DNA from: Paenibacillus sp. FSL K6-3182
Lineage (GTDB): Bacteria > Bacillota > Bacilli > Paenibacillales > Paenibacillaceae
NCBI RefSeq assembly: GCF_037976325.1
Contig: NZ_CP150265.1
Location: forward strand, 3,157,501 to 3,221,500
Direction of reading: 5' to 3'
Length of the DNA: 64,000 nt
Below, one piece after another: positions 1-64,000 of this stretch. Below the pieces are notes generated by a model. The model ran no database searches. It was not told the DNA's origin and saw nothing but the letters and a program-made list of their open reading frames with translations. Within the stretch, counting starts at the first letter, position 1. Every line of letters begins with the position of its first letter. The position numbers and the translations under genes are program-made.

Positions 1-597
1 AGTAAGCTCAAGCAGTGCATCGCCGTCTTTGAGAATCGGATCGCTCGCTTGCACATGACGGCCGATAAGCAGTTCAGCTTTCTGAACATCACGGAAACGA
101 ACGAGCGCATCGTTCCAATCTTGTTTTGACATCGTACTGACAGCGGTGGACTCTTTTTTCATATGATCAAGTGAAAGCACATAATCCTTAGGTACATTTG
201 CAATAACTTCATCAATTTGGTTCAGAAAGGCCGTTGCGATATTGGATTTATGAGGAACCTCGTAAATGAGTGCAAACCACATAAATAGATGATCATCAAA
301 CAATCCAAGCTGAAAATGCGGATGTGCCTTGTAGCCGCGTTTGCTAGCGCAAATGGCGAGCCAAGTATCCTTTGGCGGATTCACTTTACGACGAGCATGC
401 CTTGCAACATGCAAGTACATTTCATTGCCGGCATGAACAGCTGCATCGACGCTGAGCTGCTCGCCGATCGCTCGGAATTTAGGCTGAATCTGATTTTGGA
501 TAGCAGCCATACGCTCCTCAAGCCCTTGAAGCGCAAAAACATCGAAATCGGCTTGTGTAAAGCCAACAAGCTGGGTAGAAGTAGTCTGTGTTGTCAT
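1..597 (-). CDS. YktB/DUF1054 (UPF0637) family protein, 3' end cut by window
   Basis: The reverse strand from 597 encodes 199 residues beginning MTTQTTSTQLVGFTQ and remains open at the window edge. The pattern GFTQADFDVFALQGLEERM followed by IQPKFRAIGEQL and the HPHFQLGLFDDHLF segment matches my recollection of the DUF1054/YktB family of Bacillales, which is about 210 residues long, so only a few residues are missing. The function of the family is not established. The ATG has an AAGGAGA site 9 nt upstream and lies 26 nt after the response-regulator stop on the same strand with no terminator between, so it may be read with the two-component genes. The family call is from memory of the motif, not from a search. 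Confidence 0.75.
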   Translation of the reverse strand, partial: MTTQTTSTQLVGFTQADFDVFALQGLEERMAAIQNQIQPKFRAIGEQLSVDAAVHAGNEMYLHVARHARRKVNPPKDTWLAICASKRGYKAHPHFQLGLFDDHLFMWFALIYEVPHKSNIATAFLNQIDEVIANVPKDYVLSLDHMKKESTAVSTMSKQDWNDALVRFRDVQKAELLIGRHVQASDPILKDGDALLELT

Positions 598-623
598 TAA
601 ATTAATCTCCTTCAATCAAACAA

Positions 624-1265
624 TTATTGGTGCAATAATTTCAAATAAAAAATGGCGATTTGCGTTCGGTCTCGAAGCTCGAGTTTATTAAGTATTTCAG
701 TAATATAATTTTTAATTGTACCTTCGCTTAAGAAAAGGGTAGCGGCAATTTCTTTATTGGATTGACCGTCCGCAATCAGACGAACAATTTGTACCTCAGC
801 TTGTGTAAGTCCTGAAATCATTACTGATTTGGTTGAATCGGCTCGTGGCGTCTCCAGCATCCCAGCCAATTTACGGGCGATGTCGGGATGGATCAGCACA
901 GAACCCTCATGAACAGTCTTTATGCCGCTTATAATACGGCTTGGCGGTACATTTTTGAGCAAATAGCCGTTGGCTCCGTTTCGGATGGCTTGCGCGATGT
1001 ACTCGTCATCATCAAATGTCGTCAAAATAAGCACGGCAGGTGGGGGATCAAGTGCGCGAAGCAGCTTCGTTCCTTCCACACCATCGCAGAGCGGCATTCG
1101 AATATCCATTAGCACGACATCGACGGGATGTTGGCGGGCAAATTGTTCAGCCTCCAGACCGTTTGCACAAACGCCAGCGACATGCAATTCGTTATCCAAT
1201 CCTAAAATAACGTTCATGCTCTCTCGAATAAAAGGATCATCATCCACTATCAGCACTTCAATCAT
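624..1265 (-). CDS. NarL/LuxR-family response regulator, LnrK/LiaR-like
   Basis: Two-component response regulator expected to act as a DNA-binding switch. The receiver domain (residues 1 to about 120) begins MIEVLIVDDDPF with the acidic pocket DDD, the phosphoacceptor Asp in VVLMDIRMP and the Lys in LLKN. A LuxR-type helix-turn-helix follows (GLTQAEVQIVRLIADG, then SNKEIAATLFLSEGTIKNYI). An ATG at 1283 is in frame, but the GGAG site lies between it and the ATG at 1265, so 1265 is chosen. The kinase gene ends 41 nt upstream on the same strand and an ABC transporter diverges from the pair, so the likely targets are those transporter genes. Assignment to the LnrK-like subgroup is inference from context. 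Confidence 0.88.
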   Translation of the reverse strand: MIEVLIVDDDPFIRESMNVILGLDNELHVAGVCANGLEAEQFARQHPVDVVLMDIRMPLCDGVEGTKLLRALDPPPAVLILTTFDDDEYIAQAIRNGANGYLLKNVPPSRIISGIKTVHEGSVLIHPDIARKLAGMLETPRADSTKSVMISGLTQAEVQIVRLIADGQSNKEIAATLFLSEGTIKNYITEILNKLELRDRTQIAIFYLKLLHQ

Positions 1266-1306
1266 TTGCTCAAATCTCTCCATTTCTAAAAAGAGCAGAA
1301 TCGTCG

Positions 1307-2437
1307 TTAACCGCCAAGCAGCGGAAGTGTTGTCGTTATTGAGAACTGATCGGCCTTCTGCCAGTCCATTTGGCCCCCAATTAAGGCAATCCGCTCTCGC
1401 ATCCCCTTCATGCCAAGTCCAGCTTCGATAGGCTCGTCGGGCAAGCTGCCGTTATTGGATACAGTCAGCGCTACGTACGCAGTTAAAAAATTTAAAGTAA
1501 CCGAAACCGACGTCGCTTTTCCATGCCGAACAGCATTCGTAATCGCTTCTTGGGCATTTTTGAATAAAATGAGCTCGATGCTGGGGTAAAGCGGTCTGGG
1601 ATGACCCGTTACATGGAAGCTTACGAATATGCCTAGAGCAGAAGCGGATTCTTCAACCAGACGGTCGAGGGCATATTGCCTAACGTCCTTTTCCGCATCT
1701 GATGCAAGTCTTCGTACCGTTCTGCGCATCAGCTCCATGCTGTCCTGCAGCTGATCACGCATTTGCTCAACCGTGCTGCGAGCTCTTGCGGTATCTGCAT
1801 CGAATAAATGCAAAGCCGCTTCGGACATCATTTTGACGCGAATGAGGCGGTGCCCCAAATCATCATGAATATCTTTGGCGATGCGGTTTCGCTCTTCGAT
1901 CTGGGCTTGATACTCAACCTGCAAAGCGTAATCCTGCATTCTGCGCCTGGCTGAGTCAAGCTCTGCATGGCTGGCAGCAAGTGCTCCGTATAAATCTTCT
2001 ATTTGATGATGTTTGTCCTCAAACTCGTTGGAAGCATAGAGGACGGCTGCTATAGTAATCCATAGTACCGCTACAGCAAATATGATTTCGGGTTCTCTGC
2101 CATACATACCTGTCAATAAAGCAGCTAAGCCAGCGATGGTCCAAGCTGTGCTGACCATGCGAGTCGGCCTTTGTTGAAATGAGGCAATAAGGGTGGAGAA
2201 AAGCAATAGAAACAGTACTCCGCCGTATGAATAGGAAAACCATGAAAAAGCGATTAACTCCAGTACCAGCCATAAAATTCGATATTTAGGATACATGGAG
2301 CCAGCTTTCGTTAGGAGCAGAGCAAGGAGTACAGAGGCGGTGTAATGAGCATATAAACCTGCTTCGACATGAACGATACTAATAATAGAAGGAATCGCTA
2401 CTAACAAGGAACGAATTTGATTCAATTGTTTCTTCAT
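1307..2437 (-). CDS. Sensor histidine kinase, NarL-type (HisKA_3), LnrJ-like
   Basis: Membrane sensor kinase of 376 residues. Roughly the first 140 residues hold five or six hydrophobic segments with hardly any extracellular loop, as in intramembrane-sensing kinases that detect membrane-active compounds. A coiled region (about 145 to 180) leads to the HisKA_3 dimerisation helix with the phosphoacceptor His in ERNRIAKDIHDDLGHRL, then a HATPase_c domain with NAQEAITNAVRHG (N box) and GLGMKGMRER (G box). The gene is 23 nt or 41 nt ahead of its partner regulator, depending on the start chosen for that gene. It diverges from an ATPase and two permeases, the same five-gene content as B. subtilis lnrJK-lnrLMN. 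The ligand is unknown. Confidence 0.88.
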   Translation of the reverse strand: MKKQLNQIRSLLVAIPSIISIVHVEAGLYAHYTASVLLALLLTKAGSMYPKYRILWLVLELIAFSWFSYSYGGVLFLLLFSTLIASFQQRPTRMVSTAWTIAGLAALLTGMYGREPEIIFAVAVLWITIAAVLYASNEFEDKHHQIEDLYGALAASHAELDSARRRMQDYALQVEYQAQIEERNRIAKDIHDDLGHRLIRVKMMSEAALHLFDADTARARSTVEQMRDQLQDSMELMRRTVRRLASDAEKDVRQYALDRLVEESASALGIFVSFHVTGHPRPLYPSIELILFKNAQEAITNAVRHGKATSVSVTLNFLTAYVALTVSNNGSLPDEPIEAGLGMKGMRERIALIGGQMDWQKADQFSITTTLPLLGG

Positions 2438-2531
2438 ATCCGAGCAGCTCCTGCAGCTGAATTTGATTTATTATAGCACATTGTTTAATGAGCGAACGAG
2501 ACTGAAACCGCTTTTCATCCAACCTTCATGC

Positions 2532-2630
2532 GGATAGAAGTCATTTTACAAAGAGATGACTTTAGTCACCTTCATAAGATGACTTTTTAGACCTGTTTCG
2601 TTGCCTTTCATGACGTACAATTGGTTTATC
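2532..2630. promoter_or_regulatory. Divergent control region with repeated AAGTCAT/ATGACTT boxes
   Basis: The gap between the kinase and the ABC ATPase carries three copies of one 7-bp word: AAGTCAT at 2538-2544 and its exact complement ATGACTT at 2556-2562 and again at 2579-2585. The first two form a perfect inverted repeat with 11 nt between the arms; the last two are direct repeats 23 bp apart, about two helical turns. A possible promoter follows for the transporter genes (TTGCCT 2601-2606, then TTTATC 2625-2630, spacing 18), placing the boxes just upstream of -35, where NarL-type activators bind. That these are the regulator's operator is inference. Confidence 0.55.
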
Positions 2631-2657
2631 AGAAACGAACTGAAAGGATGAATAAAT

Positions 2658-3602
2658 ATGAATCTAGTTACATTTCGCGAGGTTGTCAAAAAATACGACA
2701 CAACGATAACGGTTAATCATCTTAGCTTCAATATTGATCAGGGTGAAATTTTTGGTTTACTTGGTCCAAATGGAGCGGGAAAAAGTACAACGATTCATAT
2801 GTTGGCTGGTTTGCTGAAGCCAAACGGCGGAGATATTTTGGTCGAAGGTTTTTCAATTCGCAAGCATCCGCTTGAAGTAAAGAAACGGATTGGTTTAGTG
2901 CCGCAGGAGCTGGCTATCTATGAGACGTTGACCGCTCGCGAAAATGTTACTTTTTTTGCAAAGCTTTACGGTCTCAGAGGTTCGCTGCTTCGCGATCGTG
3001 TGGATGAGGCGCTGCAATTCGTAGGGTTGCTGGACAAATCGAAGGATAAACCAAGCACATTCTCAGGTGGTATGAAGCGGAGACTGAACATTGCTTGCGC
3101 CATCATGCACCGCCCAAAGCTGATCATTATGGATGAGCCAACGGTTGGAATCGACCCTCAGTCACGGAACCATATCTTGGAGTCCGTAAGGGAATTAAAT
3201 AAGTTAGGCTCTACCGTCATTTACACCAGCCATTACATGGAAGAGGTAGAAGCGATTTGCACAAGAATCGGCATTCTTGATAAAGGCAAGCTTATTGCAT
3301 GCGGGACGAAGGATGAATTAAAACGTCAGGTTGGCCAAGAAGAGAAGCTGATTTTTGAAATTGATAAAAAATCGGCGCCGGCAATGACAGAGATGGCTGA
3401 GCATCCAGGCGTGCTTCAGCTTGCAGAACGAGATAATAGCTTGACGCTTGAAGTGACGGTGAAGGAATCTCTGTCTATATTACAGGATTTATTGTTTATC
3501 CTTCAGAAGCATGATATTAATATTCGCAAGCTGACGCGGGAAGAGCCGAATCTCGAATCTCTATTCTTGCAAATGACCGGACGCACATTACGTGACGAAT
3601 AG
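2658..3602 (+). CDS. ABC transporter ATP-binding protein, LnrL-like
   Basis: Cytoplasmic ATPase subunit of a drug or lipid exporter, 314 residues. Walker A is GPNGAGKST at 36-44, the Q loop lies in VPQELAIYETL, the signature is FSGGMKRRL near 137-145 and Walker B with the catalytic Glu is KLIIMDEPT, followed by the H-loop His in YTSHYMEE. The C-terminal 90 residues form the extra domain common in DrrA-type ATPases. The next gene starts 3 to 12 nt later, so all three transporter genes are one operon. Order and sizes (314, 387, 384 residues) match the B. subtilis LnrLMN linearmycin exporter (ATPase plus two permeases), which is the basis for the label; YvfR-type transporters are the alternative. 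Confidence 0.9.
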   Translation: MNLVTFREVVKKYDTTITVNHLSFNIDQGEIFGLLGPNGAGKSTTIHMLAGLLKPNGGDILVEGFSIRKHPLEVKKRIGLVPQELAIYETLTARENVTFFAKLYGLRGSLLRDRVDEALQFVGLLDKSKDKPSTFSGGMKRRLNIACAIMHRPKLIIMDEPTVGIDPQSRNHILESVRELNKLGSTVIYTSHYMEEVEAICTRIGILDKGKLIACGTKDELKRQVGQEEKLIFEIDKKSAPAMTEMAEHPGVLQLAERDNSLTLEVTVKESLSILQDLLFILQKHDINIRKLTREEPNLESLFLQMTGRTLRDE

Positions 3603-3614
3603 GAGATGATGGTG

Positions 3615-4778
3615 ATGCCAGCATGGTGGACAGCTGCTTATTATGAGCTTATAAAATATACACGGATGCGTTCCGTTCTTATTATTTTAATCGGTTTGCC
3701 CTTATTGTTGATTTTGCTGCTTGGCAGCGCATTTGACACAGAAATAAAGCCGGCTAAAATTGCCCTATATAATGCGGATCAGGGGGAAATGCGAGCTAGC
3801 ATCGATGCTTTCTGGAGCAATGAAGCAGTAAAACCATATGTGAAGGTTCTAGAGGCAAAGTCAGAGAAGGAGGTAAAGGACTGGATACGCGAGGGTGTTG
3901 CTGATTATGGCGTATCGATTCCGAAAAACTTCTCCAGTGAGCTAAGCGCAGGGGAAAAGGCGAATTGGTCAACGTTTGAAGGGCGCTATGAAGAAAAAAA
4001 TATTGCTGCTTCTGCTTTTATCAATAAATATATGGCTGCTGTAAATTTGCAAGCCGCAGCTTTGCAAATCCTTGGACCAGAGCTAAGTGCGGGTGCAGCT
4101 CAAAGTCAAGCGCCAGCAGGACAATCACACATTGAGACGAAAAATTTGAGCTCAGGAGATAATCAAGCCTTTGGCAAAGAATCAGCGATGCAATACTATT
4201 CTGTGGCCTACTTAATTATGTTTTTGCTCTATGGCGGCATGACGGCGACGATCGCGCTGCTCAATCAAAGGGAAGCGGGAACCTTGCAGCGTATGTACGC
4301 AATTCCAGGCTCATTTAGAGCCATTGTATTTGGCATTATTTTAGGAGGACTCATGCTTGCAGCACTGCAGGCGGCAGTGATTATCGCATTTACAGCATTT
4401 GTATATGGCGTTGATTGGGGAAATAACTTTGGAGCTATTGCGCTGGCTTGTCTTCTTACGACTGCTGCTGGGGCTGCACTTGCTATTACGATCTCATCCT
4501 TCGTACGATCCAAAAAAACGACACAAACGCTGTTCAGCATCATTGTATTTAGCATGACCTTTATTAGCGGCGGAATGATTCCAGACATTGAGAAGATAGT
4601 AGGAGGTCTCGATAAGTGGACGCTTAATTATTGGGCAAATGATGCACTTCGCGCCATCATGAACGGTGAAGCTTCAGCAACGGTTTGGAATGGAATCGGT
4701 GTTCTTGGAGCGATCGCATTAGGTATAACAATAATCGCAGTCATTAGACTGCCAAAGGTGGTGAGACAGCATGCCTAG
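3615..4778 (+). CDS. ABC-2 type permease, LnrM-like
   Basis: Membrane subunit of the exporter. It has an N-terminal membrane helix (residues about 17 to 38), a long extracytoplasmic domain, and five or six helices in the C-terminal half, the ABC-2 permease layout. ATGs at 3606 and 3609 and a GTG at 3612 are also in frame, but they sit on or next to the AGGAG site at 3601-3605; the ATG at 3615 (MPAWWTAAYYE) has a normal 9-nt spacing and is chosen. The 3' end overlaps the next gene by 8 nt, which suggests translational coupling and equal amounts of the two permeases. Confidence 0.85.
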   Translation: MPAWWTAAYYELIKYTRMRSVLIILIGLPLLLILLLGSAFDTEIKPAKIALYNADQGEMRASIDAFWSNEAVKPYVKVLEAKSEKEVKDWIREGVADYGVSIPKNFSSELSAGEKANWSTFEGRYEEKNIAASAFINKYMAAVNLQAAALQILGPELSAGAAQSQAPAGQSHIETKNLSSGDNQAFGKESAMQYYSVAYLIMFLLYGGMTATIALLNQREAGTLQRMYAIPGSFRAIVFGIILGGLMLAALQAAVIIAFTAFVYGVDWGNNFGAIALACLLTTAAGAALAITISSFVRSKKTTQTLFSIIVFSMTFISGGMIPDIEKIVGGLDKWTLNYWANDALRAIMNGEASATVWNGIGVLGAIALGITIIAVIRLPKVVRQHA

Positions 4779-5925
4779 TTTGCAAATTGCTGCGCATCTG
4801 GTACGACGCACCATGGGTTCCCGTCGCGGATTGATTATGAATGTTCTTGTCCCAGCGATTATTTTATCAATTATGGCAGGGTTGTTCGCTAGTACGAATA
4901 GAGATAAGGCTATTATTATCGTGAATAATGCTGACTCAGGAATATTAGGCGAATATTTGGCATCCTCATTACAGAAAGAGCCATTGTATGAGATTCATTC
5001 GGAGCCGGCGATGAATGAACAGCAATTAAAGGATCGAGTCCTAGAGGGCAAAGCGGATGCTGCCATCTATATTCCTTCGGATTTCTCAGCAAAAATGATG
5101 GAGGGAGATTCGTCAACAGCTCAACTTTACCGAATGAATACGCAGCTTTGGAACGCTTCGCTTGCAGCTACACTTGAGACAGAAGCTCAAAAGTTGTCTT
5201 CCTCTGCCGCTCTGATAAGAGGGACTGACCCTGAATCTCCTGTGGATTTATCTAAGCTGACCGCTTTGCTGGAAGCGCAAGCCTCACCTAAAGCTGTCCT
5301 TGTAAATACGGAAATGGAGCTTGGCAAAATTGTATCCGATCCAACGATGATCGGTCTCATCCTTATGTTTGTTATGCTTCTTGTCAGCCAGTCTATCGGT
5401 TTCATTATGGAAGATCGAGAGCAGCGCACCATGGCAAGGATGTACACAGCGCCGCTTCGCTCGCTTGATATTGCTTTTGGAAATTTTTTGGGCAGCATGC
5501 TTGTGGGCACGATTCAACTTGTCATTGTTCTAGGCTTAACTTATTTTGTATTTGACTATTCACCTGGTATCTCGTTTGGATGGATGCTGCTCGTATTGGA
5601 ATTCTTCTTGCTTGCAATTGTCGGCCTTGCTTCAGCAGTAGCGGGTCTGGTGCGAAATAGCACGCAGCTGTCTCAAATCAACAACATTATCATCGCTCCG
5701 TCCTGCATGATCAGCGGTTGTTTCTTTCCACTTTCCATGCTACCTGATTTTATGCAAAAGCTTGCTAATTTCTTTCCGCAAAAATGGGCGCTTACAGCAA
5801 TTGATCGTCTAGGCGGCGGGGGCAGCTTTAGTGACGTCTTGCTTCCGCTTCTTATCCTGCTTTTATTCGCTGCTGTGCTGATTGCCTTTGGTTCGGCCGT
5901 GCTCAGACCAAATCGCATAAGCTAA
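4771..5925 (+). CDS. ABC-2 type permease, LnrN-like
   Basis: Second permease, 384 residues, with the same topology as its upstream neighbour: one helix near the N-terminus, an extracytoplasmic region to about residue 190, then a C-terminal membrane block containing MGLIL-type helices and a conserved GCFFPLSMLPDF re-entrant segment. The two permeases would form a heterodimer on the common ATPase. It is the last gene of the operon; no clear factor-independent terminator follows before the proS promoter. What is carried is unknown; resistance to membrane-active polyenes or lipopeptides is inferred from the lnr-like gene set. Confidence 0.85.
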   Translation: MPSLQIAAHLVRRTMGSRRGLIMNVLVPAIILSIMAGLFASTNRDKAIIIVNNADSGILGEYLASSLQKEPLYEIHSEPAMNEQQLKDRVLEGKADAAIYIPSDFSAKMMEGDSSTAQLYRMNTQLWNASLAATLETEAQKLSSSAALIRGTDPESPVDLSKLTALLEAQASPKAVLVNTEMELGKIVSDPTMIGLILMFVMLLVSQSIGFIMEDREQRTMARMYTAPLRSLDIAFGNFLGSMLVGTIQLVIVLGLTYFVFDYSPGISFGWMLLVLEFFLLAIVGLASAVAGLVRNSTQLSQINNIIIAPSCMISGCFFPLSMLPDFMQKLANFFPQKWALTAIDRLGGGGSFSDVLLPLLILLLFAAVLIAFGSAVLRPNRIS

Positions 5926-5956
5926 AATGCTAAGCAGCAATCACTTGAAAATTGGC

Positions 5957-5985
5957 TTGACTTCATCATCGTTGTATTGTAAATT
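5957..5985 (+). promoter_or_regulatory. Promoter of the proline T-box/proS unit
   Basis: TTGACT at 5957-5962 and TAAATT at 5980-5985 are 17 bp apart, and transcription would begin about 10 bp before the first stem of the T-box leader. This fits a housekeeping sigma-A promoter. Confidence 0.6.
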
Positions 5986-5991
5986 TGTCAA

Positions 5992-6250
5992 AAGTTAATG
6001 ACATCGCAACAGCGTCGACCAAGACTATGTTAATCAGCAAACGTTTCTATCAGAGAGGAAGCCCGAAGGCTGGAAGGCTTCTATGAACGATTGATTAATC
6101 CCTATCTTGCGAGCTGCAGCGGGAAGCTTATGCTTCTTCCGCTGCCGGAATATTCATTCCGTTATCTATTGAGAGTCGTCCAGATCATTTGGCGGCTATT
6201 TGAGGGTGGTACCACGAACGCATTCGTCCCTTACGAATGCGTTTTTTTGT
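5992..6250 (+). promoter_or_regulatory. T-box riboswitch, proline-specific, upstream of proS
   Basis: Tandem leader that reads uncharged tRNA-Pro and permits transcription of proS when it is scarce. The conserved T-box with the tRNA acceptor-binding bulge is AGGGTGGTACCACG at 6203-6216. The terminator is ACGCATTCGT (6218-6227) paired with ACGAATGCGT (6233-6242), followed by seven T. Stem I is recognisable: lower arms TCGCAA (6004-6009)/TTGCGA (6107-6112), upper arms TTAATCA (6030-6036)/TGATTAA (6093-6099), and the apical AGAG and GGCTGGAAGG elements. The bulge between the 3' arms holds CCCT (6100-6103), which gives the proline codons CCC or CCT as specifier, in agreement with the gene downstream. 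Confidence 0.93.
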
Positions 6251-6289
6251 TTTTATGGCTTAAATCTAATCATCGGAGGGTTATCTATC

Positions 6290-7993
6290 ATGAGACAAAG
6301 TAAGCTTTTAATGCCTACCTTGCGCGAGGCGCCGTCAGAAGCGGAAGCAGCCAGCCATCAATTAATGCTGCGTGCAGGTCTTATTAGACAGCTTGCCGCA
6401 GGTATTTATACGTATTTGCCGCTTGGCAGGCGCGTGCTCAGAAAACTCGAGCAAATCGTAAGAGAAGAAATGGATCAAGCCGGAGCTCAAGAGGTATTAA
6501 TGCCCTCTATGCAGCCGGCAGAGCTGTGGCAGCAATCGGGTCGATATGAGGTGTACGGACCTGAGCTTATGCGGCTGCGAGATCGCCATGATCGCGAGTT
6601 TACGCTTGGACCAACGCATGAAGAAGTGATTACAGCTCTGGTGCGCAGCGAGGTAAGCTCTTATCGACAGCTGCCAATGACATTGTATCAGATTCAAACT
6701 AAATTCCGCGACGAGAAGCGTCCGCGCTATGGCTTGCTCCGCGGCAGAGAGTTTTTAATGAAAGATGCTTATTCCTTTGATGAGGATTGGGATGGGCTTC
6801 ATCGCAGCTATACGAGCATGTACGAGGCTTATAATCGCATCTTCACACGCTGTGGTCTAAATTACCGTCCGGTTGAAGCTGATGCAGGTTCAATTGGCGG
6901 AGAAGGCGGAACACATGAATTTATGGCACTCGCTGATATTGGTGAAGACACGATTGCTGTGTGCAATTCATGCGACTATGCGGCGAATTTGGAAAAAGCT
7001 GAATACAAGCTGTCGGAACAACCAACGGATACAGTGCAGAATAATGATGCTGCGTTAGTGCGTCATCATACACCGGATATCAAGAAGATTGACCAGCTTG
7101 TGGAGGCTTTTGGCCAAGGGGCAGATGCTTTTATGAAAACACTGATTTATGTTGCAGACGGTGCTCCGGTTGCTGTTGTTGTTCGGGGAGACCATGAGGT
7201 AAATGAAATAAAAGTGAAAAATGCGCTTGCTGTAGCACATCTGGAGCTTGCGGATCAAGCTACGACAGAGCGGGTAACTGGCGCACCTACCGGCTTTGCT
7301 GGGCCGATCGGCTTGCAAATTCCCGTTTATGCTGACCATGCGGTTCTTGCGATGAAATCAGGAATTGCAGGAGCGAATGAGCAGGATTATCATATCGGAA
7401 ATGTTATCCCAAGCATTCATTTGAAGGATGTGCAGGCAGGTGATTATCGAAATGCAGCAATAGGCGACGGGTGCCCGCGATGCGAGACAGGCAGCTTGGT
7501 ATTTTACCGCGGCATTGAGGTTGGCCATGTGTTTAAGCTGGGAACGAAATACAGTGAAGCGCTAAATGCTAAGTTTTTAAATGCGTCGGGCTCAGAACAG
7601 CCGTTAATAATGGGCTGTTATGGTATCGGAGTTTCACGTTTGCTCTCCGCAGTACTTGAACAGCACTCCGATAGCAATGGCATCATTTGGCCTAAATCGA
7701 TCGCACCTTACCAAGTTCATGTGGTACCTGTATCAGCGAAGGATCAGGTCCAAATGGATTTGGCTGCACATATTACAGCAAGATTGCTTGAGGCTGGGGT
7801 AGATACGCTGCTCGATGATCGTGACGAGCGCCCAGGCGTCAAATTCAAGGACTCCGATCTTATCGGCATACCACTGCGCATTGTAGTGGGGAAACATGCT
7901 GCTGATGGAATCGTAGAGCTTAAGCAAAGGAACGAATTAGAAGCGCAAAAGCTAGAATTAGAAGAAGCTATCGCTTTTGCTTTGCGTAGCTAA
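6290..7993 (+). CDS. proS: Prolyl-tRNA synthetase (bacterial type)
   Basis: Charges tRNA-Pro with proline in the cytoplasm; 567 residues, the usual bacterial length with the editing insertion. Class II motifs are visible: the motif 2 region RPRYGLLRGREFLMKDAYSF, TLGPTHEEVIT before it, and motif 3 in GCYGIGVSRLL. The middle 200 residues (about 220 to 410) form the YbaK-like editing domain. An open frame runs in from 6200, but that stretch is the T-box terminator; the ATG at 6290 has a GGAGGG site 9 nt upstream and gives the family's typical MRQSKLLMPTLRE start. Regulation is by the proline T-box. Confidence 0.97.
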   Translation: MRQSKLLMPTLREAPSEAEAASHQLMLRAGLIRQLAAGIYTYLPLGRRVLRKLEQIVREEMDQAGAQEVLMPSMQPAELWQQSGRYEVYGPELMRLRDRHDREFTLGPTHEEVITALVRSEVSSYRQLPMTLYQIQTKFRDEKRPRYGLLRGREFLMKDAYSFDEDWDGLHRSYTSMYEAYNRIFTRCGLNYRPVEADAGSIGGEGGTHEFMALADIGEDTIAVCNSCDYAANLEKAEYKLSEQPTDTVQNNDAALVRHHTPDIKKIDQLVEAFGQGADAFMKTLIYVADGAPVAVVVRGDHEVNEIKVKNALAVAHLELADQATTERVTGAPTGFAGPIGLQIPVYADHAVLAMKSGIAGANEQDYHIGNVIPSIHLKDVQAGDYRNAAIGDGCPRCETGSLVFYRGIEVGHVFKLGTKYSEALNAKFLNASGSEQPLIMGCYGIGVSRLLSAVLEQHSDSNGIIWPKSIAPYQVHVVPVSAKDQVQMDLAAHITARLLEAGVDTLLDDRDERPGVKFKDSDLIGIPLRIVVGKHAADGIVELKQRNELEAQKLELEEAIAFALRS

Positions 7994-8056
7994 AGTTGAA
8001 AACATATGCATGAAATGGGTTTGAAAAATCCATGAAGGCCTATGGAATATATGATC

Positions 8057-8104
8057 AAAAGGGTGCGAGACCGCTTCATATGAAGACGCTCGCGCCCTTT
8101 TTTG
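8057..8104 (+). terminator. Terminator after proS
   Basis: GGGTGCGAG (8061-8069) pairs with CTCGCGCCC (8089-8097; one G-T pair) around an inner palindromic CTTCATATGAAG-like loop, followed by a run of T. Confidence 0.85.
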
Positions 8105-8237
8105 AGATAAGTCGGCTATAAGCGTAAAATTAGTCAATAATCCAAGTTGCCATAACATAAGATGGAGTATAAGATAAAAGTAAGAACAAATTATCAGAAC
8201 ATTTCGTCAACTATTCTGAGGTAAGGGAGGGATTGCC

Positions 8238-8834
8238 GTGAACAAAAGCCATGAAGTCGAATATTGCAATTTGGAGCTGCGATTTGACCGGCGGCAAATC
8301 CAAAATCTCATCCGCGATCTTATTCAGGAAGGGTACTCCTTGTACTGGAGTGAGACGGAGGGGCAGTTTCTTGTATCCATTCGAACTGGCCGCAAGCTCG
8401 TTAAGCTTCAGTTCCAGCGAATGAAGAACCGTTACAAAATTGTCGGGGACTACATTATTAAAGATGAGAAGCTGTCAGAATTAATTGAAAAGCTGATTAA
8501 TGACACACGTGGACATGCGATTGTGAAGCGCATTAAAGATCGTCAAATCGTCATTGAGAGTATTATGTTCGGTGAGATTATACGACTCGTGGAGGTGTCC
8601 GGTATGGAACATCGGATTATTTATCAGAAGAAGCCTTTCGTTACAATAGAAGAAATGATTAGAGCATTTCAATCAAAGCGTGCTGAGGAAAGAGCGGTTG
8701 TACTGCGTTATGAGCTGGATTATGAGCTATCGATGCTGTTTGACGCGTTAGAGAGCAAGGATGAGGAAGCGGTTACTGAGTCTAAAGAGCGGCTGAATAC
8801 TCTTCGCTCGGAAATGTTGCAATTGGAACTCTGA
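8238..8834 (+). CDS. Unrecognised cytoplasmic protein, 198 aa
   Basis: GTG start with a GGGAGGG site 8 nt upstream. I do not recognise the family. The protein is soluble, without a signal peptide or membrane segment, rich in Arg, Lys, Glu and Ile. A beta-rich N-terminal half contains SLYWSETEGQFLVSIRTG, and the last 60 residues are helical and charged, with ELDYELSMLFDALESKDEEAV and a short heptad pattern. It stands alone between proS and gnd, flanked by its own terminator. Codon use resembles its neighbours. Function unknown. Confidence 0.75.
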   Translation: MNKSHEVEYCNLELRFDRRQIQNLIRDLIQEGYSLYWSETEGQFLVSIRTGRKLVKLQFQRMKNRYKIVGDYIIKDEKLSELIEKLINDTRGHAIVKRIKDRQIVIESIMFGEIIRLVEVSGMEHRIIYQKKPFVTIEEMIRAFQSKRAEERAVVLRYELDYELSMLFDALESKDEEAVTESKERLNTLRSEMLQLEL

Positions 8835-8859
8835 TGATAGATGCTAGCCCCCATTTGAA

Positions 8860-8913
8860 AACATAAAAACGATCAAAAGCTGCCTTCTAACAGCATTTGA
8901 TCGTTTTTATGTT
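8860..8913. terminator. Long perfect-stem terminator downstream of the 8238 gene
   Basis: Eighteen perfectly paired bases (8860-8877 with 8896-8913) enclose an 18-nt loop that itself can pair. The arm contains five T in a row, so it could act as a terminator in either direction, although the stem is AT-rich. Confidence 0.6.
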
Positions 8914-9118
8914 GTTCATTTACCATTAAAAAAGACTCCTTTTATTATAAAAATGTCTAAGCTTTTCGGTATATATAAGATAAACTTTTTAGTTCTCTCA
9001 ATATAATTGATGCGACTATTGCGACATTTTTCCTTGCAGACAGTTTTCTTCTTGCCGCAAAAAGAGTAAAATGAAACTATTGTGACCCAAAATAGATGAT
9101 GAAGGATGGAAGAACCAG

Positions 9119-10531
9119 ATGTCAAAACAGCAAATTGGTGTAATTGGATTAGCCGTAATGGGTAAAAACCTTGCCCTTAACATTGAAAGCAGAGGCTTCA
9201 CGGTATCGGTGTTCAACCGTTCCCGCGAGAAGACTGATGATCTTGTTAAAGAAGCAGTTGGAAAAAATCTTGTTCCTACTTATACAATCGAGGAATTTGT
9301 TCAATCATTGGAAGTTCCCCGCAAAATTTTGATTATGGTACAAGCAGGTGCAGGAACAGACGCAACGATTGATTCGCTTGTTCCACATTTGGCTGAAGGC
9401 GATATCATCATCGATGGCGGCAACGCTTATTTCCCTGATACTGTTCGTCGCAGCAAAGATCTTGAAGCTAAAGGCTTCCGTTTTATCGGAACTGGCGTTT
9501 CTGGCGGCGAAGAGGGAGCACTAAAAGGACCTTCTATCATGCCGGGTGGACAAAAATCCGCTTACGAGCTGGTTGAACCCATTCTTACTGCTATTTCAGC
9601 TAAAGTTGGAGACGATGCTTGCTGCACATATATCGGACCAGATGGCGCCGGTCATTATGTGAAAATGGTACATAACGGAATCGAATACGGCGATATGCAG
9701 CTGATTTGCGAAGCTTATGATCTGCTTAAAAACGTACTTGATGTTAGTGCTGAAGAGCTGCACGAAATTTTCTCCGAGTGGAATAAAGGCGAGCTTGACA
9801 GCTATCTAATCGAAATTACTAGAGATATCTTCTCCAAATACGATCCTGAGACAGGCAAGCCAATGGTAGATGTTATCTTGGATTCCGCTGGTCAAAAAGG
9901 TACTGGAAAATGGACAAGCCAAAGCTCGCTAGATCTTGGCGTACCGCTTTCAATCATTACAGAATCCGTATTTACTCGTTTCTTGTCAGCTATGAAAGAA
10001 GAGCGCGTTGCGGCAAGCAAAGTACTTAACGGACCTGCAAAAACACCTTTCCAAGGTGACAGAGCAGCATTTATCGAATCTGTTCGCAAAGCATTGTTCG
10101 CAAGTAAAATTTGCTCGTACGCTCAAGGATTTGCTCAAATGCGTGCAGCTTCTGAAGAATTTAACTGGGATCTTAACTACGGCGAAATCGCTATGATCTT
10201 CCGCGGCGGCTGCATTATCCGTGCTCGCTTCCTGCAAAATATCAAAGACGCTTACGACCGTGATCCTAACCTGCGCAACCTTTTGCTTGATTCTTATTTC
10301 CAAAACATCGTTGAGTCGTACCAAGGGGCTTGGCGTGAAGTGATCTCCACTGCAGTTTCGAACGGAGTGCCGGTTCCTGCATTCTCAAGTGCAATTGCTT
10401 ACTTCGACAGCTACCGTACGGAGCGTTTGCCTGCAAACCTGCTTCAAGCGCAGCGTGACTACTTCGGTGCTCACACGTTCAAACGTGTAGACAAAGAAGG
10501 AAGCTTCCACTTTAACTGGATGCAATCTTAA
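9119..10531 (+). CDS. gnd: 6-Phosphogluconate dehydrogenase, decarboxylating
   Basis: Converts 6-phosphogluconate to ribulose 5-phosphate and CO2 in the oxidative pentose phosphate pathway. 470 residues, the normal full length. The N-terminal Rossmann fold begins [21 protein letters not shown] with the VFNRSREK segment that contacts NADP. The catalytic region holds the [19 protein letters not shown] signature with Lys, His and Asn. The helical C-terminal domain has [14 protein letters not shown] and ends HFNWMQS. The ATG follows an AAGGATGGA site. Monocistronic by context; the next gene is convergent. Confidence 0.97.
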
Positions 10532-10543
10532 TTAGATCAGCCA

Positions 10544-10867
10544 TTAGTTCCTCGTCTCGCGAGGATTGTCCTTATTTAAGCCATAAGCTGCTTGACGCAA
10601 ACAGTCGCGCAGCCGATCGGCCTCTTGATTGGAATAATGTCTGCGATGGATGAGCGACATGGCCGCTTCGGCAAAGAAATGAAAATTTTGCAATAAGCGT
10701 GGCTGCGTAAGATCCTTTAAGGCTGGATCTTCGTCAGCCACCTTTTTTTTAATAAATTCAAGCATCCAGACCACATCCTCCCGGCAAAGGGGATGGTCAG
10801 GATCGAGAATACGATTGAAGCGTTTTTGAGTTGGACTCTGATCAGGCAACTGAAGTTCACTGTTCAT
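10544..10867 (-). CDS. Unrecognised small protein, 107 aa
   Basis: Reverse-strand gene between gnd and aroK. An ATG at 10912 is in frame, but the one at 10867 (MNSELQLPDQSPTQKRF) has an AGGAG site about 11 nt ahead and is preferred. The product is soluble, predicted helical, with conserved-looking charged and aromatic positions (LQNFHFFAEAAMSLIHRRHYS) but no motif I can name. It ends 13 bp from the gnd stop, so the two genes are tail to tail with little room for a terminator. Function unknown. Confidence 0.65.
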   Translation of the reverse strand: MNSELQLPDQSPTQKRFNRILDPDHPLCREDVVWMLEFIKKKVADEDPALKDLTQPRLLQNFHFFAEAAMSLIHRRHYSNQEADRLRDCLRQAAYGLNKDNPRETRN

Positions 10868-11012
10868 CGCTAATGTCACTCCTATTCTCGAATAAACATC
10901 TTTATCATCCATACGGCATATATAACTTTTTTATACCCTAGTATTACAAAAAAATGATATGATATTGTAGAAAAATTGGTTTAACAAGAACGAAAAGGGT
11001 GAAACGGTTACG

Positions 11013-11537
11013 ATGGGAAGGCAACAATTGAGTAAATTAGTGCTTATCGGGTTTATGGGAACCGGCAAATCAACCGTCAGCAAGCTGCTTTCCGAGAAGG
11101 TGGGCTGCACGCGCATCGACGGCGATGAAGAAATCGAAAAGCTGGAAAACAAGCGGGTTTCTGATATTTTTGCATCGGATGGCGAAGCAGGATTCCGGAT
11201 CATTGAAACCAAAGTGCTGGGAACGATTTTGGAGCGCGAGGATACCTGTGTGGTTGCAACAGGCGGCGGCGCAGTGCTAAGTCCCATTAATCGTGAGCTA
11301 ATGCTTAAAAACGGTTTTGTCGTCGCTTTAAAGGCGAGCCCAGATCAAATCATCGCTCGGGTAAAGACGGACACAGAGCGGCCTTTGCTTCAAGGCGATG
11401 CAGAGGAGCGAGTTAATCTGCTGCTTAAACAGCGTGAGCATGCTTACGATTTTGCTCATTTTACGATCGATACGACAAATATGAGTGTGGAAGAAGTTGT
11501 TGCTGCAATACTCGAGCAATGGTCGCTTCATAAATAA
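11013..11537 (+). CDS. aroK: Shikimate kinase
   Basis: Phosphorylates shikimate with ATP, the fifth step of the chorismate pathway. 174 residues, standard length. The P-loop is GFMGTGKST near residues 12-20, the shikimate-binding Asp lies in RIDGDEEIE, an Arg in EAGFRIIE, and the glycine-rich VVATGGGAVLS; the lid Arg is in TDTERPLL. The substrate-binding DxD motif is present as DGD. The ATG is preceded by AAAGGGTGA. aroA, the next enzyme of the pathway, follows 77 nt later on the same strand, so the two are probably co-transcribed. Confidence 0.95.
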   Translation: MGRQQLSKLVLIGFMGTGKSTVSKLLSEKVGCTRIDGDEEIEKLENKRVSDIFASDGEAGFRIIETKVLGTILEREDTCVVATGGGAVLSPINRELMLKNGFVVALKASPDQIIARVKTDTERPLLQGDAEERVNLLLKQREHAYDFAHFTIDTTNMSVEEVVAAILEQWSLHK

Positions 11538-11614
11538 CTGAGATCATCATCACCTCAATCAGCCGATCAGCTGTAGATGTGTATATATTATTGTAAAGGG
11601 AGATCATACGAACT

Positions 11615-12910
11615 ATGGACGTTTTAGTGACACCAACGCCAAGACTTGAAGGTGAACTTCAAGCGCTTTCTTCAAAAAATTATACCACTCGCTACCTTCT
11701 GGTAGCCGCTCTAGCTGAAGGAACGAGTACGATTTATTTCCCAGCCCACAGTGAAGACAGCGATGCAATGCGCCGCTGCATTCGGGATTTGGGAGCAACG
11801 GTTGAGGAAGACGAGGAGAAAATCGTTATTACCGGTTTTGGCCGCAATCCTAAGCCAGTTGAGCAGCTGGATGTAGGTAACGCAGGTGCGGTTTTGCGGT
11901 TTTTGATGGCCATCGCGGCACTTTGCCCAGACGTAACCTTTATTAATCGTTATCCAGATTCTCTAGGTAAACGACCTCATAGCGACCTCATTGAATCTTT
12001 GACAGCGATGGGCGTTTCTATTGAGCATAATGAAGGCAAGCTGCCTATTCGAATTCAAGGCGGCGCTCCAAAGGGCGGCAAAATTCAAGTTTCAGGCAAC
12101 ATAAGCTCGCAATTTTTGAGTGCGCTGCTGTTTTTGACGCCTCTTCTCGAAGAGGACAGTGAAATTGAAGTGCTGCATGATTTGAAGTCAAAAGTAGTAG
12201 TTGGCCAGACACTAGAAGTATTGGAGCAAGCGGGTATTGTTATCCATGCAGATGAGGACTATATGAGGTTCCGCATCCCAGGCGGTCAAAGCTATGAAGC
12301 AAAAACTTATTCTGTGCAAGGCGACTACCCGGGGTCTGCAGCCATTCTAGCAGCTGCGGCTGTAACGGAATCGGATGTCATCGTACACCGTTTGGAAGAG
12401 AAGAGCAAGCAAGGCGAACGCGCTGTCGTTGATGTGTTGAAAATGATGGAAGTTCCGCTTACGCATGAGAATGGCATTGTCCACGTGAAGGGCAATGGCA
12501 AGCTCAAAGCAGTCGAGTTCGATGGCGATCATGCAACGGATGCTGTACTTGCAATGGTTGCAGCGGCTGTTTTTGCTGAAGGCACATCTAGATTTTATAA
12601 TGTAGAAAATTTGCGCTACAAAGAGTGTGACCGCATTACCGATTATTTGAATGAATTAAGAAAAGCTGGAGCCAATGTCGAAGAACGCCAAGCTGAGATT
12701 ATCGTGCATGGACGTCCTGAAGGTGTAGAGGGCGGTGTCGAAATCAATGCGCATTACGACCATCGTGTCATCATGGCATTATCGGTCGTTGGATTGCGTG
12801 CGAAACAGCCTATTCGAATTCGTGATGCACATCATGTAGCGAAGTCCTATCCGATATTCTTCGATCATTTGCAAGCTTTAGGCGCTAAGGTTGAATGGAT
12901 TGAAGGTTAA
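11615..12910 (+). CDS. aroA: 3-Phosphoshikimate 1-carboxyvinyltransferase (EPSP synthase) with unusual active-site loop
   Basis: Joins shikimate 3-phosphate and PEP to form EPSP. 431 residues. Landmarks of the two-domain fold are present: K21 and R26 in SSKNYTTRYL, SGNISSQFLSALL, DHATDAV with the catalytic Asp, RYKECDRI with the catalytic Glu, HYDHRV and the HVAKSYP Lys. The loop that in E. coli reads NAGTAMRP (G96, T97, P101) reads NAGAVLRF here, so the T97 and P101 positions are Ala and Phe (A92, F96), while the Gly is kept. The second residue of the Lys-Ser motif is Asn. These positions shape the glyphosate site in known enzymes; tolerance here is inference only. RBS AAGGGAGA. Confidence 0.95.
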   Translation: MDVLVTPTPRLEGELQALSSKNYTTRYLLVAALAEGTSTIYFPAHSEDSDAMRRCIRDLGATVEEDEEKIVITGFGRNPKPVEQLDVGNAGAVLRFLMAIAALCPDVTFINRYPDSLGKRPHSDLIESLTAMGVSIEHNEGKLPIRIQGGAPKGGKIQVSGNISSQFLSALLFLTPLLEEDSEIEVLHDLKSKVVVGQTLEVLEQAGIVIHADEDYMRFRIPGGQSYEAKTYSVQGDYPGSAAILAAAAVTESDVIVHRLEEKSKQGERAVVDVLKMMEVPLTHENGIVHVKGNGKLKAVEFDGDHATDAVLAMVAAAVFAEGTSRFYNVENLRYKECDRITDYLNELRKAGANVEERQAEIIVHGRPEGVEGGVEINAHYDHRVIMALSVVGLRAKQPIRIRDAHHVAKSYPIFFDHLQALGAKVEWIEG

Positions 12911-12964
12911 TTATTAGTTGACGTTTAGAAGCTTGTTCACAAAATAATGAATCGAGGTATGATC

Positions 12965-13399
12965 ATGGCATTTGAGAATCCAACTCGCGAGCATATTAAG
13001 GGTATTTTGGAGAATAGCACGACGGTAGCTGTTGTAGGCTTGTCAGACAATCCAGAGCGCGTATCCTATATGGTATCTGAAGCGATGCAAGCGAAGGGCT
13101 ATACGATTATTCCTGTTAATCCTAACGCCGATTCAATCTTGGGACAAAAAAGTTATGCCTCTCTAAAAGATATTCCCGTGCCAGTAGATATCGTAAATGT
13201 TTTTCGCAGAAGCGAGCATACGCCGCCTGTAGCTGAAGAGGCGGTTGCCATCGGCGCAAAAACCTTCTGGCTGCAGCTTGGCATTGCAAACGAGGAAGCG
13301 GCTTCGATTGCTGCAGCAGGCGGTCTAGAGGTTATAATGGATCGTTGTATCAAGGTGGAGGATTCCATCTTGCTTCCGAACGGGAAACCCAAAAGATAA
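12965..13399 (+). CDS. CoA-binding domain protein (YccU-like)
   Basis: Small single-domain Rossmann-fold protein, 144 residues. The N-terminal part shows TTVAVVGLSDNPERVSYMV and GYTIIPVNPNADSILGQKSYASLKDI, typical of the CoA-binding domain family also seen in succinyl-CoA synthetase alpha. The C-terminus has the family's GLEVIMDRCIKVE. An ATG at 12947 is in frame, but a GAGG site lies after it and 7 nt before the ATG at 12965, which also gives the usual MAFENPT start. The physiological role of stand-alone members is unknown. Confidence 0.88.
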   Translation: MAFENPTREHIKGILENSTTVAVVGLSDNPERVSYMVSEAMQAKGYTIIPVNPNADSILGQKSYASLKDIPVPVDIVNVFRRSEHTPPVAEEAVAIGAKTFWLQLGIANEEAASIAAAGGLEVIMDRCIKVEDSILLPNGKPKR

Positions 13400-13438
13400 C
13401 AGTTATAAAAAACAGGTCACTCCTACACAATAAGAAAG

Positions 13439-13504
13439 CTTCAAGAGCGATTGCGTACTTGTTTTTCGCATGTAGAAAGCGAAACAAGCGGCATTCACTT
13501 GAAG
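13439..13504 (+). promoter_or_regulatory. Two-tier stem in the leader of the low-complexity protein gene
   Basis: An outer stem CTTCAAG (13439-13445)/CTTGAAG (13498-13504) encloses an inner stem CTTGTTTTTCGC (13458-13469)/GCGAAACAAG (13479-13488) with two bulged T. It lies between the CoA-binding gene and the AAGGAGG site of the next gene and has no T-run after it, so it looks like a structured leader rather than a terminator. Function unknown. Confidence 0.45.
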
Positions 13505-13536
13505 ACAATACGATTGTAATTCAAGGAGGACACGAC

Positions 13537-14178
13537 GTGAATCAGTTTTCGCAACAACCGGGTAATTACCAAGGCCAACAGAGCTACCTTAACCAAAATG
13601 CACATTTTGAGCCATCTGGCCATGTGCAATCGCATTATCAAGGGCAGCTAAGCCAACCGACTTTTGGCAGAGAAACGCACTCAATTGTTGCTAACTCGCC
13701 AGGCGGTTACCAATCGTCTAATGCTTATAGCCAAGGAGCACAAACACAACATTATGCTCCTAATAACTATTCGAATATGACGCATCCGGTGGGAACGAAC
13801 AATTCATTCATGTCGCATCAACCGGTTCACAGCTACGCGCAATCGCCAGCAACGGCGTTTGGCAACGTAGGTCCGGTTATCGCACATGTAGGTTATCAAG
13901 CTGGTTCTGAGCATAACCAACAACATTCCTACTACCAGCCATCCTCGAATAATGGGGCGCAGTATGCTCAGCATGCAGCATCCAATTATGGAGGTTACGG
14001 CCAATCGCAATTCCAAAATGGATATGGCGGTATGACACAAACGCACTCAAACACGTCGCTTCACCCTGTATATGAAGCAACGAATGCTTATCAAAATGCA
14101 GGGCCTGTCATTTCTCATGTAGGCTGGCAGTCGACGAGTGCAGTCAATTCTTCTCCTTATTCAGGCGGTAATCGATAA
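13537..14178 (+). CDS. Low-complexity Q/N/S/Y/G/H-rich protein with a duplicated motif
   Basis: The open frame starts upstream at 13345, but the AAGGAGG at 13523-13529 points to the GTG at 13537, giving 213 residues. The protein is almost devoid of Lys, Asp and Leu and rich in Gln, Asn, Ser, Tyr, Gly and His, with no signal peptide or membrane helix. A 10-residue motif occurs twice: GPVIAHVGYQ near 112-121 and GPVISHVGWQ near 190-199. Composition resembles spore-coat or prion-like proteins, but I do not recognise the family and cannot assign a role. The codons are not unusual and the frame is clean, so it is a real gene. Confidence 0.7.
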   Translation: MNQFSQQPGNYQGQQSYLNQNAHFEPSGHVQSHYQGQLSQPTFGRETHSIVANSPGGYQSSNAYSQGAQTQHYAPNNYSNMTHPVGTNNSFMSHQPVHSYAQSPATAFGNVGPVIAHVGYQAGSEHNQQHSYYQPSSNNGAQYAQHAASNYGGYGQSQFQNGYGGMTQTHSNTSLHPVYEATNAYQNAGPVISHVGWQSTSAVNSSPYSGGNR

Positions 14179-14215
14179 CACTTTTTTAATACAATTAGAA
14201 AAGAATCATCAACAT

Positions 14216-14244
14216 CGGCGGGCCCTTACAGGCTCGCCGTTTTA
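14216..14244 (+). terminator. Terminator after the low-complexity protein gene
   Basis: CGGCGGGCC (14216-14224) pairs with GGCTCGCCG (14231-14239) with one mismatch, followed by TTTT. Confidence 0.75.
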
Positions 14245-14246
14245 CT

Positions 14247-14275
14247 TTGACAAAAACGCAGCAAACGCTTAACAT
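14247..14275 (+). promoter_or_regulatory. Candidate sigma-A promoter for the PTS genes
   Basis: TTGACA at 14247-14252 and TAACAT at 14270-14275 with 17-bp spacing, directly after the upstream terminator. The transcript would contain all three hairpin repeats that follow. Confidence 0.55.
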
Positions 14276-14296
14276 CGATATAGATGTGTTGAATAA

Positions 14297-14406
14297 TGCT
14301 TACGGAGTTAGTTTTGTTTTGCAAAACTTGAAGCTTATGCTTACGAAGTAGTTTTGCTTCGCAAAACTAAGCAAATGCTTACGAAGTAGTTTTGCTTCGC
14401 AAAACT
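14297..14406 (+). repeat. Hairpin repeat array A (three copies) in the ptsG-like leader
   Basis: Copies at 14297-14328, 14338-14368 and 14376-14406. Each unit is TGCTTACG(A/G)AGT plus a hairpin. In copies 2 and 3 the hairpin is AGTTTTGCTTCGCAAAACT: eight base pairs closed by a TTC loop. Copy 1 has diverged (TTTTG centre). The last copy runs straight into TTAAGGAGG, the ribosome binding site of the PTS gene. The same family occurs at 22755-22897, 43716-43756 and 51140-51210. Confidence 0.9.
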
Positions 14407-14421
14407 TTAAGGAGGTGCAAG

Positions 14422-16308
14422 ATGGTTTTCATTGGGAGCCTGCAGCAGCTTGGTAGAGCATTCATGCTGCCGATGATTGTTCTGCCAGGTGCGGCTATAT
14501 TTTTGAGTTTAAGCAAGCTGCCATGGGATTACTTTGGCCTTCCAGGGATGGAAGGCTATTTACTAGCTGCAAGCGAAACGATTTTTACATATTTACCATA
14601 TATTTTTGCGCTTGGCATCTCACTAGGCTTAACGGGTAATGCTCTCGCAGCAGGGATGGCTGCTCTTGTAGGTATGGCTATTTATAGCGGTATTACAGGG
14701 TCGGCAGAGGTGCCGATTGAACCAACCGTGCTCATTGGTACACTTATAGGAATTATTTCAGGCGTGAGCCATGAGAGGTTTAAAAGCTTAAAATTACCGG
14801 AATACATACAATTTTTTGGCGGACCGCGGTTTGTACCGTTATTTGTAAGTGTTGTTAGTTTGTTGTTCTCAATAGCTATGATCAATATTGCGCCTTATTT
14901 ACAAAGCATGATGATAAATCTGGGTGAAATTGTTGAATCGGGTGGCGGCTTCGGTGTATTTTTATACGGATTTGTACACAGGATTTTGGTTGTATTCGGT
15001 TTGCATCATTTGGTCAGCCATGTATTCTGGTTTCAAATTGGCAGCTTTGAAACAGCTTCAGGACAGATGGTGTATGGCGATCTTCCGCGTTTCTTCGCTG
15101 GCGATCCTACTGCCGGCTCGTTTATGGCTGGACTTTATCCGACGATGATGTTCGCTTTGCCAGCCATCGCATTCGCCATTATTCACGAAGCGCGCGAGGA
15201 TTTAAAGCCGAAAATTCGGAAAACGTTTATGTATGCAGCGCTTGCGTCATTTCTAACTGGCGTTACTGAGCCGGTTGAGTTCGCATTTTTGTTTGTTGCT
15301 CCGTATTTATACGTCGTCCATGCGATATTGTCAGGCATTATCATGTGGGTTACTTACGAGCTTGGCATTAAGCACGGATTCTCCTTCTCAGCAGGAGCCA
15401 TAGATTATGTTATCAACGAGCATTTGGCAACACGAGGTTGGTTAATCATTCCGATCGGCATCGTTGTTGGCTTCGTTTATTACTTTTTGTTTCGCTGGGC
15501 GATACGAAGATTTCGGATTCCGACACCAGGTCGTGAGGAAGGCTCACAGCTTGATGAATGGGCAGGCGATATCCCTTATCGTGCACCGCTTATTTTGCAA
15601 GCCATTGGTGGTAAACAAAATATAGAAAAGATGGAGTCCTGTATTACAAGACTGCGGCTTAAAGTTTCCAACGATAAGCTGCTCGACATAAATGCGCTTC
15701 GAAATCTGGGCGCTGCAGGTGTAATCAAATTAGGCGGTGGACATGTTCAGGTCGTATTTGGCACGTATTCCGAACTTATTCGTGAAGAAATGATCAAGAC
15801 CATTCATCGTGATCAAGCACAAGTTTTGTTCCACTCGCCGATGCAAGGCCGCATGATTCCTCTTGATGAGGTGCCTGATCCGATATTTGCGGGCAAACTC
15901 GTCGGACAAGGCGTCGCATTTATACCGGAGAAAGGAGAGCTTGTATCGCCGGTTAAGGGCAAGGTGATGCATATTTATCCGACGATGCATGCGATCGGCA
16001 TTCTTACTCCTGAGGGGTTGGAAGTTCTGCTTCATATAGGCATAGATACTTCGCGTCTGGCTGGCAAAGCGTATTTTAATGCGCTCGTTAAAGAAGGGGA
16101 CGAAGTTACGCCAGGCATGATGCTTATAAAATTTGATTTGCAGCGTGTTCGAAAGGAGAGCAAATCTCTTGCTACTCCTATGGTCATAACAAATTCTGAT
16201 CTTGTTCACTCATGGCGATTTGCACCTTTCAAAGCGGTGAAAAAGGGGCAGTCCTCGGTATTGTCTGTTGTACTTAAAGAGAGAAACGGTGGAGGGGAAA
16301 CACAATGA
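14422..16308 (+). CDS. PTS system glucose/N-acetylglucosamine-family IICBA permease
   Basis: Imports and phosphorylates a hexose at the membrane. 628 residues in the order IIC (about 1-370, with some eight to ten membrane segments and the GVTEPVEFAF motif), IIB (about 380-460, phospho-Cys 407 in MESCITRLRL) and IIA (about 480-628, phospho-His 538 in VLLHIGIDTSRL). FSAGAIDYVINEHLATRGW and RRFRIPTPGRE look closer to NagE-type than to glucose-type members, so the substrate (glucose or GlcNAc) is left open. The ATG at 14422 has AAGGAGG 9 nt ahead; an in-frame TTG inside the repeat at 14392 is rejected. It overlaps ptsI by 4 nt, and no ptsH lies between. Confidence 0.92.
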   Translation: MVFIGSLQQLGRAFMLPMIVLPGAAIFLSLSKLPWDYFGLPGMEGYLLAASETIFTYLPYIFALGISLGLTGNALAAGMAALVGMAIYSGITGSAEVPIEPTVLIGTLIGIISGVSHERFKSLKLPEYIQFFGGPRFVPLFVSVVSLLFSIAMINIAPYLQSMMINLGEIVESGGGFGVFLYGFVHRILVVFGLHHLVSHVFWFQIGSFETASGQMVYGDLPRFFAGDPTAGSFMAGLYPTMMFALPAIAFAIIHEAREDLKPKIRKTFMYAALASFLTGVTEPVEFAFLFVAPYLYVVHAILSGIIMWVTYELGIKHGFSFSAGAIDYVINEHLATRGWLIIPIGIVVGFVYYFLFRWAIRRFRIPTPGREEGSQLDEWAGDIPYRAPLILQAIGGKQNIEKMESCITRLRLKVSNDKLLDINALRNLGAAGVIKLGGGHVQVVFGTYSELIREEMIKTIHRDQAQVLFHSPMQGRMIPLDEVPDPIFAGKLVGQGVAFIPEKGELVSPVKGKVMHIYPTMHAIGILTPEGLEVLLHIGIDTSRLAGKAYFNALVKEGDEVTPGMMLIKFDLQRVRKESKSLATPMVITNSDLVHSWRFAPFKAVKKGQSSVLSVVLKERNGGGETQ

Positions 16309-18047
16309 TTCAAGGAATAGGGGCGTCAGCAGGCATAGCGATTGGGAGATCGTTTGTGCTTCCGAATTGGGAATGGGAGTTACCGGAGCAAAAAATCGAT
16401 GTAGCTGATTTTGCCCGCGAGTTCGAACGTGTATACGAAGGCATTCGTACCTCTAAGTCTGAAATTGAACAGATTAAAGATGATCTGCGAGATGTTGTCG
16501 GTTCAGAGGAAACACATATATTCGATGCTCATATAGCCATTTTGGACGATCCTGTCTTTATGAATGAAATCCAAGGTATTATCCAACGCCAGTACAAAGC
16601 GGCTGAAGTTGCTGTTAAGGAAGCTATTGATCATTTTGTTACGATGTTTGATCTGCTTGACGATGAGTACATGAAAGAACGGGCGCTAGATATTAAGGAT
16701 GTGGGCAATCGATTGCTGAAGCATCTGCTGGGAGCGCCAGAAATTACACTGCCTTCAGATACGCAGCCATTTATATTGATTGCTAAGGAGTTGTCTCCTT
16801 CTCAGCTAGCACATATTAATCCGCAGCATGTGCTCGGCATTGTGACTCTTGCTGGCAGCAAAACTTCACATTCAGCTATTATGGCTAGAGCGCTCGGCGT
16901 ACCTCTTGTTGTTGGTGTAGAGACGAGGTTAGTTGAGCCTATTCAAACAGGGCAAACGCTAGTTATTGATGGTAATGACGGCACTGTGTTTATCGATCCT
17001 GCTCAGCAAGTTATTGACTATTACACTGAGCTGCACTCCCATCAATCGGAAGCGAAAAAAAGACTGCACGGCATTGCAGGTCATCGCCCGGTAACGCCTG
17101 ATGGCAAAAGGCTGGAGCTTGCAGCCAATATTAGCTCCTACAAAGAGCTGGAAATTGCGATGTCGAGCGGGGCGCATGGGGTTGGGCTGTTCCGCACGGA
17201 ATTTTTGTACATGGATCGAAATCGGTTTCCAAAGGAAGAAGAACAGTTTGAGGTATATCGCAGCGTAGCCGAACGCCTTGAGGGTGAGCCGCTCGTCATC
17301 AGAACGCTGGATGTCGGCGGTGACAAGCAGCTCGATTATTTTGACCTGCCAGAGGAAGACAATCCTTTCCTAGGTTACAGAGCCATTCGGATATCGCTGG
17401 ATCGTAAAGATTTGTTCAAAACGCAGCTTCGTGCTATTTTGCGGGCAAGTCATTACGGTCAAGTAAAGCTTATGTATCCGCTTATTTCATCTGTCGATGA
17501 AGTACGTGCTGCAAATGCAGTATTAAACGAAGCGAAGCTTGAGCTTGAAGCAGCGGGGTATCCCTATGATAAAGGGATGAAGATCGGAATTATGATTGAA
17601 GTTCCTGCCGCAGTTATGATCGCTGATTTACTCGCGGAAGAGGTTGATTTCTTTAGTATCGGCACGAATGACCTGGTACAGTTTACGTTAGCTGTGGATC
17701 GTATGAATGAGGAAATCGCACACTTGTATGAGCCTTACCATCCAGCGCTCATTCGAATGCTGCGCATGACGGTGGAAGCGGCAAAACGAAGCGGGATTAC
17801 GGTTGGCGTGTGCGGTGAGCTTGCAGGGGATCTAAGAGCGCTGCCGATATGGCTAAGCCTTGATGTAGATGAGCTGAGCATGTCTTCACATTCGATTTTG
17901 CCCATCAAGGAAAGGCTGCTCTTCACTTCACAAGAAGAAAGCCATGAGGTATTTCAGCAGCTGCATCATTGCCGTACAAGTACAGAAATATTAGAGCAGC
18001 TAACTGGTTTTATGGAGCGCTTGGACAAAAAAACAGCGAATGGTTAA
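16305..18047 (+). CDS. ptsI: PTS Enzyme I (phosphoenolpyruvate-protein phosphotransferase)
   Basis: Takes the phosphoryl group from PEP and passes it to HPr. 580 residues, full length. The phospho-His is H189 in SKTSHSAIMAR (same number as in E. coli Enzyme I). The C-terminal PEP-binding barrel has FRTEFLYMDR, DVGGDKQLDYF, and the catalytic Cys at 503 in GVCGELAGD. The usual GGRTSHS is GSKTSHS here, which is mild. Start ATGA overlaps the permease stop, so the two are translationally coupled. In B. subtilis and relatives ptsH separates ptsG and ptsI; here it is absent from the operon, so HPr must be encoded elsewhere, or this pair is a second, dedicated set. Confidence 0.95.
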   Translation: MIQGIGASAGIAIGRSFVLPNWEWELPEQKIDVADFAREFERVYEGIRTSKSEIEQIKDDLRDVVGSEETHIFDAHIAILDDPVFMNEIQGIIQRQYKAAEVAVKEAIDHFVTMFDLLDDEYMKERALDIKDVGNRLLKHLLGAPEITLPSDTQPFILIAKELSPSQLAHINPQHVLGIVTLAGSKTSHSAIMARALGVPLVVGVETRLVEPIQTGQTLVIDGNDGTVFIDPAQQVIDYYTELHSHQSEAKKRLHGIAGHRPVTPDGKRLELAANISSYKELEIAMSSGAHGVGLFRTEFLYMDRNRFPKEEEQFEVYRSVAERLEGEPLVIRTLDVGGDKQLDYFDLPEEDNPFLGYRAIRISLDRKDLFKTQLRAILRASHYGQVKLMYPLISSVDEVRAANAVLNEAKLELEAAGYPYDKGMKIGIMIEVPAAVMIADLLAEEVDFFSIGTNDLVQFTLAVDRMNEEIAHLYEPYHPALIRMLRMTVEAAKRSGITVGVCGELAGDLRALPIWLSLDVDELSMSSHSILPIKERLLFTSQEESHEVFQQLHHCRTSTEILEQLTGFMERLDKKTANG

Positions 18048-18057
18048 CCCATTCGCT
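18032..18057 (-). terminator. Terminator whose loop holds the stop codons of both convergent genes
   Basis: ACAGCGAATGG and CCATTCGCTGT pair around TTAAC; the loop contains the ptsI stop (18045-18047) and the stop of the PfpI gene (18044-18046 on the reverse strand). Seven A precede the stem on the + strand, which is a T-run for reverse-strand transcripts. It therefore terminates the PfpI gene and lies inside the coding ends of both genes. Confidence 0.75.
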
Positions 18058-18574
18058 GTACTAGTGCATCTACAAACGCTTTTGCATAAGGAGGAAGATC
18101 GGGCGGACGGCGTGCGGAAATGAGATTTCCATCAACAACGACGGCTTCATCGAACCATGTCGCTCCTGCATTTTCCATGTCATCTCGAATGCCTGGTGTT
18201 GAAGTGACTTTGCGCCCCTCCAATATTTTCGCCGAGATGAGTACCCAGCCCGCATGACAGATTTGGCCGATCGGTTTGTCAGCGGCATTCAGTTCTTGTA
18301 CGAGCTGGAGAACTTTAGGATAACGGCGAAGCTTATCAGGTGCCCAGCCGCCTGGGACCAATAAACCGATAATGTCTTCGCTATTTACTTCATCAAATGA
18401 CAAATCAGCTACTGCAGGCACGCCGTATTTTCCGATATGTGTTTTACCTTTCTCAGGTCCAGCATATAAAACGGTCGCACCAGCTTCACGCGCACGATAT
18501 ACGGGATACCATAGCTCCAAATCCTCAAATTCGTCGTCTAGCAAGCAGATGACGGTTTTATTTTGTAACGGCAT
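18044..18574 (-). CDS. DJ-1/PfpI family protein
   Basis: Class I glutamine amidotransferase-like protein, 176 residues, of the PfpI/YhbO type (protein or metabolite deglycase and stress protection in characterised relatives). The nucleophilic elbow is GQICHAGW with Cys106; the upstream acidic partner is in LLDDEFEDLELWYP, and the VPGGWAPD segment is conserved. The usual AICHG is QICHA here, so the oxyanion-site Gly follows one residue later. It is convergent with ptsI and shares its final 4 nt with it. Start ATG at 18574 has a GGAGGG site. Confidence 0.9.
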   Translation of the reverse strand: MPLQNKTVICLLDDEFEDLELWYPVYRAREAGATVLYAGPEKGKTHIGKYGVPAVADLSFDEVNSEDIIGLLVPGGWAPDKLRRYPKVLQLVQELNAADKPIGQICHAGWVLISAKILEGRKVTSTPGIRDDMENAGATWFDEAVVVDGNLISARRPPDLPPYAKAFVDALVQRMG

Positions 18575-18626
18575 ATTTTTCCCTCCATCTAGTAAAGATC
18601 TCTATTATTGTAACGAAGGAGAAACA

Positions 18627-19064
18627 ATGAAGCAAACGGAGAGTTATTCTAAACCATTTTCATACGTTAGGCTGCTGCGCTTTTTGCCGGCTATTGCATG
18701 GATGGCTGTTATATTTGCGCTATCTTCGAGAACAGGTGATGAGATAAATACCTTTCTCCCTTTCTTTCAAAAGTTTTTCCCCTTTATGGAAGGTTTTAAT
18801 TGGGGCCATTTTGTTTCCTACTTCATACTTGCACTTACGATAGACTACGGCATTGGCAAGAGGGGCGACCGATTTTGGATGAAGGTCGTTATTGTACTTA
18901 TTTGTGGTTTATATGGAATTACAGATGAATATCATCAGTCTTTTGTTGGCGGCAGAATGCCGGACGTTATGGATGTGCGGAATGATCTTATCGGAGCAGC
19001 GATTTGGACGATTGTTGCAGCTGTGCCGCCAGTAAGGAAAATGTGGAGAAAAGTTGCGCCATAA
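18627..19064 (+). CDS. VanZ-family membrane protein
   Basis: 145 residues with three or four membrane helices. The VanZ pattern is visible: LSSRTGDE after helix 1, HFVSYFILALTIDYG, then DEYHQSFVGGRMPDVMDVRNDLIGAAIW with the conserved Glu, His, Gln, Arg, Asp and Asn. VanZ itself gives low-level teicoplanin resistance; the role of the many chromosomal relatives is unknown. The open frame extends back to 18372, antisense to the PfpI gene, but the AAGGAG site marks the ATG at 18627. Divergent from the PfpI gene with 52 bp between starts. Confidence 0.88.
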   Translation: MKQTESYSKPFSYVRLLRFLPAIAWMAVIFALSSRTGDEINTFLPFFQKFFPFMEGFNWGHFVSYFILALTIDYGIGKRGDRFWMKVVIVLICGLYGITDEYHQSFVGGRMPDVMDVRNDLIGAAIWTIVAAVPPVRKMWRKVAP

Positions 19065-19222
19065 CTAGCATTTAGTGTTCAATTTTGAGTGTGATTTTAG
19101 TAGTAAAAATTACAAGGTTGTGCATGCAGGAATTTGTGCGAAAATAGTCGAATCATTTATACATTATTACTCTGAAAGCTATGGTTGTTACGATAGCTGC
19201 TACTATGAAGGAGTGGACCACT

Positions 19223-19636
19223 TTGCATAAGAGTTGTCATTGTGGCGACATCATGAAGATGAAACTGCGCACAGTTATTTACTCAGGGAAGGTTGAGATC
19301 GATAACGTTCCTATATATTCTTGCACAACCTGCAATCGCAGTGAAGTATTTCCGGAAGTAAAACCTGATTTATCAGGTTTAATAGCACAATTGGGGGCTC
19401 AACCAGACAAGCAGACATTCCTTTTTAATGAATGCAACGAGTGGGCTAGCATTCTGGTAGAGGCAAAGGCAGACAAACAGCAGACGGATCGCATTGGATT
19501 CGAGAGACTGGTTGAGCAGAGAATCAATAAGCTACTTGATTTGTATTTGCTTGCTCAAACGCTTAACGATGAAGCATGGATTTTGGATTTGAAAAAGAGA
19601 CTTGAGCAAATAAGCCGTCGAACGTTGCTTACATAG
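19223..19636 (+). CDS. Small protein with two CxC/CxxC pairs (putative zinc site)
   Basis: A TTG at 19223 with AAGGAG 9 nt upstream gives 137 residues starting LHKSCHCGDIMKMKLRTVIYSG; ATG at 19205 overlaps the ribosome site and is less likely. The N-terminal 45 residues carry CHC and CTTC, spaced as in zinc-ribbon folds with a beta strand pair between. The rest is helical (FERLVEQRINKLLDLYLLAQTLND). I do not recognise the family. A candidate promoter (TTGTGC, 17 bp, TTATAC) lies about 60 bp upstream. Function unknown. Confidence 0.65.
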   Translation: MHKSCHCGDIMKMKLRTVIYSGKVEIDNVPIYSCTTCNRSEVFPEVKPDLSGLIAQLGAQPDKQTFLFNECNEWASILVEAKADKQQTDRIGFERLVEQRINKLLDLYLLAQTLNDEAWILDLKKRLEQISRRTLLT

Positions 19637-19691
19637 AAGCTCAGATTATTGATTTTACAAGCCGTGCAGATGAGTGAAACATGCGTCAACA

Positions 19692-19720
19692 TTGCGAAAA
19701 GAAATATTTTGTCGTATGAT
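19692..19720 (+). promoter_or_regulatory. Candidate ccpA promoter
   Basis: TTGCGA at 19692-19697, 17-bp spacer, TATGAT at 19715-19720, leaving a leader of about 50 nt before the ccpA start. Confidence 0.6.
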
Positions 19721-19776
19721 AACGTTAATATGCGTCGTGCGTAATTATAAAATCTGAGCTAATGGAGAGAAACACT

Positions 19777-20781
19777 GTGACGGTAACCATTTATGATGTA
19801 GCAAGAGAAGCAGGAGTATCAATGGCTACGGTTTCTCGGGTTGTGAACAATAATCCCAATGTGAAACCAGCAACACGCAAAAAAGTATATGAAGCAATAG
19901 AGCGACTAGGATATCGTCCAAATGCCGTAGCAAGGGGCTTGGCAAGTAAGAAAACAACGACGGTGGGCGTAGTTATTCCTGATATTTCAAATGCTATTTT
20001 TGCTGAAGTAGCACGCGGAATTGAAGATATCGCAAATATGTATCATTACAATATTATTTTGTGTAATGCGGATAAGAAAAAAGACAAAGAAATCCGTGTT
20101 ATCAATACACTTCTTGAGAAGCAAGTAGACGGCTTGCTATTTATGGGCGGGGCAGTGACGGAAGAGCATTTGCAAGCATTTAAGACGGCTAATGTTCCGA
20201 TTGTACTTTGTGCAACTTCCGATGAGAGCGGACAAATTCCGTCTGTTGACATCAACCACGAGGATGCTGCGTTCGATGCTGTACAAAACTTGTATGAGCA
20301 AGGACATAGAAGAATTGCAATGATCAGCGGAACACTGCAAGATCCATCCATTGGTTATGCAAGATTCCAAGGCTATAAGCGTGCACTTGAAGCAGCAGGT
20401 ATCGCTTATGATGATGCTTTAGTTCGTACGGGCAACTACCGTTATGAATCAGGCGCAGAAGCGATGAAATATTTTATTGAGCTGGACGAGCGTCCGACAG
20501 CTGTGTTCTCCGCAACGGATGAAATGGCGATCGGCGCAATTCACAGCATTCAGGATTCCGGCTTAAGAGTACCGGATGATATATCTGTCATTAGTGTTGA
20601 TAACAGCCGTATGGCATCTATGGTTCGTCCACAGCTTACAGCTGTAGCACAGCCAATGTATGATATTGGCGCGGTATCGATGCGTTTGCTGACAAAGCTG
20701 ATGAAGAAAGAAAATGTAGATCAATCCAAAGTTGTGCTGCCGCATGAGATTATCGTGCGCCAATCGGTTGGAGGAATATAA
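19777..20781 (+). CDS. ccpA: Catabolite control protein A
   Basis: LacI-family regulator that, with Ser-phosphorylated HPr or Crh, binds cre sites and controls carbon use. GTG start at 19777 ([23 protein letters not shown]) with GGAGAG upstream; the ATG at 19762 lies on that site. 334 residues: the N-terminal helix-turn-helix, a hinge with [10 protein letters not shown], then the periplasmic-binding-like core with [24 protein letters not shown] and the C-terminal [21 protein letters not shown]. Sequence and length fit CcpA rather than a sugar-specific paralogue. mtnN follows after 5 nt. Proximity to the acu/acs genes matches B. subtilis. Confidence 0.95.
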
Positions 20782-20786
20782 AAGAA

Positions 20787-21485
20787 ATGTCGTTTAATAA
20801 AATTGGAATTATTGGCGCTATGGCTGAAGAAATTGAATTGCTGCATGAGCATGTAAACGTAGTGTCTGAGGTTACTAAAGCAGGTATTACATATTATGAA
20901 GGCACACTTCATGGCAAAACGATCATTTATTGCAAATCAGGTGTAGGGAAAGTAAATGCTGCGGTTTGTACGCAAATTTTACTTGATCTCGGTGCTGATT
21001 GCGTTCTGTTTACCGGCGTTGCTGGTGCAGTTGATCCGCAGCTTAACATTGGAGATATCGTCGTTTCGACGAGTTGTGTCCAGCATGATATGGACTGTAC
21101 ACCACTAGGCTTTGCTCTTGGAACGATTCCTTTTCATCCAAGATCAGAATTTCCTGCAGACGAGAGATTAATTGAGCTGGCTTCTGCAGCTAGCAATCGT
21201 TTATTCTCAGGACGCAGCATACAGGGCAAAGTGCTGTCGGGCGATCAATTCATTGCCAGCCGCGAGTCGGTCAAGCTGCTTCACGAGAAGCTGCAAGGCG
21301 CATGCGCGGAGATGGAAGGCGCCTCAGTTGCTCAAGTTTGTGATATGAATAATACACCATTTGTCATTATTCGTTCGATGTCTGACAAAGCGGATGGATC
21401 GGCTCATGTGAACTTTCCAGAGTTTACGGTAATCGCCTCCAACAACTCTTATCAAATTATTGATGATATCATGCAAAATATTTAA
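20787..21485 (+). CDS. mtnN: 5'-Methylthioadenosine/S-adenosylhomocysteine nucleosidase
   Basis: Cleaves methylthioadenosine and S-adenosylhomocysteine to adenine and the thioribose, as part of methionine salvage and SAM-cycle clean-up. 232 residues. N-terminal IGIIGAMAEEIELL with the catalytic Glu, the VLFTGVAGAVDP and MEGASVAQVC stretches that bind ribose, and the catalytic Asp in IRSMSDKADGSAHVNF. It begins 5 nt after ccpA, overlapping its ribosome site GGAGGA with the ccpA end, so the two are an operon; this pairing is not the B. subtilis arrangement. Confidence 0.95.
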   Translation: MSFNKIGIIGAMAEEIELLHEHVNVVSEVTKAGITYYEGTLHGKTIIYCKSGVGKVNAAVCTQILLDLGADCVLFTGVAGAVDPQLNIGDIVVSTSCVQHDMDCTPLGFALGTIPFHPRSEFPADERLIELASAASNRLFSGRSIQGKVLSGDQFIASRESVKLLHEKLQGACAEMEGASVAQVCDMNNTPFVIIRSMSDKADGSAHVNFPEFTVIASNNSYQIIDDIMQNI

Positions 21486-21494
21486 ACGAAATAA

Positions 21495-21539
21495 AAAGAA
21501 CCAGCTCTGATGCCAACATCGGAACTGGTTCTTTTTTTT
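21495..21539. terminator. Terminator between mtnN and acuC
   Basis: AAAGAACCAG (21495-21504) pairs with CTGGTTCTTT (21525-21534), with a second small stem inside, followed by T; the opposing A-run lets it serve the convergent acuC as well. Confidence 0.88.
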
Positions 21540-21564
21540 GTGCGAGCTTGATGCTGTAATTGGA

Positions 21565-22740
21565 TTACAGATCTTGAATAACGATCTGCTGCATCATTCT
21601 GTTTTTGTTCGTAATTTCGATTCGTCTAGGCATAGGCTCAATATCTTCGGGATCGTCCATCCAATGCGTAGGGAGCTTGTGAGGGCTAATGGATTCCCAA
21701 TGGCTCAACCAGCGATCTGGAAGCCTAGCTTCTTCACCAGCTGCAATCGCATGTGCAATAGGGTGATCAATCATTGTAAGCCATACTAAAGACCAAGCTC
21801 GTGGAACGACGCGGAAAATATCATAACCGCCGCCGCCTAACGCAATCCAGCGGCCATCGGTATAGGTATGGGCTAATTCATGTATGATAGCAGGGATTTG
21901 AGCATATATACGCATGCTGCAATGAATGTGAGAGAGCGGGTCAAAGGCATGAGCATCGCAGCCGTGCTGACTAATAATGACATCTGGTTTGAAGGCCGAA
22001 ATGATTTTGCGCAACGTAATATTAAAGCTCTCCAGCCAGGATTCATCCTCTGTGTACGGTTCTAACGGCACGTTAAAGCAAGCGCCAAAACCATGATCTG
22101 TGCCTTTTTCGTGCACGTAGCCTGTACCTGGAAACAAAAATTTTCCCGTTTCATGGATCGAATAGGTGCATACGTCTGGATCGTCATAGAAAACCCACTG
22201 AACACCGTCCCCGTGATGGACATCCGTATCAATATAAAGCACTTTTGCACCATACGTTTGACGGATATGCTTAATAGCGACTGCTGCATCATTATAAACA
22301 CAGAAGCCTGAGGCGCGGTCAGGGAAGGCGTGATGCAATCCTCCGGCAAGATGGTAGGCATGCTTGGCTTGGCCCGTCATAACAAGCTCAGCGGCCGTCA
22401 CAGAGCCTCTGACGATGGACATAGCTGCCTTGTGCATGCCAGGGAAATAAGGAGTGTCTTCTGTATGTAGTCCAAACTGCTGTGCAAGTACGCTGTTATC
22501 ATTGATTTCGGCTTCACTCAATTGTTTAACAGCGTCCAAATAGTCGGTTCTATGGACGAGTGACAACAGCTCATCCTCGGAATACACTGCAGGAGGCTGG
22601 ATATCCTCATCATACAAAGCATCAACTTCTTTGAGCAGATCGATCGTTAGAGCAAGCCGCAGCGGATCGAAAGGATGCTCCTCACCGAATTTATATCCGC
22701 TAGTATCCGAATGATAGATGAAAATAGAGTCAGAAGCCAT
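21565..22740 (-). CDS. acuC: Acetoin utilisation protein AcuC, histone-deacetylase family
   Basis: Zinc-dependent deacetylase, 391 residues, expected to remove the acetyl group from acetyl-CoA synthetase and so reactivate it. Landmarks of the class I deacetylase fold: AYHLAGGLHHAFPDRASGFCVYND (His-His pair), YIDTDVHHGDGVQ (Asp and His zinc ligands), GTGY, and IISQHGCDAHAFDPLSH with a further Asp ligand, then ALGGGGYD. AGGAGGATAGGA precedes the ATG. It lies downstream of acuA on the same strand, with an array of four hairpin repeats where acuB sits in B. subtilis. Confidence 0.95.
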   Translation of the reverse strand: MASDSIFIYHSDTSGYKFGEEHPFDPLRLALTIDLLKEVDALYDEDIQPPAVYSEDELLSLVHRTDYLDAVKQLSEAEINDNSVLAQQFGLHTEDTPYFPGMHKAAMSIVRGSVTAAELVMTGQAKHAYHLAGGLHHAFPDRASGFCVYNDAAVAIKHIRQTYGAKVLYIDTDVHHGDGVQWVFYDDPDVCTYSIHETGKFLFPGTGYVHEKGTDHGFGACFNVPLEPYTEDESWLESFNITLRKIISAFKPDVIISQHGCDAHAFDPLSHIHCSMRIYAQIPAIIHELAHTYTDGRWIALGGGGYDIFRVVPRAWSLVWLTMIDHPIAHAIAAGEEARLPDRWLSHWESISPHKLPTHWMDDPEDIEPMPRRIEITNKNRMMQQIVIQDL

Positions 22741-22754
22741 TCCTATCCTCCTAA

Positions 22755-22897
22755 AGGTTTGCGAAGCAAACCAGCATCGTAAGCGTTACTTAGGTTTGCG
22801 AAGCAAACCAGCATCGTAAGCATAAACTTAGGTTTGCGAAGCAAACCAGCATCGTAAGCATAAACTTAGGTTTGCGAAGCAAACCAGCATCGTAAGC
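22755..22897 (-). repeat. Hairpin repeat array B (four tandem copies) between acuA and acuC
   Basis: Copies at 22755-22784, 22792-22821, 22830-22859 and 22868-22897, period 37 to 38 bp, nearly identical. Read on the reverse strand each is GCTTACGATGC followed by a hairpin GGTTTGC-TTC-GCAAACC, and the last copy runs into TTTAGGAGG, the ribosome site of acuC. They fill the whole 163-bp gap between the two genes. Stem sequence differs from array A by a paired T-A to G-C change. Confidence 0.92.
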
Positions 22898-22903
22898 AAA
22901 AGC

Positions 22904-23539
22904 TTAATACATAAAGCGCTGCCGAAAACGTACTGTGTCAAAATGTTCTACCGAGCTTAGCGGGACCTCTGTGCCGATACGCACCATAAGACAATTCGCG
23001 GGATGGGAGCAAATTTCGGGGTCATCTGTGGCGTACCAAATCATTCCGACGGATTGCATCAATTTTTCCATCATTTTACGATAATCCCACACATTTAGCT
23101 TCGTGCCCTCAAGATCCCAATGCCAATAATACTCTGTCGTAAATACAATCATATTTTCTAATTGCTCCTCGGCGAAGGCGAGCTGAATCATTCGTTTTCC
23201 TAAGCCAAGGCCGCGATAATCATCTGCAACCTCGATGGCGCCGAGCTCGATTAAATCCGTCATTCCGCCTTCTGACCAGCGCTCAAGCTCGTCTGCATAG
23301 TGGAAGGTAACGTATCCAACGATAACCGAGCCTTCACGCGCTAAAATAATTCTTCCTTCTTCTAGGCCGGCAATTTCAACTAGCGCAACATGCTGCTCGT
23401 TTGGTCTGCGGAATGCATCCAGCGATTTGTGCATCGTCATGTTGGCTAACTGATCGGGCGGTACTGGTCCTTCCAAAATAAGTTCACGACTTGCGTCCAA
23501 AACGAGCTGCTCTCGCTGCAAACGCTTTCGATGTTCCAA
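22904..23539 (-). CDS. acuA: Protein acetyltransferase AcuA (GNAT family)
   Basis: Acetylates and inactivates acetyl-CoA synthetase. 211 residues, TTG start at 23539 preceded by an A- and G-rich ribosome site. The GNAT core is visible: VIVGYVTFHY, then motif A in LGAIEVADDYRGLGLGKRMIQLAF with the R/Q-x-x-G-x-G/A acetyl-CoA loop. The C-terminus (WYATDDPEICSHPANCLMVRIG) is typical of AcuA. Divergent from acsA with 241 bp between, as in B. subtilis. Confidence 0.93.
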   Translation of the reverse strand: MEHRKRLQREQLVLDASRELILEGPVPPDQLANMTMHKSLDAFRRPNEQHVALVEIAGLEEGRIILAREGSVIVGYVTFHYADELERWSEGGMTDLIELGAIEVADDYRGLGLGKRMIQLAFAEEQLENMIVFTTEYYWHWDLEGTKLNVWDYRKMMEKLMQSVGMIWYATDDPEICSHPANCLMVRIGTEVPLSSVEHFDTVRFRQRFMY

Positions 23540-23645
23540 GGCTGCCCCCCCTTTGCTGTTAAATTGCTGCTTAACACAATCCTCTATTACTCTTTATAAC
23601 AAACATTTTACTAAATGAAAAGCGTAGTCGAATAGAAAAAGGTTA

Positions 23646-23654
23646 TGTTATAAT
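23646..23654 (+). promoter_or_regulatory. Extended -10 promoter of acsA
   Basis: TGTTATAAT at 23646-23654 is an extended -10 element (TG-n-TATAAT); no good -35 is seen, which is normal for this promoter type. It lies about 125 bp before the acsA start. Confidence 0.5.
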
Positions 23655-23726
23655 AAGTTTGGCGGTTTAAGATCATGGGATGCGCGAGTTGTTGTCGGCT
23701 TGTTTGCCTCAAGTTACGACTTCGTT

Positions 23727-23742
23727 TTGAAAGCGTATTCTT
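23727..23742 (+). promoter_or_regulatory. cre-like CcpA site in the acsA leader
   Basis: TTGAAAGCGTATTCTT matches the cre consensus WTGNNARCGNWWWCAW at all but the next-to-last position. It is downstream of the extended -10 element, a position where CcpA acts as a roadblock. B. subtilis acsA is glucose-repressed through CcpA, so the assignment is plausible but untested. Confidence 0.55.
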
Positions 23743-23780
23743 ACAAAGTAGAAACACAGATTTGATGGGAGAGTGATAGT

Positions 23781-25505
23781 ATGATCAACTTACATCAAGA
23801 ACGAATTCCAGCGACTGCGCAAAATTCGAACTTACCGAATTATGAAGAAGCGATTAATTCCTTTGAATGGAGTCAAATCGAAAGTCAATTTAGCTGGTAC
23901 ACAACTGGAAAAGTAAATATGGCGTATGAGGCCATTGACCGTCATGTCGAGCAAGGAAAAGGCGATAAAATCGCCCTTTACTATAGCGATAGTGAGCGGG
24001 ATGAATCCTACACCTTCGAACAACTGAGCAAACAATCCAATCGTTTTGCAAACGTCTTGCGCAAGCTTGGCATTTCCAAAGGCGAGCGTGTCTTCATCTT
24101 TATGCCGAGAACGCCTGAACTTTATTTTAGCGCGCTTGGTGCTTTGAAGGTCGGCGCGGTTGTTGGTCCGCTATTCGAAGCATTCATGGAGACAGCGGTA
24201 AAGGACAGACTTTTGGATAGCGAAGCTACTGCTATTATTACAACGCCTGCTCTTCTCAAAAGAATTAAGAGAGATGAGCTGCCGAATTTAAAGCATGTAA
24301 TCGTATTCGGCAAGGATTTAGCGAAGGAAGAGAATATTGTTGATTTTGCAGAAGAGATGGCTGCAGCGTCCGACGAGGCTGAGATTGAATGGCTGGAGCG
24401 CGAGGATGGTCTCATTTTGCATTATACTTCCGGCTCAACCGGCAAACCAAAAGGTGTCTACCATGTACAAAATGCGATGATTCAGCATATGTATACGGGT
24501 CAAATAGTACTTGATTTGAAAGAAAACGATATATATTGGTGCACTGCAGATCCAGGCTGGGTTACTGGCACTTCTTATGGCATCTTTGCACCGTGGCTTA
24601 ACGGCGCTACAAACGTCATACGAGGCGGACGCTTTAGCCCAAGCGATTGGTATAGCGTCATTCAGAAATACGGCGTTACGGTATGGTATAGCGCACCTAC
24701 GGCATTCCGTATGTTAATGGGTGCAGGTGACGAAATATCACAGCAATTTGATCTTACAAGCTTGCGGCATGTTCTAAGCGTAGGCGAGCCGCTTAACCCA
24801 GAGGTCGTAAGATGGGGAATGAAGGTTTACGGCCAACGCATTCATGATACATGGTGGATGACGGAGACAGGCGGCCAATTGATTTGCAACTATCCAAGTA
24901 TGGATATTAAGCCAGGATCGATGGGCAAGCCGTTGCCAGGCGTGAAAGCTGCTATTATCGATGATAGCGGCAATGAGGTGCCTCCATATCGTATGGGCAA
25001 TTTAGCAATACATGTGCCTTGGCCATCCATGATGCGCAAGGTATGGAATAATCCTTCTAAGTATGAGGAATATTTTTATCTTAAAGGCTGGTATATCTCT
25101 GGAGATTCCGCCTATATGGACGAAGATGGCTACTTCTGGTTCCAAGGCCGTATCGATGATGTAATCAATACAGCAGGCGAGAGAGTAGGCCCGTTTGAGG
25201 TTGAGAGCAAGCTGGTTGAGCATCCGGCTGTAGCAGAAGCGGGCGTCATCGGCAAACCAGATCCGATGCGTGGAGAAATCATTAAAGCTTTTATTGCGCT
25301 CCGTGAAGGCTATGTGGCCTCGGATGAACTGAAGCTTGAGATTTCACAATTCGTAAAAGTAGGTTTATCCGCCCATGCGGCACCAAGAGAAATTGAGTTT
25401 AAGGATAAGCTTCCCAAAACACGAAGCGGCAAAATTATGCGTCGTGTGCTGAAAGCGTGGGAGCTGAACCTGCCAACGGGCGATTTGTCCACAATTGAAG
25501 ACTAA
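23781..25505 (+). CDS. acsA: Acetyl-coenzyme A synthetase
   Basis: Activates acetate to acetyl-CoA through acetyl-AMP. 574 residues, the shorter Bacillus-type enzyme. Adenylate-forming motifs: YTSGSTGKPKG (P loop), WWMTETGGQ, YISGDSAYMDEDGYFWFQGR and the hinge DDVINTAGERVG. The C-terminal acetylatable lysine is K551 in KTRSGKIMRR, corresponding to K549 of the B. subtilis enzyme, the known AcuA/AcuC target. GGGAG-type ribosome site before the ATG. Divergent from acuA-acuC, which encode its modifying enzymes. Confidence 0.96.
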   Translation: MINLHQERIPATAQNSNLPNYEEAINSFEWSQIESQFSWYTTGKVNMAYEAIDRHVEQGKGDKIALYYSDSERDESYTFEQLSKQSNRFANVLRKLGISKGERVFIFMPRTPELYFSALGALKVGAVVGPLFEAFMETAVKDRLLDSEATAIITTPALLKRIKRDELPNLKHVIVFGKDLAKEENIVDFAEEMAAASDEAEIEWLEREDGLILHYTSGSTGKPKGVYHVQNAMIQHMYTGQIVLDLKENDIYWCTADPGWVTGTSYGIFAPWLNGATNVIRGGRFSPSDWYSVIQKYGVTVWYSAPTAFRMLMGAGDEISQQFDLTSLRHVLSVGEPLNPEVVRWGMKVYGQRIHDTWWMTETGGQLICNYPSMDIKPGSMGKPLPGVKAAIIDDSGNEVPPYRMGNLAIHVPWPSMMRKVWNNPSKYEEYFYLKGWYISGDSAYMDEDGYFWFQGRIDDVINTAGERVGPFEVESKLVEHPAVAEAGVIGKPDPMRGEIIKAFIALREGYVASDELKLEISQFVKVGLSAHAAPREIEFKDKLPKTRSGKIMRRVLKAWELNLPTGDLSTIED

Positions 25506-25515
25506 CCAAAATATA

Positions 25516-25560
25516 AAAAAGAGGATGGCTCCTGATCAGATCAGGGGCCATCCTCTTTTT
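25516..25560. terminator. Bidirectional terminator between acsA and the VOC gene
   Basis: AAAAAGAGGATGGC (25516-25529) pairs with GCCATCCTCTTTTT (25547-25560), with CCTGAT/ATCAGG inside; T-runs on both strands. Confidence 0.92.
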
Positions 25561-25581
25561 CGTGCTTTATTCGAGCAATTA

Positions 25582-25965
25582 TTAACGCTGAAATAACTCG
25601 ATTCGCTCACCGTCAGGTCCGCTTACAAAAAAGTATTGGTATCCGTTCGGCAGTACAGTGATGCTCTCATCGATAAAGGTCACTTCAAGCTGCTTTAAAC
25701 GTTCAAATTCCGCATGGACATCAGTTACTGTCACTGCAAAATGATGCACCTTGCCTTCACTTGGAAGGTTGTCATTATAGCCTTGAATTAATTCTAATTC
25801 GGTTTCGTCGGAACCACCAAAGCCAAGAAAGGCAAGCTCAATAATTCCATTCGTATGAGGCGTTCTTCCTTTAAGCTCAAAGCCAATAATTTCAGTATAA
25901 AAAGAAATAGAAGCATCAATATTTTTTACCATAACGCCAACATGATCAATACGTCTTTTAGTCAT
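25582..25965 (-). CDS. VOC/glyoxalase-family protein
   Basis: 127 residues forming one vicinal-oxygen-chelate domain of two beta-alpha-beta repeats: RIDHVGVMVKNIDASISFYTEIIGFEL, then VHHFAVTVTDVHAEFERLK and PDGERIELFQR. Metal ligands are likely His8, Glu near 57, His near 74 and the final Glu, the glyoxalase I pattern. It could be a lactoylglutathione lyase-like or methylmalonyl-CoA-epimerase-like enzyme; the sequence alone does not decide. Convergent with acsA. Confidence 0.85.
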   Translation of the reverse strand: MTKRRIDHVGVMVKNIDASISFYTEIIGFELKGRTPHTNGIIELAFLGFGGSDETELELIQGYNDNLPSEGKVHHFAVTVTDVHAEFERLKQLEVTFIDESITVLPNGYQYFFVSGPDGERIELFQR

Positions 25966-26107
25966 TGTTTTTATTTCCTTCCTAATCGGGAATATGGAAT
26001 TTTATCGCAATAATGAATGCTTTTTATCATAAGGAGATGGAAAACAGTTGTCAAGTCATAATTGTCGAGTCGTAGTTAAGCAGCTGGTTCATTTTGAAAA
26101 AAATGGG

Positions 26108-26135
26108 TTGACTTTCATGCAGACACATTTATAAT
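26108..26135 (+). promoter_or_regulatory. Sigma-A promoter of the aldo/keto reductase gene
   Basis: TTGACT at 26108-26113 and TATAAT at 26130-26135, spacer 16 bp, about 50 bp before the start codon. Confidence 0.7.
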
Positions 26136-26186
26136 TATGATAGTTCCAAGTAATCGGGTAGGAATAATTAAGTAAAGGAGGTTCGC

Positions 26187-27149
26187 TTGTTGGATAAGAG
26201 AAAATTAGGCAATAGCGAGCTTTATCCATCCGTTATCGGGTTCGGAGCTTGGGCTGCTGGGAAAGCAGGCTGGGGAGAAGTCGATGATAACGAGATTGAG
26301 GCTGTCATTCGTCGTGCGTATGAACAAGGGATCACCTTCTATGACACCGCTCCATCCTATGGGCTGGGACATTCCGAGAAAGTGCTTGGTAAAGTGCTGC
26401 AGCCCGTAAGGGAGCATGTCATTATCGCAACAAAAGCTGGCCTCATCTGGAACGATCAAGGGCAGTTTAGTATAAATGTATCTAAAGCAAATATAATTCG
26501 TGAGGTAGAGGAGAGCCTGCGGCGATTAAATACGGACTATATTGATTTGTATCAAGTACATTTTCCTGATCCCAGCGGCAAAACACCGATTGAAGAAACG
26601 TTTGAAACGTTAAATCAACTCATAGTTGAAGGGAAAATCAGAAATATCGGCGTTTCAAACTTTAACGTTCAGCAATTAGTTGCAGCACAATCCGTTAGCA
26701 ATATTGTATCTTTGCAGCTGCCCTATAATTTGTTCCAGCGCGATGTTGAACATGCAGCGTTACCCTATGCGAAGCAGCAAAAAATCGGTTTTATTCCTTA
26801 TAGTCCGCTAGCCCAGGGATTGTTGACGGGGAAATTTAATTATTTGACAAGGCTGCCCAAAACGGATGTTCGCGCACAGCTTAATCCTTTATTTTCGGAT
26901 AAACAATTTATTAAAAACATTGTCATCGTCGAAACCTTTACTGGGATTGCTAGAGCCATCGAGAAACCGTTAAGCCAGGTAGCTATCAACTGGTTATTGT
27001 ATAAGCAGGAAATATCGAGTGTGATCGCTGGTGCGAAGACGGTTAAGCAGCTGGAGGAAAATACGGCTGCAACCAAATGGCGTCTATCCAGAGAAGATCA
27101 TGAGCAAATAAGCCGTTTGTTTGAAACGGATTCATCTTATGTCATTTGA
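26187..27149 (+). CDS. Aldo/keto reductase
   Basis: NADPH-dependent oxidoreductase of about 320 residues with a TIM-barrel. Two adjacent TTG codons (26187, 26190) can serve as start; AAAGGAGG at 26174-26181 fits either. The catalytic tetrad region is seen: Asp and Tyr in TFYDTAPSYGLGHSEKVLG, Lys in IIATKAG, and His in YQVHFPDP. The cofactor part has FIPYSPLAQGLLTGKF and VIAGAKTVKQLEENTAA. Best likened to YqkF/IolS-type reductases; substrate unknown. Own promoter upstream. Confidence 0.93.
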   Translation: MLDKRKLGNSELYPSVIGFGAWAAGKAGWGEVDDNEIEAVIRRAYEQGITFYDTAPSYGLGHSEKVLGKVLQPVREHVIIATKAGLIWNDQGQFSINVSKANIIREVEESLRRLNTDYIDLYQVHFPDPSGKTPIEETFETLNQLIVEGKIRNIGVSNFNVQQLVAAQSVSNIVSLQLPYNLFQRDVEHAALPYAKQQKIGFIPYSPLAQGLLTGKFNYLTRLPKTDVRAQLNPLFSDKQFIKNIVIVETFTGIARAIEKPLSQVAINWLLYKQEISSVIAGAKTVKQLEENTAATKWRLSREDHEQISRLFETDSSYVI

Positions 27150-27202
27150 TAATCATAGAATGCTGCTCTTATATTCATTTTCTAAATAGTAAATTCCCAA
27201 AA

Positions 27203-27240
27203 GAAAAGGCAGCAGCCCCGTGAGAGGCTGCTGCCTATTT
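27203..27240. terminator. Terminator between the reductase and PBP genes
   Basis: AGGCAGCAGCC (27207-27217) pairs with GGCTGCTGCCT (27226-27236). The reverse strand carries the better T-run, so it mainly serves the PBP gene. Confidence 0.88.
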
Positions 27241-27249
27241 CGTTTACCT

Positions 27250-30200
27250 CTAGCTGATCGTTTGCTTGGAGGATGGTGATGACTCGCCTTTCGCGTTTTC
27301 AGAGGTTATATAGAAGGAACCTGTGATAAGCGGCGCAACATACTCAAAGCTTGTTTCCAAGGTTGATCCGATCTTGGAATATTGACCATCGTTGTTTGCA
27401 CTGTAGTAAATATTATATTGCGTCACTTGGTCTGACACACTGTTAGCCGCCCAAGTTAATCGTACGCTTAGATCTGTTTTCGCAGCCTGCAAGCCAGTTG
27501 GTGTGGAAGGTGCTGTTGTTGTGCCAGAACCATTTCCACTTCCATTTCCGCTTGAGTTGTCTCCACCTGTTGTCGGTGGAGGGGTACTCGGTGTGCTGCC
27601 ATATTGTACTATTTGACTAGGTGCTGACTCTTTGCCCACAACATCAACCGCTGTTACGTAATAAGTGTAGTTTTGAGCATTGGAGGCATACACTTTCATA
27701 CGTTTGTCTGCACCGACAACAATGGATTCCCCTTGCTTCTCATAAGGCCCTTGATTAACCGAACGGTACACGCGGTAACCAACGACATCAGCAGCAGTAC
27801 TATCATTAAATGTCAATATAAGCACGCCATCCGACGATTGCAGCTTAACGCTTGCCGGAGGCGGTGGAGCTGCTCCATCGTCAACGCGAGGGTCTGGTTT
27901 AGACGGCGCGTTGTTTTCTGCATCAGCTGGAAGGTAAATATCAAGTGGACGACGACTGCTAGCCGGAAGTTTCTGCTGTGCTGCCTTAATTTCATCCATA
28001 AGAACATCCAGTGGTTTTTTACGTTTAATAACGATTTGTTCCTTAATCATATCGCTAGGAGTAGCTGGGTTCGGAACATAGTTAACGCCATTGAAGGAAA
28101 TATAAGCCATCTTCACGAGCGCGTCATCTGTTTTCTTAGGTATATCCTTCTTGTTAAACCAGTCAGTAACAAGCATGCCTGCTTGTTTCGTTAATTGACT
28201 TGGAAGCAAGCCGCTAGCGCTTGACACCGTAGCTTTGACAATGCCGGATGGACGTTCAAATTCTTTGGTTACAAAAATTCCCGGCTTCTTCTCAGCCATC
28301 TTATTCATAATGAGTGCCCAGATGGAACGAGCACGCGTTTTGCCGACTTCGGATAGGGAGTTGACCTGTTCCTCATAACCGGCCCACACGCCTAGCGTGA
28401 TATCTGGCGAGAAGCCCATAAACCACACGTCACCGTAGCTTTGTGTAGAGCCTGTTTTACCGGCAATAGGAATTTCACCGTACTTATCGAATTGTGATTT
28501 CAATTTGTTAGCAGAACCGCTCTTGCTTGAAATAACAGTCGACAGCATATCTGTCATCAAGAAGGCACTCTGCTCCGAGAACACTCGTTTTGGTTCCTGC
28601 TTGTGTTCATATACAATTTTTCCGTTTGCATCTGTAATTTTTTGAATCATATAAGCATCATTGAAAACGCCTTTGTTCGGAATCGAGCCGTATGCATTCG
28701 TAAGCTCTTCAACCGATACGCCGATGCTTAGACCGCCAATTACACCGGTTTGTGCATAAGCATCTTGCGGCTGCAGCGTTGTAATGCCTAGCTTTTTAAC
28801 GAACTCCCACGCATTTTCAATTTTGACTTCCTCATTGAAAATTTTCAGAGCAGGCAAGTTCAAGGAACGGTTTAATGCCTCACGCGCCGTTACTAGACCC
28901 GCGAACTTACGGTTTACGTTCATTGGGATATGGAAACCCTTCTGGCCATCTTTCAGGACAATTGGAGCATCGTCAATTATGCTCGCGGGCTGAATGATAC
29001 CCATTTCAATAGCTGGAAGGTAAGCCGCCAATGTTTTCATCGTTGAGCCTGGCTGCCTTGTCATCTGAGTGGCATAGTTTAATTGCTCCTCATAGAAGTC
29101 TCGGCCTTCAAGCATTCCCACAATAGCGCCAGTTTTGTGATCGAGCATGATCGCAGCAATCTGCTCCAGCCCTTTTTTCTCGCTATATGGCGTGAAATTC
29201 TCATCATTGGTGCCAATCTCACGCATGAGCTGGTAGACATCCTTGTCGATGGTTGTATAGACATGGTAGCCGCCGCGTAGCAAATGATCGCGAGCTTCCT
29301 CAATAAGCGGAGCATTTTCTTTTTTGCGAAGGTCTGCTTTTGTTAAAGTAGAATCCTGCGCCATGAGCATAATTTCCGCTGCTTGACGTTCTGCTTCAAG
29401 CATGAGATAAGGATAGGTTGTATAGGCTTTTTCTTTTGGCTTAGCCAGCGTTTTCCTAATATCGAATTTGGACGCTTCGTCGTACTCTTGCTGAGTAATC
29501 CGCCCAGTCTCGAACATCCGCTTCAACACTGTTTTTTGACGTCCAAGCGCGAGTTCAAAGCCCGCCTCATTGAATTGACCTTTACCTGTGAACGCTGTAT
29601 AGGCAGAAGGCCTTTGCGGTAGACCTGCCAAATAGGCAGACTGCGCGATATTCAGCTGGTTTAGATCCGAAATATCAAATATCCCTTTGGCAGCTGCTTT
29701 AATGCCGAACAAATTGTAGCCGCTGGAACCATTTCCGAAAGGAACCTTATTCAAATAAGCAGCTAAAATTTCTTCTTTCGTTAAATAACGTTCCATGCGC
29801 AGCGATAAAAATATTTCTTTAATTTTACGGCTATCTGTTTTGTCTAAACTTAGAAATACACGTCGCGCAAGCTGCTGAGTAAGCGTACTTCCGCCCGTTT
29901 GCGTATCTTCATTTAGAAGCTTTTGCTTTACTGCACGTCCAAGGCCGTTAATGTCTACGCCGTGATGCTCCAAAAAGTTATTGTCCTCAATGCCAAGTAC
30001 GGCAGTAATAACCTGCGGCGGTAAATCATCATATGTAATAATCATTCGGTCCTCTGACGTTCTTAGCTGTCCGACAAGTGAATCATCATTGAAGTAAACA
30101 AATCCAGTGATGGCATTTTCGCCGATCTTCTCTAAAATAACGGATCGAGGTCTTACGCTTTCGTCTTTCACAAGCGCGGCCACATAACCAGTTACTGCTC

Positions 30201-30324
30201 CACCGGCAAGCAATCCGATGAAGATTCCGAAATATACCATCCATTTAGCTGTTATAAAAGTTACGATTCCAAATGTACGCCATTTGCTTCTTTTGTTTGG
30301 CGCAGGTTGACGATCTTCTTGCAT
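27250..30324 (-). CDS. Class A penicillin-binding protein (PBP1A type) with two Fn3 domains
   Basis: Bifunctional peptidoglycan synthase, 1024 residues. One membrane anchor (about 20-45), then the GT51 glycosyltransferase domain with EDNNFLEHHGVDINGLGRA and GGSTLTQQLARR, then the transpeptidase with the active Ser in RQPGSTMKT and the KTGST box. The C-terminal 250 residues hold two fibronectin type III domains joined by a Gly/Ser/Asn-rich linker with repeated GSGN. A frame extends 9 residues further, but GGAGGAG sits before the ATG at 30324. Fn3 tails on PBP1A are known in Bacillales and may bind wall polymers. Confidence 0.94.
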   Translation of the reverse strand: MQEDRQPAPNKRSKWRTFGIVTFITAKWMVYFGIFIGLLAGGAVTGYVAALVKDESVRPRSVILEKIGENAITGFVYFNDDSLVGQLRTSEDRMIITYDDLPPQVITAVLGIEDNNFLEHHGVDINGLGRAVKQKLLNEDTQTGGSTLTQQLARRVFLSLDKTDSRKIKEIFLSLRMERYLTKEEILAAYLNKVPFGNGSSGYNLFGIKAAAKGIFDISDLNQLNIAQSAYLAGLPQRPSAYTAFTGKGQFNEAGFELALGRQKTVLKRMFETGRITQQEYDEASKFDIRKTLAKPKEKAYTTYPYLMLEAERQAAEIMLMAQDSTLTKADLRKKENAPLIEEARDHLLRGGYHVYTTIDKDVYQLMREIGTNDENFTPYSEKKGLEQIAAIMLDHKTGAIVGMLEGRDFYEEQLNYATQMTRQPGSTMKTLAAYLPAIEMGIIQPASIIDDAPIVLKDGQKGFHIPMNVNRKFAGLVTAREALNRSLNLPALKIFNEEVKIENAWEFVKKLGITTLQPQDAYAQTGVIGGLSIGVSVEELTNAYGSIPNKGVFNDAYMIQKITDANGKIVYEHKQEPKRVFSEQSAFLMTDMLSTVISSKSGSANKLKSQFDKYGEIPIAGKTGSTQSYGDVWFMGFSPDITLGVWAGYEEQVNSLSEVGKTRARSIWALIMNKMAEKKPGIFVTKEFERPSGIVKATVSSASGLLPSQLTKQAGMLVTDWFNKKDIPKKTDDALVKMAYISFNGVNYVPNPATPSDMIKEQIVIKRKKPLDVLMDEIKAAQQKLPASSRRPLDIYLPADAENNAPSKPDPRVDDGAAPPPPASVKLQSSDGVLILTFNDSTAADVVGYRVYRSVNQGPYEKQGESIVVGADKRMKVYASNAQNYTYYVTAVDVVGKESAPSQIVQYGSTPSTPPPTTGGDNSSGNGSGNGSGTTTAPSTPTGLQAAKTDLSVRLTWAANSVSDQVTQYNIYYSANNDGQYSKIGSTLETSFEYVAPLITGSFYITSENAKGESSPSSKQTIS

Positions 30325-30397
30325 TTCTATGACTCCTCCTCCAAATAGCACACCTATTATAACATAAATCGCTAAAGTAACGCATTCTTTCCTTGCA

Positions 30398-30426
30398 TTG
30401 ACTTCACAGCACTGCTATGGTATAAA
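30398..30426 (+). promoter_or_regulatory. Sigma-A promoter of the tyrosine T-box unit
   Basis: TTGACT at 30398-30403, 17-bp spacer, TATAAA at 30421-30426. Confidence 0.8.
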
Positions 30427-30432
30427 TTCAAT

Positions 30433-30768
30433 AATGTTTTATCTAATCAATGCTTTGAAGGGCATGAGTAGACAGCGAATCGTACTTTCAGAGAGCCGGT
30501 GGGTGGTGGAAACCGGTATGCGCCGCTTGTTGAATTACCGCCTGGAGCTAAGTGAAGGAACCGTATACTGACAATCCTCTGCACATTTTGGCAAAAAAGC
30601 CTGTGGGGCAGTCGAATCAGCCGTAGTAGTTCACTTCGGAGCCCGTCTCCGTTATCAACAACGAAGTGAGAGTACCTCTTTTTTATGTGAAAAAAGGTAG
30701 GAGTACTCTAACGAGGGTGGTACCGCGAGCTAATCCTTCTCGTCCCTTGGGGCTGGAAGGATTTTTTA
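30433..30768 (+). promoter_or_regulatory. T-box riboswitch, tyrosine-specific, upstream of tyrS
   Basis: Senses uncharged tRNA-Tyr. The leader carries the AGTAGA motif, the apical AGAGAG and the hairpin CCGGT/ACCGG of stem I, and the 3' side of the specifier loop reads GAATTACCG, giving TAC (30536-30538), a tyrosine codon. A long stem around 30668-30709 (GAGTAC/GTACTC arms) is stem III. The T-box core is AGGGTGGTACCGCG at 30714-30727; the terminator is AATCCTTC (30732-30739)/GAAGGATT (30756-30763) followed by T. Confidence 0.94.
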
Positions 30769-30804
30769 TGTCTATATAGACGCATACAAAGGAGGAAAAG
30801 TTCT

Positions 30805-32061
30805 ATGGTGAAGTGGGAAAGTTTAAGTGGTGAGCAGAAAAGTGAGGTCGAGCGTCAGCTGGCTGTCATTCGCCGCGGTGTTGTGGAGATTGTACCTGAG
30901 GATGATTTGAAAAATAAAATAGCGAATGCTGTCGCAACAGGAAAGCCATTAAATGTAAAGCTAGGACTTGATCCTTCAGCGCCAGACATTCATATCGGCC
31001 ATACGGTTGTTCTTCACAAGCTTCGTCAATTTCAGGAACTCGGTCATCAGGTTCAACTGATTATCGGTGATTTTACAGGCAGAATTGGTGATCCAACCGG
31101 CAAATCGGAAACGAGGAAGCAGTTGACGGAAGAAGATGTGAAGCGGAATGCGGAAACATACCAAAAACAAATTTACAAAATATTAGATCCACAGCAAACA
31201 AAGCTCTACTACAACTCGGAATGGCTTGCACCGCTTAACTTTGCGGATGTTGTAAATCTAGCCGGGAAAGTAACGGTTGCACGCATGATGGAGCGTGATG
31301 ATTTCACAAAGCGGTACACGAGCGGCTTGCCGATCAGCATTCATGAGTTTTTCTACCCGCTGATGCAGGGATACGATTCCATAGCTCTTGATTCTGATGT
31401 GGAGCTAGGAGGCACGGATCAGACATTTAACCTGTTAATGGGCAGAACCTTGCAGAAGGAATATAATAAACCGGGCCAAATCGTAATTACGACTCCTTTG
31501 ATCGAAGGGTTGGACGGCGTAAATAAAATGAGCAAAAGCTTGGGCAATTACATCGGTATCGATGAAGAGCCAAACCAAATCTACGGCAAATCGATGTCGA
31601 TTCCAGATAGGCTTATGCTCAAATATTACGAGCTTGCTACCGATTTAAGCAACGAGGAGCTTGCGGCATTGAAAGCTGGGCTAGCAGATGGTTCTGTACA
31701 TCCTCGTGATGCGAAGATGCAGCTTGCAGCGACATTTGTACGAATGTACCACGGCGAAGAGGCAGCGAAAGCGGCAGAAAATCATTTTATAACCGTATTT
31801 CAACAACGTGCGCTGCCTGATGATATCGAAGAGGTATCGATTGCTGCGGAACAATTGGAAGATGGCCAAATTCGCATCGTGAAGCTGCTCACTCTGCTTG
31901 ACTTGCTGCCAACGAGCAGTGAAGCGAGAAGAAGCGTTCAGCAAGGGGCAGTGCGTCTAAATGAAGAGAAGATAACTGATATTAATGCGGATATTTCTCC
32001 TAAGGATGGCGACGTGCTTCAAGTTGGAAAACGTAAATTTATAAAAATTAAATTAACATAA
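30805..32061 (+). CDS. tyrS: Tyrosyl-tRNA synthetase (TyrZ-like subtype)
   Basis: Charges tRNA-Tyr. 418 residues: HIGH motif at 63-66 (DIHIGHTVVL), class I Rossmann core, KMSKS in GVNKMSKSLGN, and a C-terminal S4 RNA-binding domain ending DVLQVGKRKFIKIKLT. The N-terminus (RRGVVEIVPEDDLKNKI, VKLGLDPSAPDIHIGH) looks like the TyrZ type of B. subtilis rather than TyrS. A strong GGAGG precedes the ATG. Controlled by the tyrosine T-box. A neighbour of rpsD in this region, as B. subtilis tyrS is. Confidence 0.95.
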   Translation: MVKWESLSGEQKSEVERQLAVIRRGVVEIVPEDDLKNKIANAVATGKPLNVKLGLDPSAPDIHIGHTVVLHKLRQFQELGHQVQLIIGDFTGRIGDPTGKSETRKQLTEEDVKRNAETYQKQIYKILDPQQTKLYYNSEWLAPLNFADVVNLAGKVTVARMMERDDFTKRYTSGLPISIHEFFYPLMQGYDSIALDSDVELGGTDQTFNLLMGRTLQKEYNKPGQIVITTPLIEGLDGVNKMSKSLGNYIGIDEEPNQIYGKSMSIPDRLMLKYYELATDLSNEELAALKAGLADGSVHPRDAKMQLAATFVRMYHGEEAAKAAENHFITVFQQRALPDDIEEVSIAAEQLEDGQIRIVKLLTLLDLLPTSSEARRSVQQGAVRLNEEKITDINADISPKDGDVLQVGKRKFIKIKLT

Positions 32062-32071
32062 TTGGAATAAT

Positions 32072-32114
32072 AGAGCTTGTTGAAATGATAAAATTCAACA
32101 AGTTCTATTTTTTT
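32072..32114 (+). terminator. Terminator after tyrS
   Basis: CTTGTTGAA (32076-32084) pairs with TTCAACAAG (32094-32102), extended by three weaker pairs, then eight T that end one base before the -35 of the next promoter. Confidence 0.88.
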
Positions 32115-32142
32115 AGAAACAAAAGAGCGTTTTCAACGTATT
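32115..32142 (+). promoter_or_regulatory. Sigma-W-like promoter of yuaF-floT
   Basis: GAAAC at 32116-32120 and CGTA at 32137-32140 are separated by exactly 16 bp, the ECF sigma-W pattern (TGAAAC-N16-CGTA). In B. subtilis the yuaF-floT-yuaI operon is a known sigma-W target. No sigma-A promoter was seen in this gap. Confidence 0.75.
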
Positions 32143-32192
32143 AAATAACGGAAGCATTAACAGGTTATGGATACTAAGGGAGGAGGAGAGAG

Positions 32193-32723
32193 TTGGAGAC
32201 GCTATTTATGTCTTGTCTAGTCGGAGGAATCCTTTATGCGCTCGTAAGTATTATTTTTGGGGATTTGATCGGGCAAGCACTCGATGGAGCACTCGATTTT
32301 TTATCCTTAGATGGTCATTCATGGCTGTCGCCGACTGCGCTAGTAGGCGGGATAACCACTTTTGGCGGAGCAGGGATCCTACTCGGACGCTACACTGCCT
32401 TTAGTTCAACAGCCATCGTGGTGATTGCCTTATTCATCTCACTTACAGCTGCAGTAGCTGTTTTCTTTCTCTACATTAAGCCGATGGAGCAAAGCGAGAA
32501 TTCAATCGCTTTTTCGCTTAATGATTTGTCGGGTAAGCTCGGGGAGGTGCTGGTCCCCATTTCTGCGAAGGGCTATGGTGAAGTGATGGTTAAGGTGGGA
32601 GCTGGATTTACGAATCAAATTGCAGCTAGCTTTGAAGGCGTTGAAATTACAAGTGGCTCCAAGGTTGTCGTTGTTGAGGTAAGGGACAGCACTTTGTATG
32701 TATCGGAAGTAAATCTATCTTAA
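32193..32723 (+). CDS. yuaF: YuaF, NfeD-like membrane protein
   Basis: 176 residues; TTG start with GGAGGAG ahead. Three membrane helices in the first 100 residues (8-30, 45-65, 72-95) and a C-terminal OB-like beta domain (LSGKLGEVLVPISAKGYGEVMVKVG...VEVRDSTLYVSEV), the NfeD layout. The flotillin gene follows 27 nt later, matching the yuaF-floT operon; the protein is thought to help place flotillin in membrane microdomains and to affect membrane fluidity. The third gene of the B. subtilis operon (yuaI) is not present. Confidence 0.85.
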   Translation: METLFMSCLVGGILYALVSIIFGDLIGQALDGALDFLSLDGHSWLSPTALVGGITTFGGAGILLGRYTAFSSTAIVVIALFISLTAAVAVFFLYIKPMEQSENSIAFSLNDLSGKLGEVLVPISAKGYGEVMVKVGAGFTNQIAASFEGVEITSGSKVVVVEVRDSTLYVSEVNLS

Positions 32724-32749
32724 TTAAAGCAGCATAAGGGGGAAATTCA

Positions 32750-34273
32750 ATGGAAGATATTTATGTTATACCAGCTATTGTAGTTGGCGTTTTTGTTATA
32801 TTAGGTCTTGCCTTCTGGGCGCGCTACAAAACAGTTAGTCCAGACGAAGCGATGCTCGTAACGGGATCATTTCTAGGCTCCCGAAATGCGAGCACGGATG
32901 AATCTGGGCGTAAAGTGAAAATCATTAGAGGCGGAGGCGCGTTTATTCTGCCGATATTCCAGAAGGCTGAGTTTCTATCGCTATTGTCCCATAAGCTGGA
33001 TGTATCGACGCCGGAGGTATACACAGAGCAAGGCGTACCAGTCATGGCAGACGGTGTAGCGATCATTAAAATTGGCGGTGCGGTTGAAGATGTGGCGACG
33101 GCGGCAGAACAGTTTCTAGGCAAGCCTACCGAAGCGCTCAAGGGTGAAGCACAGGAAGTATTGGAAGGACATTTGCGCGCAATTCTTGGCTCAATGACAG
33201 TTGAAGAGGTATATCGCAACCGCGATAAATTTGCGCAAGAGGTGCAAGGGGTTGCAGCTAAGGATTTGAAGAAGATGGGTCTTCAAATCGTTTCCTTCAC
33301 GATCAAGGATTTGCGCGATAAACATGGATATTTGGACGCGCTTGGTAAACCGCGAATTGCTGCAGTCAAAAGAGATGCTGAGATTGCGGAAGCTGAAGCG
33401 ATTCGGGATGCTAGAATTCAGAAAGCACTCGCTGCTGAGGCCGGTCAAAAGGCCGAGCTAGTGCGCGATACCAACATTGCTGAAGCAGAGAAAGAAAAGG
33501 AAATGAAGGTCGCGACGTTTAAACGTGATCAAGATACAGCAAGAGCAGAAGCGGATCAGGCTTATTCGATTCATGAAGCGCGTGCTAAGCAAAACGTAGT
33601 CGAAGAGCAAATGAAGGTTGAACTCGTACGTAAAGAACGTGAGATCGATCTGGAAGGAAAAGAAATATTGCGTCGTGAGAAGCAGTATGATGCAGAAGTG
33701 AAGAAAAAAGCCGATGCAGACCGTTACGCAGTTGTACAAGCGGCGGAAGCGAACAAGGCGAAGCTTCTTAATGAAGCTGATGCTCTGCAATACCGTATTG
33801 AAGCGGAAGCCAAGGCACATGCTACCCAGAAACGTTTGGATGGTTTAGCTGTTGCAGAAGCAGAGAGAGCGAAAGGTACAGCGGAGGCAGACGTTATTCG
33901 TCTTCGCGGTTTAGCAGAAGCGGAAGCAAAAGAAAAGCTAGCTGAAGCTTTTGAGAAATTTGGAGAAGCTGCAATACTTGATATTATCGTAAAAATGCTT
34001 CCTGAGCTGGCTGGCAAAATTGCCGATCCTATCGGCAACATTGATAAGCTTACTGTCGTTGATACAGGGAATGGCGAAGGGGCGGCACGTATAAGCAATT
34101 ATGTGACTTCATTAATGTCTACTGCTCCGGAGATGCTGAAGAGCGTATCGGGAATCGACGTGAATGCAATCATTAAAGGACTAACGAATAGAGGCGGTAA
34201 TCTACCTGCAGTACCTAGCAAGCCGGTTGATATTGCTGCTGCTCCTGCTGTAATTAAGCTTCCTGAACAATAA
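32750..34273 (+). CDS. floT: Flotillin-like protein FloT
   Basis: Membrane scaffold of functional microdomains. 507 residues: an N-terminal membrane hairpin (5-25), the SPFH/PHB domain (about 30-200, AEFLSLLSHKLDVSTPEVYTEQGVPV), then a long coiled-coil flotillin domain (about 200-400) with many Ala, Glu and Lys and EAEA repeats, and a C-terminal variable part. The repeats are the usual AEA-rich flotillin type. Together with yuaF under a sigma-W-like promoter it would respond to cell-envelope stress. Confidence 0.95.
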   Translation: MEDIYVIPAIVVGVFVILGLAFWARYKTVSPDEAMLVTGSFLGSRNASTDESGRKVKIIRGGGAFILPIFQKAEFLSLLSHKLDVSTPEVYTEQGVPVMADGVAIIKIGGAVEDVATAAEQFLGKPTEALKGEAQEVLEGHLRAILGSMTVEEVYRNRDKFAQEVQGVAAKDLKKMGLQIVSFTIKDLRDKHGYLDALGKPRIAAVKRDAEIAEAEAIRDARIQKALAAEAGQKAELVRDTNIAEAEKEKEMKVATFKRDQDTARAEADQAYSIHEARAKQNVVEEQMKVELVRKEREIDLEGKEILRREKQYDAEVKKKADADRYAVVQAAEANKAKLLNEADALQYRIEAEAKAHATQKRLDGLAVAEAERAKGTAEADVIRLRGLAEAEAKEKLAEAFEKFGEAAILDIIVKMLPELAGKIADPIGNIDKLTVVDTGNGEGAARISNYVTSLMSTAPEMLKSVSGIDVNAIIKGLTNRGGNLPAVPSKPVDIAAAPAVIKLPEQ

Positions 34274-34292
34274 AGTAAGGCAGTGTAAACAG

Positions 34293-34328
34293 AAAAAAAC
34301 CTTGAACCAAATGGTTCAAGGTTTTTTT
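34293..34328. terminator. Bidirectional terminator between floT and rpsD
   Basis: AACCTTGAACC (34298-34308) and GGTTCAAGGTT (34313-34323) pair perfectly around AAAT, with A- and T-runs on the outer sides. Confidence 0.92.
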
Positions 34329-34333
34329 GTTTA

Positions 34334-34936
34334 TTAACGGCTGTAGAATTCGACGATTTGTTTCTCGTCGATATCTTGGGAAAGCTCACCGCGGTCAGGC
34401 AGACGAAGGAATTTACCTTCCATTGCTTGATCGTTGAACTCCAAGTAGTTCGGAAGGTGATGACGGCCTTCCATAGCTTCTTTAATTGTTCTAAGGCTGC
34501 GGCTGCGCTCGCGCAAACCGATTACATCGCCAAGAGAAACGCTGTAAGAAGCGATATCCACTTTCTTGCCGTTTACAGTTACGTGACCATGTGATACCAA
34601 CTGACGAGCTCCTGCACGGGAGTTGGAAAGGCCAAGACGGTAAACGAGGTTGTCAAGACGGCTTTCAAGGAGGCCCATGAAGTTTTCACCGGCTTTACCT
34701 TTCATTTTTGCCGCTTTGTCAAACAAGTTGCGGAATTGTTTTTCGTTCAAACCGTACATGTGACGAAGCTTTTGTTTCTCTTGCAATTGAACGCCGTAAC
34801 CGCTCATTTTTCTGCGTTGGTTAGGGCCGTGTTGACCTGGTGGAAAAGCGCGTTTTGCAAGTTCTTTACCCGTTCCGCTCAAAGAGATTCCAAGGCGACG
34901 GCTTAGTTTAAATTTAGGTCCTGTATAACGTGACAT
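34334..34936 (-). CDS. rpsD: 30S ribosomal protein S4
   Basis: Primary 16S rRNA-binding protein, 200 residues. [29 protein letters not shown] and [20 protein letters not shown] open the protein, and the S4 domain is seen in [30 protein letters not shown]. The frame is open upstream to 35002, but AAGGAGTT lies 11 nt before the ATG at 34936. In Bacillus S4 represses its own operon through the leader RNA; a structured leader is present here. Confidence 0.97.
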
Positions 34937-34976
34937 ACGTAATATTAACTCCTTCATCAAATAAATTTGTGAATGG

Positions 34977-35136
34977 GGTTGTGTTTCGCCGAATACGTTC
35001 AATGTTCGAGCAAGCTCGTCCCTGATAGGCTAGTCAGCCGCTGGCCTATAGTGAACGTATTTCATGAGGGTGACACAAAACCGTACGCCCATCTATTCAT
35101 CAATAAATAATATATGAAATAGATAGCTGTTGTCAA
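34977..35136 (-). promoter_or_regulatory. rpsD promoter and structured S4 leader RNA
   Basis: On the reverse strand: TTGACA (35131-35136) and ATATTA (35108-35113), spacer 17. The transcript then folds into nested stems: outer arms 34977-34984 with 35073-35082 (two bulged bases), second stem 34991-35001 with 35052-35063 (one bulged base), third 35025-35030 with 35044-35049, and a small hairpin CGAGCAAGCTCG at 35007-35018. The nested pseudoknot-capable architecture and position match the autoregulatory S4 leader of Bacillales; the class assignment is inference. Confidence 0.75.
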
Positions 35137-35298
35137 GGTTCACTAAGGAAATTTAATGATGTTTGAAACACATCGAAAGACCTATATTTTAAATACATAG
35201 TAGTGCAAATTTCTCAAAAATGGAGTATGATGATTGTAATATTAAGTGAAAATAGGAAGCTCATCACCTTGGTTGACAGATGGAAGGGTTGGGGCTGC

Positions 35299-37242
35299 AT
35301 GGTTGATCGAATGAATAGCAATTTTGCATATCGTAAAACATCAACAATTGTGGATACATCAGCAGAGTCACAACCGATTTGGTTCATCAGCGAAGATATT
35401 AGCGATGCGGACAAGCCCTTGCTATCACCATTGTTCCAAGACAGTTTCAATCAGTGGGTAAGTGAAACATCAGGATTAGCCTCATTTGAGGCTGGTGAAT
35501 TTGTGTTATTCAATAATGAAGCGGAAGAGATCTCATCTGAAGGTCTTTATGACGCTGAGGCTGGCGAGAAACGCAATGCTGCGCTTGCAAAGGTTGTCCA
35601 AAGCGTTATAAGCAGCGGTTTATCTTGCCATAATGAAGCAGATGGTCTATTTACAGCAGCAGTGCCTATTCATAGGCGAGGCGATGGTGCTGTTTTTTGT
35701 ATTCTTGCTTATGTGTCTCCAATTGGTCATCAGAAGGACATCGCGCAGCTTCAAATGTGCTCATTGCATTTTCGCAGCTGCTTTTACCATAAGTTTGAAC
35801 AGCTTTATGTCAAGGATTTGCTTTTGCAGCAGCAGCGGGCTGAGCAGGAAGCAAATAGAAGAGATTCTTTGTTTCAAGCAGCCAAACGGCTTTATGATCA
35901 AATCGATGTTGCATCGGTGCTATCAGAACTGCTTAGCAGCCTGGAACAGCTTTATCCAAACTCGGAAGTTCATTTGTATTTATCGCAGGACCACTTAAAT
36001 GGTGATCCGCGTGTAAAGCCGCTTGTTTTCAAAAACTTGGAGCATGATCTTGTCACCAAGGCTTTTTTGAATGGCAAATCGGTTACGGAGCATGACAGAG
36101 ACGGTACGCTTAGGCTGGCTGTTCCAATGAACGGCAAACAAGCCGCGTATGGTGTGCTTTGTTTGTATATAGGTCCAGGCAAATGGGATGAAGCAGACTT
36201 GCCTGCCTTCCTGCAGCTGGCGGATACTGCGGGATCAGCCTTCGAGAATGCGAAGCTGTATGAGCAATCTAATCTGCTTATTAATGAGCTGCGACTAATT
36301 AATGAGCTTACGAAACGATTAAACCAGTCGCTTAGGCTCAAAGAAATTTTTCAATTTGCTACCACTGAGCTTTTAACGATATTTGATGCGGATTATTGCT
36401 GTGTTTTGCAGCTTAACAAAGAAAAAAATCAATTCATCGTCATGTCCAGTAATTTTCCATCCCTGACGAGCGAGCAGTTTTTGCCCGATTACGGGTTCTG
36501 CGGAATGGTTTATCGAACCAAGGAGCCAATGATTATATCCGATTACTGGCATACTCGTGTTGTAACGTCCAAGCTAATGGATAATACTGGTTCAAGATCA
36601 CTTATTGCCTCACCAATAATGGTTGATGGAGAGGTCGTTGGTGTTATTTTGATTACACACAAAGCGCCAAACTTCTTCTCCTACGATAATTATAAATTAC
36701 TTCAAGTGATGAGCACGCACATTGGACTTGCTGTAACGAATGCTTCATTGCACGCTGAAGTGCGCCGGATGGTTATAACTGATAACTTAACTGGCTTGCA
36801 TGCTCGCCACTATTTAAATGAACAAATTCAAAACCGTCAGCGCAAAGATCCATTCGGCTCACTTATTCTTGTAGATATCGATTTATTTAAACGCATCAAT
36901 GATACGTATGGACATCAAGTTGGTGATCGTATACTCATCCAAGTGAGCAATATTATTAGAGGATCGATCAGGCAGGGAGATATTGCTGCGCGCTGGGGCG
37001 GTGAAGAGCTTGCGATTTACTTGCCAGGCATTCGGGCTGAGCAAGCGTATCGCATCGCCGAACGAATACGGGTGCATGTGGAGATGGAAACGGATCCTGT
37101 CGTAACCGTATCCTGCGGCGTATCCGAATGGAAGTTTGAGGATGAGAAAATTAGCGTTGAGTCATTATTTTATCGTGCAGATATGGCACTTTATGAAGCT
37201 AAGCATAATGGAAGAAATTGCATCATTGTTGGTCAGAACTAA
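35299..37242 (+). CDS. GAF-GGDEF diguanylate cyclase, YtrP/DgcP-like
   Basis: Makes cyclic di-GMP. With the start at 35299 it has 647 residues; in-frame GTG at 35203 and ATG at 35227 are possible and none has a strong ribosome site. A degenerate GAF-like region (about 140-310) is followed by a clear GAF domain (about 335-475, ADYCCVLQLNKEKNQF to HIGLAVTN) and a C-terminal GGDEF domain with LVDIDLFKRINDTYGHQVGD. The active loop is GGEEL (567-571), with Leu for the usual Phe, and an RxxD inhibition site (RQGD) 5 residues before it. Location next to rpsD matches B. subtilis ytrP (dgcP). Cytoplasmic. Confidence 0.9.
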   Translation: MVDRMNSNFAYRKTSTIVDTSAESQPIWFISEDISDADKPLLSPLFQDSFNQWVSETSGLASFEAGEFVLFNNEAEEISSEGLYDAEAGEKRNAALAKVVQSVISSGLSCHNEADGLFTAAVPIHRRGDGAVFCILAYVSPIGHQKDIAQLQMCSLHFRSCFYHKFEQLYVKDLLLQQQRAEQEANRRDSLFQAAKRLYDQIDVASVLSELLSSLEQLYPNSEVHLYLSQDHLNGDPRVKPLVFKNLEHDLVTKAFLNGKSVTEHDRDGTLRLAVPMNGKQAAYGVLCLYIGPGKWDEADLPAFLQLADTAGSAFENAKLYEQSNLLINELRLINELTKRLNQSLRLKEIFQFATTELLTIFDADYCCVLQLNKEKNQFIVMSSNFPSLTSEQFLPDYGFCGMVYRTKEPMIISDYWHTRVVTSKLMDNTGSRSLIASPIMVDGEVVGVILITHKAPNFFSYDNYKLLQVMSTHIGLAVTNASLHAEVRRMVITDNLTGLHARHYLNEQIQNRQRKDPFGSLILVDIDLFKRINDTYGHQVGDRILIQVSNIIRGSIRQGDIAARWGGEELAIYLPGIRAEQAYRIAERIRVHVEMETDPVVTVSCGVSEWKFEDEKISVESLFYRADMALYEAKHNGRNCIIVGQN

Positions 37243-37263
37243 AATCATGAACATTGTAAAGAG

Positions 37264-37295
37264 AAGGATGCTGATTGCAGCATCCTTTTTTTTTG
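37264..37295 (+). terminator. Terminator after the GGDEF gene
   Basis: AAGGATGCTG (37264-37273) pairs with CAGCATCCTT (37278-37287) around ATTG, followed by T. Confidence 0.92.
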
Positions 37296-37366
37296 TTCCT
37301 ATTTGGAATAATGAGCTTGCAGGTTAGGGACGCTACTATAGAACATGTTGGACGGGAGGTAAGCAT

Positions 37367-38104
37367 ATGAAAAAAGAGAAAGCAATTAGCGTAATTGTGG
37401 TCACGCTTGTATTCATGCTCTCAATTGCCGGATGCGGAAATGTGGGTAAACATCGTTCACCTGAGGAATGGCTGTCTTTGTCTTATTCGGGGCTTGCCGC
37501 AACGGATCAATATGATTTTACAGGGTCGATGAGCATAAAGACAGACGGTGGTCTAGCTTTTAAACCGGAAGTGTTCGAAGGCAAGGTCGTGGATCATCAG
37601 CAGTTGACATTGCAGACGAATAGTCAGGAAACGATGCATTGGAATCCAGTAAAGGTGCTTGAGACGTTGAATCAGTCCAATGATGAGGTTCGGATCGTAA
37701 ATGGCAGCAACGATAAGGATACCGTAACGCTGTTGATTACTGAGAATGCAAAGGTTTCAAAGGAGAAATGGGAACAGCGTTTGCGGCAGCAGCTAGATCA
37801 GCTTGGAGCAAACATGCCTTCCAAAGATAAGCCTTTTCACCAAGAATGGATGGAGGAATTGGCACGATCGCGCAGCCAGCTTGATGCCATGCTTTCGACC
37901 ATGCAGGCGACTACGGAGTATGAGCTCGTTATCGACCGCACGAAGCTGCTTCCGCTGAAGATGGAAGAGAAAACATCCTTTCAGTACACCTATAACAAAC
38001 GTCCATTTTCTGAATCAAGATACACGACAGTTAGGTTTCAATCCTTTAACGGTGCGTTGAGCAACACTGTTCAGCAGATGCATAAACGTGTTACGATGGA
38101 TTAG
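37367..38104 (+). CDS. Putative lipoprotein, 245 aa
   Basis: N-terminal Lys-rich segment, a hydrophobic stretch and the lipobox LSIAGC near residues 18-23 indicate a membrane-anchored lipoprotein. The rest is soluble and has many beta-prone segments (TTEYELVIDRTKLLPLKMEEKTSFQYTY), a little like LolA/LppX-type lipoproteins, but I do not recognise the family. A GGGAGG site precedes the ATG. The M29 aminopeptidase gene follows 35 nt after its stop, so they may be co-transcribed. Function unknown. Confidence 0.8.
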   Translation: MKKEKAISVIVVTLVFMLSIAGCGNVGKHRSPEEWLSLSYSGLAATDQYDFTGSMSIKTDGGLAFKPEVFEGKVVDHQQLTLQTNSQETMHWNPVKVLETLNQSNDEVRIVNGSNDKDTVTLLITENAKVSKEKWEQRLRQQLDQLGANMPSKDKPFHQEWMEELARSRSQLDAMLSTMQATTEYELVIDRTKLLPLKMEEKTSFQYTYNKRPFSESRYTTVRFQSFNGALSNTVQQMHKRVTMD

Positions 38105-38139
38105 TTTATGATCGAAAGTTAGAAGGAGAGGAATTTTAC

Positions 38140-39255
38140 ATGCGTGATTCAAGATTGCAAAAGCTGGCGCGAAATTTAGTCGAATATTCTATCGATGTTC
38201 AAGCAGGGGAGAATGTGCTAATTGACATGGTTGGTTCAGAACGAGAGCTGACCAAGTGTTTAATAGAAGAGGTTGCAAGGCGGGGCGGCAGGCCGTTTGT
38301 AGAATCGAGCGATCGTTCTGTTCTTCGTACTTTGCTGAAGCATGCTACGAAGGAGCAAATGGAGCTTTGGTCGTCGCTTGATTTGGAGCGGATGAAAAAT
38401 ATGCAAGGATATATCGCCGTTCGCTCAGGAGACAATGTGAATGAATTTGCTGGAATTCCTGATGCCAACATGCGCCTATACGATCAAATTTATAGAAATC
38501 CGGTACATTCCGAACAGCGCGTTAAAAAAACAAAATGGGTCGTTTTGCGTTACCCAAGCCCATCCATGGCTCAGCTGGCCAATATGAGCACGGAAGATTT
38601 CGAAGACTTCTATTTTGATGTATGCAACTTGGATTATGCCAAAATGGACGCAGCGATGAACCCGCTTCAGAAGCTGATGAGTGAAACAGATCGAGTGCGG
38701 ATTGTATCGCCAGGCACGGATTTAAGCTTCTCGATTAAGAATATCGGAGCGAAAAAATGCTCTGGCCACCGAAATATTCCCGATGGAGAAGTGTTCTCAG
38801 CTCCGGTTCGCGATTCGGTGCAAGGTACGATTACTTACAATGCGCCTAGCGTCTATTCTGGCGTTACGTTCCAAAATATTTCACTGACATTTGAAAACGG
38901 CAAAATCGTAAAAGCAGAAAGCAATGACAATGTTCGTTTGAACGAAATTTTAGACATGGATGAAGGCGCTCGCTATATTGGTGAGTTTGCAATCGGATTT
39001 AATCCGCATATTTTGCATCCCATGAATGATATTTTGTTTGATGAGAAAATTGCCGGCAGTTTGCACTTTACGCCAGGTCAAGCCTATGATGAGACGGATA
39101 ATGGCAACCGTTCTGCTGTTCATTGGGATCTCGTACTTATTCAACGCCCAGAATACGGCGGCGGCGAAATTTATTTTGATGATGTTCTTATTCGCAAAGA
39201 TGGCGTTTTCGTCATTCCAGAGCTTGAAGGGTTAAATGCTGAAAACCTCAAATAA
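38140..39255 (+). CDS. M29 family metallo-aminopeptidase (AmpS/AmpT-like)
   Basis: Cytoplasmic aminopeptidase, 371 residues. The family's metal-binding segments are visible: DGEVFSAPVRDSVQGTITYN (Glu), IGEFAIGFNPHI (Glu), SLHFTPGQAYDETDNGNRSAVHWDL (His, Asp) and the C-terminal GEIYFDDVLIRKDG. Thermophilic AmpT/AmpS and PepS are the characterised relatives, removing N-terminal residues with broad specificity. The gene lies downstream of a lipoprotein with a good GGAG site. Confidence 0.92.
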   Translation: MRDSRLQKLARNLVEYSIDVQAGENVLIDMVGSERELTKCLIEEVARRGGRPFVESSDRSVLRTLLKHATKEQMELWSSLDLERMKNMQGYIAVRSGDNVNEFAGIPDANMRLYDQIYRNPVHSEQRVKKTKWVVLRYPSPSMAQLANMSTEDFEDFYFDVCNLDYAKMDAAMNPLQKLMSETDRVRIVSPGTDLSFSIKNIGAKKCSGHRNIPDGEVFSAPVRDSVQGTITYNAPSVYSGVTFQNISLTFENGKIVKAESNDNVRLNEILDMDEGARYIGEFAIGFNPHILHPMNDILFDEKIAGSLHFTPGQAYDETDNGNRSAVHWDLVLIQRPEYGGGEIYFDDVLIRKDGVFVIPELEGLNAENLK

Positions 39256-39320
39256 GCAAATACGCTCCAATCGTATTCCTATGTAATAAATGGAAAATAA
39301 AGCGTTTTTCATTTTACCTC

Positions 39321-39349
39321 TTGCTGGATGCTTCTTTTCGGGTTATCAT
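39321..39349 (+). promoter_or_regulatory. Candidate promoter of the HPr-like gene
   Basis: TTGCTG at 39321-39326 and TATCAT at 39344-39349 with a 17-bp spacer. Confidence 0.55.
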
Positions 39350-39393
39350 GGTGACAAAGGTAAGCTTTACTAATTTAACTGGAGGGATCTCCC

Positions 39394-39636
39394 ATGTCCA
39401 ACAACGCAGCAATCGTAGAAATTTCCCAAACGGCTAGCCAATTCACTTCATCCATCGTTCTGCAAGCCGAGAGCAAATATATTGATGTAAAAAGCATCCT
39501 CGGACTTTTCACTACACTAGTAGGCGGACATGCGTACGAACTTCATGTACACGGACCGGATGCTGAGGAAGCAAAAGCAGCAATGGCTGCTGTATTTGCT
39601 AAGCACAACTTAAATGTTAATGTTATTACGGATTAG
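39394..39636 (+). CDS. HPr/Crh-like protein lacking His15 and the first strand
   Basis: 80 residues. Alignment to HPr from SQTASQFTSSIVL (HPr LVQTASKFDSDINL) and IDVKSILGL (HPr VNLKSIMGV) is clear, ending with DAEEAKAAMAAVF. The regulatory serine Ser46 corresponds to Ser34 here. The HARPA active-site loop is missing: its position is residues 3 to 6 (NNAA), so no phosphocarrier His exists. A TAA stop lies in frame about 20 nt before the ATG and GGAGGG precedes it, so the short form is real. Crh of B. subtilis, which also lacks His15 but has Ser46, is the best functional analogue (a co-repressor of CcpA); this is inference. Confidence 0.75.
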   Translation: MSNNAAIVEISQTASQFTSSIVLQAESKYIDVKSILGLFTTLVGGHAYELHVHGPDAEEAKAAMAAVFAKHNLNVNVITD

Positions 39637-39657
39637 TAGATCATATTTTTAACGAAT

Positions 39658-39689
39658 AAGCACCTCTTCACTTTTGAAGAGGTGCTTTT
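39658..39689 (+). terminator. Terminator after the HPr-like gene
   Basis: AAGCACCTCTTC (39658-39669) pairs perfectly with GAAGAGGTGCTT (39676-39687) and ends in T. Confidence 0.92.
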
Positions 39690-39772
39690 CTGTTTTGACC
39701 TTGTATAATCGCTCTATTTCGTCTAATATAGTGGTATAGAAGACGGCGGATACGCGCACAGGGGGGAAAACG

Positions 39773-40060
39773 ATGTCTTCACCGGAAATTACGGTACAAT
39801 TGCATGAGAAAGCGCTTCGTCTCCTTCAGGAAGATGCGAGTAAAATAGAAAAGCTAATCGAAGTTCAGATGGAAAACTTGACTACTCGTCAATGTCCACT
39901 TTACGAAGAAGTGCTAGATACACAAATGTATGGATTCTCGCGAGAGGTTGACTTTGCTGTTCGCGCCGGACTCATTGCAGAGCTGGCTGGCAAGGAAATA
40001 GTGAGTAGATTAGAGCGGAATTTAGCTATGCTATACGAAGCACTGGAAAGAAAAGAGTAG
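39773..40060 (+). CDS. ylaN: YlaN family protein (UPF0358)
   Basis: 95 residues. The family hallmark [28 protein letters not shown] is present, with [14 protein letters not shown] just before it. YlaN is essential under some conditions in Bacillus and has been linked to iron homeostasis and Fur. Helical soluble protein; a G-rich ribosome site precedes the ATG. In B. subtilis ylaN neighbours ftsW (ylaO), and here ftsW is only 2.1 kb away. The terminator starts inside the last codons. Confidence 0.93.
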
Positions 40061-40089
40061 CCTCCAAATGGAGACTACTCTTTTTTTTT
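40055..40089. terminator. Bidirectional terminator between ylaN and the antiporter gene
   Basis: GAGTAGCCTCC (40055-40065) pairs with GGAGACTACTC (40070-40080), one mismatch, then nine T. It includes the ylaN stop codon. Confidence 0.88.
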
Positions 40090-40091
40090 GT

Positions 40092-41150
40092 TTACACAAG
40101 GTAGAACGCAATACCGAGGATGACATAGACCATGATAAGCAGCACGCCTTCATACCAATTCGTACGTCCATCACGTGATACTGATTTGGCAATAAAGACA
40201 GAAACACCGATGGCAGTTAATTCGATAGGCGTGAATACGATATCCATCGTGTTTCCAAATAAGCTACTAACGAGAATGAGCACAGGCGCTACGAATAAAG
40301 CAATTTGCAGGCTGCTGCCGATCGCGATTTCTACAGCTGCGCCGATCTTATTTTTCATAGCCAGCATGACAGCAGCGCTATGCTCCGCCGCGTTACCGAC
40401 AATAGCGATTACGAATGCCCCTATAAACAGCTCAGACAGGCCAAATTTCGCACTGAATGCGTCAAGGGTATGTACAAGCCATTCACTCACAAAGGCCACC
40501 ATAACGGTAGCTAGGAGGAGGAAGAAGATTGACTTTCCTTTTGACCAGGCCGGCTCTTCACCGTGATCTGCATTCATGACGACATCAGAGAGCATATCCT
40601 TGTGGGTAACCATGGAGAACACCAGCCACAGAATATAAGCTAAAATCAGAATTCCCGCAACTGCAAGACTTAGAAACTGATCCTTCTCAAACGAAAACTT
40701 CTCTGAAACAACGAATACAGCTGGCACAAAAAGTCCAATGACAGCCATGATCATGAGCGTAGAATTGTGATCCGCTAATCGGCCGTTAAATTGCTGCTCC
40801 TTATACTTCAACCCGCCAAGCAATATGCTAAGACCCAAAACAAGCAATAGATTTCCGATAATAGCTCCTGTCAAGCTCGCTTTTACCATATCGAATTGCT
40901 GCGCTTTAATCAAAAATATCGCGATGATGAGCTCTGCGGCATTTCCGAAGGTTGCATTGAGGAAGCCGCCCAGCCTTTGACCTGCATAATGTGCGACACT
41001 CTCCGTGGCTTTACCAAGAAAACCGGCCACAAAGATGATCGCGATGGCTGAAATGATAAATTGGACTGTGTTATCCCAGTGGGCGTAATGACCGATGGCA
41101 CTAAGTGCAAACATGAGGATTAACCCTGAGAAAAACCATTTTTGATTCAA
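40092..41150 (-). CDS. Calcium/proton exchanger (CaCA family, ChaA/YfkE-like)
   Basis: Inner-membrane Ca2+/H+ antiporter with about ten or eleven helices. The two alpha repeats hold the ion-binding signatures GNAAELIIA and GNAAEHSAAVMLA, each with an essential Glu. An open frame extends to an ATG at 41210 without a ribosome site; the TTG at 41150 (LNQKWFFSG) has AGAGGTGA just ahead, giving 352 residues. A GTG at 41159 is another possibility. B. subtilis YfkE is the nearest characterised protein type. Regulation is not evident. Confidence 0.88.
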   Translation of the reverse strand: MNQKWFFSGLILMFALSAIGHYAHWDNTVQFIISAIAIIFVAGFLGKATESVAHYAGQRLGGFLNATFGNAAELIIAIFLIKAQQFDMVKASLTGAIIGNLLLVLGLSILLGGLKYKEQQFNGRLADHNSTLMIMAVIGLFVPAVFVVSEKFSFEKDQFLSLAVAGILILAYILWLVFSMVTHKDMLSDVVMNADHGEEPAWSKGKSIFFLLLATVMVAFVSEWLVHTLDAFSAKFGLSELFIGAFVIAIVGNAAEHSAAVMLAMKNKIGAAVEIAIGSSLQIALFVAPVLILVSSLFGNTMDIVFTPIELTAIGVSVFIAKSVSRDGRTNWYEGVLLIMVYVILGIAFYLV

Positions 41151-41354
41151 AGCGTTCACCTCTTCAAATAGTTGCTGAAAACCTGATAATACTATAGCGG
41201 AAATAAGCAAGCATGTAAACTTTACCAGTTAAAAGGTGCATTCGATATGTTTATCTGATTCATGGAAAATAAACGACGAGATAAAGTTATTGTCACATAT
41301 TGGAGAAAGTTGGTAGAATGATAATAGTGTGAAGGATTGAATGGGGGCCTGGCT

Positions 41355-41567
41355 ATGGCAATGATATGGGTAGCTATAATCGTGGGTTTGATCTATTTAC
41401 TGGTGGCAGCTTCAAGATACAATAAACGGCTTGAACGTGATGCTTTTAGGAGAGGGGCTTATGCTTTCTCTCTTGCTATCCATCATCAAGGTCTTGGTAT
41501 CCTTGCTGAGAATTGCAAAAGACGAGAACGCGGAGCTAAAGGAAATGGTTATGCTTGCCAACATTAA
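41355..41567 (+). CDS. Small membrane protein ORF (70 aa), overlaps the next ORF
   Basis: Starts MAMIWVAIIVGLIYLLVAAS: one N-terminal membrane helix followed by an Arg/Lys-rich tail. The last third overlaps another small frame (41461-41649) that has a better ribosome site. A promoter-like TTGTCA...TAGAAT lies about 60 bp upstream. I do not recognise either product. Which frame is used, or both, is unclear. Confidence 0.45.
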   Translation: MAMIWVAIIVGLIYLLVAASRYNKRLERDAFRRGAYAFSLAIHHQGLGILAENCKRRERGAKGNGYACQH

Positions 41568-41649
41568 TATGTTTAAGATTTACTCCTTCGTAACGACTGT
41601 GAATCAAAAGTTAGCAAGCGCGAATGGTGGAAGAATTATCAATTTATAA
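41461..41649 (+). CDS. Small ORF (62 aa) overlapping the preceding one
   Basis: ATG at 41461 with AGGAGAGG 8 nt upstream, located inside the preceding small frame, so it could be translationally coupled to it. Product: a hydrophobic amphipathic N-terminal helix (MLSLLLSIIKVLVSLL) and a charged helix (AKDENAELKEMV). No family recognised. Confidence 0.45.
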   Translation: MLSLLLSIIKVLVSLLRIAKDENAELKEMVMLANINMFKIYSFVTTVNQKLASANGGRIINL

Positions 41650-41699
41650 ACATTTAGCCTGAATAGCATCTTGTTCACAAAAGCTTTTAACACTCAGCT

Positions 41700-41728
41700 T
41701 TGCTGTGGTATTGTCCGTCTGCTATAAT
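41700..41728 (+). promoter_or_regulatory. Sigma-A promoter of the Asp23 gene
   Basis: TTGCTG at 41700-41705, 17-bp spacer, perfect TATAAT at 41723-41728. Confidence 0.7.
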
Positions 41729-41760
41729 AAGCCTATATGGCAAAATGAGGAGTGAGTCAC

Positions 41761-42144
41761 ATGACAGAAGAACTTCAAACGGGTCTTATCCGAATCTCTG
41801 ATGATGTAGTAGCAACGATAGCTGGACTCGCAGCGCTTGAAACGCCAGGCATTGCGGCAATGTCGGGCGGAATTTCCGAAGGACTCGCCAAACGGCTGAG
41901 CGGAAAGAACGTGCAAAAAGGCGTTTCAGTTGAAGTAGGAACGACGGAAGCGGCCATTGATCTTCGTATTATTGTTCATTACGGCATTCCGATTCAAGAG
42001 GTATGTCGCCAGCTTCAACTGAATGTACGTGAATCTGTAGAGAATATGACAGGATTGCACGTTGTTGAAGTGAATGTGAAGGTAGAGGGTGTTGCCTTCA
42101 AAGAAGAAGAGCTGGAAGAAGTTCAGCAGCAGCGATTGAAGTAA
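41761..42144 (+). CDS. Asp23/Gls24 family envelope stress response protein
   Basis: 127 residues of the Asp23/YqhY family: IRISDDVVATIAGLAALETPGIAAMSGG, VSVEVGTTEAAIDLRIIVHYGIPIQEVCRQLQ and VVEVNVKVEGV. YqhY of B. subtilis is linked to acetyl-CoA carboxylase control, and Asp23 of staphylococci to alkaline shock; which role applies is not clear from sequence. Start ATG at 41761 follows AGGAG; a GTG at 41752 overlaps that site. It is alone between its own promoter and terminator. Confidence 0.88.
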   Translation: MTEELQTGLIRISDDVVATIAGLAALETPGIAAMSGGISEGLAKRLSGKNVQKGVSVEVGTTEAAIDLRIIVHYGIPIQEVCRQLQLNVRESVENMTGLHVVEVNVKVEGVAFKEEELEEVQQQRLK

Positions 42145-42150
42145 ATAAAG

Positions 42151-42189
42151 AAGGGTGCCTCTTTTATAAAAGAGGCACCCTTTTTTTTT
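42151..42189. terminator. Terminator between the Asp23 and ftsW genes
   Basis: AAGGGTGCCTCTTTT meets AAAAGAGGCACCCTT with almost no loop, followed by nine T; a 13-bp perfect stem. Confidence 0.9.
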
Positions 42190-42196
42190 GATTCCA

Positions 42197-43345
42197 TTAG
42201 CGCTTTGTAGGTTCTACACGGTTTGCTTCCCTCGATATGCTTAACAATACGCCGATAGACATTAGACAAAATAGCAATGATGAGCCGCCATAACTTATGA
42301 ACGGAAGTGTAACGCCTGTCAGCGGTATTGCAGCAGTAACGCCGCCTATGTTGACAAAAGCCTGAATGGCGATCAAGCCGACAATGCCAACACCAACTAC
42401 TGTGCCGTAATGATCAGGACAGCGGAGTGCAACGATAAGGCCACGCCATAAGAAAAATAAATAAAAGAGCAAGAAGAGGGCGCTGCCAATAAAGCCTAAC
42501 TCTTCTCCAATGATTGCAAAAATAAAATCATTATAGGGATATTTCAGGTAATGCAGCTTCTGGACGCTTTCACCGAATCCGGCACCGGTTAAGCCGCCGT
42601 GACCAAAGGCTTGCAGTGACGACACGAGATGCCAGCCGGTATCCTGAGAATCGCTGAGTGGATCTCTAAACACTGTAAGCCGATCAATTCGGTATTTCCA
42701 AGGTTTTGGATCAATCGCCATCGAGATACTGAATATGACGGTGAGAAAGAGGCCGATAATCGTTCCAGACATAAATACCTGCTTTAAATTCGCACCGCCA
42801 GCCATAATCATGACCGTAGCACATGCAGCAAGCACTAAAGTGGAACCAAGATCGGGCTGCATCATAATCAAGCCGCAAACGAAGCCGACGATAATGATAA
42901 CCGGCAGCAGCCCTTTTTTGAAGCTGCGAAAATTATCGCCCTTCTTCGTTATAAGAGCACCAAGATACAATATGATGGCCAGCTTGGCTGGTTCGGTTGG
43001 CTGTATGCCAAGTGAACCTATCCCGAACCAACTATGTGCACCATTGATCTCCTTACCAATAAACGGAACGAGCACGAGCATGATGACTACTGGAATGAAA
43101 AATAGCATGAAAAGGCGTTTGAAAACCTGATAGCGCAAATTCATCATAAATAACATAACCATTATACCAAGGCCAGCCCACATGAACTGGCGCTTGGTGA
43201 AATACATGGCATCATCTTCTGTTACGACAGCGACACTTGAGCTAGCGCTAAATACCATTACAAGCCCAAAGCCGACGAGCAGAAGAGTTAAAATGAGAAG
43301 CAGAAAGTCCGGTCTTCCACGGCTACCGTTCTGCGTGGCTTTCAT
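42197..43345 (-). CDS. ftsW: SEDS-family peptidoglycan glycosyltransferase FtsW
   Basis: Lipid II polymerase of the division machinery, 382 residues with ten membrane helices. SEDS motifs: LLLVGFGLVMVFSASS in helix 1, GSLGIQPTEPAKLAIILYLG, MQPDLGSTLVL, GFGESVQKLHYLKYPYNDFIFAIIGEELG and LPFISYGGSSLL near the end. SpoVE and RodA are close relatives, but context near ylaN agrees with ftsW. The upstream yugN-like gene is only 10 bp away on the same strand. Confidence 0.92.
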   Translation of the reverse strand: MKATQNGSRGRPDFLLLILTLLLVGFGLVMVFSASSSVAVVTEDDAMYFTKRQFMWAGLGIMVMLFMMNLRYQVFKRLFMLFFIPVVIMLVLVPFIGKEINGAHSWFGIGSLGIQPTEPAKLAIILYLGALITKKGDNFRSFKKGLLPVIIIVGFVCGLIMMQPDLGSTLVLAACATVMIMAGGANLKQVFMSGTIIGLFLTVIFSISMAIDPKPWKYRIDRLTVFRDPLSDSQDTGWHLVSSLQAFGHGGLTGAGFGESVQKLHYLKYPYNDFIFAIIGEELGFIGSALFLLFYLFFLWRGLIVALRCPDHYGTVVGVGIVGLIAIQAFVNIGGVTAAIPLTGVTLPFISYGGSSLLFCLMSIGVLLSISREANRVEPTKR

Positions 43346-43355
43346 GACAGCACCG

Positions 43356-43700
43356 TTACGCTAACAATTGTTTCAATTGCTGAAGTCTTTGCGTCGCCGT
43401 ACTCATAATTGGCTGTGGAATCGGGGACTCATACTCAAGACCATGCGGGAAAGTGGAGCGTCCAATATAAACCGATTCGATAATTAGAACGGCATGAGGT
43501 GATTCAAGCTTACCTTCAATGGCTCTTGTTGTAATTCTCAAATAATAATCGGATCCGCTAGCGTGATCCTCAAGTTTCAAGTCGTATGTAGCGCGATAGT
43601 ATTCCCACTGCCAACGGACAAAACCAACTTTTTCAGCAGATTCGTCTAAGTGGTCAAGTTCGCTTTTAACACCGTTTAAGCCGGTATTTTCAATAATCAT
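43356..43700 (-). CDS. YugN-like family protein
   Basis: 114 residues. Start ATG at 43700 after GGGAGG (MIIENTGLNGVKSELDHLDESAEKVGFVRWQWEYYRATYDLKLED). The pattern with PHGLEYESPIP near the end recalls the YugN-like family of Bacillales, of unknown function. It is immediately upstream of ftsW and so probably read with it. A degenerate hairpin repeat sits in its leader, right before the ribosome site. Confidence 0.75.
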   Translation of the reverse strand: MIIENTGLNGVKSELDHLDESAEKVGFVRWQWEYYRATYDLKLEDHASGSDYYLRITTRAIEGKLESPHAVLIIESVYIGRSTFPHGLEYESPIPQPIMSTATQRLQQLKQLLA

Positions 43701-43715
43701 GGTAGTTCCTCCCAA

Positions 43716-43756
43716 AGGTTTTGTGAAGCAAAACTGACTTTACTAGCATATGCTTC
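43716..43756 (-). repeat. Degenerate hairpin repeat D upstream of the yugN-like gene
   Basis: Read on the reverse strand it is ATGCTAGTAAAGTC followed by AGTTTTGCTTCACAAAACCT and TTTGGGAGG. Same order as in arrays A to C (TGCTTACGAAGT, hairpin, ribosome site) with several substitutions, one of which (C-G to C-A) breaks the last stem pair. Single copy. Confidence 0.65.
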
Positions 43757-43984
43757 CATTTCAAAAGACAGAGTTGTACATTCTTTTCTCATGATAGTAT
43801 GTTTCCCCAGCAAGCGCAACCCTTACTCCCACCCCTTGTTGTGAACAAAAGTGACATTTTGAAGAAAACTAATATTCCTAACGATTTAGTGATGCTTTTG
43901 CTTCCTAATTAAGCCGTTCATCTGGTAAACTAAATGGCATGATAGGATTCGTAGTTTTTTTGAAAATGTAAGGGGGTTTGCGAT

Positions 43985-45181
43985 TTGCAAACAGAGGATA
44001 TCGTAGATCTACAGCTAGAGCAGCTATTTCCAAAAATGATTAATTGGCGCAGACATCTTCATCAATATCCTGAGCTTTCGTTTCATGAACGAGTAACGTC
44101 AAGCTGGATTGCTACCCAATTAAGCGAGCTGGGCATAGAGGTCCAGACTGGGGTTGGCGGACATGGACTAATTGCAACCATTAAGGGAGATCAACCAGGC
44201 CCGGTCATAGCGCTGCGGGCTGACATTGATGCACTTCCTATTCAAGATGAGAAAAAATGCGAGTATGCGTCTAAGGTGCCAAACGTTATGCACGCATGCG
44301 GTCATGATGCACATACATCTACGCTTCTAGCGATTGCGTCTTATTATTCGGCGAATCGATCCGCTATTTGCGGTGAGCGCAGACTGTTGTTCCAACCAGC
44401 CGAAGAGGTTACACCTGGCGGAGCAATGCCGATGATTAAAGATGGAGCACTAGATGGAGTAGACGTCATTTATGGCGTACATCTGTGGACGCCGCTCGCT
44501 TATGGCTTGGTTTCGTCCAAACCAGGAGCCTTTATGGCTGCTGCGGATGAATTCGTTATTGATATTGTCGGACGAGGCGGTCATGGGGGATTGCCGCATC
44601 AAGCTATTGATGCGATTATGATTGGTTCAACGCTTGTGCAATCCGTCCAATCCATTGTAAGCCGCAATGTGAACCCGCTGCATCCGGCAGTGGTGACTAT
44701 TGGTTCTTTCCAAGCAGGTACGACCAATAACGTCATTGCGGAACGTTGCAGATTAAAAGGAACTGTCCGTTCGTTTGACGAGCAGACGAGAATGATGATA
44801 CATGACCGGCTCAAGTCGCTTGTCACGCATATATGCCAAATGCATGGCGCGGAATTCGATTACCAGATGAGGATTGGTTATCCGCCCGTCGTAAACGATG
44901 AAGAAGAGGCTGAGCGTTTCTTCAAGGTTGGCGAAAAGCTGTTCGGTGAAAGCGCGGTTGTGCGTTCGGAAGCCATTACGGTTGCTGAGGATTTTTCTTA
45001 TTACTTGGAAAAAGTACCTGGCTGCTTTATGTTTGTTGGTGCTGGCAATGAGAGCTGCGGTGCAACGTATGCGCATCACCACCCTAAATTCGACATTGAC
45101 GAGAGAGCGATGCAGCAGGCAGCCAGACTTCTGATTGGTATGGCTGAGGAATATGCGAGCGGAGTTGTTTCAACCGCATAA
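43985..45181 (+). CDS. M20-family amidohydrolase (N-acyl-amino acid/hippurate hydrolase type)
   Basis: Zinc-dependent deacylase, 398 residues. TTG start with AAGGGGG 8 nt upstream. Motifs: RRHLHQYPELSF at the N-terminus, ALRADIDALPIQDE, HACGHDAHTSTLLAIA with metal His/Asp, LLFQPAEEVTPGGA with the catalytic Glu, and RCRLKGTVRSFDE. The lid domain is about 190-300. Such enzymes release amino acids from N-acyl conjugates; the true substrate is unknown. The CBS-domain gene follows 70 bp later. Confidence 0.93.
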   Translation: MQTEDIVDLQLEQLFPKMINWRRHLHQYPELSFHERVTSSWIATQLSELGIEVQTGVGGHGLIATIKGDQPGPVIALRADIDALPIQDEKKCEYASKVPNVMHACGHDAHTSTLLAIASYYSANRSAICGERRLLFQPAEEVTPGGAMPMIKDGALDGVDVIYGVHLWTPLAYGLVSSKPGAFMAAADEFVIDIVGRGGHGGLPHQAIDAIMIGSTLVQSVQSIVSRNVNPLHPAVVTIGSFQAGTTNNVIAERCRLKGTVRSFDEQTRMMIHDRLKSLVTHICQMHGAEFDYQMRIGYPPVVNDEEEAERFFKVGEKLFGESAVVRSEAITVAEDFSYYLEKVPGCFMFVGAGNESCGATYAHHHPKFDIDERAMQQAARLLIGMAEEYASGVVSTA

Positions 45182-45249
45182 GAGCGGATGCTCAGGCTCT
45201 AAAAAGGTTATGCTAAACCTCGTAACTTATAATCGAGGAGGTATTTCAG

Positions 45250-45693
45250 CTGAAAACGTTAAAACAAATTATGTCGACAGATTGTGTCACAGCGACTTTG
45301 GTTGATAATGTATATGAGCTTGCTGTAAAAATGAAGGAACATGATATCGGATTTATTCCAATTGTTGATGGCAAGAAGCTGATAGGTGTAGTCACTGATC
45401 GAGATTTAGTCGTAAAAGGATATGCAGAGAAGCATCCTGGCTCAGCTGCAGTTGCTGAGGTAATGAGTACGGATGTGGCTACGATAACTTCTGACGCATC
45501 TCCCGATGAGGCCGCGGAGTTGATGGCATCTAAGCAGATACGCAGACTTCCGGTTGTGGATGATGGAGAGCTAGTAGGGATTTTGGCAATCGGAGATCTT
45601 GCTGTACGAGATATATTTGCCGATGAAGCCGGTGAGGCGCTTAGCTCAATTTCGGAGCAAGAGTATTCAGCATCCCCTCCAACGTTTCATTAA
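45250..45693 (+). CDS. Tandem CBS-domain protein (YhcV-like), probable CTG start
   Basis: Two CBS domains (about 10-60 and 75-130): IMSTDCVTATLVDNVYELAVKMKEHDIGFIPIVDGKKLIGVVTDRDLVVKG and VMSTDVATITSDASPDEAAELM with VVDDGELVGILAIGDL. These bind adenosine-type ligands in many proteins. The first ATG (45271) has no ribosome site; AGGAGG (45236-45241) is 8 nt before CTG (45250), and KTLKQIM preceding the ATG matches the usual family start, so CTG is the likely initiator. 147 residues with that start. Confidence 0.85.
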   Translation: MKTLKQIMSTDCVTATLVDNVYELAVKMKEHDIGFIPIVDGKKLIGVVTDRDLVVKGYAEKHPGSAAVAEVMSTDVATITSDASPDEAAELMASKQIRRLPVVDDGELVGILAIGDLAVRDIFADEAGEALSSISEQEYSASPPTFH

Positions 45694-45696
45694 TAT

Positions 45697-45747
45697 AAAT
45701 AAGGCTGTCCGAGTGCGCTGTTAAACGCGCTTGGACAGCCTTATTTG
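45697..45747. terminator. Bidirectional terminator between the CBS and nuclease-like genes
   Basis: AAATAAGGCTGTCC (45697-45710) pairs with GGACAGCCTTATTT (45733-45746) around a GC-rich inner stem. Confidence 0.85.
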
Positions 45748-45750
45748 TTA

Positions 45751-46596
45751 TTAGTCTTCCCATACGGCTACTAATTCATTGTATTCATTATAGAGCTCCG
45801 CAGGGTCCGATTCTTTGTTGTTCCAAATATTTGTTGCTCCCCAAAGGAGCAGGTCATCATCTGATGAACGCACCTCGTCTGCTGAGGAAATGACTACTCT
45901 TTTCTGTGCATTCAGGACATATTGGCCAAACGGATAGGTTTGATTGCCTCGAACGCTAACCAGCTTCCAGCCTTTCATTTGAATGGCATCATCCGTCGTA
46001 TTCGTTATGGTGACAAGCTCGGCTTGTTTGTCCACCTCAATCGTAATGCCGCTTCGCGCCGCTTTTTTTACAGGGAAACTTGTGTGATTAATTTCGGCGT
46101 CATTGCTCCATAAACCTTGCTTAGCTTGTTCAGCTTGCTGCTCCAACTGCTTGTATGCGTTTTCCATCTTGACGTTAGGCTCTATGATGAGTACCTTCGC
46201 AAGACCTTCCTCGATAAGCGCCTCGTTTAATATCCGTCCATCCTTCAGCTCCACGATTGCAAGCGTACGATCGTAGCGATCTTTAAGCTCCTTATCGAAA
46301 GTAAGCCTAACCTCTTGCGACTCTGTCAGAAGCGTCTCAGTGAAGGCAGCAGCTTCGGGTCCGAATGGATCGGCTGGACTATCTTGTTTCTTGGTCTCCG
46401 GCGTATCTACATAAAGTAGTCGAATCGTCGTTTCACTAGAACCTGTTTTGATTTTGAAAGTATCACCATCTATAAAGCCAGCTACCTGATACCATTGGTT
46501 GGTTTGTATAACGTTCGAAGAAAGCTCGGAAATGGCCGTACAGCCGGCAAGCGGCATGCAAATGAGCATGAGGAGAATGATTATAATTCTTTTCAT
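45751..46596 (-). CDS. SNase-like nuclease lipoprotein with C-terminal lamin-tail domain
   Basis: 281 residues. Signal with lipobox MPLAGC (about 14-19) for lipid anchoring outside the membrane. A thermonuclease domain (about 35-165) with VDTPETK and DRYDRTLAIVEL; the catalytic residues of staphylococcal nuclease are the Arg of IRLLYVDTPE, the Glu of DGDTF/VDTPE context and the Arg in DRYDR, which are present. The C-terminal 100 residues look like a lamin-tail domain (ITNTTDDAIQMKGWKLVSVRG). Likely degrades extracellular DNA or RNA; unproven. Confidence 0.88.
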   Translation of the reverse strand: MKRIIIILLMLICMPLAGCTAISELSSNVIQTNQWYQVAGFIDGDTFKIKTGSSETTIRLLYVDTPETKKQDSPADPFGPEAAAFTETLLTESQEVRLTFDKELKDRYDRTLAIVELKDGRILNEALIEEGLAKVLIIEPNVKMENAYKQLEQQAEQAKQGLWSNDAEINHTSFPVKKAARSGITIEVDKQAELVTITNTTDDAIQMKGWKLVSVRGNQTYPFGQYVLNAQKRVVISSADEVRSSDDDLLLWGATNIWNNKESDPAELYNEYNELVAVWED

Positions 46597-46793
46597 AGAT
46601 GCGGTACCTCCACCCCAATTTGCAGTTTATATACAATCTTCTTATTACTATAACACATCTTGAACATAAAAATCGCGCAGTTGTCCAGATACTTAAAGCA
46701 TAAAATGGTGTTAATTTCTTCATACTGTGAGGAAGAGCAAGATCTAGGCTGTTTTTTTGAGAGGCCGTTTTGATGAATTTTTGAAGGAGGAGA

Positions 46794-48497
46794 ATGATGC
46801 AGCATCCAAACGATCAGCCATTAATTGTGCAATCAGACTTAATGGTTCTGCTTGATGAACGCAAGCCACATGCACAGCAAGCTAGAGATAAGCTCGTTCT
46901 CTTCATGGATGCAATTAGAAGAGCTGGAGCGATCCATACTTATCGAATGACACCTTTGACTCTCTGGAATGCAGCAGCAGCTGGGATTACTGGCGAAGAA
47001 ATCATAGGTTGGCTAACAGAATACAGCAGATACGAGCTGCCATTTCAAGCGGAGGTAATGATTCGCAAACTGATGAGTAGATATGGCAAGCTTTGGTTAT
47101 CTACGGAATCGAACAAACTGATGCTGCACGGAGAACAAGCTATTTTGGATGAGCTTTCGGAACAATTGTCAATAACAAGCTGGGTAAAAGCACGGCTTAA
47201 TGCCGCTTGGGAGCTTGATGAAGGCTGCAGAGGCGCCTTGAAGCAGGAGCTGACACGACTTGGATATCCTGTCATTGATCTAGCAGGCTATCATGTGGGC
47301 GAGGAGCTACCGGTAGAGCTGAGGAAGCATACGCTGCGAAATCGTTTGTTTGATTTAAGGGACTATCAGCAGGCTGCTGTCGAGCTTTTTTATAAGGAAG
47401 GCAAAGTGGAAGGCGGGAGCGGCGTAATCGTATTGCCTTGCGGAGCGGGTAAAACCATTGTGGGCATAGCCGCATTGGCTCGTTTGGGCAGAGCAACACT
47501 TATACTTACCTCTAATTCTACCTCCGTAAAACAATGGAAAGACGAGCTGCTGGATAAAACGTCGCTGTTGGATGCGGATGTTGGTCAATATTGCGGCACA
47601 TTGAAGCAGGTACGACCTGTTACGATAGCAACTTATAATATTTTAACGCATCGCAAATCCAAGGAGTCTCCTTTTACCCATATGAAGCTGTTCTCCGAAC
47701 GGGATTGGGGGCTAATTATTTACGATGAGGTGCATTTGCTGCCAGCTCCAGTCTTCCGGATGACTGCAGATATACAAGCGACAAGACGGCTTGGCTTAAC
47801 CGCGACACTCGTACGTGAGGATGGCTGTGCTGAGGATGTATATTCATTAATAGGTCCGAAGCAGTTCGACATGCAATGGAAGACAGCCGAGGCTGGCGAG
47901 CATATAGCGGCAGTAGCTTGCACAGAGATTAGGGTTCCACTGCATATAAGTAAAGCGGCTTTGTATGCACAGGCCTCTGCGCGTTCTAAGCTCAGATTGG
48001 CTGCGGAAAATCCTGCAAAAATCAAAGTTGTAGAGCAGCTATTGCGGGAGCATGCAGGCAAACCGACTTTAATTATTGGCCAGTATTTGCACCAGCTGCA
48101 TGAGCTGTCCGCAGTTATTGGCGCTCCCTTGCTGACGGGAGAGGTGCCGCAGCTCGAGAGACAAATGCTTTATGACAGCTTTAAAGCAGGCGACATATCA
48201 GTGTTAATCGTATCCAAGGTAGCTAATTTTGCAGTGGATTTGCCTGATGCATCCGTAGCCATTCAATTATCCGGCAGCTTTGGCTCACGGCAAGAGGAGG
48301 CTCAACGGATTGGGAGATTGCTGCGGCCAAAAGCGATTAACAATTGCGCATGGTTTTATACCATTGTAACGGATCAGACGAAGGAAACGGAATTTGCGAT
48401 GAAAAGACAGCTTTTTATGCTGGAGCAAGGGTATCACTACGAGAGACTTAGCTTGCCGCATGATGAGGACAAGCTTGAGGAGGCTGCTGCTCTATGA
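46794..48497 (+). CDS. XPB/Rad25-type DNA helicase
   Basis: Superfamily 2 helicase, 567 residues; ATG codons at 46794 and 46797 both follow GGAGG. The N-terminal 190 residues are a damage-recognition-like domain. Motif I is LPCGAGKTIVG, motif II DEVH in LIIYDEVHLLP, motif III LTATLVRED containing the RED triplet that identifies XPB, motif VI QRIGRLLRPK. The second RecA domain has LIIGQYLHQL and ISVLIVSKVANF. Eukaryotic and archaeal XPB act in repair and transcription; the bacterial role is not established. It overlaps the next gene by 4 nt (ATGA). Confidence 0.93.
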   Translation: MMQHPNDQPLIVQSDLMVLLDERKPHAQQARDKLVLFMDAIRRAGAIHTYRMTPLTLWNAAAAGITGEEIIGWLTEYSRYELPFQAEVMIRKLMSRYGKLWLSTESNKLMLHGEQAILDELSEQLSITSWVKARLNAAWELDEGCRGALKQELTRLGYPVIDLAGYHVGEELPVELRKHTLRNRLFDLRDYQQAAVELFYKEGKVEGGSGVIVLPCGAGKTIVGIAALARLGRATLILTSNSTSVKQWKDELLDKTSLLDADVGQYCGTLKQVRPVTIATYNILTHRKSKESPFTHMKLFSERDWGLIIYDEVHLLPAPVFRMTADIQATRRLGLTATLVREDGCAEDVYSLIGPKQFDMQWKTAEAGEHIAAVACTEIRVPLHISKAALYAQASARSKLRLAAENPAKIKVVEQLLREHAGKPTLIIGQYLHQLHELSAVIGAPLLTGEVPQLERQMLYDSFKAGDISVLIVSKVANFAVDLPDASVAIQLSGSFGSRQEEAQRIGRLLRPKAINNCAWFYTIVTDQTKETEFAMKRQLFMLEQGYHYERLSLPHDEDKLEEAAAL

Positions 48498-50539
48498 AAA
48501 TGAAACAGCTGCTAGGCAAGTTATCTGCTGAGCGCTTGGATCATATGATGCAAGGACTGCTATGGCAGAAAGCCGGTCAAAGAGGCCTGTCATGGGAAGA
48601 AGCAGCGGTGGACGATGAGACAATCCGCGAAGCTGTATCTATGCTCTCGCCGTATGCAGCCGAAGTATTGACGGAAATGCTGCGTTATTTTGCAGCTGCT
48701 CCCGCAGACGGAGAACGGCTCCTTAAAGTTCTTCGGAACAGCACAAGCCTCTCAGGGGCGGAATGTCAGCTCGCATTGGCAGAGCTTGAGGAATGGGGCG
48801 TATTATTCACGGTACATAAAGTATGGGGAGAGAGTCTGTATTTTATGCCTGTAGAATGTTTCGCTGTGTGGCAGAGGATGTTATTCCCATACAAAGCTGT
48901 GGTGCTGACTGAGCATCAGAGGGAAAGACTAATGAATGGTGTCATGCGACCTCATTGCAGGCCGCTTGGCAGACAGCTGCTCAGTGCCTTTTCGTTATTG
49001 GGGCGAAGCGGCTTATCTCTTACGACAAACGGCACGCTTCCCAAAAAGACGATTGCTAAGCTGCTGCAGGCTGCAGATTTGGAGGAGTGCTGGCTTAAAT
49101 CATTTGATCTGAAATGGTCCTACTCTGATATTTATCCTGTACAGGTTGCCTTCATTTTGGAAGCGGGTTTTGCGTTTGGGCTGTTAACAGCAGTGAATGG
49201 GGCAATGAAATGGAATGATGACCAGCTTAGAAAATGGCTTATGCTTGATGAGGCTGTGAGAGAATATCAATTAATGAATTGGTGCTTGGCGATGCTGCTT
49301 CCAGCCGCAGGTGGAAACGCCCATTTGGCTGCCTCGTTGACGAGCCTTCAAGCAGGTGAATGGTATTCTAATCAGTGTGTGGATACGTGGCTTCATGAGA
49401 ATCGGATCGTTGCTGATATAGGCCCGGAGCAAAACATAAATCGAAATCAACCAAGGCCAAGCTGGTTTGGTTTATGGCATAATCTAGGCTGGATGGAGCT
49501 GGTAGATTGTCAGCAAGCAGCGGACAATGAGTTTTTTTTCAGATGGAAAGCAGCTGCTCCTTTACGTAAAGTGCCACCGGTGCAGGTGAAGGATATGGAT
49601 GCAGTGGTTTCCGTTCAACCGAATGGGGAATTGATTGTACAGCCAGAATGTCCCTTCTGGATAAGGTGGGAGCTGGAGCTGATTGCTGAACGCAAATCAG
49701 ATGAGCAGGTTTCTGTTTACCGTCTTGAAGCAGCATCAATTACAAGGGCGCTGGAGCAAGGAAGATCAAGAGCCTCCATTCAAAGCTTTCTTGAGCAGGC
49801 ATCAGGCGGAGATCATTTGCCTTCTACGGTAATCGCTTTGTTGGAAGTATGGACGAGCCGTGCTAGCCGTACTTTCTTCGCCGAAGTTGTGCTGCTGCGC
49901 TGCGATAGTGAAGAGATGGCGGCAATAGTGGAAAATGATTCTGGTGTAGCCCCTTTATTGATGGAGAAGCTTGGTCACTTGGATTTCATTGTTGAAAAGT
50001 CTCATATAAGTGAGATTCGAGCATGTTTGCAAAAAGCAGGATATCCCGCACGCAAAATGGTTCAGACAGAATTTGCGAATGACGAATATAATTACCCATT
50101 CGTTAGTTTCGATATAGAGGGATCGCGCTTACTTGAACTTCTGCCGAAGGAGGAATCAAAAATACCCGCTCCTTCTTATATTTATGAAGCTTTTCCGCTT
50201 CATCATTATGAACTCAGTGATTTAGCCGCTAGGAAAAAACCGCTTTTGTTCTTTGAAATGGAGCTTGTGCCTTCCATGTGGACAAAGCAGCTGCGTGCAT
50301 ACCATCATTCGACAAGAAAAGAATTAATTGAGAAGGCATTGCAATGGCAAACGCCTGTTCAACTTCGCATGGAAAGGGAGCTTCGTTCATTTGTGCCTGA
50401 GAAGCTTGAGCAGCAAGGCGACGGATGGGCCGTCGTCGGGCTGCTGCGTGATGACCCGCAGCGAGAGCAGATCAGGTTGACTCCTGATATGTGGGAAGAG
50501 ATGTGCTTAGTGATACCAGGCCAAGGCAGCCCAATATAA
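48494..50539 (+). CDS. Helicase-associated protein with XPB/Ssl2 N-terminal-like domain
   Basis: 681 residues, starting inside the helicase stop. The N-terminal half is helical and not recognised. A segment at about 360-480 (AVVSVQPNGELIVQPECPFWIRWELELIAERK, then VYRLEAASITRALEQG and LPSTVIALLEVWTSR) is the pattern of the helicase-associated domain (XPB/Ssl2 N-terminal, PF13625-like). It would form a two-gene repair-type unit with the helicase through translational coupling. No nuclease motif seen. Exact role unknown. Confidence 0.75.
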   Translation: MKMKQLLGKLSAERLDHMMQGLLWQKAGQRGLSWEEAAVDDETIREAVSMLSPYAAEVLTEMLRYFAAAPADGERLLKVLRNSTSLSGAECQLALAELEEWGVLFTVHKVWGESLYFMPVECFAVWQRMLFPYKAVVLTEHQRERLMNGVMRPHCRPLGRQLLSAFSLLGRSGLSLTTNGTLPKKTIAKLLQAADLEECWLKSFDLKWSYSDIYPVQVAFILEAGFAFGLLTAVNGAMKWNDDQLRKWLMLDEAVREYQLMNWCLAMLLPAAGGNAHLAASLTSLQAGEWYSNQCVDTWLHENRIVADIGPEQNINRNQPRPSWFGLWHNLGWMELVDCQQAADNEFFFRWKAAAPLRKVPPVQVKDMDAVVSVQPNGELIVQPECPFWIRWELELIAERKSDEQVSVYRLEAASITRALEQGRSRASIQSFLEQASGGDHLPSTVIALLEVWTSRASRTFFAEVVLLRCDSEEMAAIVENDSGVAPLLMEKLGHLDFIVEKSHISEIRACLQKAGYPARKMVQTEFANDEYNYPFVSFDIEGSRLLELLPKEESKIPAPSYIYEAFPLHHYELSDLAARKKPLLFFEMELVPSMWTKQLRAYHHSTRKELIEKALQWQTPVQLRMERELRSFVPEKLEQQGDGWAVVGLLRDDPQREQIRLTPDMWEEMCLVIPGQGSPI

Positions 50540-50609
50540 TCTCTATCTATTGGCTAATTAAATATGATATGATAGTGTAGAATTTAGCGAATGGGAAAGA
50601 GGTGGATAA

Positions 50610-51104
50610 ATGCCAACTGCTGAAGGTTTAACGGCTATTCAATTGGAGCAACCGCAAGGCGGCGTTTCTTCTCTCGATATGGCGTCGCTGCTGCTTTGCG
50701 CCTATGATTTAGGTGATTCGATTAATCAATCGGCGGAAGTTGCCGAATATTTATATTGGAAGTCAGCTGTGAATGAAGATGAAGAAGTGAAGCAAATTAC
50801 CAAACGGTTCGATAAAGCGAAGATACTGTTTGAGGAATGCCAACGATTCGGGCGCTTTCATCCTGACTACAACGAAGCGAAAGACAAAGTGAAGCAAATC
50901 GAACGAGAGCTAAGCGAAATTGAAAGCGTTCGCCGCTTCAAGCTAGCCGAGCAGATCGTTGATGAAATGCTTTATGATGTATCCCGCACGATAGCGGAGT
51001 CCGTTTCGGACAATATTAAAGTGCCTGGCAATGAAAAAGCTGCCGGCGGCGGTAGCTGTGGAAGCGGCGGCTCATGCAGCTGTGGAAGCGGCGGTTGCAG
51101 TTAG
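50610..51104 (+). CDS. ylbF: YlbF/RicF-family protein with Cys-rich tail
   Basis: 164 residues. The helical YlbF core (DMASLLLCAYDLGDSINQSAEVAEYLYWK, later IERELSEIESVRRFKLAEQIVDEMLYDVSRTIAESV) is the RicF component of the RicAFT complex that steers RNase Y and competence/biofilm decisions in B. subtilis. The end is a Gly/Ser tail with four Cys (SCGSGGSCSCGSGGC), consistent with a bound Fe-S cluster as reported for the Ric complex. AAAGAGG before the ATG. ylbG follows, as in B. subtilis. Confidence 0.9.
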   Translation: MPTAEGLTAIQLEQPQGGVSSLDMASLLLCAYDLGDSINQSAEVAEYLYWKSAVNEDEEVKQITKRFDKAKILFEECQRFGRFHPDYNEAKDKVKQIERELSEIESVRRFKLAEQIVDEMLYDVSRTIAESVSDNIKVPGNEKAAGGGSCGSGGSCSCGSGGCS

Positions 51105-51139
51105 TTAGTAGCCATAAGAGCGAACAAGGAAGAAGCATA

Positions 51140-51210
51140 GGCTTACGAAGTGAGGTTTGCTACGCAAACCTAGGTAAATGCTTACGAAGTGAGGTTTGCT
51201 ACGCAAACCT
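51140..51210 (+). repeat. Hairpin repeat array C (two copies) between ylbF and ylbG
   Basis: Copies at 51140-51171 and 51179-51210, period 39 bp. Unit: GGCTTACGAAGTG then AGGTTTGCTACGCAAACCT, eight pairs with a TAC loop. The second copy runs straight into TTGAGGAGG, the ylbG ribosome site. Third pair of the stem is G-C here and T-A in array A: a compensatory change. Confidence 0.92.
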
Positions 51211-51225
51211 TTGAGGAGGGAAAAG

Positions 51226-51489
51226 ATGCTACCGGATCGAACAGGTTATATCGTTTGGGTAAGTGATTTGAAAGCGGCAAGATCACTGGAGAGGTTCGGG
51301 ACGGTTCATTATATGTCGCGGAAGATGCATTACGTTGTGATGTATATGAATGCGGAACGCTCTGAAGAGGCTGTGCGGCAGATGGGGAAGCTCTCGTACG
51401 TACGAAAGATTGAACGATCGTATCGAAACGAGATTAAGACAGAGTACAGCAAAGACAGTGAAGATAAAACTAGATTTTATAGTTTGTAA
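51226..51489 (+). CDS. ylbG: YlbG family protein
   Basis: 87 residues of the DUF2129/YlbG family: GYIVWVSDLKAARSLERFGTVHYMSRKMHYVVMYMNAE, with beta-alpha-beta fold and an acidic tail. Function unknown; in B. subtilis it also follows ylbF. The start at 51226 has GAGGAGG 8 nt upstream; an in-frame TTG inside the repeat at 51196 is discounted. Confidence 0.88.
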   Translation: MLPDRTGYIVWVSDLKAARSLERFGTVHYMSRKMHYVVMYMNAERSEEAVRQMGKLSYVRKIERSYRNEIKTEYSKDSEDKTRFYSL

Positions 51490-51585
51490 AGGTTTAGTCG
51501 AAAACACTCGTCTGATGACGTTGTTCGTAAAGCTAATCAATCGCATAACGAAGGAAATATTGGTAAAAACTTCAAAACATGCACT

Positions 51586-51633
51586 AAAAGACGTTTCAAG
51601 GTGTGCAATAACACTGAGAAACGTCTTTTTTTT
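51586..51633 (+). terminator. Terminator after ylbG
   Basis: GACGTTTC (51590-51597) pairs with GAAACGTC (51618-51625), with GTGT/ACAC inside, then eight T. Confidence 0.85.
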
Positions 51634-51764
51634 ATTCTAATAGCCAGAAACTTACAAAAATGGTCGGACTTTAATTTTTTGTTGTAATCTCGGACAATCG
51701 TGATAGAATGGAATTAAATTCATAGTATAAAAGCCCTGGTTCTTTGGAAGGAGTAGGTTGCGAA

Positions 51765-52202
51765 GTGAAAGATAGAATGACGAGAAGATGGAACACATAT
51801 GAGTCGTTTTATATTGATCTAGGTGACAAAAAAGTAGCGGATATCGTTATTACAAACCATGCCAAAAGTCGTTGGCTTGACCGGATAGAAAGCGAGAAAA
51901 CCGGTTATGAAGATATAGCTGAATATTTATGGGAATGCTTGAAACAAGGCCGCATCGAGCCTTACTACCGCAATGAGCAGGACGTTTATTTAATTGACGA
52001 CGATCTCGTATTTGTTGCTGAATTTGCAGATTCGATGACAGAAACGGATATAACCGGAACTCCGCTACATAAAATGATCATAGTAACTTTCCTTGGGCGC
52101 ATGTCAGAAACAATCGAGCTAAGGGATCTAAAGTCCTACTATTCGTGGCTTCGCCATTCACGGCGCATGACTCTCGTCAAAAGCAGCAGAAAAAGAAAAT
52201 GA
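51765..52202 (+). CDS. Unrecognised protein, 145 aa
   Basis: GTG at 51765 with AAGGAG about 11 nt upstream; an upstream TTG at 51744 is also in frame but overlaps that site. The product is soluble, charged, with DIVITNHAKSRWLDRIE, a segment that resembles small HxxxRxxxR-type domains of toxin-like folds (DUF4258-like); I cannot confirm it. Ends KSSRKRK. Single gene with a terminator after it. Function unknown. Confidence 0.65.
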   Translation: MKDRMTRRWNTYESFYIDLGDKKVADIVITNHAKSRWLDRIESEKTGYEDIAEYLWECLKQGRIEPYYRNEQDVYLIDDDLVFVAEFADSMTETDITGTPLHKMIIVTFLGRMSETIELRDLKSYYSWLRHSRRMTLVKSSRKRK

Positions 52203-52230
52203 GACTTTGTACCTATATATCAAAGAGTGG

Positions 52231-52266
52231 AGCGTCCAATCCTAAAACAGATTGCACGCTTTTTTT
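52231..52266 (+). terminator. Terminator between 51765 gene and LysR gene
   Basis: AGCGTCCAATC (52231-52241) pairs with GATTGCACGCT (52250-52260) with one mismatch, followed by seven T. Confidence 0.85.
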
Positions 52267-52273
52267 GTGCGTG

Positions 52274-52306
52274 TTGTAAGATTCTGTACAAGGTTTATAG
52301 TATAAT
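52274..52306 (+). promoter_or_regulatory. LysR-type operator and -10 element
   Basis: TTGTA (52274-52278) and TACAA (52287-52291) form an inverted repeat with 8 nt between, the classical T-N11-A LysR box form, ending 9 bp before a perfect TATAAT (52301-52306). The position overlaps -35, suggesting autoregulation. Confidence 0.55.
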
Positions 52307-52334
52307 AAGCACCAGAAGAAAGGATGATTGGACG

Positions 52335-53246
52335 ATGGCGCTTAATTTTCATCAACTGCACATATTTTGCACGGTTGCGGAACGCGGCAGTTTTTCAGCT
52401 GCAGCGCAATCATTACATATGACTCAGCCAGCCGTTACGATGCAAGTGCAGTCACTGGAAGATTATTTTGGCACGAAGCTGCTTCAGCGATCAACGAAGC
52501 GAATCGAGCTTACAGAAGCTGGACGGGCTCTTATGCCTTACGCGCAGAGGAGCATCGATCTTATACGAGATACAGATCAGGCGATGTCAGCATTCACGAA
52601 GCAGCTTAAGGGAAGATTGCAGCTCGGTTCGAGCTTAACGATAGGTGAATATATTTTGCCGCGCCTGCTTGGTCCTTTTGGACAGGAATATCCGCATATT
52701 TCGATTAGTATGAAAGTTATGAATACCTCGCAAATTATGGAGGATATTTTGAATCATCAGCTTAATTTCGGATTAATTGAAGCTCCTGTTAATCATCCCG
52801 ATATGCATATGGAGGCGGTAATGAGCGATGAGCTTAGATTGATCGTATCGCAATCGCATCCATTAGCCGATCGAGAATCGGTTACATTGGAAGAAGCGAT
52901 GGAATATCCGTTTGTTCTGCGTGAGCAAGGCTCGGGGACAAGACTTGTCATGGAGGAGCAGCTGAGGAAAAAAAATATAGATCCTGCATCGATGAAGATC
53001 GTAATGGAGCTGGGCAGCACTGGAGCAGTCAAATCTGCAGTTGAAGCAGGCCTTGGCATATCTTTTATTTCCTCTTCCTCTGTAAAACATGAAGTTGCGC
53101 TTGATTTAATTCGGATGATTAAAGTGTCGGATTCCAAGTTCCAACGACAGTTTTATTCGATATACTTAAAATCGGCTATATTGCCGATATCAGCTGTTAC
53201 TTTTCTAAGTTTTTTGAGAGAGAGGGATTTGCAGCAATGGCTCTAA
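52335..53246 (+). CDS. LysR-family transcriptional regulator, CysL/YwfK-like
   Basis: 303 residues. Start ATG at 52335 (MALNFHQLHIFCTVAERGSFSAAAQSLHMTQPAVTMQVQSLED) after AAAGGATGA; the frame is open further up but runs through a terminator. N-terminal winged helix, then a substrate-binding domain with MNTSQIMEDILNHQLNFGLIEAPV and LREQGSGTRLVMEEQ, which is typical of the CysL group (sulfur/selenium-related regulators). Ligand not known. Overlaps the next gene by 10 nt. Confidence 0.85.
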   Translation: MALNFHQLHIFCTVAERGSFSAAAQSLHMTQPAVTMQVQSLEDYFGTKLLQRSTKRIELTEAGRALMPYAQRSIDLIRDTDQAMSAFTKQLKGRLQLGSSLTIGEYILPRLLGPFGQEYPHISISMKVMNTSQIMEDILNHQLNFGLIEAPVNHPDMHMEAVMSDELRLIVSQSHPLADRESVTLEEAMEYPFVLREQGSGTRLVMEEQLRKKNIDPASMKIVMELGSTGAVKSAVEAGLGISFISSSSVKHEVALDLIRMIKVSDSKFQRQFYSIYLKSAILPISAVTFLSFLRERDLQQWL

Positions 53247-54103
53247 TGAACGTACTTGCTGATTTGCATACGCACACGACGGCTTCTGATGGCATGCAAA
53301 GCCCCGCGGATAATGTTCGGCTAGCCAAAGAGGCAGGGCTTGCTGCGATTGCTATAACAGATCACGATACGGTGGCTGGTGTAGCTGAAGCTTTGCTTGA
53401 GGGCGAACGATTAAACATTACGGTTGTTCCCGGTGTTGAGGTGAGCACGGTGGCAGAAGGAACGGATATTCATATTCTCGGCTATTACACGAATAATAAC
53501 GACGAGAAGTGGTTATCGCGTCTTTCGAGTTTGCGCGGGCTAAGAGATCAACGGAATGAAATGATTATAACTAAATTAAATGAGCTTGGCGTTGTGCTGT
53601 CTATGGATGATGTTATCGCTGCGGCTCATGGTGAAAGCTCGAAGGAAGAGCTCCAAGCAGCCGAGGTAAGTATTGGTCGCCCGCATATTGCTGCTGCACT
53701 TATTCAAAAAGGTTTCGTTCAAAATATGAAGGAAGCTTTCGATCGCTATTTGGCTGCCGGAGCCGCGGCGTATGTCAATCCACCGAGATTGACTCCATTT
53801 GAAGCGATTGACTGGATTAGAGAAGCGGGAGGCACAAGTGTTATTGCGCATCCTGGTTTATACAACAATGATTCTTTAGTCGAAGAACTGGTACGCTATG
53901 GCGTGCAGGGCATCGAGGTGTTCCATTCGGATCATGGACCGGAAGAAGAGCAAAGATACGGGCAGCTTGCAGCGGCATTCAACCTGATCGTTACAGGTGG
54001 ATCGGATTTCCATGGATCGCGTCAAGGCGTTGTATTTCATGGCGAGGTGGGCAGCCGTACCGTAAATGCAAGCGTGCTAAAGCAGCTTCAGCCTTCAGGA
54101 TGA
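53237..54103 (+). CDS. PHP-domain phosphoesterase
   Basis: Metal-dependent phosphoesterase, 288 residues (ATG 53237; ATG 53246 also possible), overlapping the LysR gene end. PHP motifs: DLHTHTTASDG (motif 1), AITDHDTVAGV (2), PGVEVST (Glu), GRPHIAAAL, IAHPGLY and GGSDFHG (4). Similar to YciV/RNase AM, which removes 5' phosphates from short RNAs and acts on 3',5'-nucleoside bisphosphate. Link with the CysL-like regulator would fit sulfur metabolism (PAP turnover), but that is inference. Confidence 0.9.
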   Translation: MALMNVLADLHTHTTASDGMQSPADNVRLAKEAGLAAIAITDHDTVAGVAEALLEGERLNITVVPGVEVSTVAEGTDIHILGYYTNNNDEKWLSRLSSLRGLRDQRNEMIITKLNELGVVLSMDDVIAAAHGESSKEELQAAEVSIGRPHIAAALIQKGFVQNMKEAFDRYLAAGAAAYVNPPRLTPFEAIDWIREAGGTSVIAHPGLYNNDSLVEELVRYGVQGIEVFHSDHGPEEEQRYGQLAAAFNLIVTGGSDFHGSRQGVVFHGEVGSRTVNASVLKQLQPSG

Positions 54104-54167
54104 TGACCTTAGCCATCTGAGGACTTGAAGTGAACGCTTTACTATGCAATGAAACGAATTGTTATTG

Positions 54168-54214
54168 AAAGAGGCAATCTTAAGGGCTTATAACCTTTGG
54201 ACTGCCTCTTTTTT
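54168..54214 (+). terminator. Terminator after the PHP gene
   Basis: AAAGAGGCA (54168-54176) pairs with TGCCTCTTT (54203-54211) around a long partly paired loop, followed by T. Confidence 0.8.
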
Positions 54215-54715
54215 GCGGTTTCGGGCGAATTTTTTGCATTTGGAAAATGTCGGTATAGATATTTGTAGTTATTATGCAAATTTTGAATTAATAAATCATA
54301 AATATGGTTTTAAACACCATAATTCAATATAAATATGACAAAATGGTGACGAAAACGAGCAAACATAAATTTCATAAATCATTTACAAAGTGAAAATTAT
54401 AGATTTTGTCGATTTTTATTCAATAGAAGCTGCCAAGAAAAAACCCACTAGGAAGGTTGGTTATACGCTTTCAAAAAAATGGACTATTAGCTCATTCCTC
54501 AATTAACGCCCTTGATTCGACAAAATCTGCAAATGATTGGAAGTTAAACATTTGGCTTTTAGCAAGAAAACCGAAGCAAATGATAGAAAACGATAGATAA
54601 TAGCAGATGTATTCGTTTTATTGAAAACTGGTGAGATTTTACAATTCTAATAATGATGAGATAGGTTGAAAGTAGAAAAAGAAACGTAGCAATGGTTCGT
54701 AATCGCCATTGCTAA
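54215..54715. other. AT-rich intergenic region upstream of the polysaccharide operon
   Basis: About 500 bp with no plausible gene, visibly more AT-rich than the surroundings. It holds a self-complementary GGTTTTAAACACC (one mismatch) near 54305 and many A/T tracts but no clear sigma-A promoter or terminator that I can call with confidence. The length is unusual for this compact window and suggests a long regulatory leader or binding sites for the operon at 54716. Confidence 0.6.
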
Positions 54716-56083
54716 ATGAAGGAGTGGATAGTTATTCAGTACATGCTGTATGCGACAACCGTTGTTTTTCTCATCTTTCAACTGCTGTATACGGTTATTC
54801 CGTTGTTCTTCAGCAAGGTGCGAAAGCTTAATAACGAGCTTAATGAGAAGTCGTTATCGGTCCTGGTTCCTGCGTATAACGAGGAGCTTACGATCAAAAA
54901 TTGCATCGATGCGATGCAGGGTCTGCATTATCAGAATCATGAGATCATTATCGTAAATGACGGCTCTAAAGATCGTACCTTTAACAAGCTGCAAGAGCTA
55001 TTGGATCTTCGGAATGATTACAGAAAGGCTAGTCAAAAACTGAAATATAAAAGAATTAGAGGTTTTTACCGTTCAAGCAAATTTCCCAACATCTACGTCA
55101 TGGACAAAATGAATGGCGGCAAAGCAGATTCACTCAATGCTGGCATCGATTATGCGAATGGCGAAATTGTTATTACGCTTGATGCTGACAGTATGCTGGA
55201 AGTAAACTCCTTAAAATACGTAAACCAATATTTTCACGAAAGCGACATTATTGCCCTAGGGGGAACCGTCAAAATCGTACAAGGCGCAGAACGACAAGAC
55301 GGCGTCATTATGGAGAAATTTATAGGAAAAGGCATTATAAAAAGCCAAGTCATTAGTTATATCCACAGCTTCTACGTCCGCAAATTAACACAATCGCTAT
55401 TTAACTCCATCGTCGTTATCTCAGGGGCATTCGGAGCCTTCTACAAGGAACTCATGTTTGATGTGAACGGGTTCAGAAGCACGGTTGGCGAGGATATCGA
55501 CATCACTTTGAAAATCCACGAGTACATGAAAGCAAATAAACTCAAAAAAAGACTGGTCTACGCGCCGGAGGCGGTATGTTACACCGAATGTCCGGAAAAT
55601 ATGAAAAACTTCTACAAGCAGCGTATTCGTTGGCAGAAAGCGTTTGTGGATTGTATCCTCATTTATTGGTCGAAATTATCTCGGAGCTTCAGTATCGGCG
55701 TCAGCTTGTTTTTTGCAATAGACGGCTTCGTACTCGGAACATTAACCGCATTTACGACGATTTTCCACATGGCGCACGCCATTACATCGGGCAGCGGCAT
55801 ATGGGCAGCGATTGTACTATTCCTTGTCACGATGATAGTGAATGCAATTCAAATCGTTATATCACTCTATTTGTGCAAAAAGTATGGCAGTAATTATTCG
55901 TTGCTAGATTATATTAAAATGTTTGGATTTAGTCAGTTGGAATTGTTCACATACCGATTTGTGCTCCTTTACATTAACATCATTGGAACATTCAAATATT
56001 TCGATAATGATGAAGGATGGGGTTTTGTCGAACGCAAGGGCGTCGCATCCATTAGCCAAAATACAGTGGCAAGTTCGAGATAA
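54716..56083 (+). CDS. Family 2 processive glycosyltransferase (PgaC/IcaA-like synthase)
   Basis: Membrane polysaccharide synthase, up to 455 residues: an N-terminal helix, the GT2 catalytic domain (about 45-290) with LSVLVPAYNEELTIKNC, IIVNDGSKD, DADSML (DxD), VGEDIDI (ED base) and QRIRWQ (QxxRW), and three to four C-terminal helices. Similar to N-acetylglucosaminyl transferases that make PNAG; the sugar is not certain. The start is unclear: the ATG at 54716 overlaps an AAGGAG site (54719-54724), the next ATG (54743) is 18 nt past it, and a rare ATT (54734) is at ideal distance. Confidence 0.88.
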   Translation: MKEWIVIQYMLYATTVVFLIFQLLYTVIPLFFSKVRKLNNELNEKSLSVLVPAYNEELTIKNCIDAMQGLHYQNHEIIIVNDGSKDRTFNKLQELLDLRNDYRKASQKLKYKRIRGFYRSSKFPNIYVMDKMNGGKADSLNAGIDYANGEIVITLDADSMLEVNSLKYVNQYFHESDIIALGGTVKIVQGAERQDGVIMEKFIGKGIIKSQVISYIHSFYVRKLTQSLFNSIVVISGAFGAFYKELMFDVNGFRSTVGEDIDITLKIHEYMKANKLKKRLVYAPEAVCYTECPENMKNFYKQRIRWQKAFVDCILIYWSKLSRSFSIGVSLFFAIDGFVLGTLTAFTTIFHMAHAITSGSGIWAAIVLFLVTMIVNAIQIVISLYLCKKYGSNYSLLDYIKMFGFSQLELFTYRFVLLYINIIGTFKYFDNDEGWGFVERKGVASISQNTVASSR

Positions 56084-56098
56084 TATTGGAGGGACATT

Positions 56099-57205
56099 AT
56101 GAGCAACACAGCCCATGTTCAAAATAATCGAATTATGTATATTGATTTATTAAGGATTCTCTCCATAGTAGCCGTTATCGTGCTTCATATTACTGCATCC
56201 TTGCTGACCCGAACGAATGATTTTACGACAACCTCATGGTGGGTCAGCAATGTGTTCAACTCGATTTGCCGTTTTGCTGTTCCAGTATTTTTTATGATCA
56301 GCGGTGCCATGATTTTGAGAATCGAAGTGAAGTCCTATAAAGGATTTTATAAGAAAAGAATACTGCCTCTGATCATTCCTTTGCTTACATGGTCATTAAT
56401 TTACGGCTATTACAAGGAGTATTACATCCTTAAAAGCCAAATGAGCGCGTACGAGTTCATTCTCGATTTTGGCAAAAAATTAGTAACAGATGGAAACTAC
56501 GTTCATTTGTGGTTTTTGTACGCTATTATTGCCATTTATATGACCGTTCCGCTAATTGGCAAGCTCGTACGCTCATGCAGTGAGAAGGATCTAAGATATT
56601 TTCTAATCTTATGGTTTATCGTCAGTATCTTGTACCGGTTAGTATCCGACATCTTCTTACGCCTAACCGATCAGCACCTTTATGTACCTAGTATGAATAT
56701 TCCATTTTTTATGGGCAATTTAGGTTATTTTGTGCTTGGCTACTATCTCTTTAATGTCGAGCTTCGTCCCGTTATTAAGCACACATTGTTTAATCTCGGC
56801 ATTTTGTCCTTTTTCCTAACTCCAATATTGACTTATTTAGTGTCCTCATACGGCGGGGTGCTGGACGAGATGTTTTACGGCAACTATTCCATTACAAGCT
56901 TCTTAATGGCGATCGGCGTGTTTCTGTTTTTTAAGGAAAAAGATACGATGATTAGCCGGAAAACAAATTATAAGGTTAAAAAAGTAATAGGCTCCGTCTC
57001 TACGGCAAGCTTCAGCATTTATTTAATCCATCTCTTGGTCGATACGATGGTTTCAAGGGATGTGGCTATCGATGCAACATTCCTTGAGACGACATTAAGC
57101 CTTCTGTTTAATATCGTTGCGATTTTCTCGATTAGTTATATCGTTGTCAAAGTGTTTAATTTGAATCGGTGGGTAACGCATATTTTATTCGGCGGAAGGG
57201 GGTAG
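56099..57205 (+). CDS. Acyltransferase 3 family membrane protein (IcaC/OafA-like)
   Basis: 368 residues with about ten membrane helices. The family start pattern RIMYIDLLRILSIVAVIVLHITASLL includes the conserved Arg and His of acyltransferase 3. Later: FAVPVFFMISGAMI, YVHLWFLYAIIAIYM and FSIYLIHLLVDTMV. Such proteins move acyl groups (acetyl, succinyl) across the membrane onto sugars. It begins 15 nt after the synthase with GGAGGG, so it probably modifies the polymer made by that enzyme. IcaC is the analogue in the staphylococcal ica locus. Confidence 0.88.
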   Translation: MSNTAHVQNNRIMYIDLLRILSIVAVIVLHITASLLTRTNDFTTTSWWVSNVFNSICRFAVPVFFMISGAMILRIEVKSYKGFYKKRILPLIIPLLTWSLIYGYYKEYYILKSQMSAYEFILDFGKKLVTDGNYVHLWFLYAIIAIYMTVPLIGKLVRSCSEKDLRYFLILWFIVSILYRLVSDIFLRLTDQHLYVPSMNIPFFMGNLGYFVLGYYLFNVELRPVIKHTLFNLGILSFFLTPILTYLVSSYGGVLDEMFYGNYSITSFLMAIGVFLFFKEKDTMISRKTNYKVKKVIGSVSTASFSIYLIHLLVDTMVSRDVAIDATFLETTLSLLFNIVAIFSISYIVVKVFNLNRWVTHILFGGRG

Positions 57206-57209
57206 CGGG

Positions 57210-58427
57210 GTGAATGTGAAGAAGACGGTAAAAGGGAAAAAAACGAAAACTGCGCGAAAAGGAACGAAAGCGCTAAAAGTAAATTTTTTGACCAAAGCGC
57301 TTGTGGCTATGCTTCTTATTGGTATGGGCATTTACTTCTACCAAAGCGTAAACGCAGAGGATCGGAAGTTGTCAACGGTATATATCGAAGCCTGGCGCGA
57401 CCCGAAGGATGTAAGATTATCGGAGCAGGGCGTAGATATCGCCTTTGTTGCCTTCGCCAAAATTTCCGGTACTGGCTTGTTCTTTCATGAAAAAGAAGAA
57501 GGGAACAAGCAGATCAAACAAAACATTATACAGCTCAAAGCCAATAATCCAAAGACGAAATTTGTTCTTGCCGTTGGGGGTTACGGCGTAGATGGCTTCT
57601 CAGACGCTTCGCTCGACGGCAATCGATATGTATTTACGAAAAATATTATTGATTTGGTCAAGGAGCTCGATCTCGATGGTGTTGATATTGACTGGGAGTT
57701 TCCTGCCTTCGACGCATGGGGAACCGTAAAGGCGAGTCCAAAGGATACAAAAAACTTCACAAGCTTAATGCGAGAGCTAAGAGAACAGTTAAACCTGCTG
57801 CCGCATAAAGGAAACAAAAAGTATATTCTTACTTTTGCAGCAGGTACACAAGATTGGTATTTTAAAAATGTAGAAGTGAAGGCCGTAGAAAAGTATGTCG
57901 ACTTCATCAATGTCATGAGCTACGATCTGACTGGCAGATGGTCCGAAACGACAGGATTTAATGCTAATCTTTACAAAGATAAAGGGAATAAAGCGACTCA
58001 AAGCGTGGATCAGATCGTGCGAGCTTTTCTAGATCACGGAGTTGATAGCAAGAAACTGCTGCTTGGCATCCCAGCTTATTCATATGGCTGGACAGATGTG
58101 AACAGTGATGAAGATGGTTTTTTTGCCAAGGGTAAGCCAATCGATATCGATAAAGTAAATATTCATTATCGAAATATTGAGGATAAATATTTGGACAAAA
58201 ATGGATTTAAGCGTTATTTTGACGATCAAGCAAAAGCAGCTTACCTATTTAACGGCAGTACCTTCATTAGTTATGAAGACAAGGAAGCTTTGCGAGAAAA
58301 GGTCAAATACATCAAGCAAAAAGATCTAGCAGGTGCGATGGTATGGGAATATGCACAGGATGCAGAGAATGGAATTATTCAATATTTGTCCGATAACTTG
58401 AACAAGGAGCTAGGCACTGAGGATTAA
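57210..58427 (+). CDS. Membrane-anchored family 18 glycoside hydrolase
   Basis: 405 residues, GTG start 4 nt after the acyltransferase stop with GGAAGGGGG ahead. A Lys/Arg-rich cytoplasmic start (1-25), one membrane helix (about 28-48), then a GH18 TIM barrel with the catalytic DGVDIDWE (DxxDxDxE), VNVMSYDL, GIPAYSYGW and AMVWEYAQD. GH18 enzymes cut beta-1,4 GlcNAc polymers with substrate-assisted catalysis. In PNAG systems the periplasmic modification enzyme (PgaB) is a fused deacetylase/hydrolase; here a GH18 takes that place in the operon, so the polymer may be chitin- or GlcNAc-like. Confidence 0.9.
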   Translation: MNVKKTVKGKKTKTARKGTKALKVNFLTKALVAMLLIGMGIYFYQSVNAEDRKLSTVYIEAWRDPKDVRLSEQGVDIAFVAFAKISGTGLFFHEKEEGNKQIKQNIIQLKANNPKTKFVLAVGGYGVDGFSDASLDGNRYVFTKNIIDLVKELDLDGVDIDWEFPAFDAWGTVKASPKDTKNFTSLMRELREQLNLLPHKGNKKYILTFAAGTQDWYFKNVEVKAVEKYVDFINVMSYDLTGRWSETTGFNANLYKDKGNKATQSVDQIVRAFLDHGVDSKKLLLGIPAYSYGWTDVNSDEDGFFAKGKPIDIDKVNIHYRNIEDKYLDKNGFKRYFDDQAKAAYLFNGSTFISYEDKEALREKVKYIKQKDLAGAMVWEYAQDAENGIIQYLSDNLNKELGTED

Positions 58428-58470
58428 ATAGAGGAATAAGCGAGGCCAGGAAGCTTTATTGAAATACAGC

Positions 58471-58506
58471 AAAAGGGAACTTCTTATCCAAGGAAGTTCC
58501 CTTTTT
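58471..58506. terminator. Terminator between GH18 gene and rqcH
   Basis: AAAAGGGAACTTC (58471-58483) pairs with GAAGTTCCCTTTT (58493-58505) perfectly, with T- and A-runs. Confidence 0.92.
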
Positions 58507-58593
58507 ACCTTTTGTTTGATGAAGATTTTCGGATGCTGCAAATCAAGAAAATGCAGGCAGCAACGGAGTATGTTGCAGTACCGCTAGAGCTGT

Positions 58594-60357
58594 CTATTTC
58601 AGCTGGCATGCCAGCGATTTGATACGTCGCTCGTCTGGCGTAATAAACAATGTTTTCTGATTGTCATAGATAACAAACCCCGGCTTAGCGCCGCTTGGCT
58701 TACGTACATGACGTATCGTTGTGTAGTCTACTGGAATCGAGCTGGAGTCGCGAGCCTGACTATAATGTGCAGAGAGCATAGCGGCTTCTTCAAGTGTTGC
58801 ATTGCCAAAGTCCCCGCCTTTTATAACGACATGTGAACCAGGAATATCCTTTGTGTGCAGCCATGTGTCAGAAGGTGAAGCAAGGCGGTTCGTCAAGTAT
58901 TCGTTTTGTGTATTGTTTTTGCCGACATACATCGTTACCCCCTCGGAAGAGGTATAACAAAGCAAGGTTGGTTTAAGCGTTTTTTTCTTCTTTGGACCGC
59001 GGCGTCCACGTTCCTTCATATAGCCTTGTTCCACGAGCTCGTCACGAATTTCGCTTATATCGCCAAGCGAGGCGTTATCGACCTGCTGAAGCAAGGTTTC
59101 AAAATATTGAATTTCTGTACGAGCGAGTTCCATTTGCTCGGCCACGATGGATAGACTGTTTTTGTGCTTCGTGTAACGCCGGAAATAACGCTGAGCGTTG
59201 TCAGAAGGAGTAAGATGCGGATCAAGATCAATCTTTATTACAGCTTGCTCCTCATCATAGAAGTTGACGAGCTCAATTGTTGTGTCGCCGCGCTTCATCT
59301 GATGCATATAGGCAGTAAGAAGCTCGCCCAGCACCCGATATTTTTCAGCATCCTTCGCTTCAACAAGCGTGTCCTCAAGCTTTTTAATTTTTGTAACGTT
59401 TTTGGCTTTTTCATTTTGAACGAATCGGATGAGGTCAGCAGCGCGCTGCTTAACGGTATCGCGTTCAGCCTTATTGCCGTAGAAACCTTCAAGGCAGGCA
59501 CTAATGTCTGGGAATACCGTTTCTTCTCCATCGATATGTGTAAGCTCAGTGACAGAGAAAAAGGACTTGCCGGTATCTGCGTTGGTTTTAATTGTAGGTT
59601 TATAAATGTCTTGCTTTACTTGTTCCATAAAGCTTGAGAAGCTCTTCCAAACCGCCACTACGCTTTCCTCAGAACCTTGTTCAGCCTCTGGAAGCACATC
59701 TGCACCCGCCCGATGAACCAACTCTTTGGCGAGCAAAGGGCTAAAGCCGCTTAGCTTGTCGACTAGTCTTTTGTAAAGAGGAGCGGCTTCATCCGTATCG
59801 CTTAAAGCGTCCAAAAACTGCTGCTCGTTCACAATCGAAAGCGGATCTAGTTTGCCTTGCTCAGGGGGAGAGGTATAGGTGCTGCCGGGCAATACGATGC
59901 GGTGACTGCTTATGGCTGGCGTTACATGATGGATGCCATCGTGAATGAGGCCGGTTGAAGGGTCCATCAAAATAATGTTGCTATGACGCCCCATAATTTC
60001 CACAACAATCGTTTTATTCGATAGATCGCCGAGCTCGTCCCGATGTTTAACTTCAATATGAATGATACGCTCCCGACCAACTTGACGAACGGATTCAATC
60101 AGTCCGCCTTCGCAATGCTTCCGAAGCAGCATGCAAAACATAGGCGCTTCCATAGGGTTGACGTACGTACCGGTTGTCCAGTGCACCCTTGGATAGGTCG
60201 GATTGGCGGACAAGAGCAATTTGCCCTGCGTGCCGGCTCCGCGAATGCTGAAAACAAGCTCATGGTTGGTAGGCTGGTGAATCTTATGTATACGCGCTCC
60301 GACACAGCGCTGTAGGTCTTGCGTAATTGCATGGGTGACGATGCCGTCTAATGCCAT
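58594..60357 (-). CDS. rqcH: Ribosome-associated quality control factor RqcH (NFACT family)
   Basis: 587 residues. Binds obstructed 50S subunits and adds C-terminal Ala tails to stalled nascent chains in B. subtilis (YloA/RqcH). NFACT-N (about 1-180) starts MALDGIVTHAITQDLQ; helix-hairpin-helix and coiled-coil middle (about 280-430); NFACT-R (about 450-560) with VGKNNTQNEYLTNRLASPSDTWLHTKDIPGSHVVI. The Asp-Arg pair needed by RqcH (D97-R98) is Glu96-Arg97 here, a conservative change. The frame is open to 60414, but GAGGA marks the ATG at 60357. Divergent from the Ca2+ ATPase, as yloA and yloB are neighbours in B. subtilis. Confidence 0.95.
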   Translation of the reverse strand: MALDGIVTHAITQDLQRCVGARIHKIHQPTNHELVFSIRGAGTQGKLLLSANPTYPRVHWTTGTYVNPMEAPMFCMLLRKHCEGGLIESVRQVGRERIIHIEVKHRDELGDLSNKTIVVEIMGRHSNIILMDPSTGLIHDGIHHVTPAISSHRIVLPGSTYTSPPEQGKLDPLSIVNEQQFLDALSDTDEAAPLYKRLVDKLSGFSPLLAKELVHRAGADVLPEAEQGSEESVVAVWKSFSSFMEQVKQDIYKPTIKTNADTGKSFFSVTELTHIDGEETVFPDISACLEGFYGNKAERDTVKQRAADLIRFVQNEKAKNVTKIKKLEDTLVEAKDAEKYRVLGELLTAYMHQMKRGDTTIELVNFYDEEQAVIKIDLDPHLTPSDNAQRYFRRYTKHKNSLSIVAEQMELARTEIQYFETLLQQVDNASLGDISEIRDELVEQGYMKERGRRGPKKKKTLKPTLLCYTSSEGVTMYVGKNNTQNEYLTNRLASPSDTWLHTKDIPGSHVVIKGGDFGNATLEEAAMLSAHYSQARDSSSIPVDYTTIRHVRKPSGAKPGFVIYDNQKTLFITPDERRIKSLACQLK

Positions 60358-60535
60358 GGTGTTGTTCCTCGCTTCCTTTGTAAGTCTTTCTCTATCATGC
60401 CATAGTTGAGCCAAAAACTTAAGTCTTTTATGGGATATTTTAAGGGCTGTCCGAATACATTTACCCTATAAAGGCTGTCCGAAGGGCCGACAACTTAGCT
60501 GCTTGGCTCGGCATATTACAGGAGGGAGTTAAACC

Positions 60536-63319
60536 ATGGAACAAATGAAATGGCATCAAATGGGGACAATTGAGCTGATTGACGCATTAGTCAGCTCCCC
60601 AGATCAAGGACTGACTACGTCGGCAGCGGCGCAACGTCTAGAAGAAAATGGAAAAAACGAATTGTCTGAGGGCAAGCGCGTCTCGCCGATTTTGTTGTTC
60701 CTTAATCAATTTAAGGATTTTATGGTACTCGTTTTAATGGGTGCAACGTTGATTTCTGGCTTGCTGGGCGAATATTTAGATGCAATTACGATTGTTGCGA
60801 TCATTGCTCTCAACGCCGTGCTTGGATTCGTGCAGGAATTTCGAGCCGAGCGCTCATTGCGGGCGCTTAAGGAATTATCCGCCCCGACAGCCAAGGTTAT
60901 ACGCGGAGGCGAGCTACTGACTGTACCAGCGAAAGAGCTTGTGGCAGGCGATCTTATTTATTTGGAAAGCGGAGACCGCATTCCGGCTGATGTACGGCTG
61001 CTTGAAGCCAATAGCTGCTATGTGGAAGAGTCCGCTTTGACGGGGGAGTCTGTCCCCGTTGGTAAGCACGCTGCAGCGATTGCAGAGGAAGACTTGCCTT
61101 TGGGTGATCAGCGCAACATGGGCTTCATGGGCACGATGCTCACAAGGGGAACTGCTCGAGCAGTCGTCATTCGTACAGGCATGGATACGGAAATGGGCAA
61201 AATAGCAGGACTTATTCAACAGACTGAATCGATGGAAACGCCGCTGCAGCATCGTTTAGAGCAGTTAGGCAAAATATTAATCGTTGTGGCGATCGGCTTG
61301 ACGATTATGGTAGTCATTGCAGGTATTTTGCACGGCCAGCCAGCGTATGGCATGTTCCTTGCAGGTGTTAGCTTGGCGGTAGCAGCTATTCCAGAGGGGC
61401 TGCCAGCAATTGTGACCATCGCTTTAGCTCTTGGCGTACAGCGGATGATTAAACGGAAGGCAATCGTTCGCAAGCTGCCTTCAGTTGAAACATTAGGCTG
61501 CGCATCCGTTATATGCTCGGACAAAACAGGGACGCTGACACAAAACAAAATGACGGTTACCCATGTCTGGATTGGCGGCAGACAGCTTGAAGTGAGCGGA
61601 GAGGGCTACGTTCCAAATGGTGCAATTTATGAAGCTGGCAATGCGCTTGACATTAAGCATGATTTATCAATTAAGCGTCTCCTTCAAGTAAGCGCCTTGT
61701 GCAATAACGCACAGCTGTCGAAGGTAGAAGCTGTAGATACGGGCAAGCGCAGAAACAAGGAGCAGCATGAAGAGTGGATACTTAAGGGAGATCCAACTGA
61801 AGGTGCGCTTGCTGTGCTTTCAGCAAAGCTGGGCTCCTCTGCCAAATCATTGGAGCCGCTATATAAACGGGAGAAGGAATTTCCATTTGACTCGGAGCGC
61901 AAACGGATGTCAGTTGTTGTATCGCACCAAGGCGGGCGGCTTATTTGCACCAAGGGTGCCCCTGATTTACTGATGGATCATTGCTCTTATGTTCTCTGGG
62001 AAGGGAAGGTCGTTCCGTTTACTGCAACGCTGAAGCGCAAATGCGCTGAAGCAGGCGAGGTTATGGCACAGTCAGCGCTTCGTGTATTGGGACTTGCATA
62101 CCGGGATTTGCGCGCATCCGACGCTTGTGAGACCGAAGAAGACGTAGAGAGTCAGCTTGTATTCGTAGGCTTGACTGGGATGATCGATCCGCCTCGCCGC
62201 GAGGTGAAAGAAGCGATTACGAACTGCAGGCGAGCGGGAATTAAAACCGTTATGATTACCGGAGATCATCAGCTGACAGCAGAAGCAATTGCAGGTCAAC
62301 TAGGCATTATGCCGCGCGGAGGCATCGCTATGAGCGGCAAGCAGCTGGAGGCGATGTCTGATGAACAGCTCGACCGGCTCGTAGACAATATTTATGTATA
62401 CGCGCGTGTATCGCCAGAGCATAAACTGCGTATCGTCAAAGCGCTTCAGCGCCAAGGACATGTCGTTGCGATGACAGGCGACGGCGTAAATGATGCTCCA
62501 GCGATCAAAGCAGCGGATATCGGAATTTCGATGGGGATTACCGGAACGGATGTATCGAAGGAAGCGTCCGCGCTCGTTCTGAGTGATGACAACTTCTCGA
62601 CAATTGTTGCTGCTATAGAAGAAGGAAGAGGCATTTATGAAAATATTCGAAAATTTATCCGTTATTTATTAGCATCAAACGTTGGCGAGATACTTGTCAT
62701 GTTTCTTGCGATGATGGCTGGATTGCCGCTTCCGCTCGTACCGATTCAAATATTGTGGGTCAATCTGGTCACGGACGGATTGCCGGCAATGGCGCTTGGC
62801 GTAGATCAGGCAGAAAAGGATTTAATGCAGCAAAAGCCACGTTCGGCAAAGGAGAGCATATTCTCCCGCAGGCTGGGCTGGAAAATTATAAGCCGAGGCA
62901 TTCTTATAGGTGTATGTACGCTTGGCGCTTTCTGGATTACGCTTCAAGACGGTCCAAACAATGCTGCGCATCTGATGAAGGCGCAAACGGTAGCTTTCGC
63001 TACTCTCGTTATGGCACAGCTCATCCATGTATTTGACTGCCGAAGCTCGCGTTCCATTTTTCACCGTAATCCGTTCCAAAATAAATATTTGGTGCTTGCC
63101 GTATTGTCTTCGCTAGTGTTGATGATCGGAGTGCTTTATATCGATGCATTGCAGCCTATCTTCAAAACCGTTCCACTTAACTTCCGTGAATGGTGTCTCG
63201 TCTTTGTAGCTGCGGGAATTCCTACTTTCTTAATGGGAATTGGCAGTGTATTCGGCACTTCCAAGAAAAATAAAGGTAAAACGAAATGGCCGTTAGGTCC
63301 TCAAACCGCGGCAAGATAA
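60536..63319 (+). CDS. P-type Ca2+-transporting ATPase (YloB-like)
   Basis: 927 residues, P2A-type cation pump. Actuator domain with LTGES, phosphorylation site DKTGT in ICSDKTGTLTQNKMT, nucleotide-binding KGDPTEGALAV and KGAPD, hinge TGDGVNDAPA. The M4 Ca2+ site AAIPEGLPAI and M5/M6 sites NLVTDGLPAMALG are present; ten helices. B. subtilis YloB, a sporulation-linked Ca2+ ATPase, is the nearest relative type. ATG with GGAGGGAG ahead. Two AAGGCTGTCCGA-like half-terminator sequences lie just upstream. Confidence 0.95.
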   Translation: MEQMKWHQMGTIELIDALVSSPDQGLTTSAAAQRLEENGKNELSEGKRVSPILLFLNQFKDFMVLVLMGATLISGLLGEYLDAITIVAIIALNAVLGFVQEFRAERSLRALKELSAPTAKVIRGGELLTVPAKELVAGDLIYLESGDRIPADVRLLEANSCYVEESALTGESVPVGKHAAAIAEEDLPLGDQRNMGFMGTMLTRGTARAVVIRTGMDTEMGKIAGLIQQTESMETPLQHRLEQLGKILIVVAIGLTIMVVIAGILHGQPAYGMFLAGVSLAVAAIPEGLPAIVTIALALGVQRMIKRKAIVRKLPSVETLGCASVICSDKTGTLTQNKMTVTHVWIGGRQLEVSGEGYVPNGAIYEAGNALDIKHDLSIKRLLQVSALCNNAQLSKVEAVDTGKRRNKEQHEEWILKGDPTEGALAVLSAKLGSSAKSLEPLYKREKEFPFDSERKRMSVVVSHQGGRLICTKGAPDLLMDHCSYVLWEGKVVPFTATLKRKCAEAGEVMAQSALRVLGLAYRDLRASDACETEEDVESQLVFVGLTGMIDPPRREVKEAITNCRRAGIKTVMITGDHQLTAEAIAGQLGIMPRGGIAMSGKQLEAMSDEQLDRLVDNIYVYARVSPEHKLRIVKALQRQGHVVAMTGDGVNDAPAIKAADIGISMGITGTDVSKEASALVLSDDNFSTIVAAIEEGRGIYENIRKFIRYLLASNVGEILVMFLAMMAGLPLPLVPIQILWVNLVTDGLPAMALGVDQAEKDLMQQKPRSAKESIFSRRLGWKIISRGILIGVCTLGAFWITLQDGPNNAAHLMKAQTVAFATLVMAQLIHVFDCRSSRSIFHRNPFQNKYLVLAVLSSLVLMIGVLYIDALQPIFKTVPLNFREWCLVFVAAGIPTFLMGIGSVFGTSKKNKGKTKWPLGPQTAAR

Positions 63320-63440
63320 CGAAAAAATACAAATCTTGATACAAATTATGAATAGCCTTTCTCCTTGCTTTGCGGTATGCTATTAGCAATTAATCATAGT
63401 TTTATCATACCTAGAGATGTAGCAAGGAGAGGGCATTCAG

Positions 63441-64000
63441 ATGAATTTTACAAAAATGAACGGTTTGGGAAATGACTTTGTGGTGATTGCAGGCGAGCAG
63501 CAGCTTCCAGAAAATGTTGCGGAATTAGCTATACAGCTTTGCAACCGGTTTTTTGGAATCGGGGCAGATGGTCTCGTTTATATTTTGCCTTCAGAAATCG
63601 CGGATTTCCGTATGCGCATTATTAATTCTGATGGCTCAGAAGCTGAGCAATGCGGCAACGCCATTCGCTGCGTCGCTAAATATGTGTATGATAATGGCTT
63701 AACCGATAAAGAAGAGATTACAATCGAAACACTTGGCGCAGGCGCTCAAAAAGTGCAGCTCACCGTTCAAGATGGCAAAGTGTCATCTGTGCGTGTAGAT
63801 ATGGGAGAGCCGATTCTAAATGGCCTTCGTGTACCAACAACGATCGATGCGGAGCAAGTCGTTGAACATCCGATAGAGGTGGACGGTCGTGAATTCCGTT
63901 TTACCGCTGTATCGATGGGCAACCCTCACTGTGTCATCTACGTTGATGATGCAGTGAATTTTGATCTAGGCACTTGGGGTCCCAAACTTGAGACACATCC
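63441..64000 (+). CDS. dapF: Diaminopimelate epimerase, 3' end cut by window
   Basis: Converts LL- to meso-diaminopimelate for cell wall and lysine. 186 residues visible of about 275. MNFTKMNGLGNDFVVI opens the protein; the first catalytic Cys is in EAEQCGNAIRCVAKY with NSDGSEAEQ before it; SMGNPHCVIYVDD follows. The second catalytic Cys lies beyond the window. AAGGAGAG precedes the ATG. Follows the Ca2+ ATPase by 121 bp, with its own possible promoter. Confidence 0.96.
   Translation, partial: MNFTKMNGLGNDFVVIAGEQQLPENVAELAIQLCNRFFGIGADGLVYILPSEIADFRMRIINSDGSEAEQCGNAIRCVAKYVYDNGLTDKEEITIETLGAGAQKVQLTVQDGKVSSVRVDMGEPILNGLRVPTTIDAEQVVEHPIEVDGREFRFTAVSMGNPHCVIYVDDAVNFDLGTWGPKLETH

Follow-up and report, generated by a model that had tools for sequence, protein, structure and literature searches.

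MIRU of mycobacteria are tandem units of variable copy number that lie between genes, at translation starts and in the orientation of the gene; they are not known to contain a hairpin core, and they extend over start and stop codons. The repeat described here, first seen in a 64-kb stretch of Paenibacillus DNA that was analysed as a whole (the window), shares with them the tandem units at gene starts, the gene orientation and the variable number, but it has a hairpin core, ends before the Shine–Dalgarno sequence (SD) and belongs to a different phylum. The REP/RAYT systems of E. coli, Pseudomonas and others consist of dispersed short palindromes of high copy number with freely varying stems (PMC2817692), and a high-copy palindrome outside genes is also what is found here, with 112 matches (E<=1) that group into 44 clusters. 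A conserved GTAG/GTGG 5' of the hairpin, which marks the REP/RAYT elements, is not present: the spacer, read by eye, varies between AGTA, AGTGA, ATGC, AGATA and AGCC. Whereas REP units in BIMEs alternate in orientation, all arrays printed for this genome are head-to-tail (opposite-strand model rows, with E above 2, overlie forward units), and unlike REP/RAYT elements the repeat is confined in this genome to SDs, in gene orientation. The Y1 transposase family PF01797 has no match in this genome (G000) and is present in 5/40 genomes overall and 3/25 in the genus; RAYT mobilisation was rejected because no Y1 (RAYT/IS200) match occurs in the genome, and no recombinase or transposase was identified for the unit. 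The suggestion of a REP-like element made by the sequence-only reading therefore fails in its narrow sense.

Two further systems bear on function. In Bacillus, mRNAs gain stability from an occluded 5' end, a strong SD or both, and the stabilising leaders (ermC, cryIIIA, STAB-SD, aprE) have a hairpin and/or a strong SD in the 5' leader in common with the repeat; those treated in the cited part of the source are single-gene leaders, while the Paenibacillus repeat is a dispersed family, known here from sequence alone (PMC3997798). The promoters of the phage N4 virion RNA polymerase, in the portion of the account cited, offer a likeness in a template-strand DNA hairpin with a three-base loop and a sheared G:A, the stem being 7 bp in the structure described (PMC4496689); unlike them, the Paenibacillus repeat is not phage, and its hairpins were compared only as sequences. 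Of relevance for annotation, the window searched against Rfam at the gathering score gave no match to the arrays, the sole match being a T-box elsewhere in the window, and nothing in array a came near that score, which leaves the repeat without an Rfam family in array a or elsewhere in the window. The repeat is neither a REP/RAYT element nor an Rfam RNA, and MIRU are closest to it in habit. A literature search aimed at the repeat gave no description of it among the matches listed, most judged by title, and among the matches listed by a full-text search for the letters of the unit the papers looked unrelated by title.

The window holds ten copies in four groups (a, b, c and d), every group co-oriented with its downstream gene, and the terminal copy of each leads into an SD and a start codon. 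Array a, on the plus strand, sits between a sigma-70-like promoter of a PTS gene (14247..14275; TTGACA, 17 nt, TAACAT), a motif also found in orthologous leaders without the element, and the SD. It consists of a1 (14297..14328; box GCTTACG at 14298-14304, hairpin 14310-14328 with one T.G pair), a2 (14338..14368; box 14339-14345, hairpin 14350-14368) and the terminal a3 (14376..14406; box 14377-14383, hairpin 14388-14406), followed by AGGAGG at 14410..14415 and the ATG of the PTS EIICBA-type gene at 14422. On the minus strand, array b runs from b1 (22863..22898; hairpin 22869-22885) through b2 (22825..22860; 22831-22847) and b3 (22788..22822; 22793-22809) to the terminal b4 (22753..22785; 22756-22772), with AGGAGG at 22747..22752 and the ATG of an acuC-like gene at 22740. 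The single unit c, also on the minus strand (43717..43750; hairpin 43718-43734), has a diverged box and a C.A beside the loop and precedes GGGAGG (43708..43713) and the ATG of a yugN-like gene at 43700. Array d, on the plus strand, comprises d1 (51140..51171; box 51141-51147, hairpin 51153-51171) and the terminal d2 (51179..51210; box 51180-51186, hairpin 51192-51210), with AGGAGG at 51214..51219 and the ATG of a DUF2129/ylbG-like gene at 51226. The four downstream proteins match the PTS EIIC/EIIB/EIIA, histone-deacetylase (AcuC-like), YugN and DUF2129 (YlbG-like) families.

The sequence-only reading had thus located all ten copies correctly, and its statements on shared orientation, on the junction with the SD and start codon and on the unrelatedness of the downstream genes stand. 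Its uniform picture of the copies holds in part. The stem has eight pairs in groups a and d, as claimed, but seven in b (with an outer T-T) and six to seven in c; most copies in groups a and d share the box GCTTACGAAGT (the first of a has GCTTACGGAGT), b has GCTTACGATGC, and c lacks the box, with TGCTAGTAAAGT in its place. The exchange noted at the third stem pair is real: groups a and c have T-A there, and b and d have G-C. That the repeat exceeds chance is confirmed: there are 44 clusters genome-wide, the four in the 64 kb of the window compare with 0.37 expected from 44 per 7.56 Mb, and stems stay paired while their sequence changes.

A covariance model of 36 positions, built from the ten window copies, returned 126 rows at E<=10 from the 7.56 Mb genome, 112 of them at E<=1; scoring was confined to the top 150 among about 9,500 candidates, so that weak copies may be missed. 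The 112 matches form 44 clusters of one to nine units. With the clusters printed and the downstream frames read, an SD and a start codon follow directly, in sense orientation, in 44/44. Cluster orientation tracks the gene and not the chromosome half, as five minus-strand clusters in the first half and two plus-strand clusters in the second attest. The genes behind the clusters are unrelated and include rnhA, rnjA, dnaB, mnmG, rpmA and rplY (family matches on protein fragments) and, by eye, murB, rapZ, ctaD, map, transporters, lipoproteins and regulators; beyond ten family-searched proteins the names were mostly assigned by eye. Among five more sites at E 1-10, two are SD-linked (L069, L079) and were added to the 44 clusters for all calculations on 46 sites, and three are not and look like chance matches (L078, L080, L081). 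The SD pattern failed in one of the 46 (L058, which has GAGGTG). A six-pair stem with at least five Watson–Crick pairs ends 0-7 nt before the SD in 42/46 sites, and at 3 nt in 22; the misses are three weak stems (L052, L069, L072) and one site where another fold won (L065). As a check independent of hairpin and SD, exact GCTTACGAAG occurs 101 times in the genome versus 52 for a reversed-pattern control. Outside the arrays there are about 36 exact copies of the box, and the 22 that were read include no stray element; most of these 22 lie in long open frames, one of them with a chance one-mismatch stem.

The family unit of about 38 bp is made up of the box TGCTTACGAAG, a short spacer and a hairpin of 6-9 bp with locus-specific sequence and a mostly T-N-C loop. 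In a set of 40 units, the last parseable one per locus (not the terminal one at L060), 302/320 pairs are Watson–Crick, compared with a mean of 250 and a maximum of 263 in 500 trials in which 3' arms were re-dealt among loci and offsets re-optimised for real and re-dealt arms alike; a less fair comparison, with shuffles not re-optimised, gives 301/320 against a mean of 229 and a maximum of 249 (2000 trials). Pair 6 is G-C in 19 units and T-A in 17, and the box is almost invariant across the 40. Between species, the stems of murB orthologues change with compensation (AGGTTTTG/CAAAACCT, AGGCTTTG/CAAAGCCT, GGTTTTTC/GAAAAACC). Because units of one array, like orthologues, are not independent of each other, these counts and those for the loop overstate the number of events. 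With the constant placement in 44/44 clusters and stems that covary between sites and across species, the proposal of a dispersed 5'-leader element at ribosome sites is borne out for this genome. The observations that the sequence-only reading had named as telling against a leader role, a random orientation and distance to start codons or stems that fail to covary across species, were looked for and are not what its clusters show.

The nature of the constraint on the stem is a separate matter. Across 236 distinct units (all loci, including the families away from SDs) 23 G.T compare with 17 A.C pairs at positions 2-7 (p 0.43), and when all seven positions are counted A.C outnumbers G.T (40 vs 26), mostly as C.A beside the loop; as G.T is not in excess over A.C, there is no indication that sense RNA alone is constrained. 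The loop is constrained at its ends and free in the middle. The 188 three-base loops begin with T in 170 cases and end with C in 152, and the middle base is T in 100, A in 41, G in 32 and C in 15; loops one base off TTC differ at the first place in 5, the second in 65 and the third in 11. On the sense strand there are 144 T-N-C loops and two G-N-A. Read on the template strand, T-N-C is GNA, and a complete GC-GNA-GC is present in 89/188. Loops of the GNA/GNNA type closed by G-C pairs are described, in the part of the source cited, as exceptionally stable DNA minihairpins (PMC4686876). These two observations lend no support to the inference of an RNA function from compensatory change, as drawn in the sequence-only reading. 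The predicted openness of the SD is 0.448 with the element and 0.415 with it deleted (p 0.30), so that a simple exposure of the SD by the hairpin is not supported; it exceeds that of shuffled elements only (p 0.0035), which we retain as a weak result. The best local fold is another hairpin in at least 8/46 leaders (L049, L052, L060, L064, L065, L067, L072 and Wc), often the box CGAAG with the loop CTTCG. Folding energies of the two strands are equal for two of three units and differ slightly for the third, a comparison that is uninformative because, to our knowledge, the parameters used contain no GNA term.

Once at a gene, the element can be inherited over long times. In a tree of 80 AcuC loci, where the window strain adjoins Paenibacillus sp. 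FSL A5-0031 (99% AcuC identity), 14 loci carry the array (L111-L121, L124, L137, L148) and three a relic or bare hairpin (L122, L123, L134). The terminal stem GGTTTGC/GCAAACC is identical in 14/14, with loops that vary between TGC, TTC, TAC and TACC. Model matches on the ptsG side, 14 loci at E<=0.05, are scattered over four distinct regions of the AcuC tree (own clade; L127/L128; L134; L175/L187; the weak matches L118 and L123 were left off the tree labels), which implies either repeated gain or ancient presence with many losses. Copy number changes fast. This genome and the same-species G058 both carry the element in 18/18 comparable orthologous leaders, drawn from 30 G058 loci that were fetched because they hold it, and the gene starts of the 18 pairs are 94.7-100% identical; unit number differs in 11/18, for example 9 vs 2 at L055, 3 vs 1 at dnaB and 1 vs 3 at murB, as counted by reading and with a rough counter (which gives 2 vs 1 at dnaB). 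By eye, the terminal loop of these two genomes has the middle base alone changed in six loci and another change in two.

Leaders without the unit help to define the junction. Of 30 same-genus murB leaders fetched (51 genomes searched), both box and hairpin occur in 10 and a hairpin alone in one; four carry a degenerate form and 15 nothing of the unit. The murB leaders L267 (TTTAATCAGCT|AGGAGGTTCAACTA) and L272 (TTTGAGCAAGAGCT, a 35-bp unit, then AGGAGGTTCAACTA) differ by one unit, directly 5' of the SD, and no target duplication is visible at this junction; the unit-less L267 may itself be a loss. At ptsG, promoter and SD are present without the unit in L121, L124, L137 and L148, and L184, the outgroup of L182, has the SD alone; L182 looks like a loss, because the last stem bases remain. 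Some unit-less leaders are losses, with remnants retained in L182 and L278. Since the SD exists in leaders that lack the element, the repeat abuts the ribosome site and does not carry it, which settles one half of the earlier alternative (inserting at, or carrying, such a site) in the negative.

We put at about one in two the probability that this is a palindromic repeat amplified in tandem through DNA hairpins and kept in 5' leaders, probably as a stability or translation module. In this reading, a unit of about 38 bp came to lie directly 5' of pre-existing strong SDs of unrelated Paenibacillus genes, and is from then on inherited while it expands, contracts and homogenises as a head-to-tail array. 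Array change and repair of the palindrome may proceed via a DNA hairpin, with the C-GNA-G apex of the template strand as an aid. The palindrome changes on both sides and shows no strand asymmetry, its apex is of DNA type, and the arrays are hypervariable and homogenised, which together suggest a role for such a hairpin in their birth and repair. The strict gene-oriented placement at strong SDs suggests that the leader is where selection or target choice acts, and units may be retained there because a self-contained hairpin with a strong SD at the leader end is harmless or useful. By analogy with the Bacillus leaders, the likeliest use would be as an mRNA-stability or translation module, with copy number as a tuning knob. 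Small palindromic repeats usually have a loose intergenic placement, and the one described here is locked to the SDs of dozens of genes. As its copy number varies within a species, it would offer a naturally occurring set of variants in translation and mRNA stability, and a clean system for asking whether array change is driven by DNA hairpins and by what route a repeat ends up at ribosome sites.

Unlikely, though the foremost of the alternatives, is a selfish, REP-like mobile palindrome from which the host gains nothing and whose insertion machinery favours the 5' side of AGGAGG, the gene orientation following because this target sets it. The junction at AGGAGG suits such an element, as do the unusually strong SDs of its target genes: the SD is AGGAGG in 35/46 element genes versus 9/51 window ORFs (which include the four element genes, with ORF starts called mechanically), an excess that fits either a target preference or a requirement for a strong SD. 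The filled ptsG leaders at four separate places of the AcuC tree, and related units at rRNA genes and within other repeats of relatives, point the same way. Against it stand the lack of a Y1_Tnp match in this genome, with matches in 3/25 same-genus genomes only, the lack of strays among the 22 outside box copies examined, and acuC stems that have stayed intact over long times.

Rather improbable, too, is a regulatory RNA leader in which a common trans-acting protein or sRNA binds box and hairpin at the SD, so that the genes form a regulon. Fixed placement and orientation at the SD, the nearly invariant box in 40 units, the covarying stems and the long conservation at acuC would all be expected of it. 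The downstream genes are unrelated, however, gain, loss and copy number turn over fast, G.U pairs are not in excess and no Rfam family matches; moreover, a second, outer stem GCUUA/UAAGC(G), though sequence-compatible, was rejected, as it pairs no better than re-dealt tails (18 vs 18.6; 35 vs 36.2).

A much slighter chance attaches to a DNA signal to the host RNA polymerase, for starting or pausing, formed as in phage N4 by a template-strand C-GNA-G apex extruded through negative supercoiling. It would explain the near-constant distance from hairpin to SD, the strand-fixed loop (144 vs 2) and the free stem sequence; on N4 geometry, with the loop centre at -11, transcripts of array a would start 2-3 nt before AGGAGG, at the ribosome site. 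Least credible of all is a weak attenuation or termination of transcription within the leader, suggested by the CTTT after the hairpin, given that a scan of array a gave no sense-strand terminator in the units (the sole in-array match is on the minus strand), that the stems are AT-rich with predicted RNA folding energies of -4.1 to -9.0 kcal/mol (three units), and that some units also occupy short gaps behind same-strand genes.

Beyond this genome the unit is a wider Paenibacillales module. The model has matches in all 24 other same-genus genomes scanned (3-108 each) and in 6/15 genomes outside the genus. In six relatives, the sites linked to an SD number 22 (by pattern) or 23 (by eye) out of 64, a total that excludes four rows (three of G013, one of G002), so that placement at SDs is not intrinsic to everything the model finds. 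These figures speak against a strict leader role for the family as a whole, and strict SD locking is shown for this genome (44/44) and the 18 loci compared in G058. Among single best-site loci, 21/29 pass a loose test for a downstream SD and start; judged by eye, L101 at least does so wrongly. The sites away from SDs include a longer repeat in G010/G014 and repeats in G013/G002. With rRNA identified by eye, units adjoin 5S rRNA (L228, L230, L241), lie in 23S-5S spacers (L232-L235), or are antisense at the 23S 3' end (L259, L260) and in the 16S leader (L243). With array a as the query, no match was found to phage carriers, and a plasmid collection gave one match, on a 2.7 Mb Paenibacillus replicon, where by eye an SD and a start codon follow.

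Four of the 44 clusters found in the genome that holds the window lie inside its 64 kb, against an expectation of 0.37, and the covariance-model search of the same genome places three further clusters no more than 100 kb away. The longest array seen, 16 units of which one is incomplete, occupies an acuC leader (locus L117:9388-9990). The window also carries a T-box leader on the plus strand at 30446-30750 (RF00230; Rfam match, 114 bits), with a 418-aa ORF at 30805 directly 3' of it.

A nested insert enlarges the hairpin apex in several SD-linked units (L343:1520-1595, L242, L248, L253 and L256), all of which keep the basal stem and the SD junction. In six leaders of the window's own genome (L049, L060, L064, L065, L067 and L072) the SD-proximal hairpin folds less well than an alternative one, in which CTTCG in the loop often pairs with CGAAG in the box. 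This alternative might record how units came about, or it might serve as a switch.

Inspection by eye of loci from relatives also located units at rRNA genes, where they adjoin the 5' end of 5S rRNA (L228, L230, L241), lie within 23S-5S spacers (L232-L235), or occur in antisense orientation at the 23S 3' end (L259, L260) and within a 16S leader (L243). Two relatives, G010 and G014, contain a separate repeat of more than 100 bp (L206-L208, L211-L213, L217, L219, L221, L223 and L224), which is not located at SDs and in which GATCGCCATTAC (in most copies) is followed by the unit's own box, the hairpin GCTTTCCTACGGAAAGC and TTTAAGCGAACGCT.
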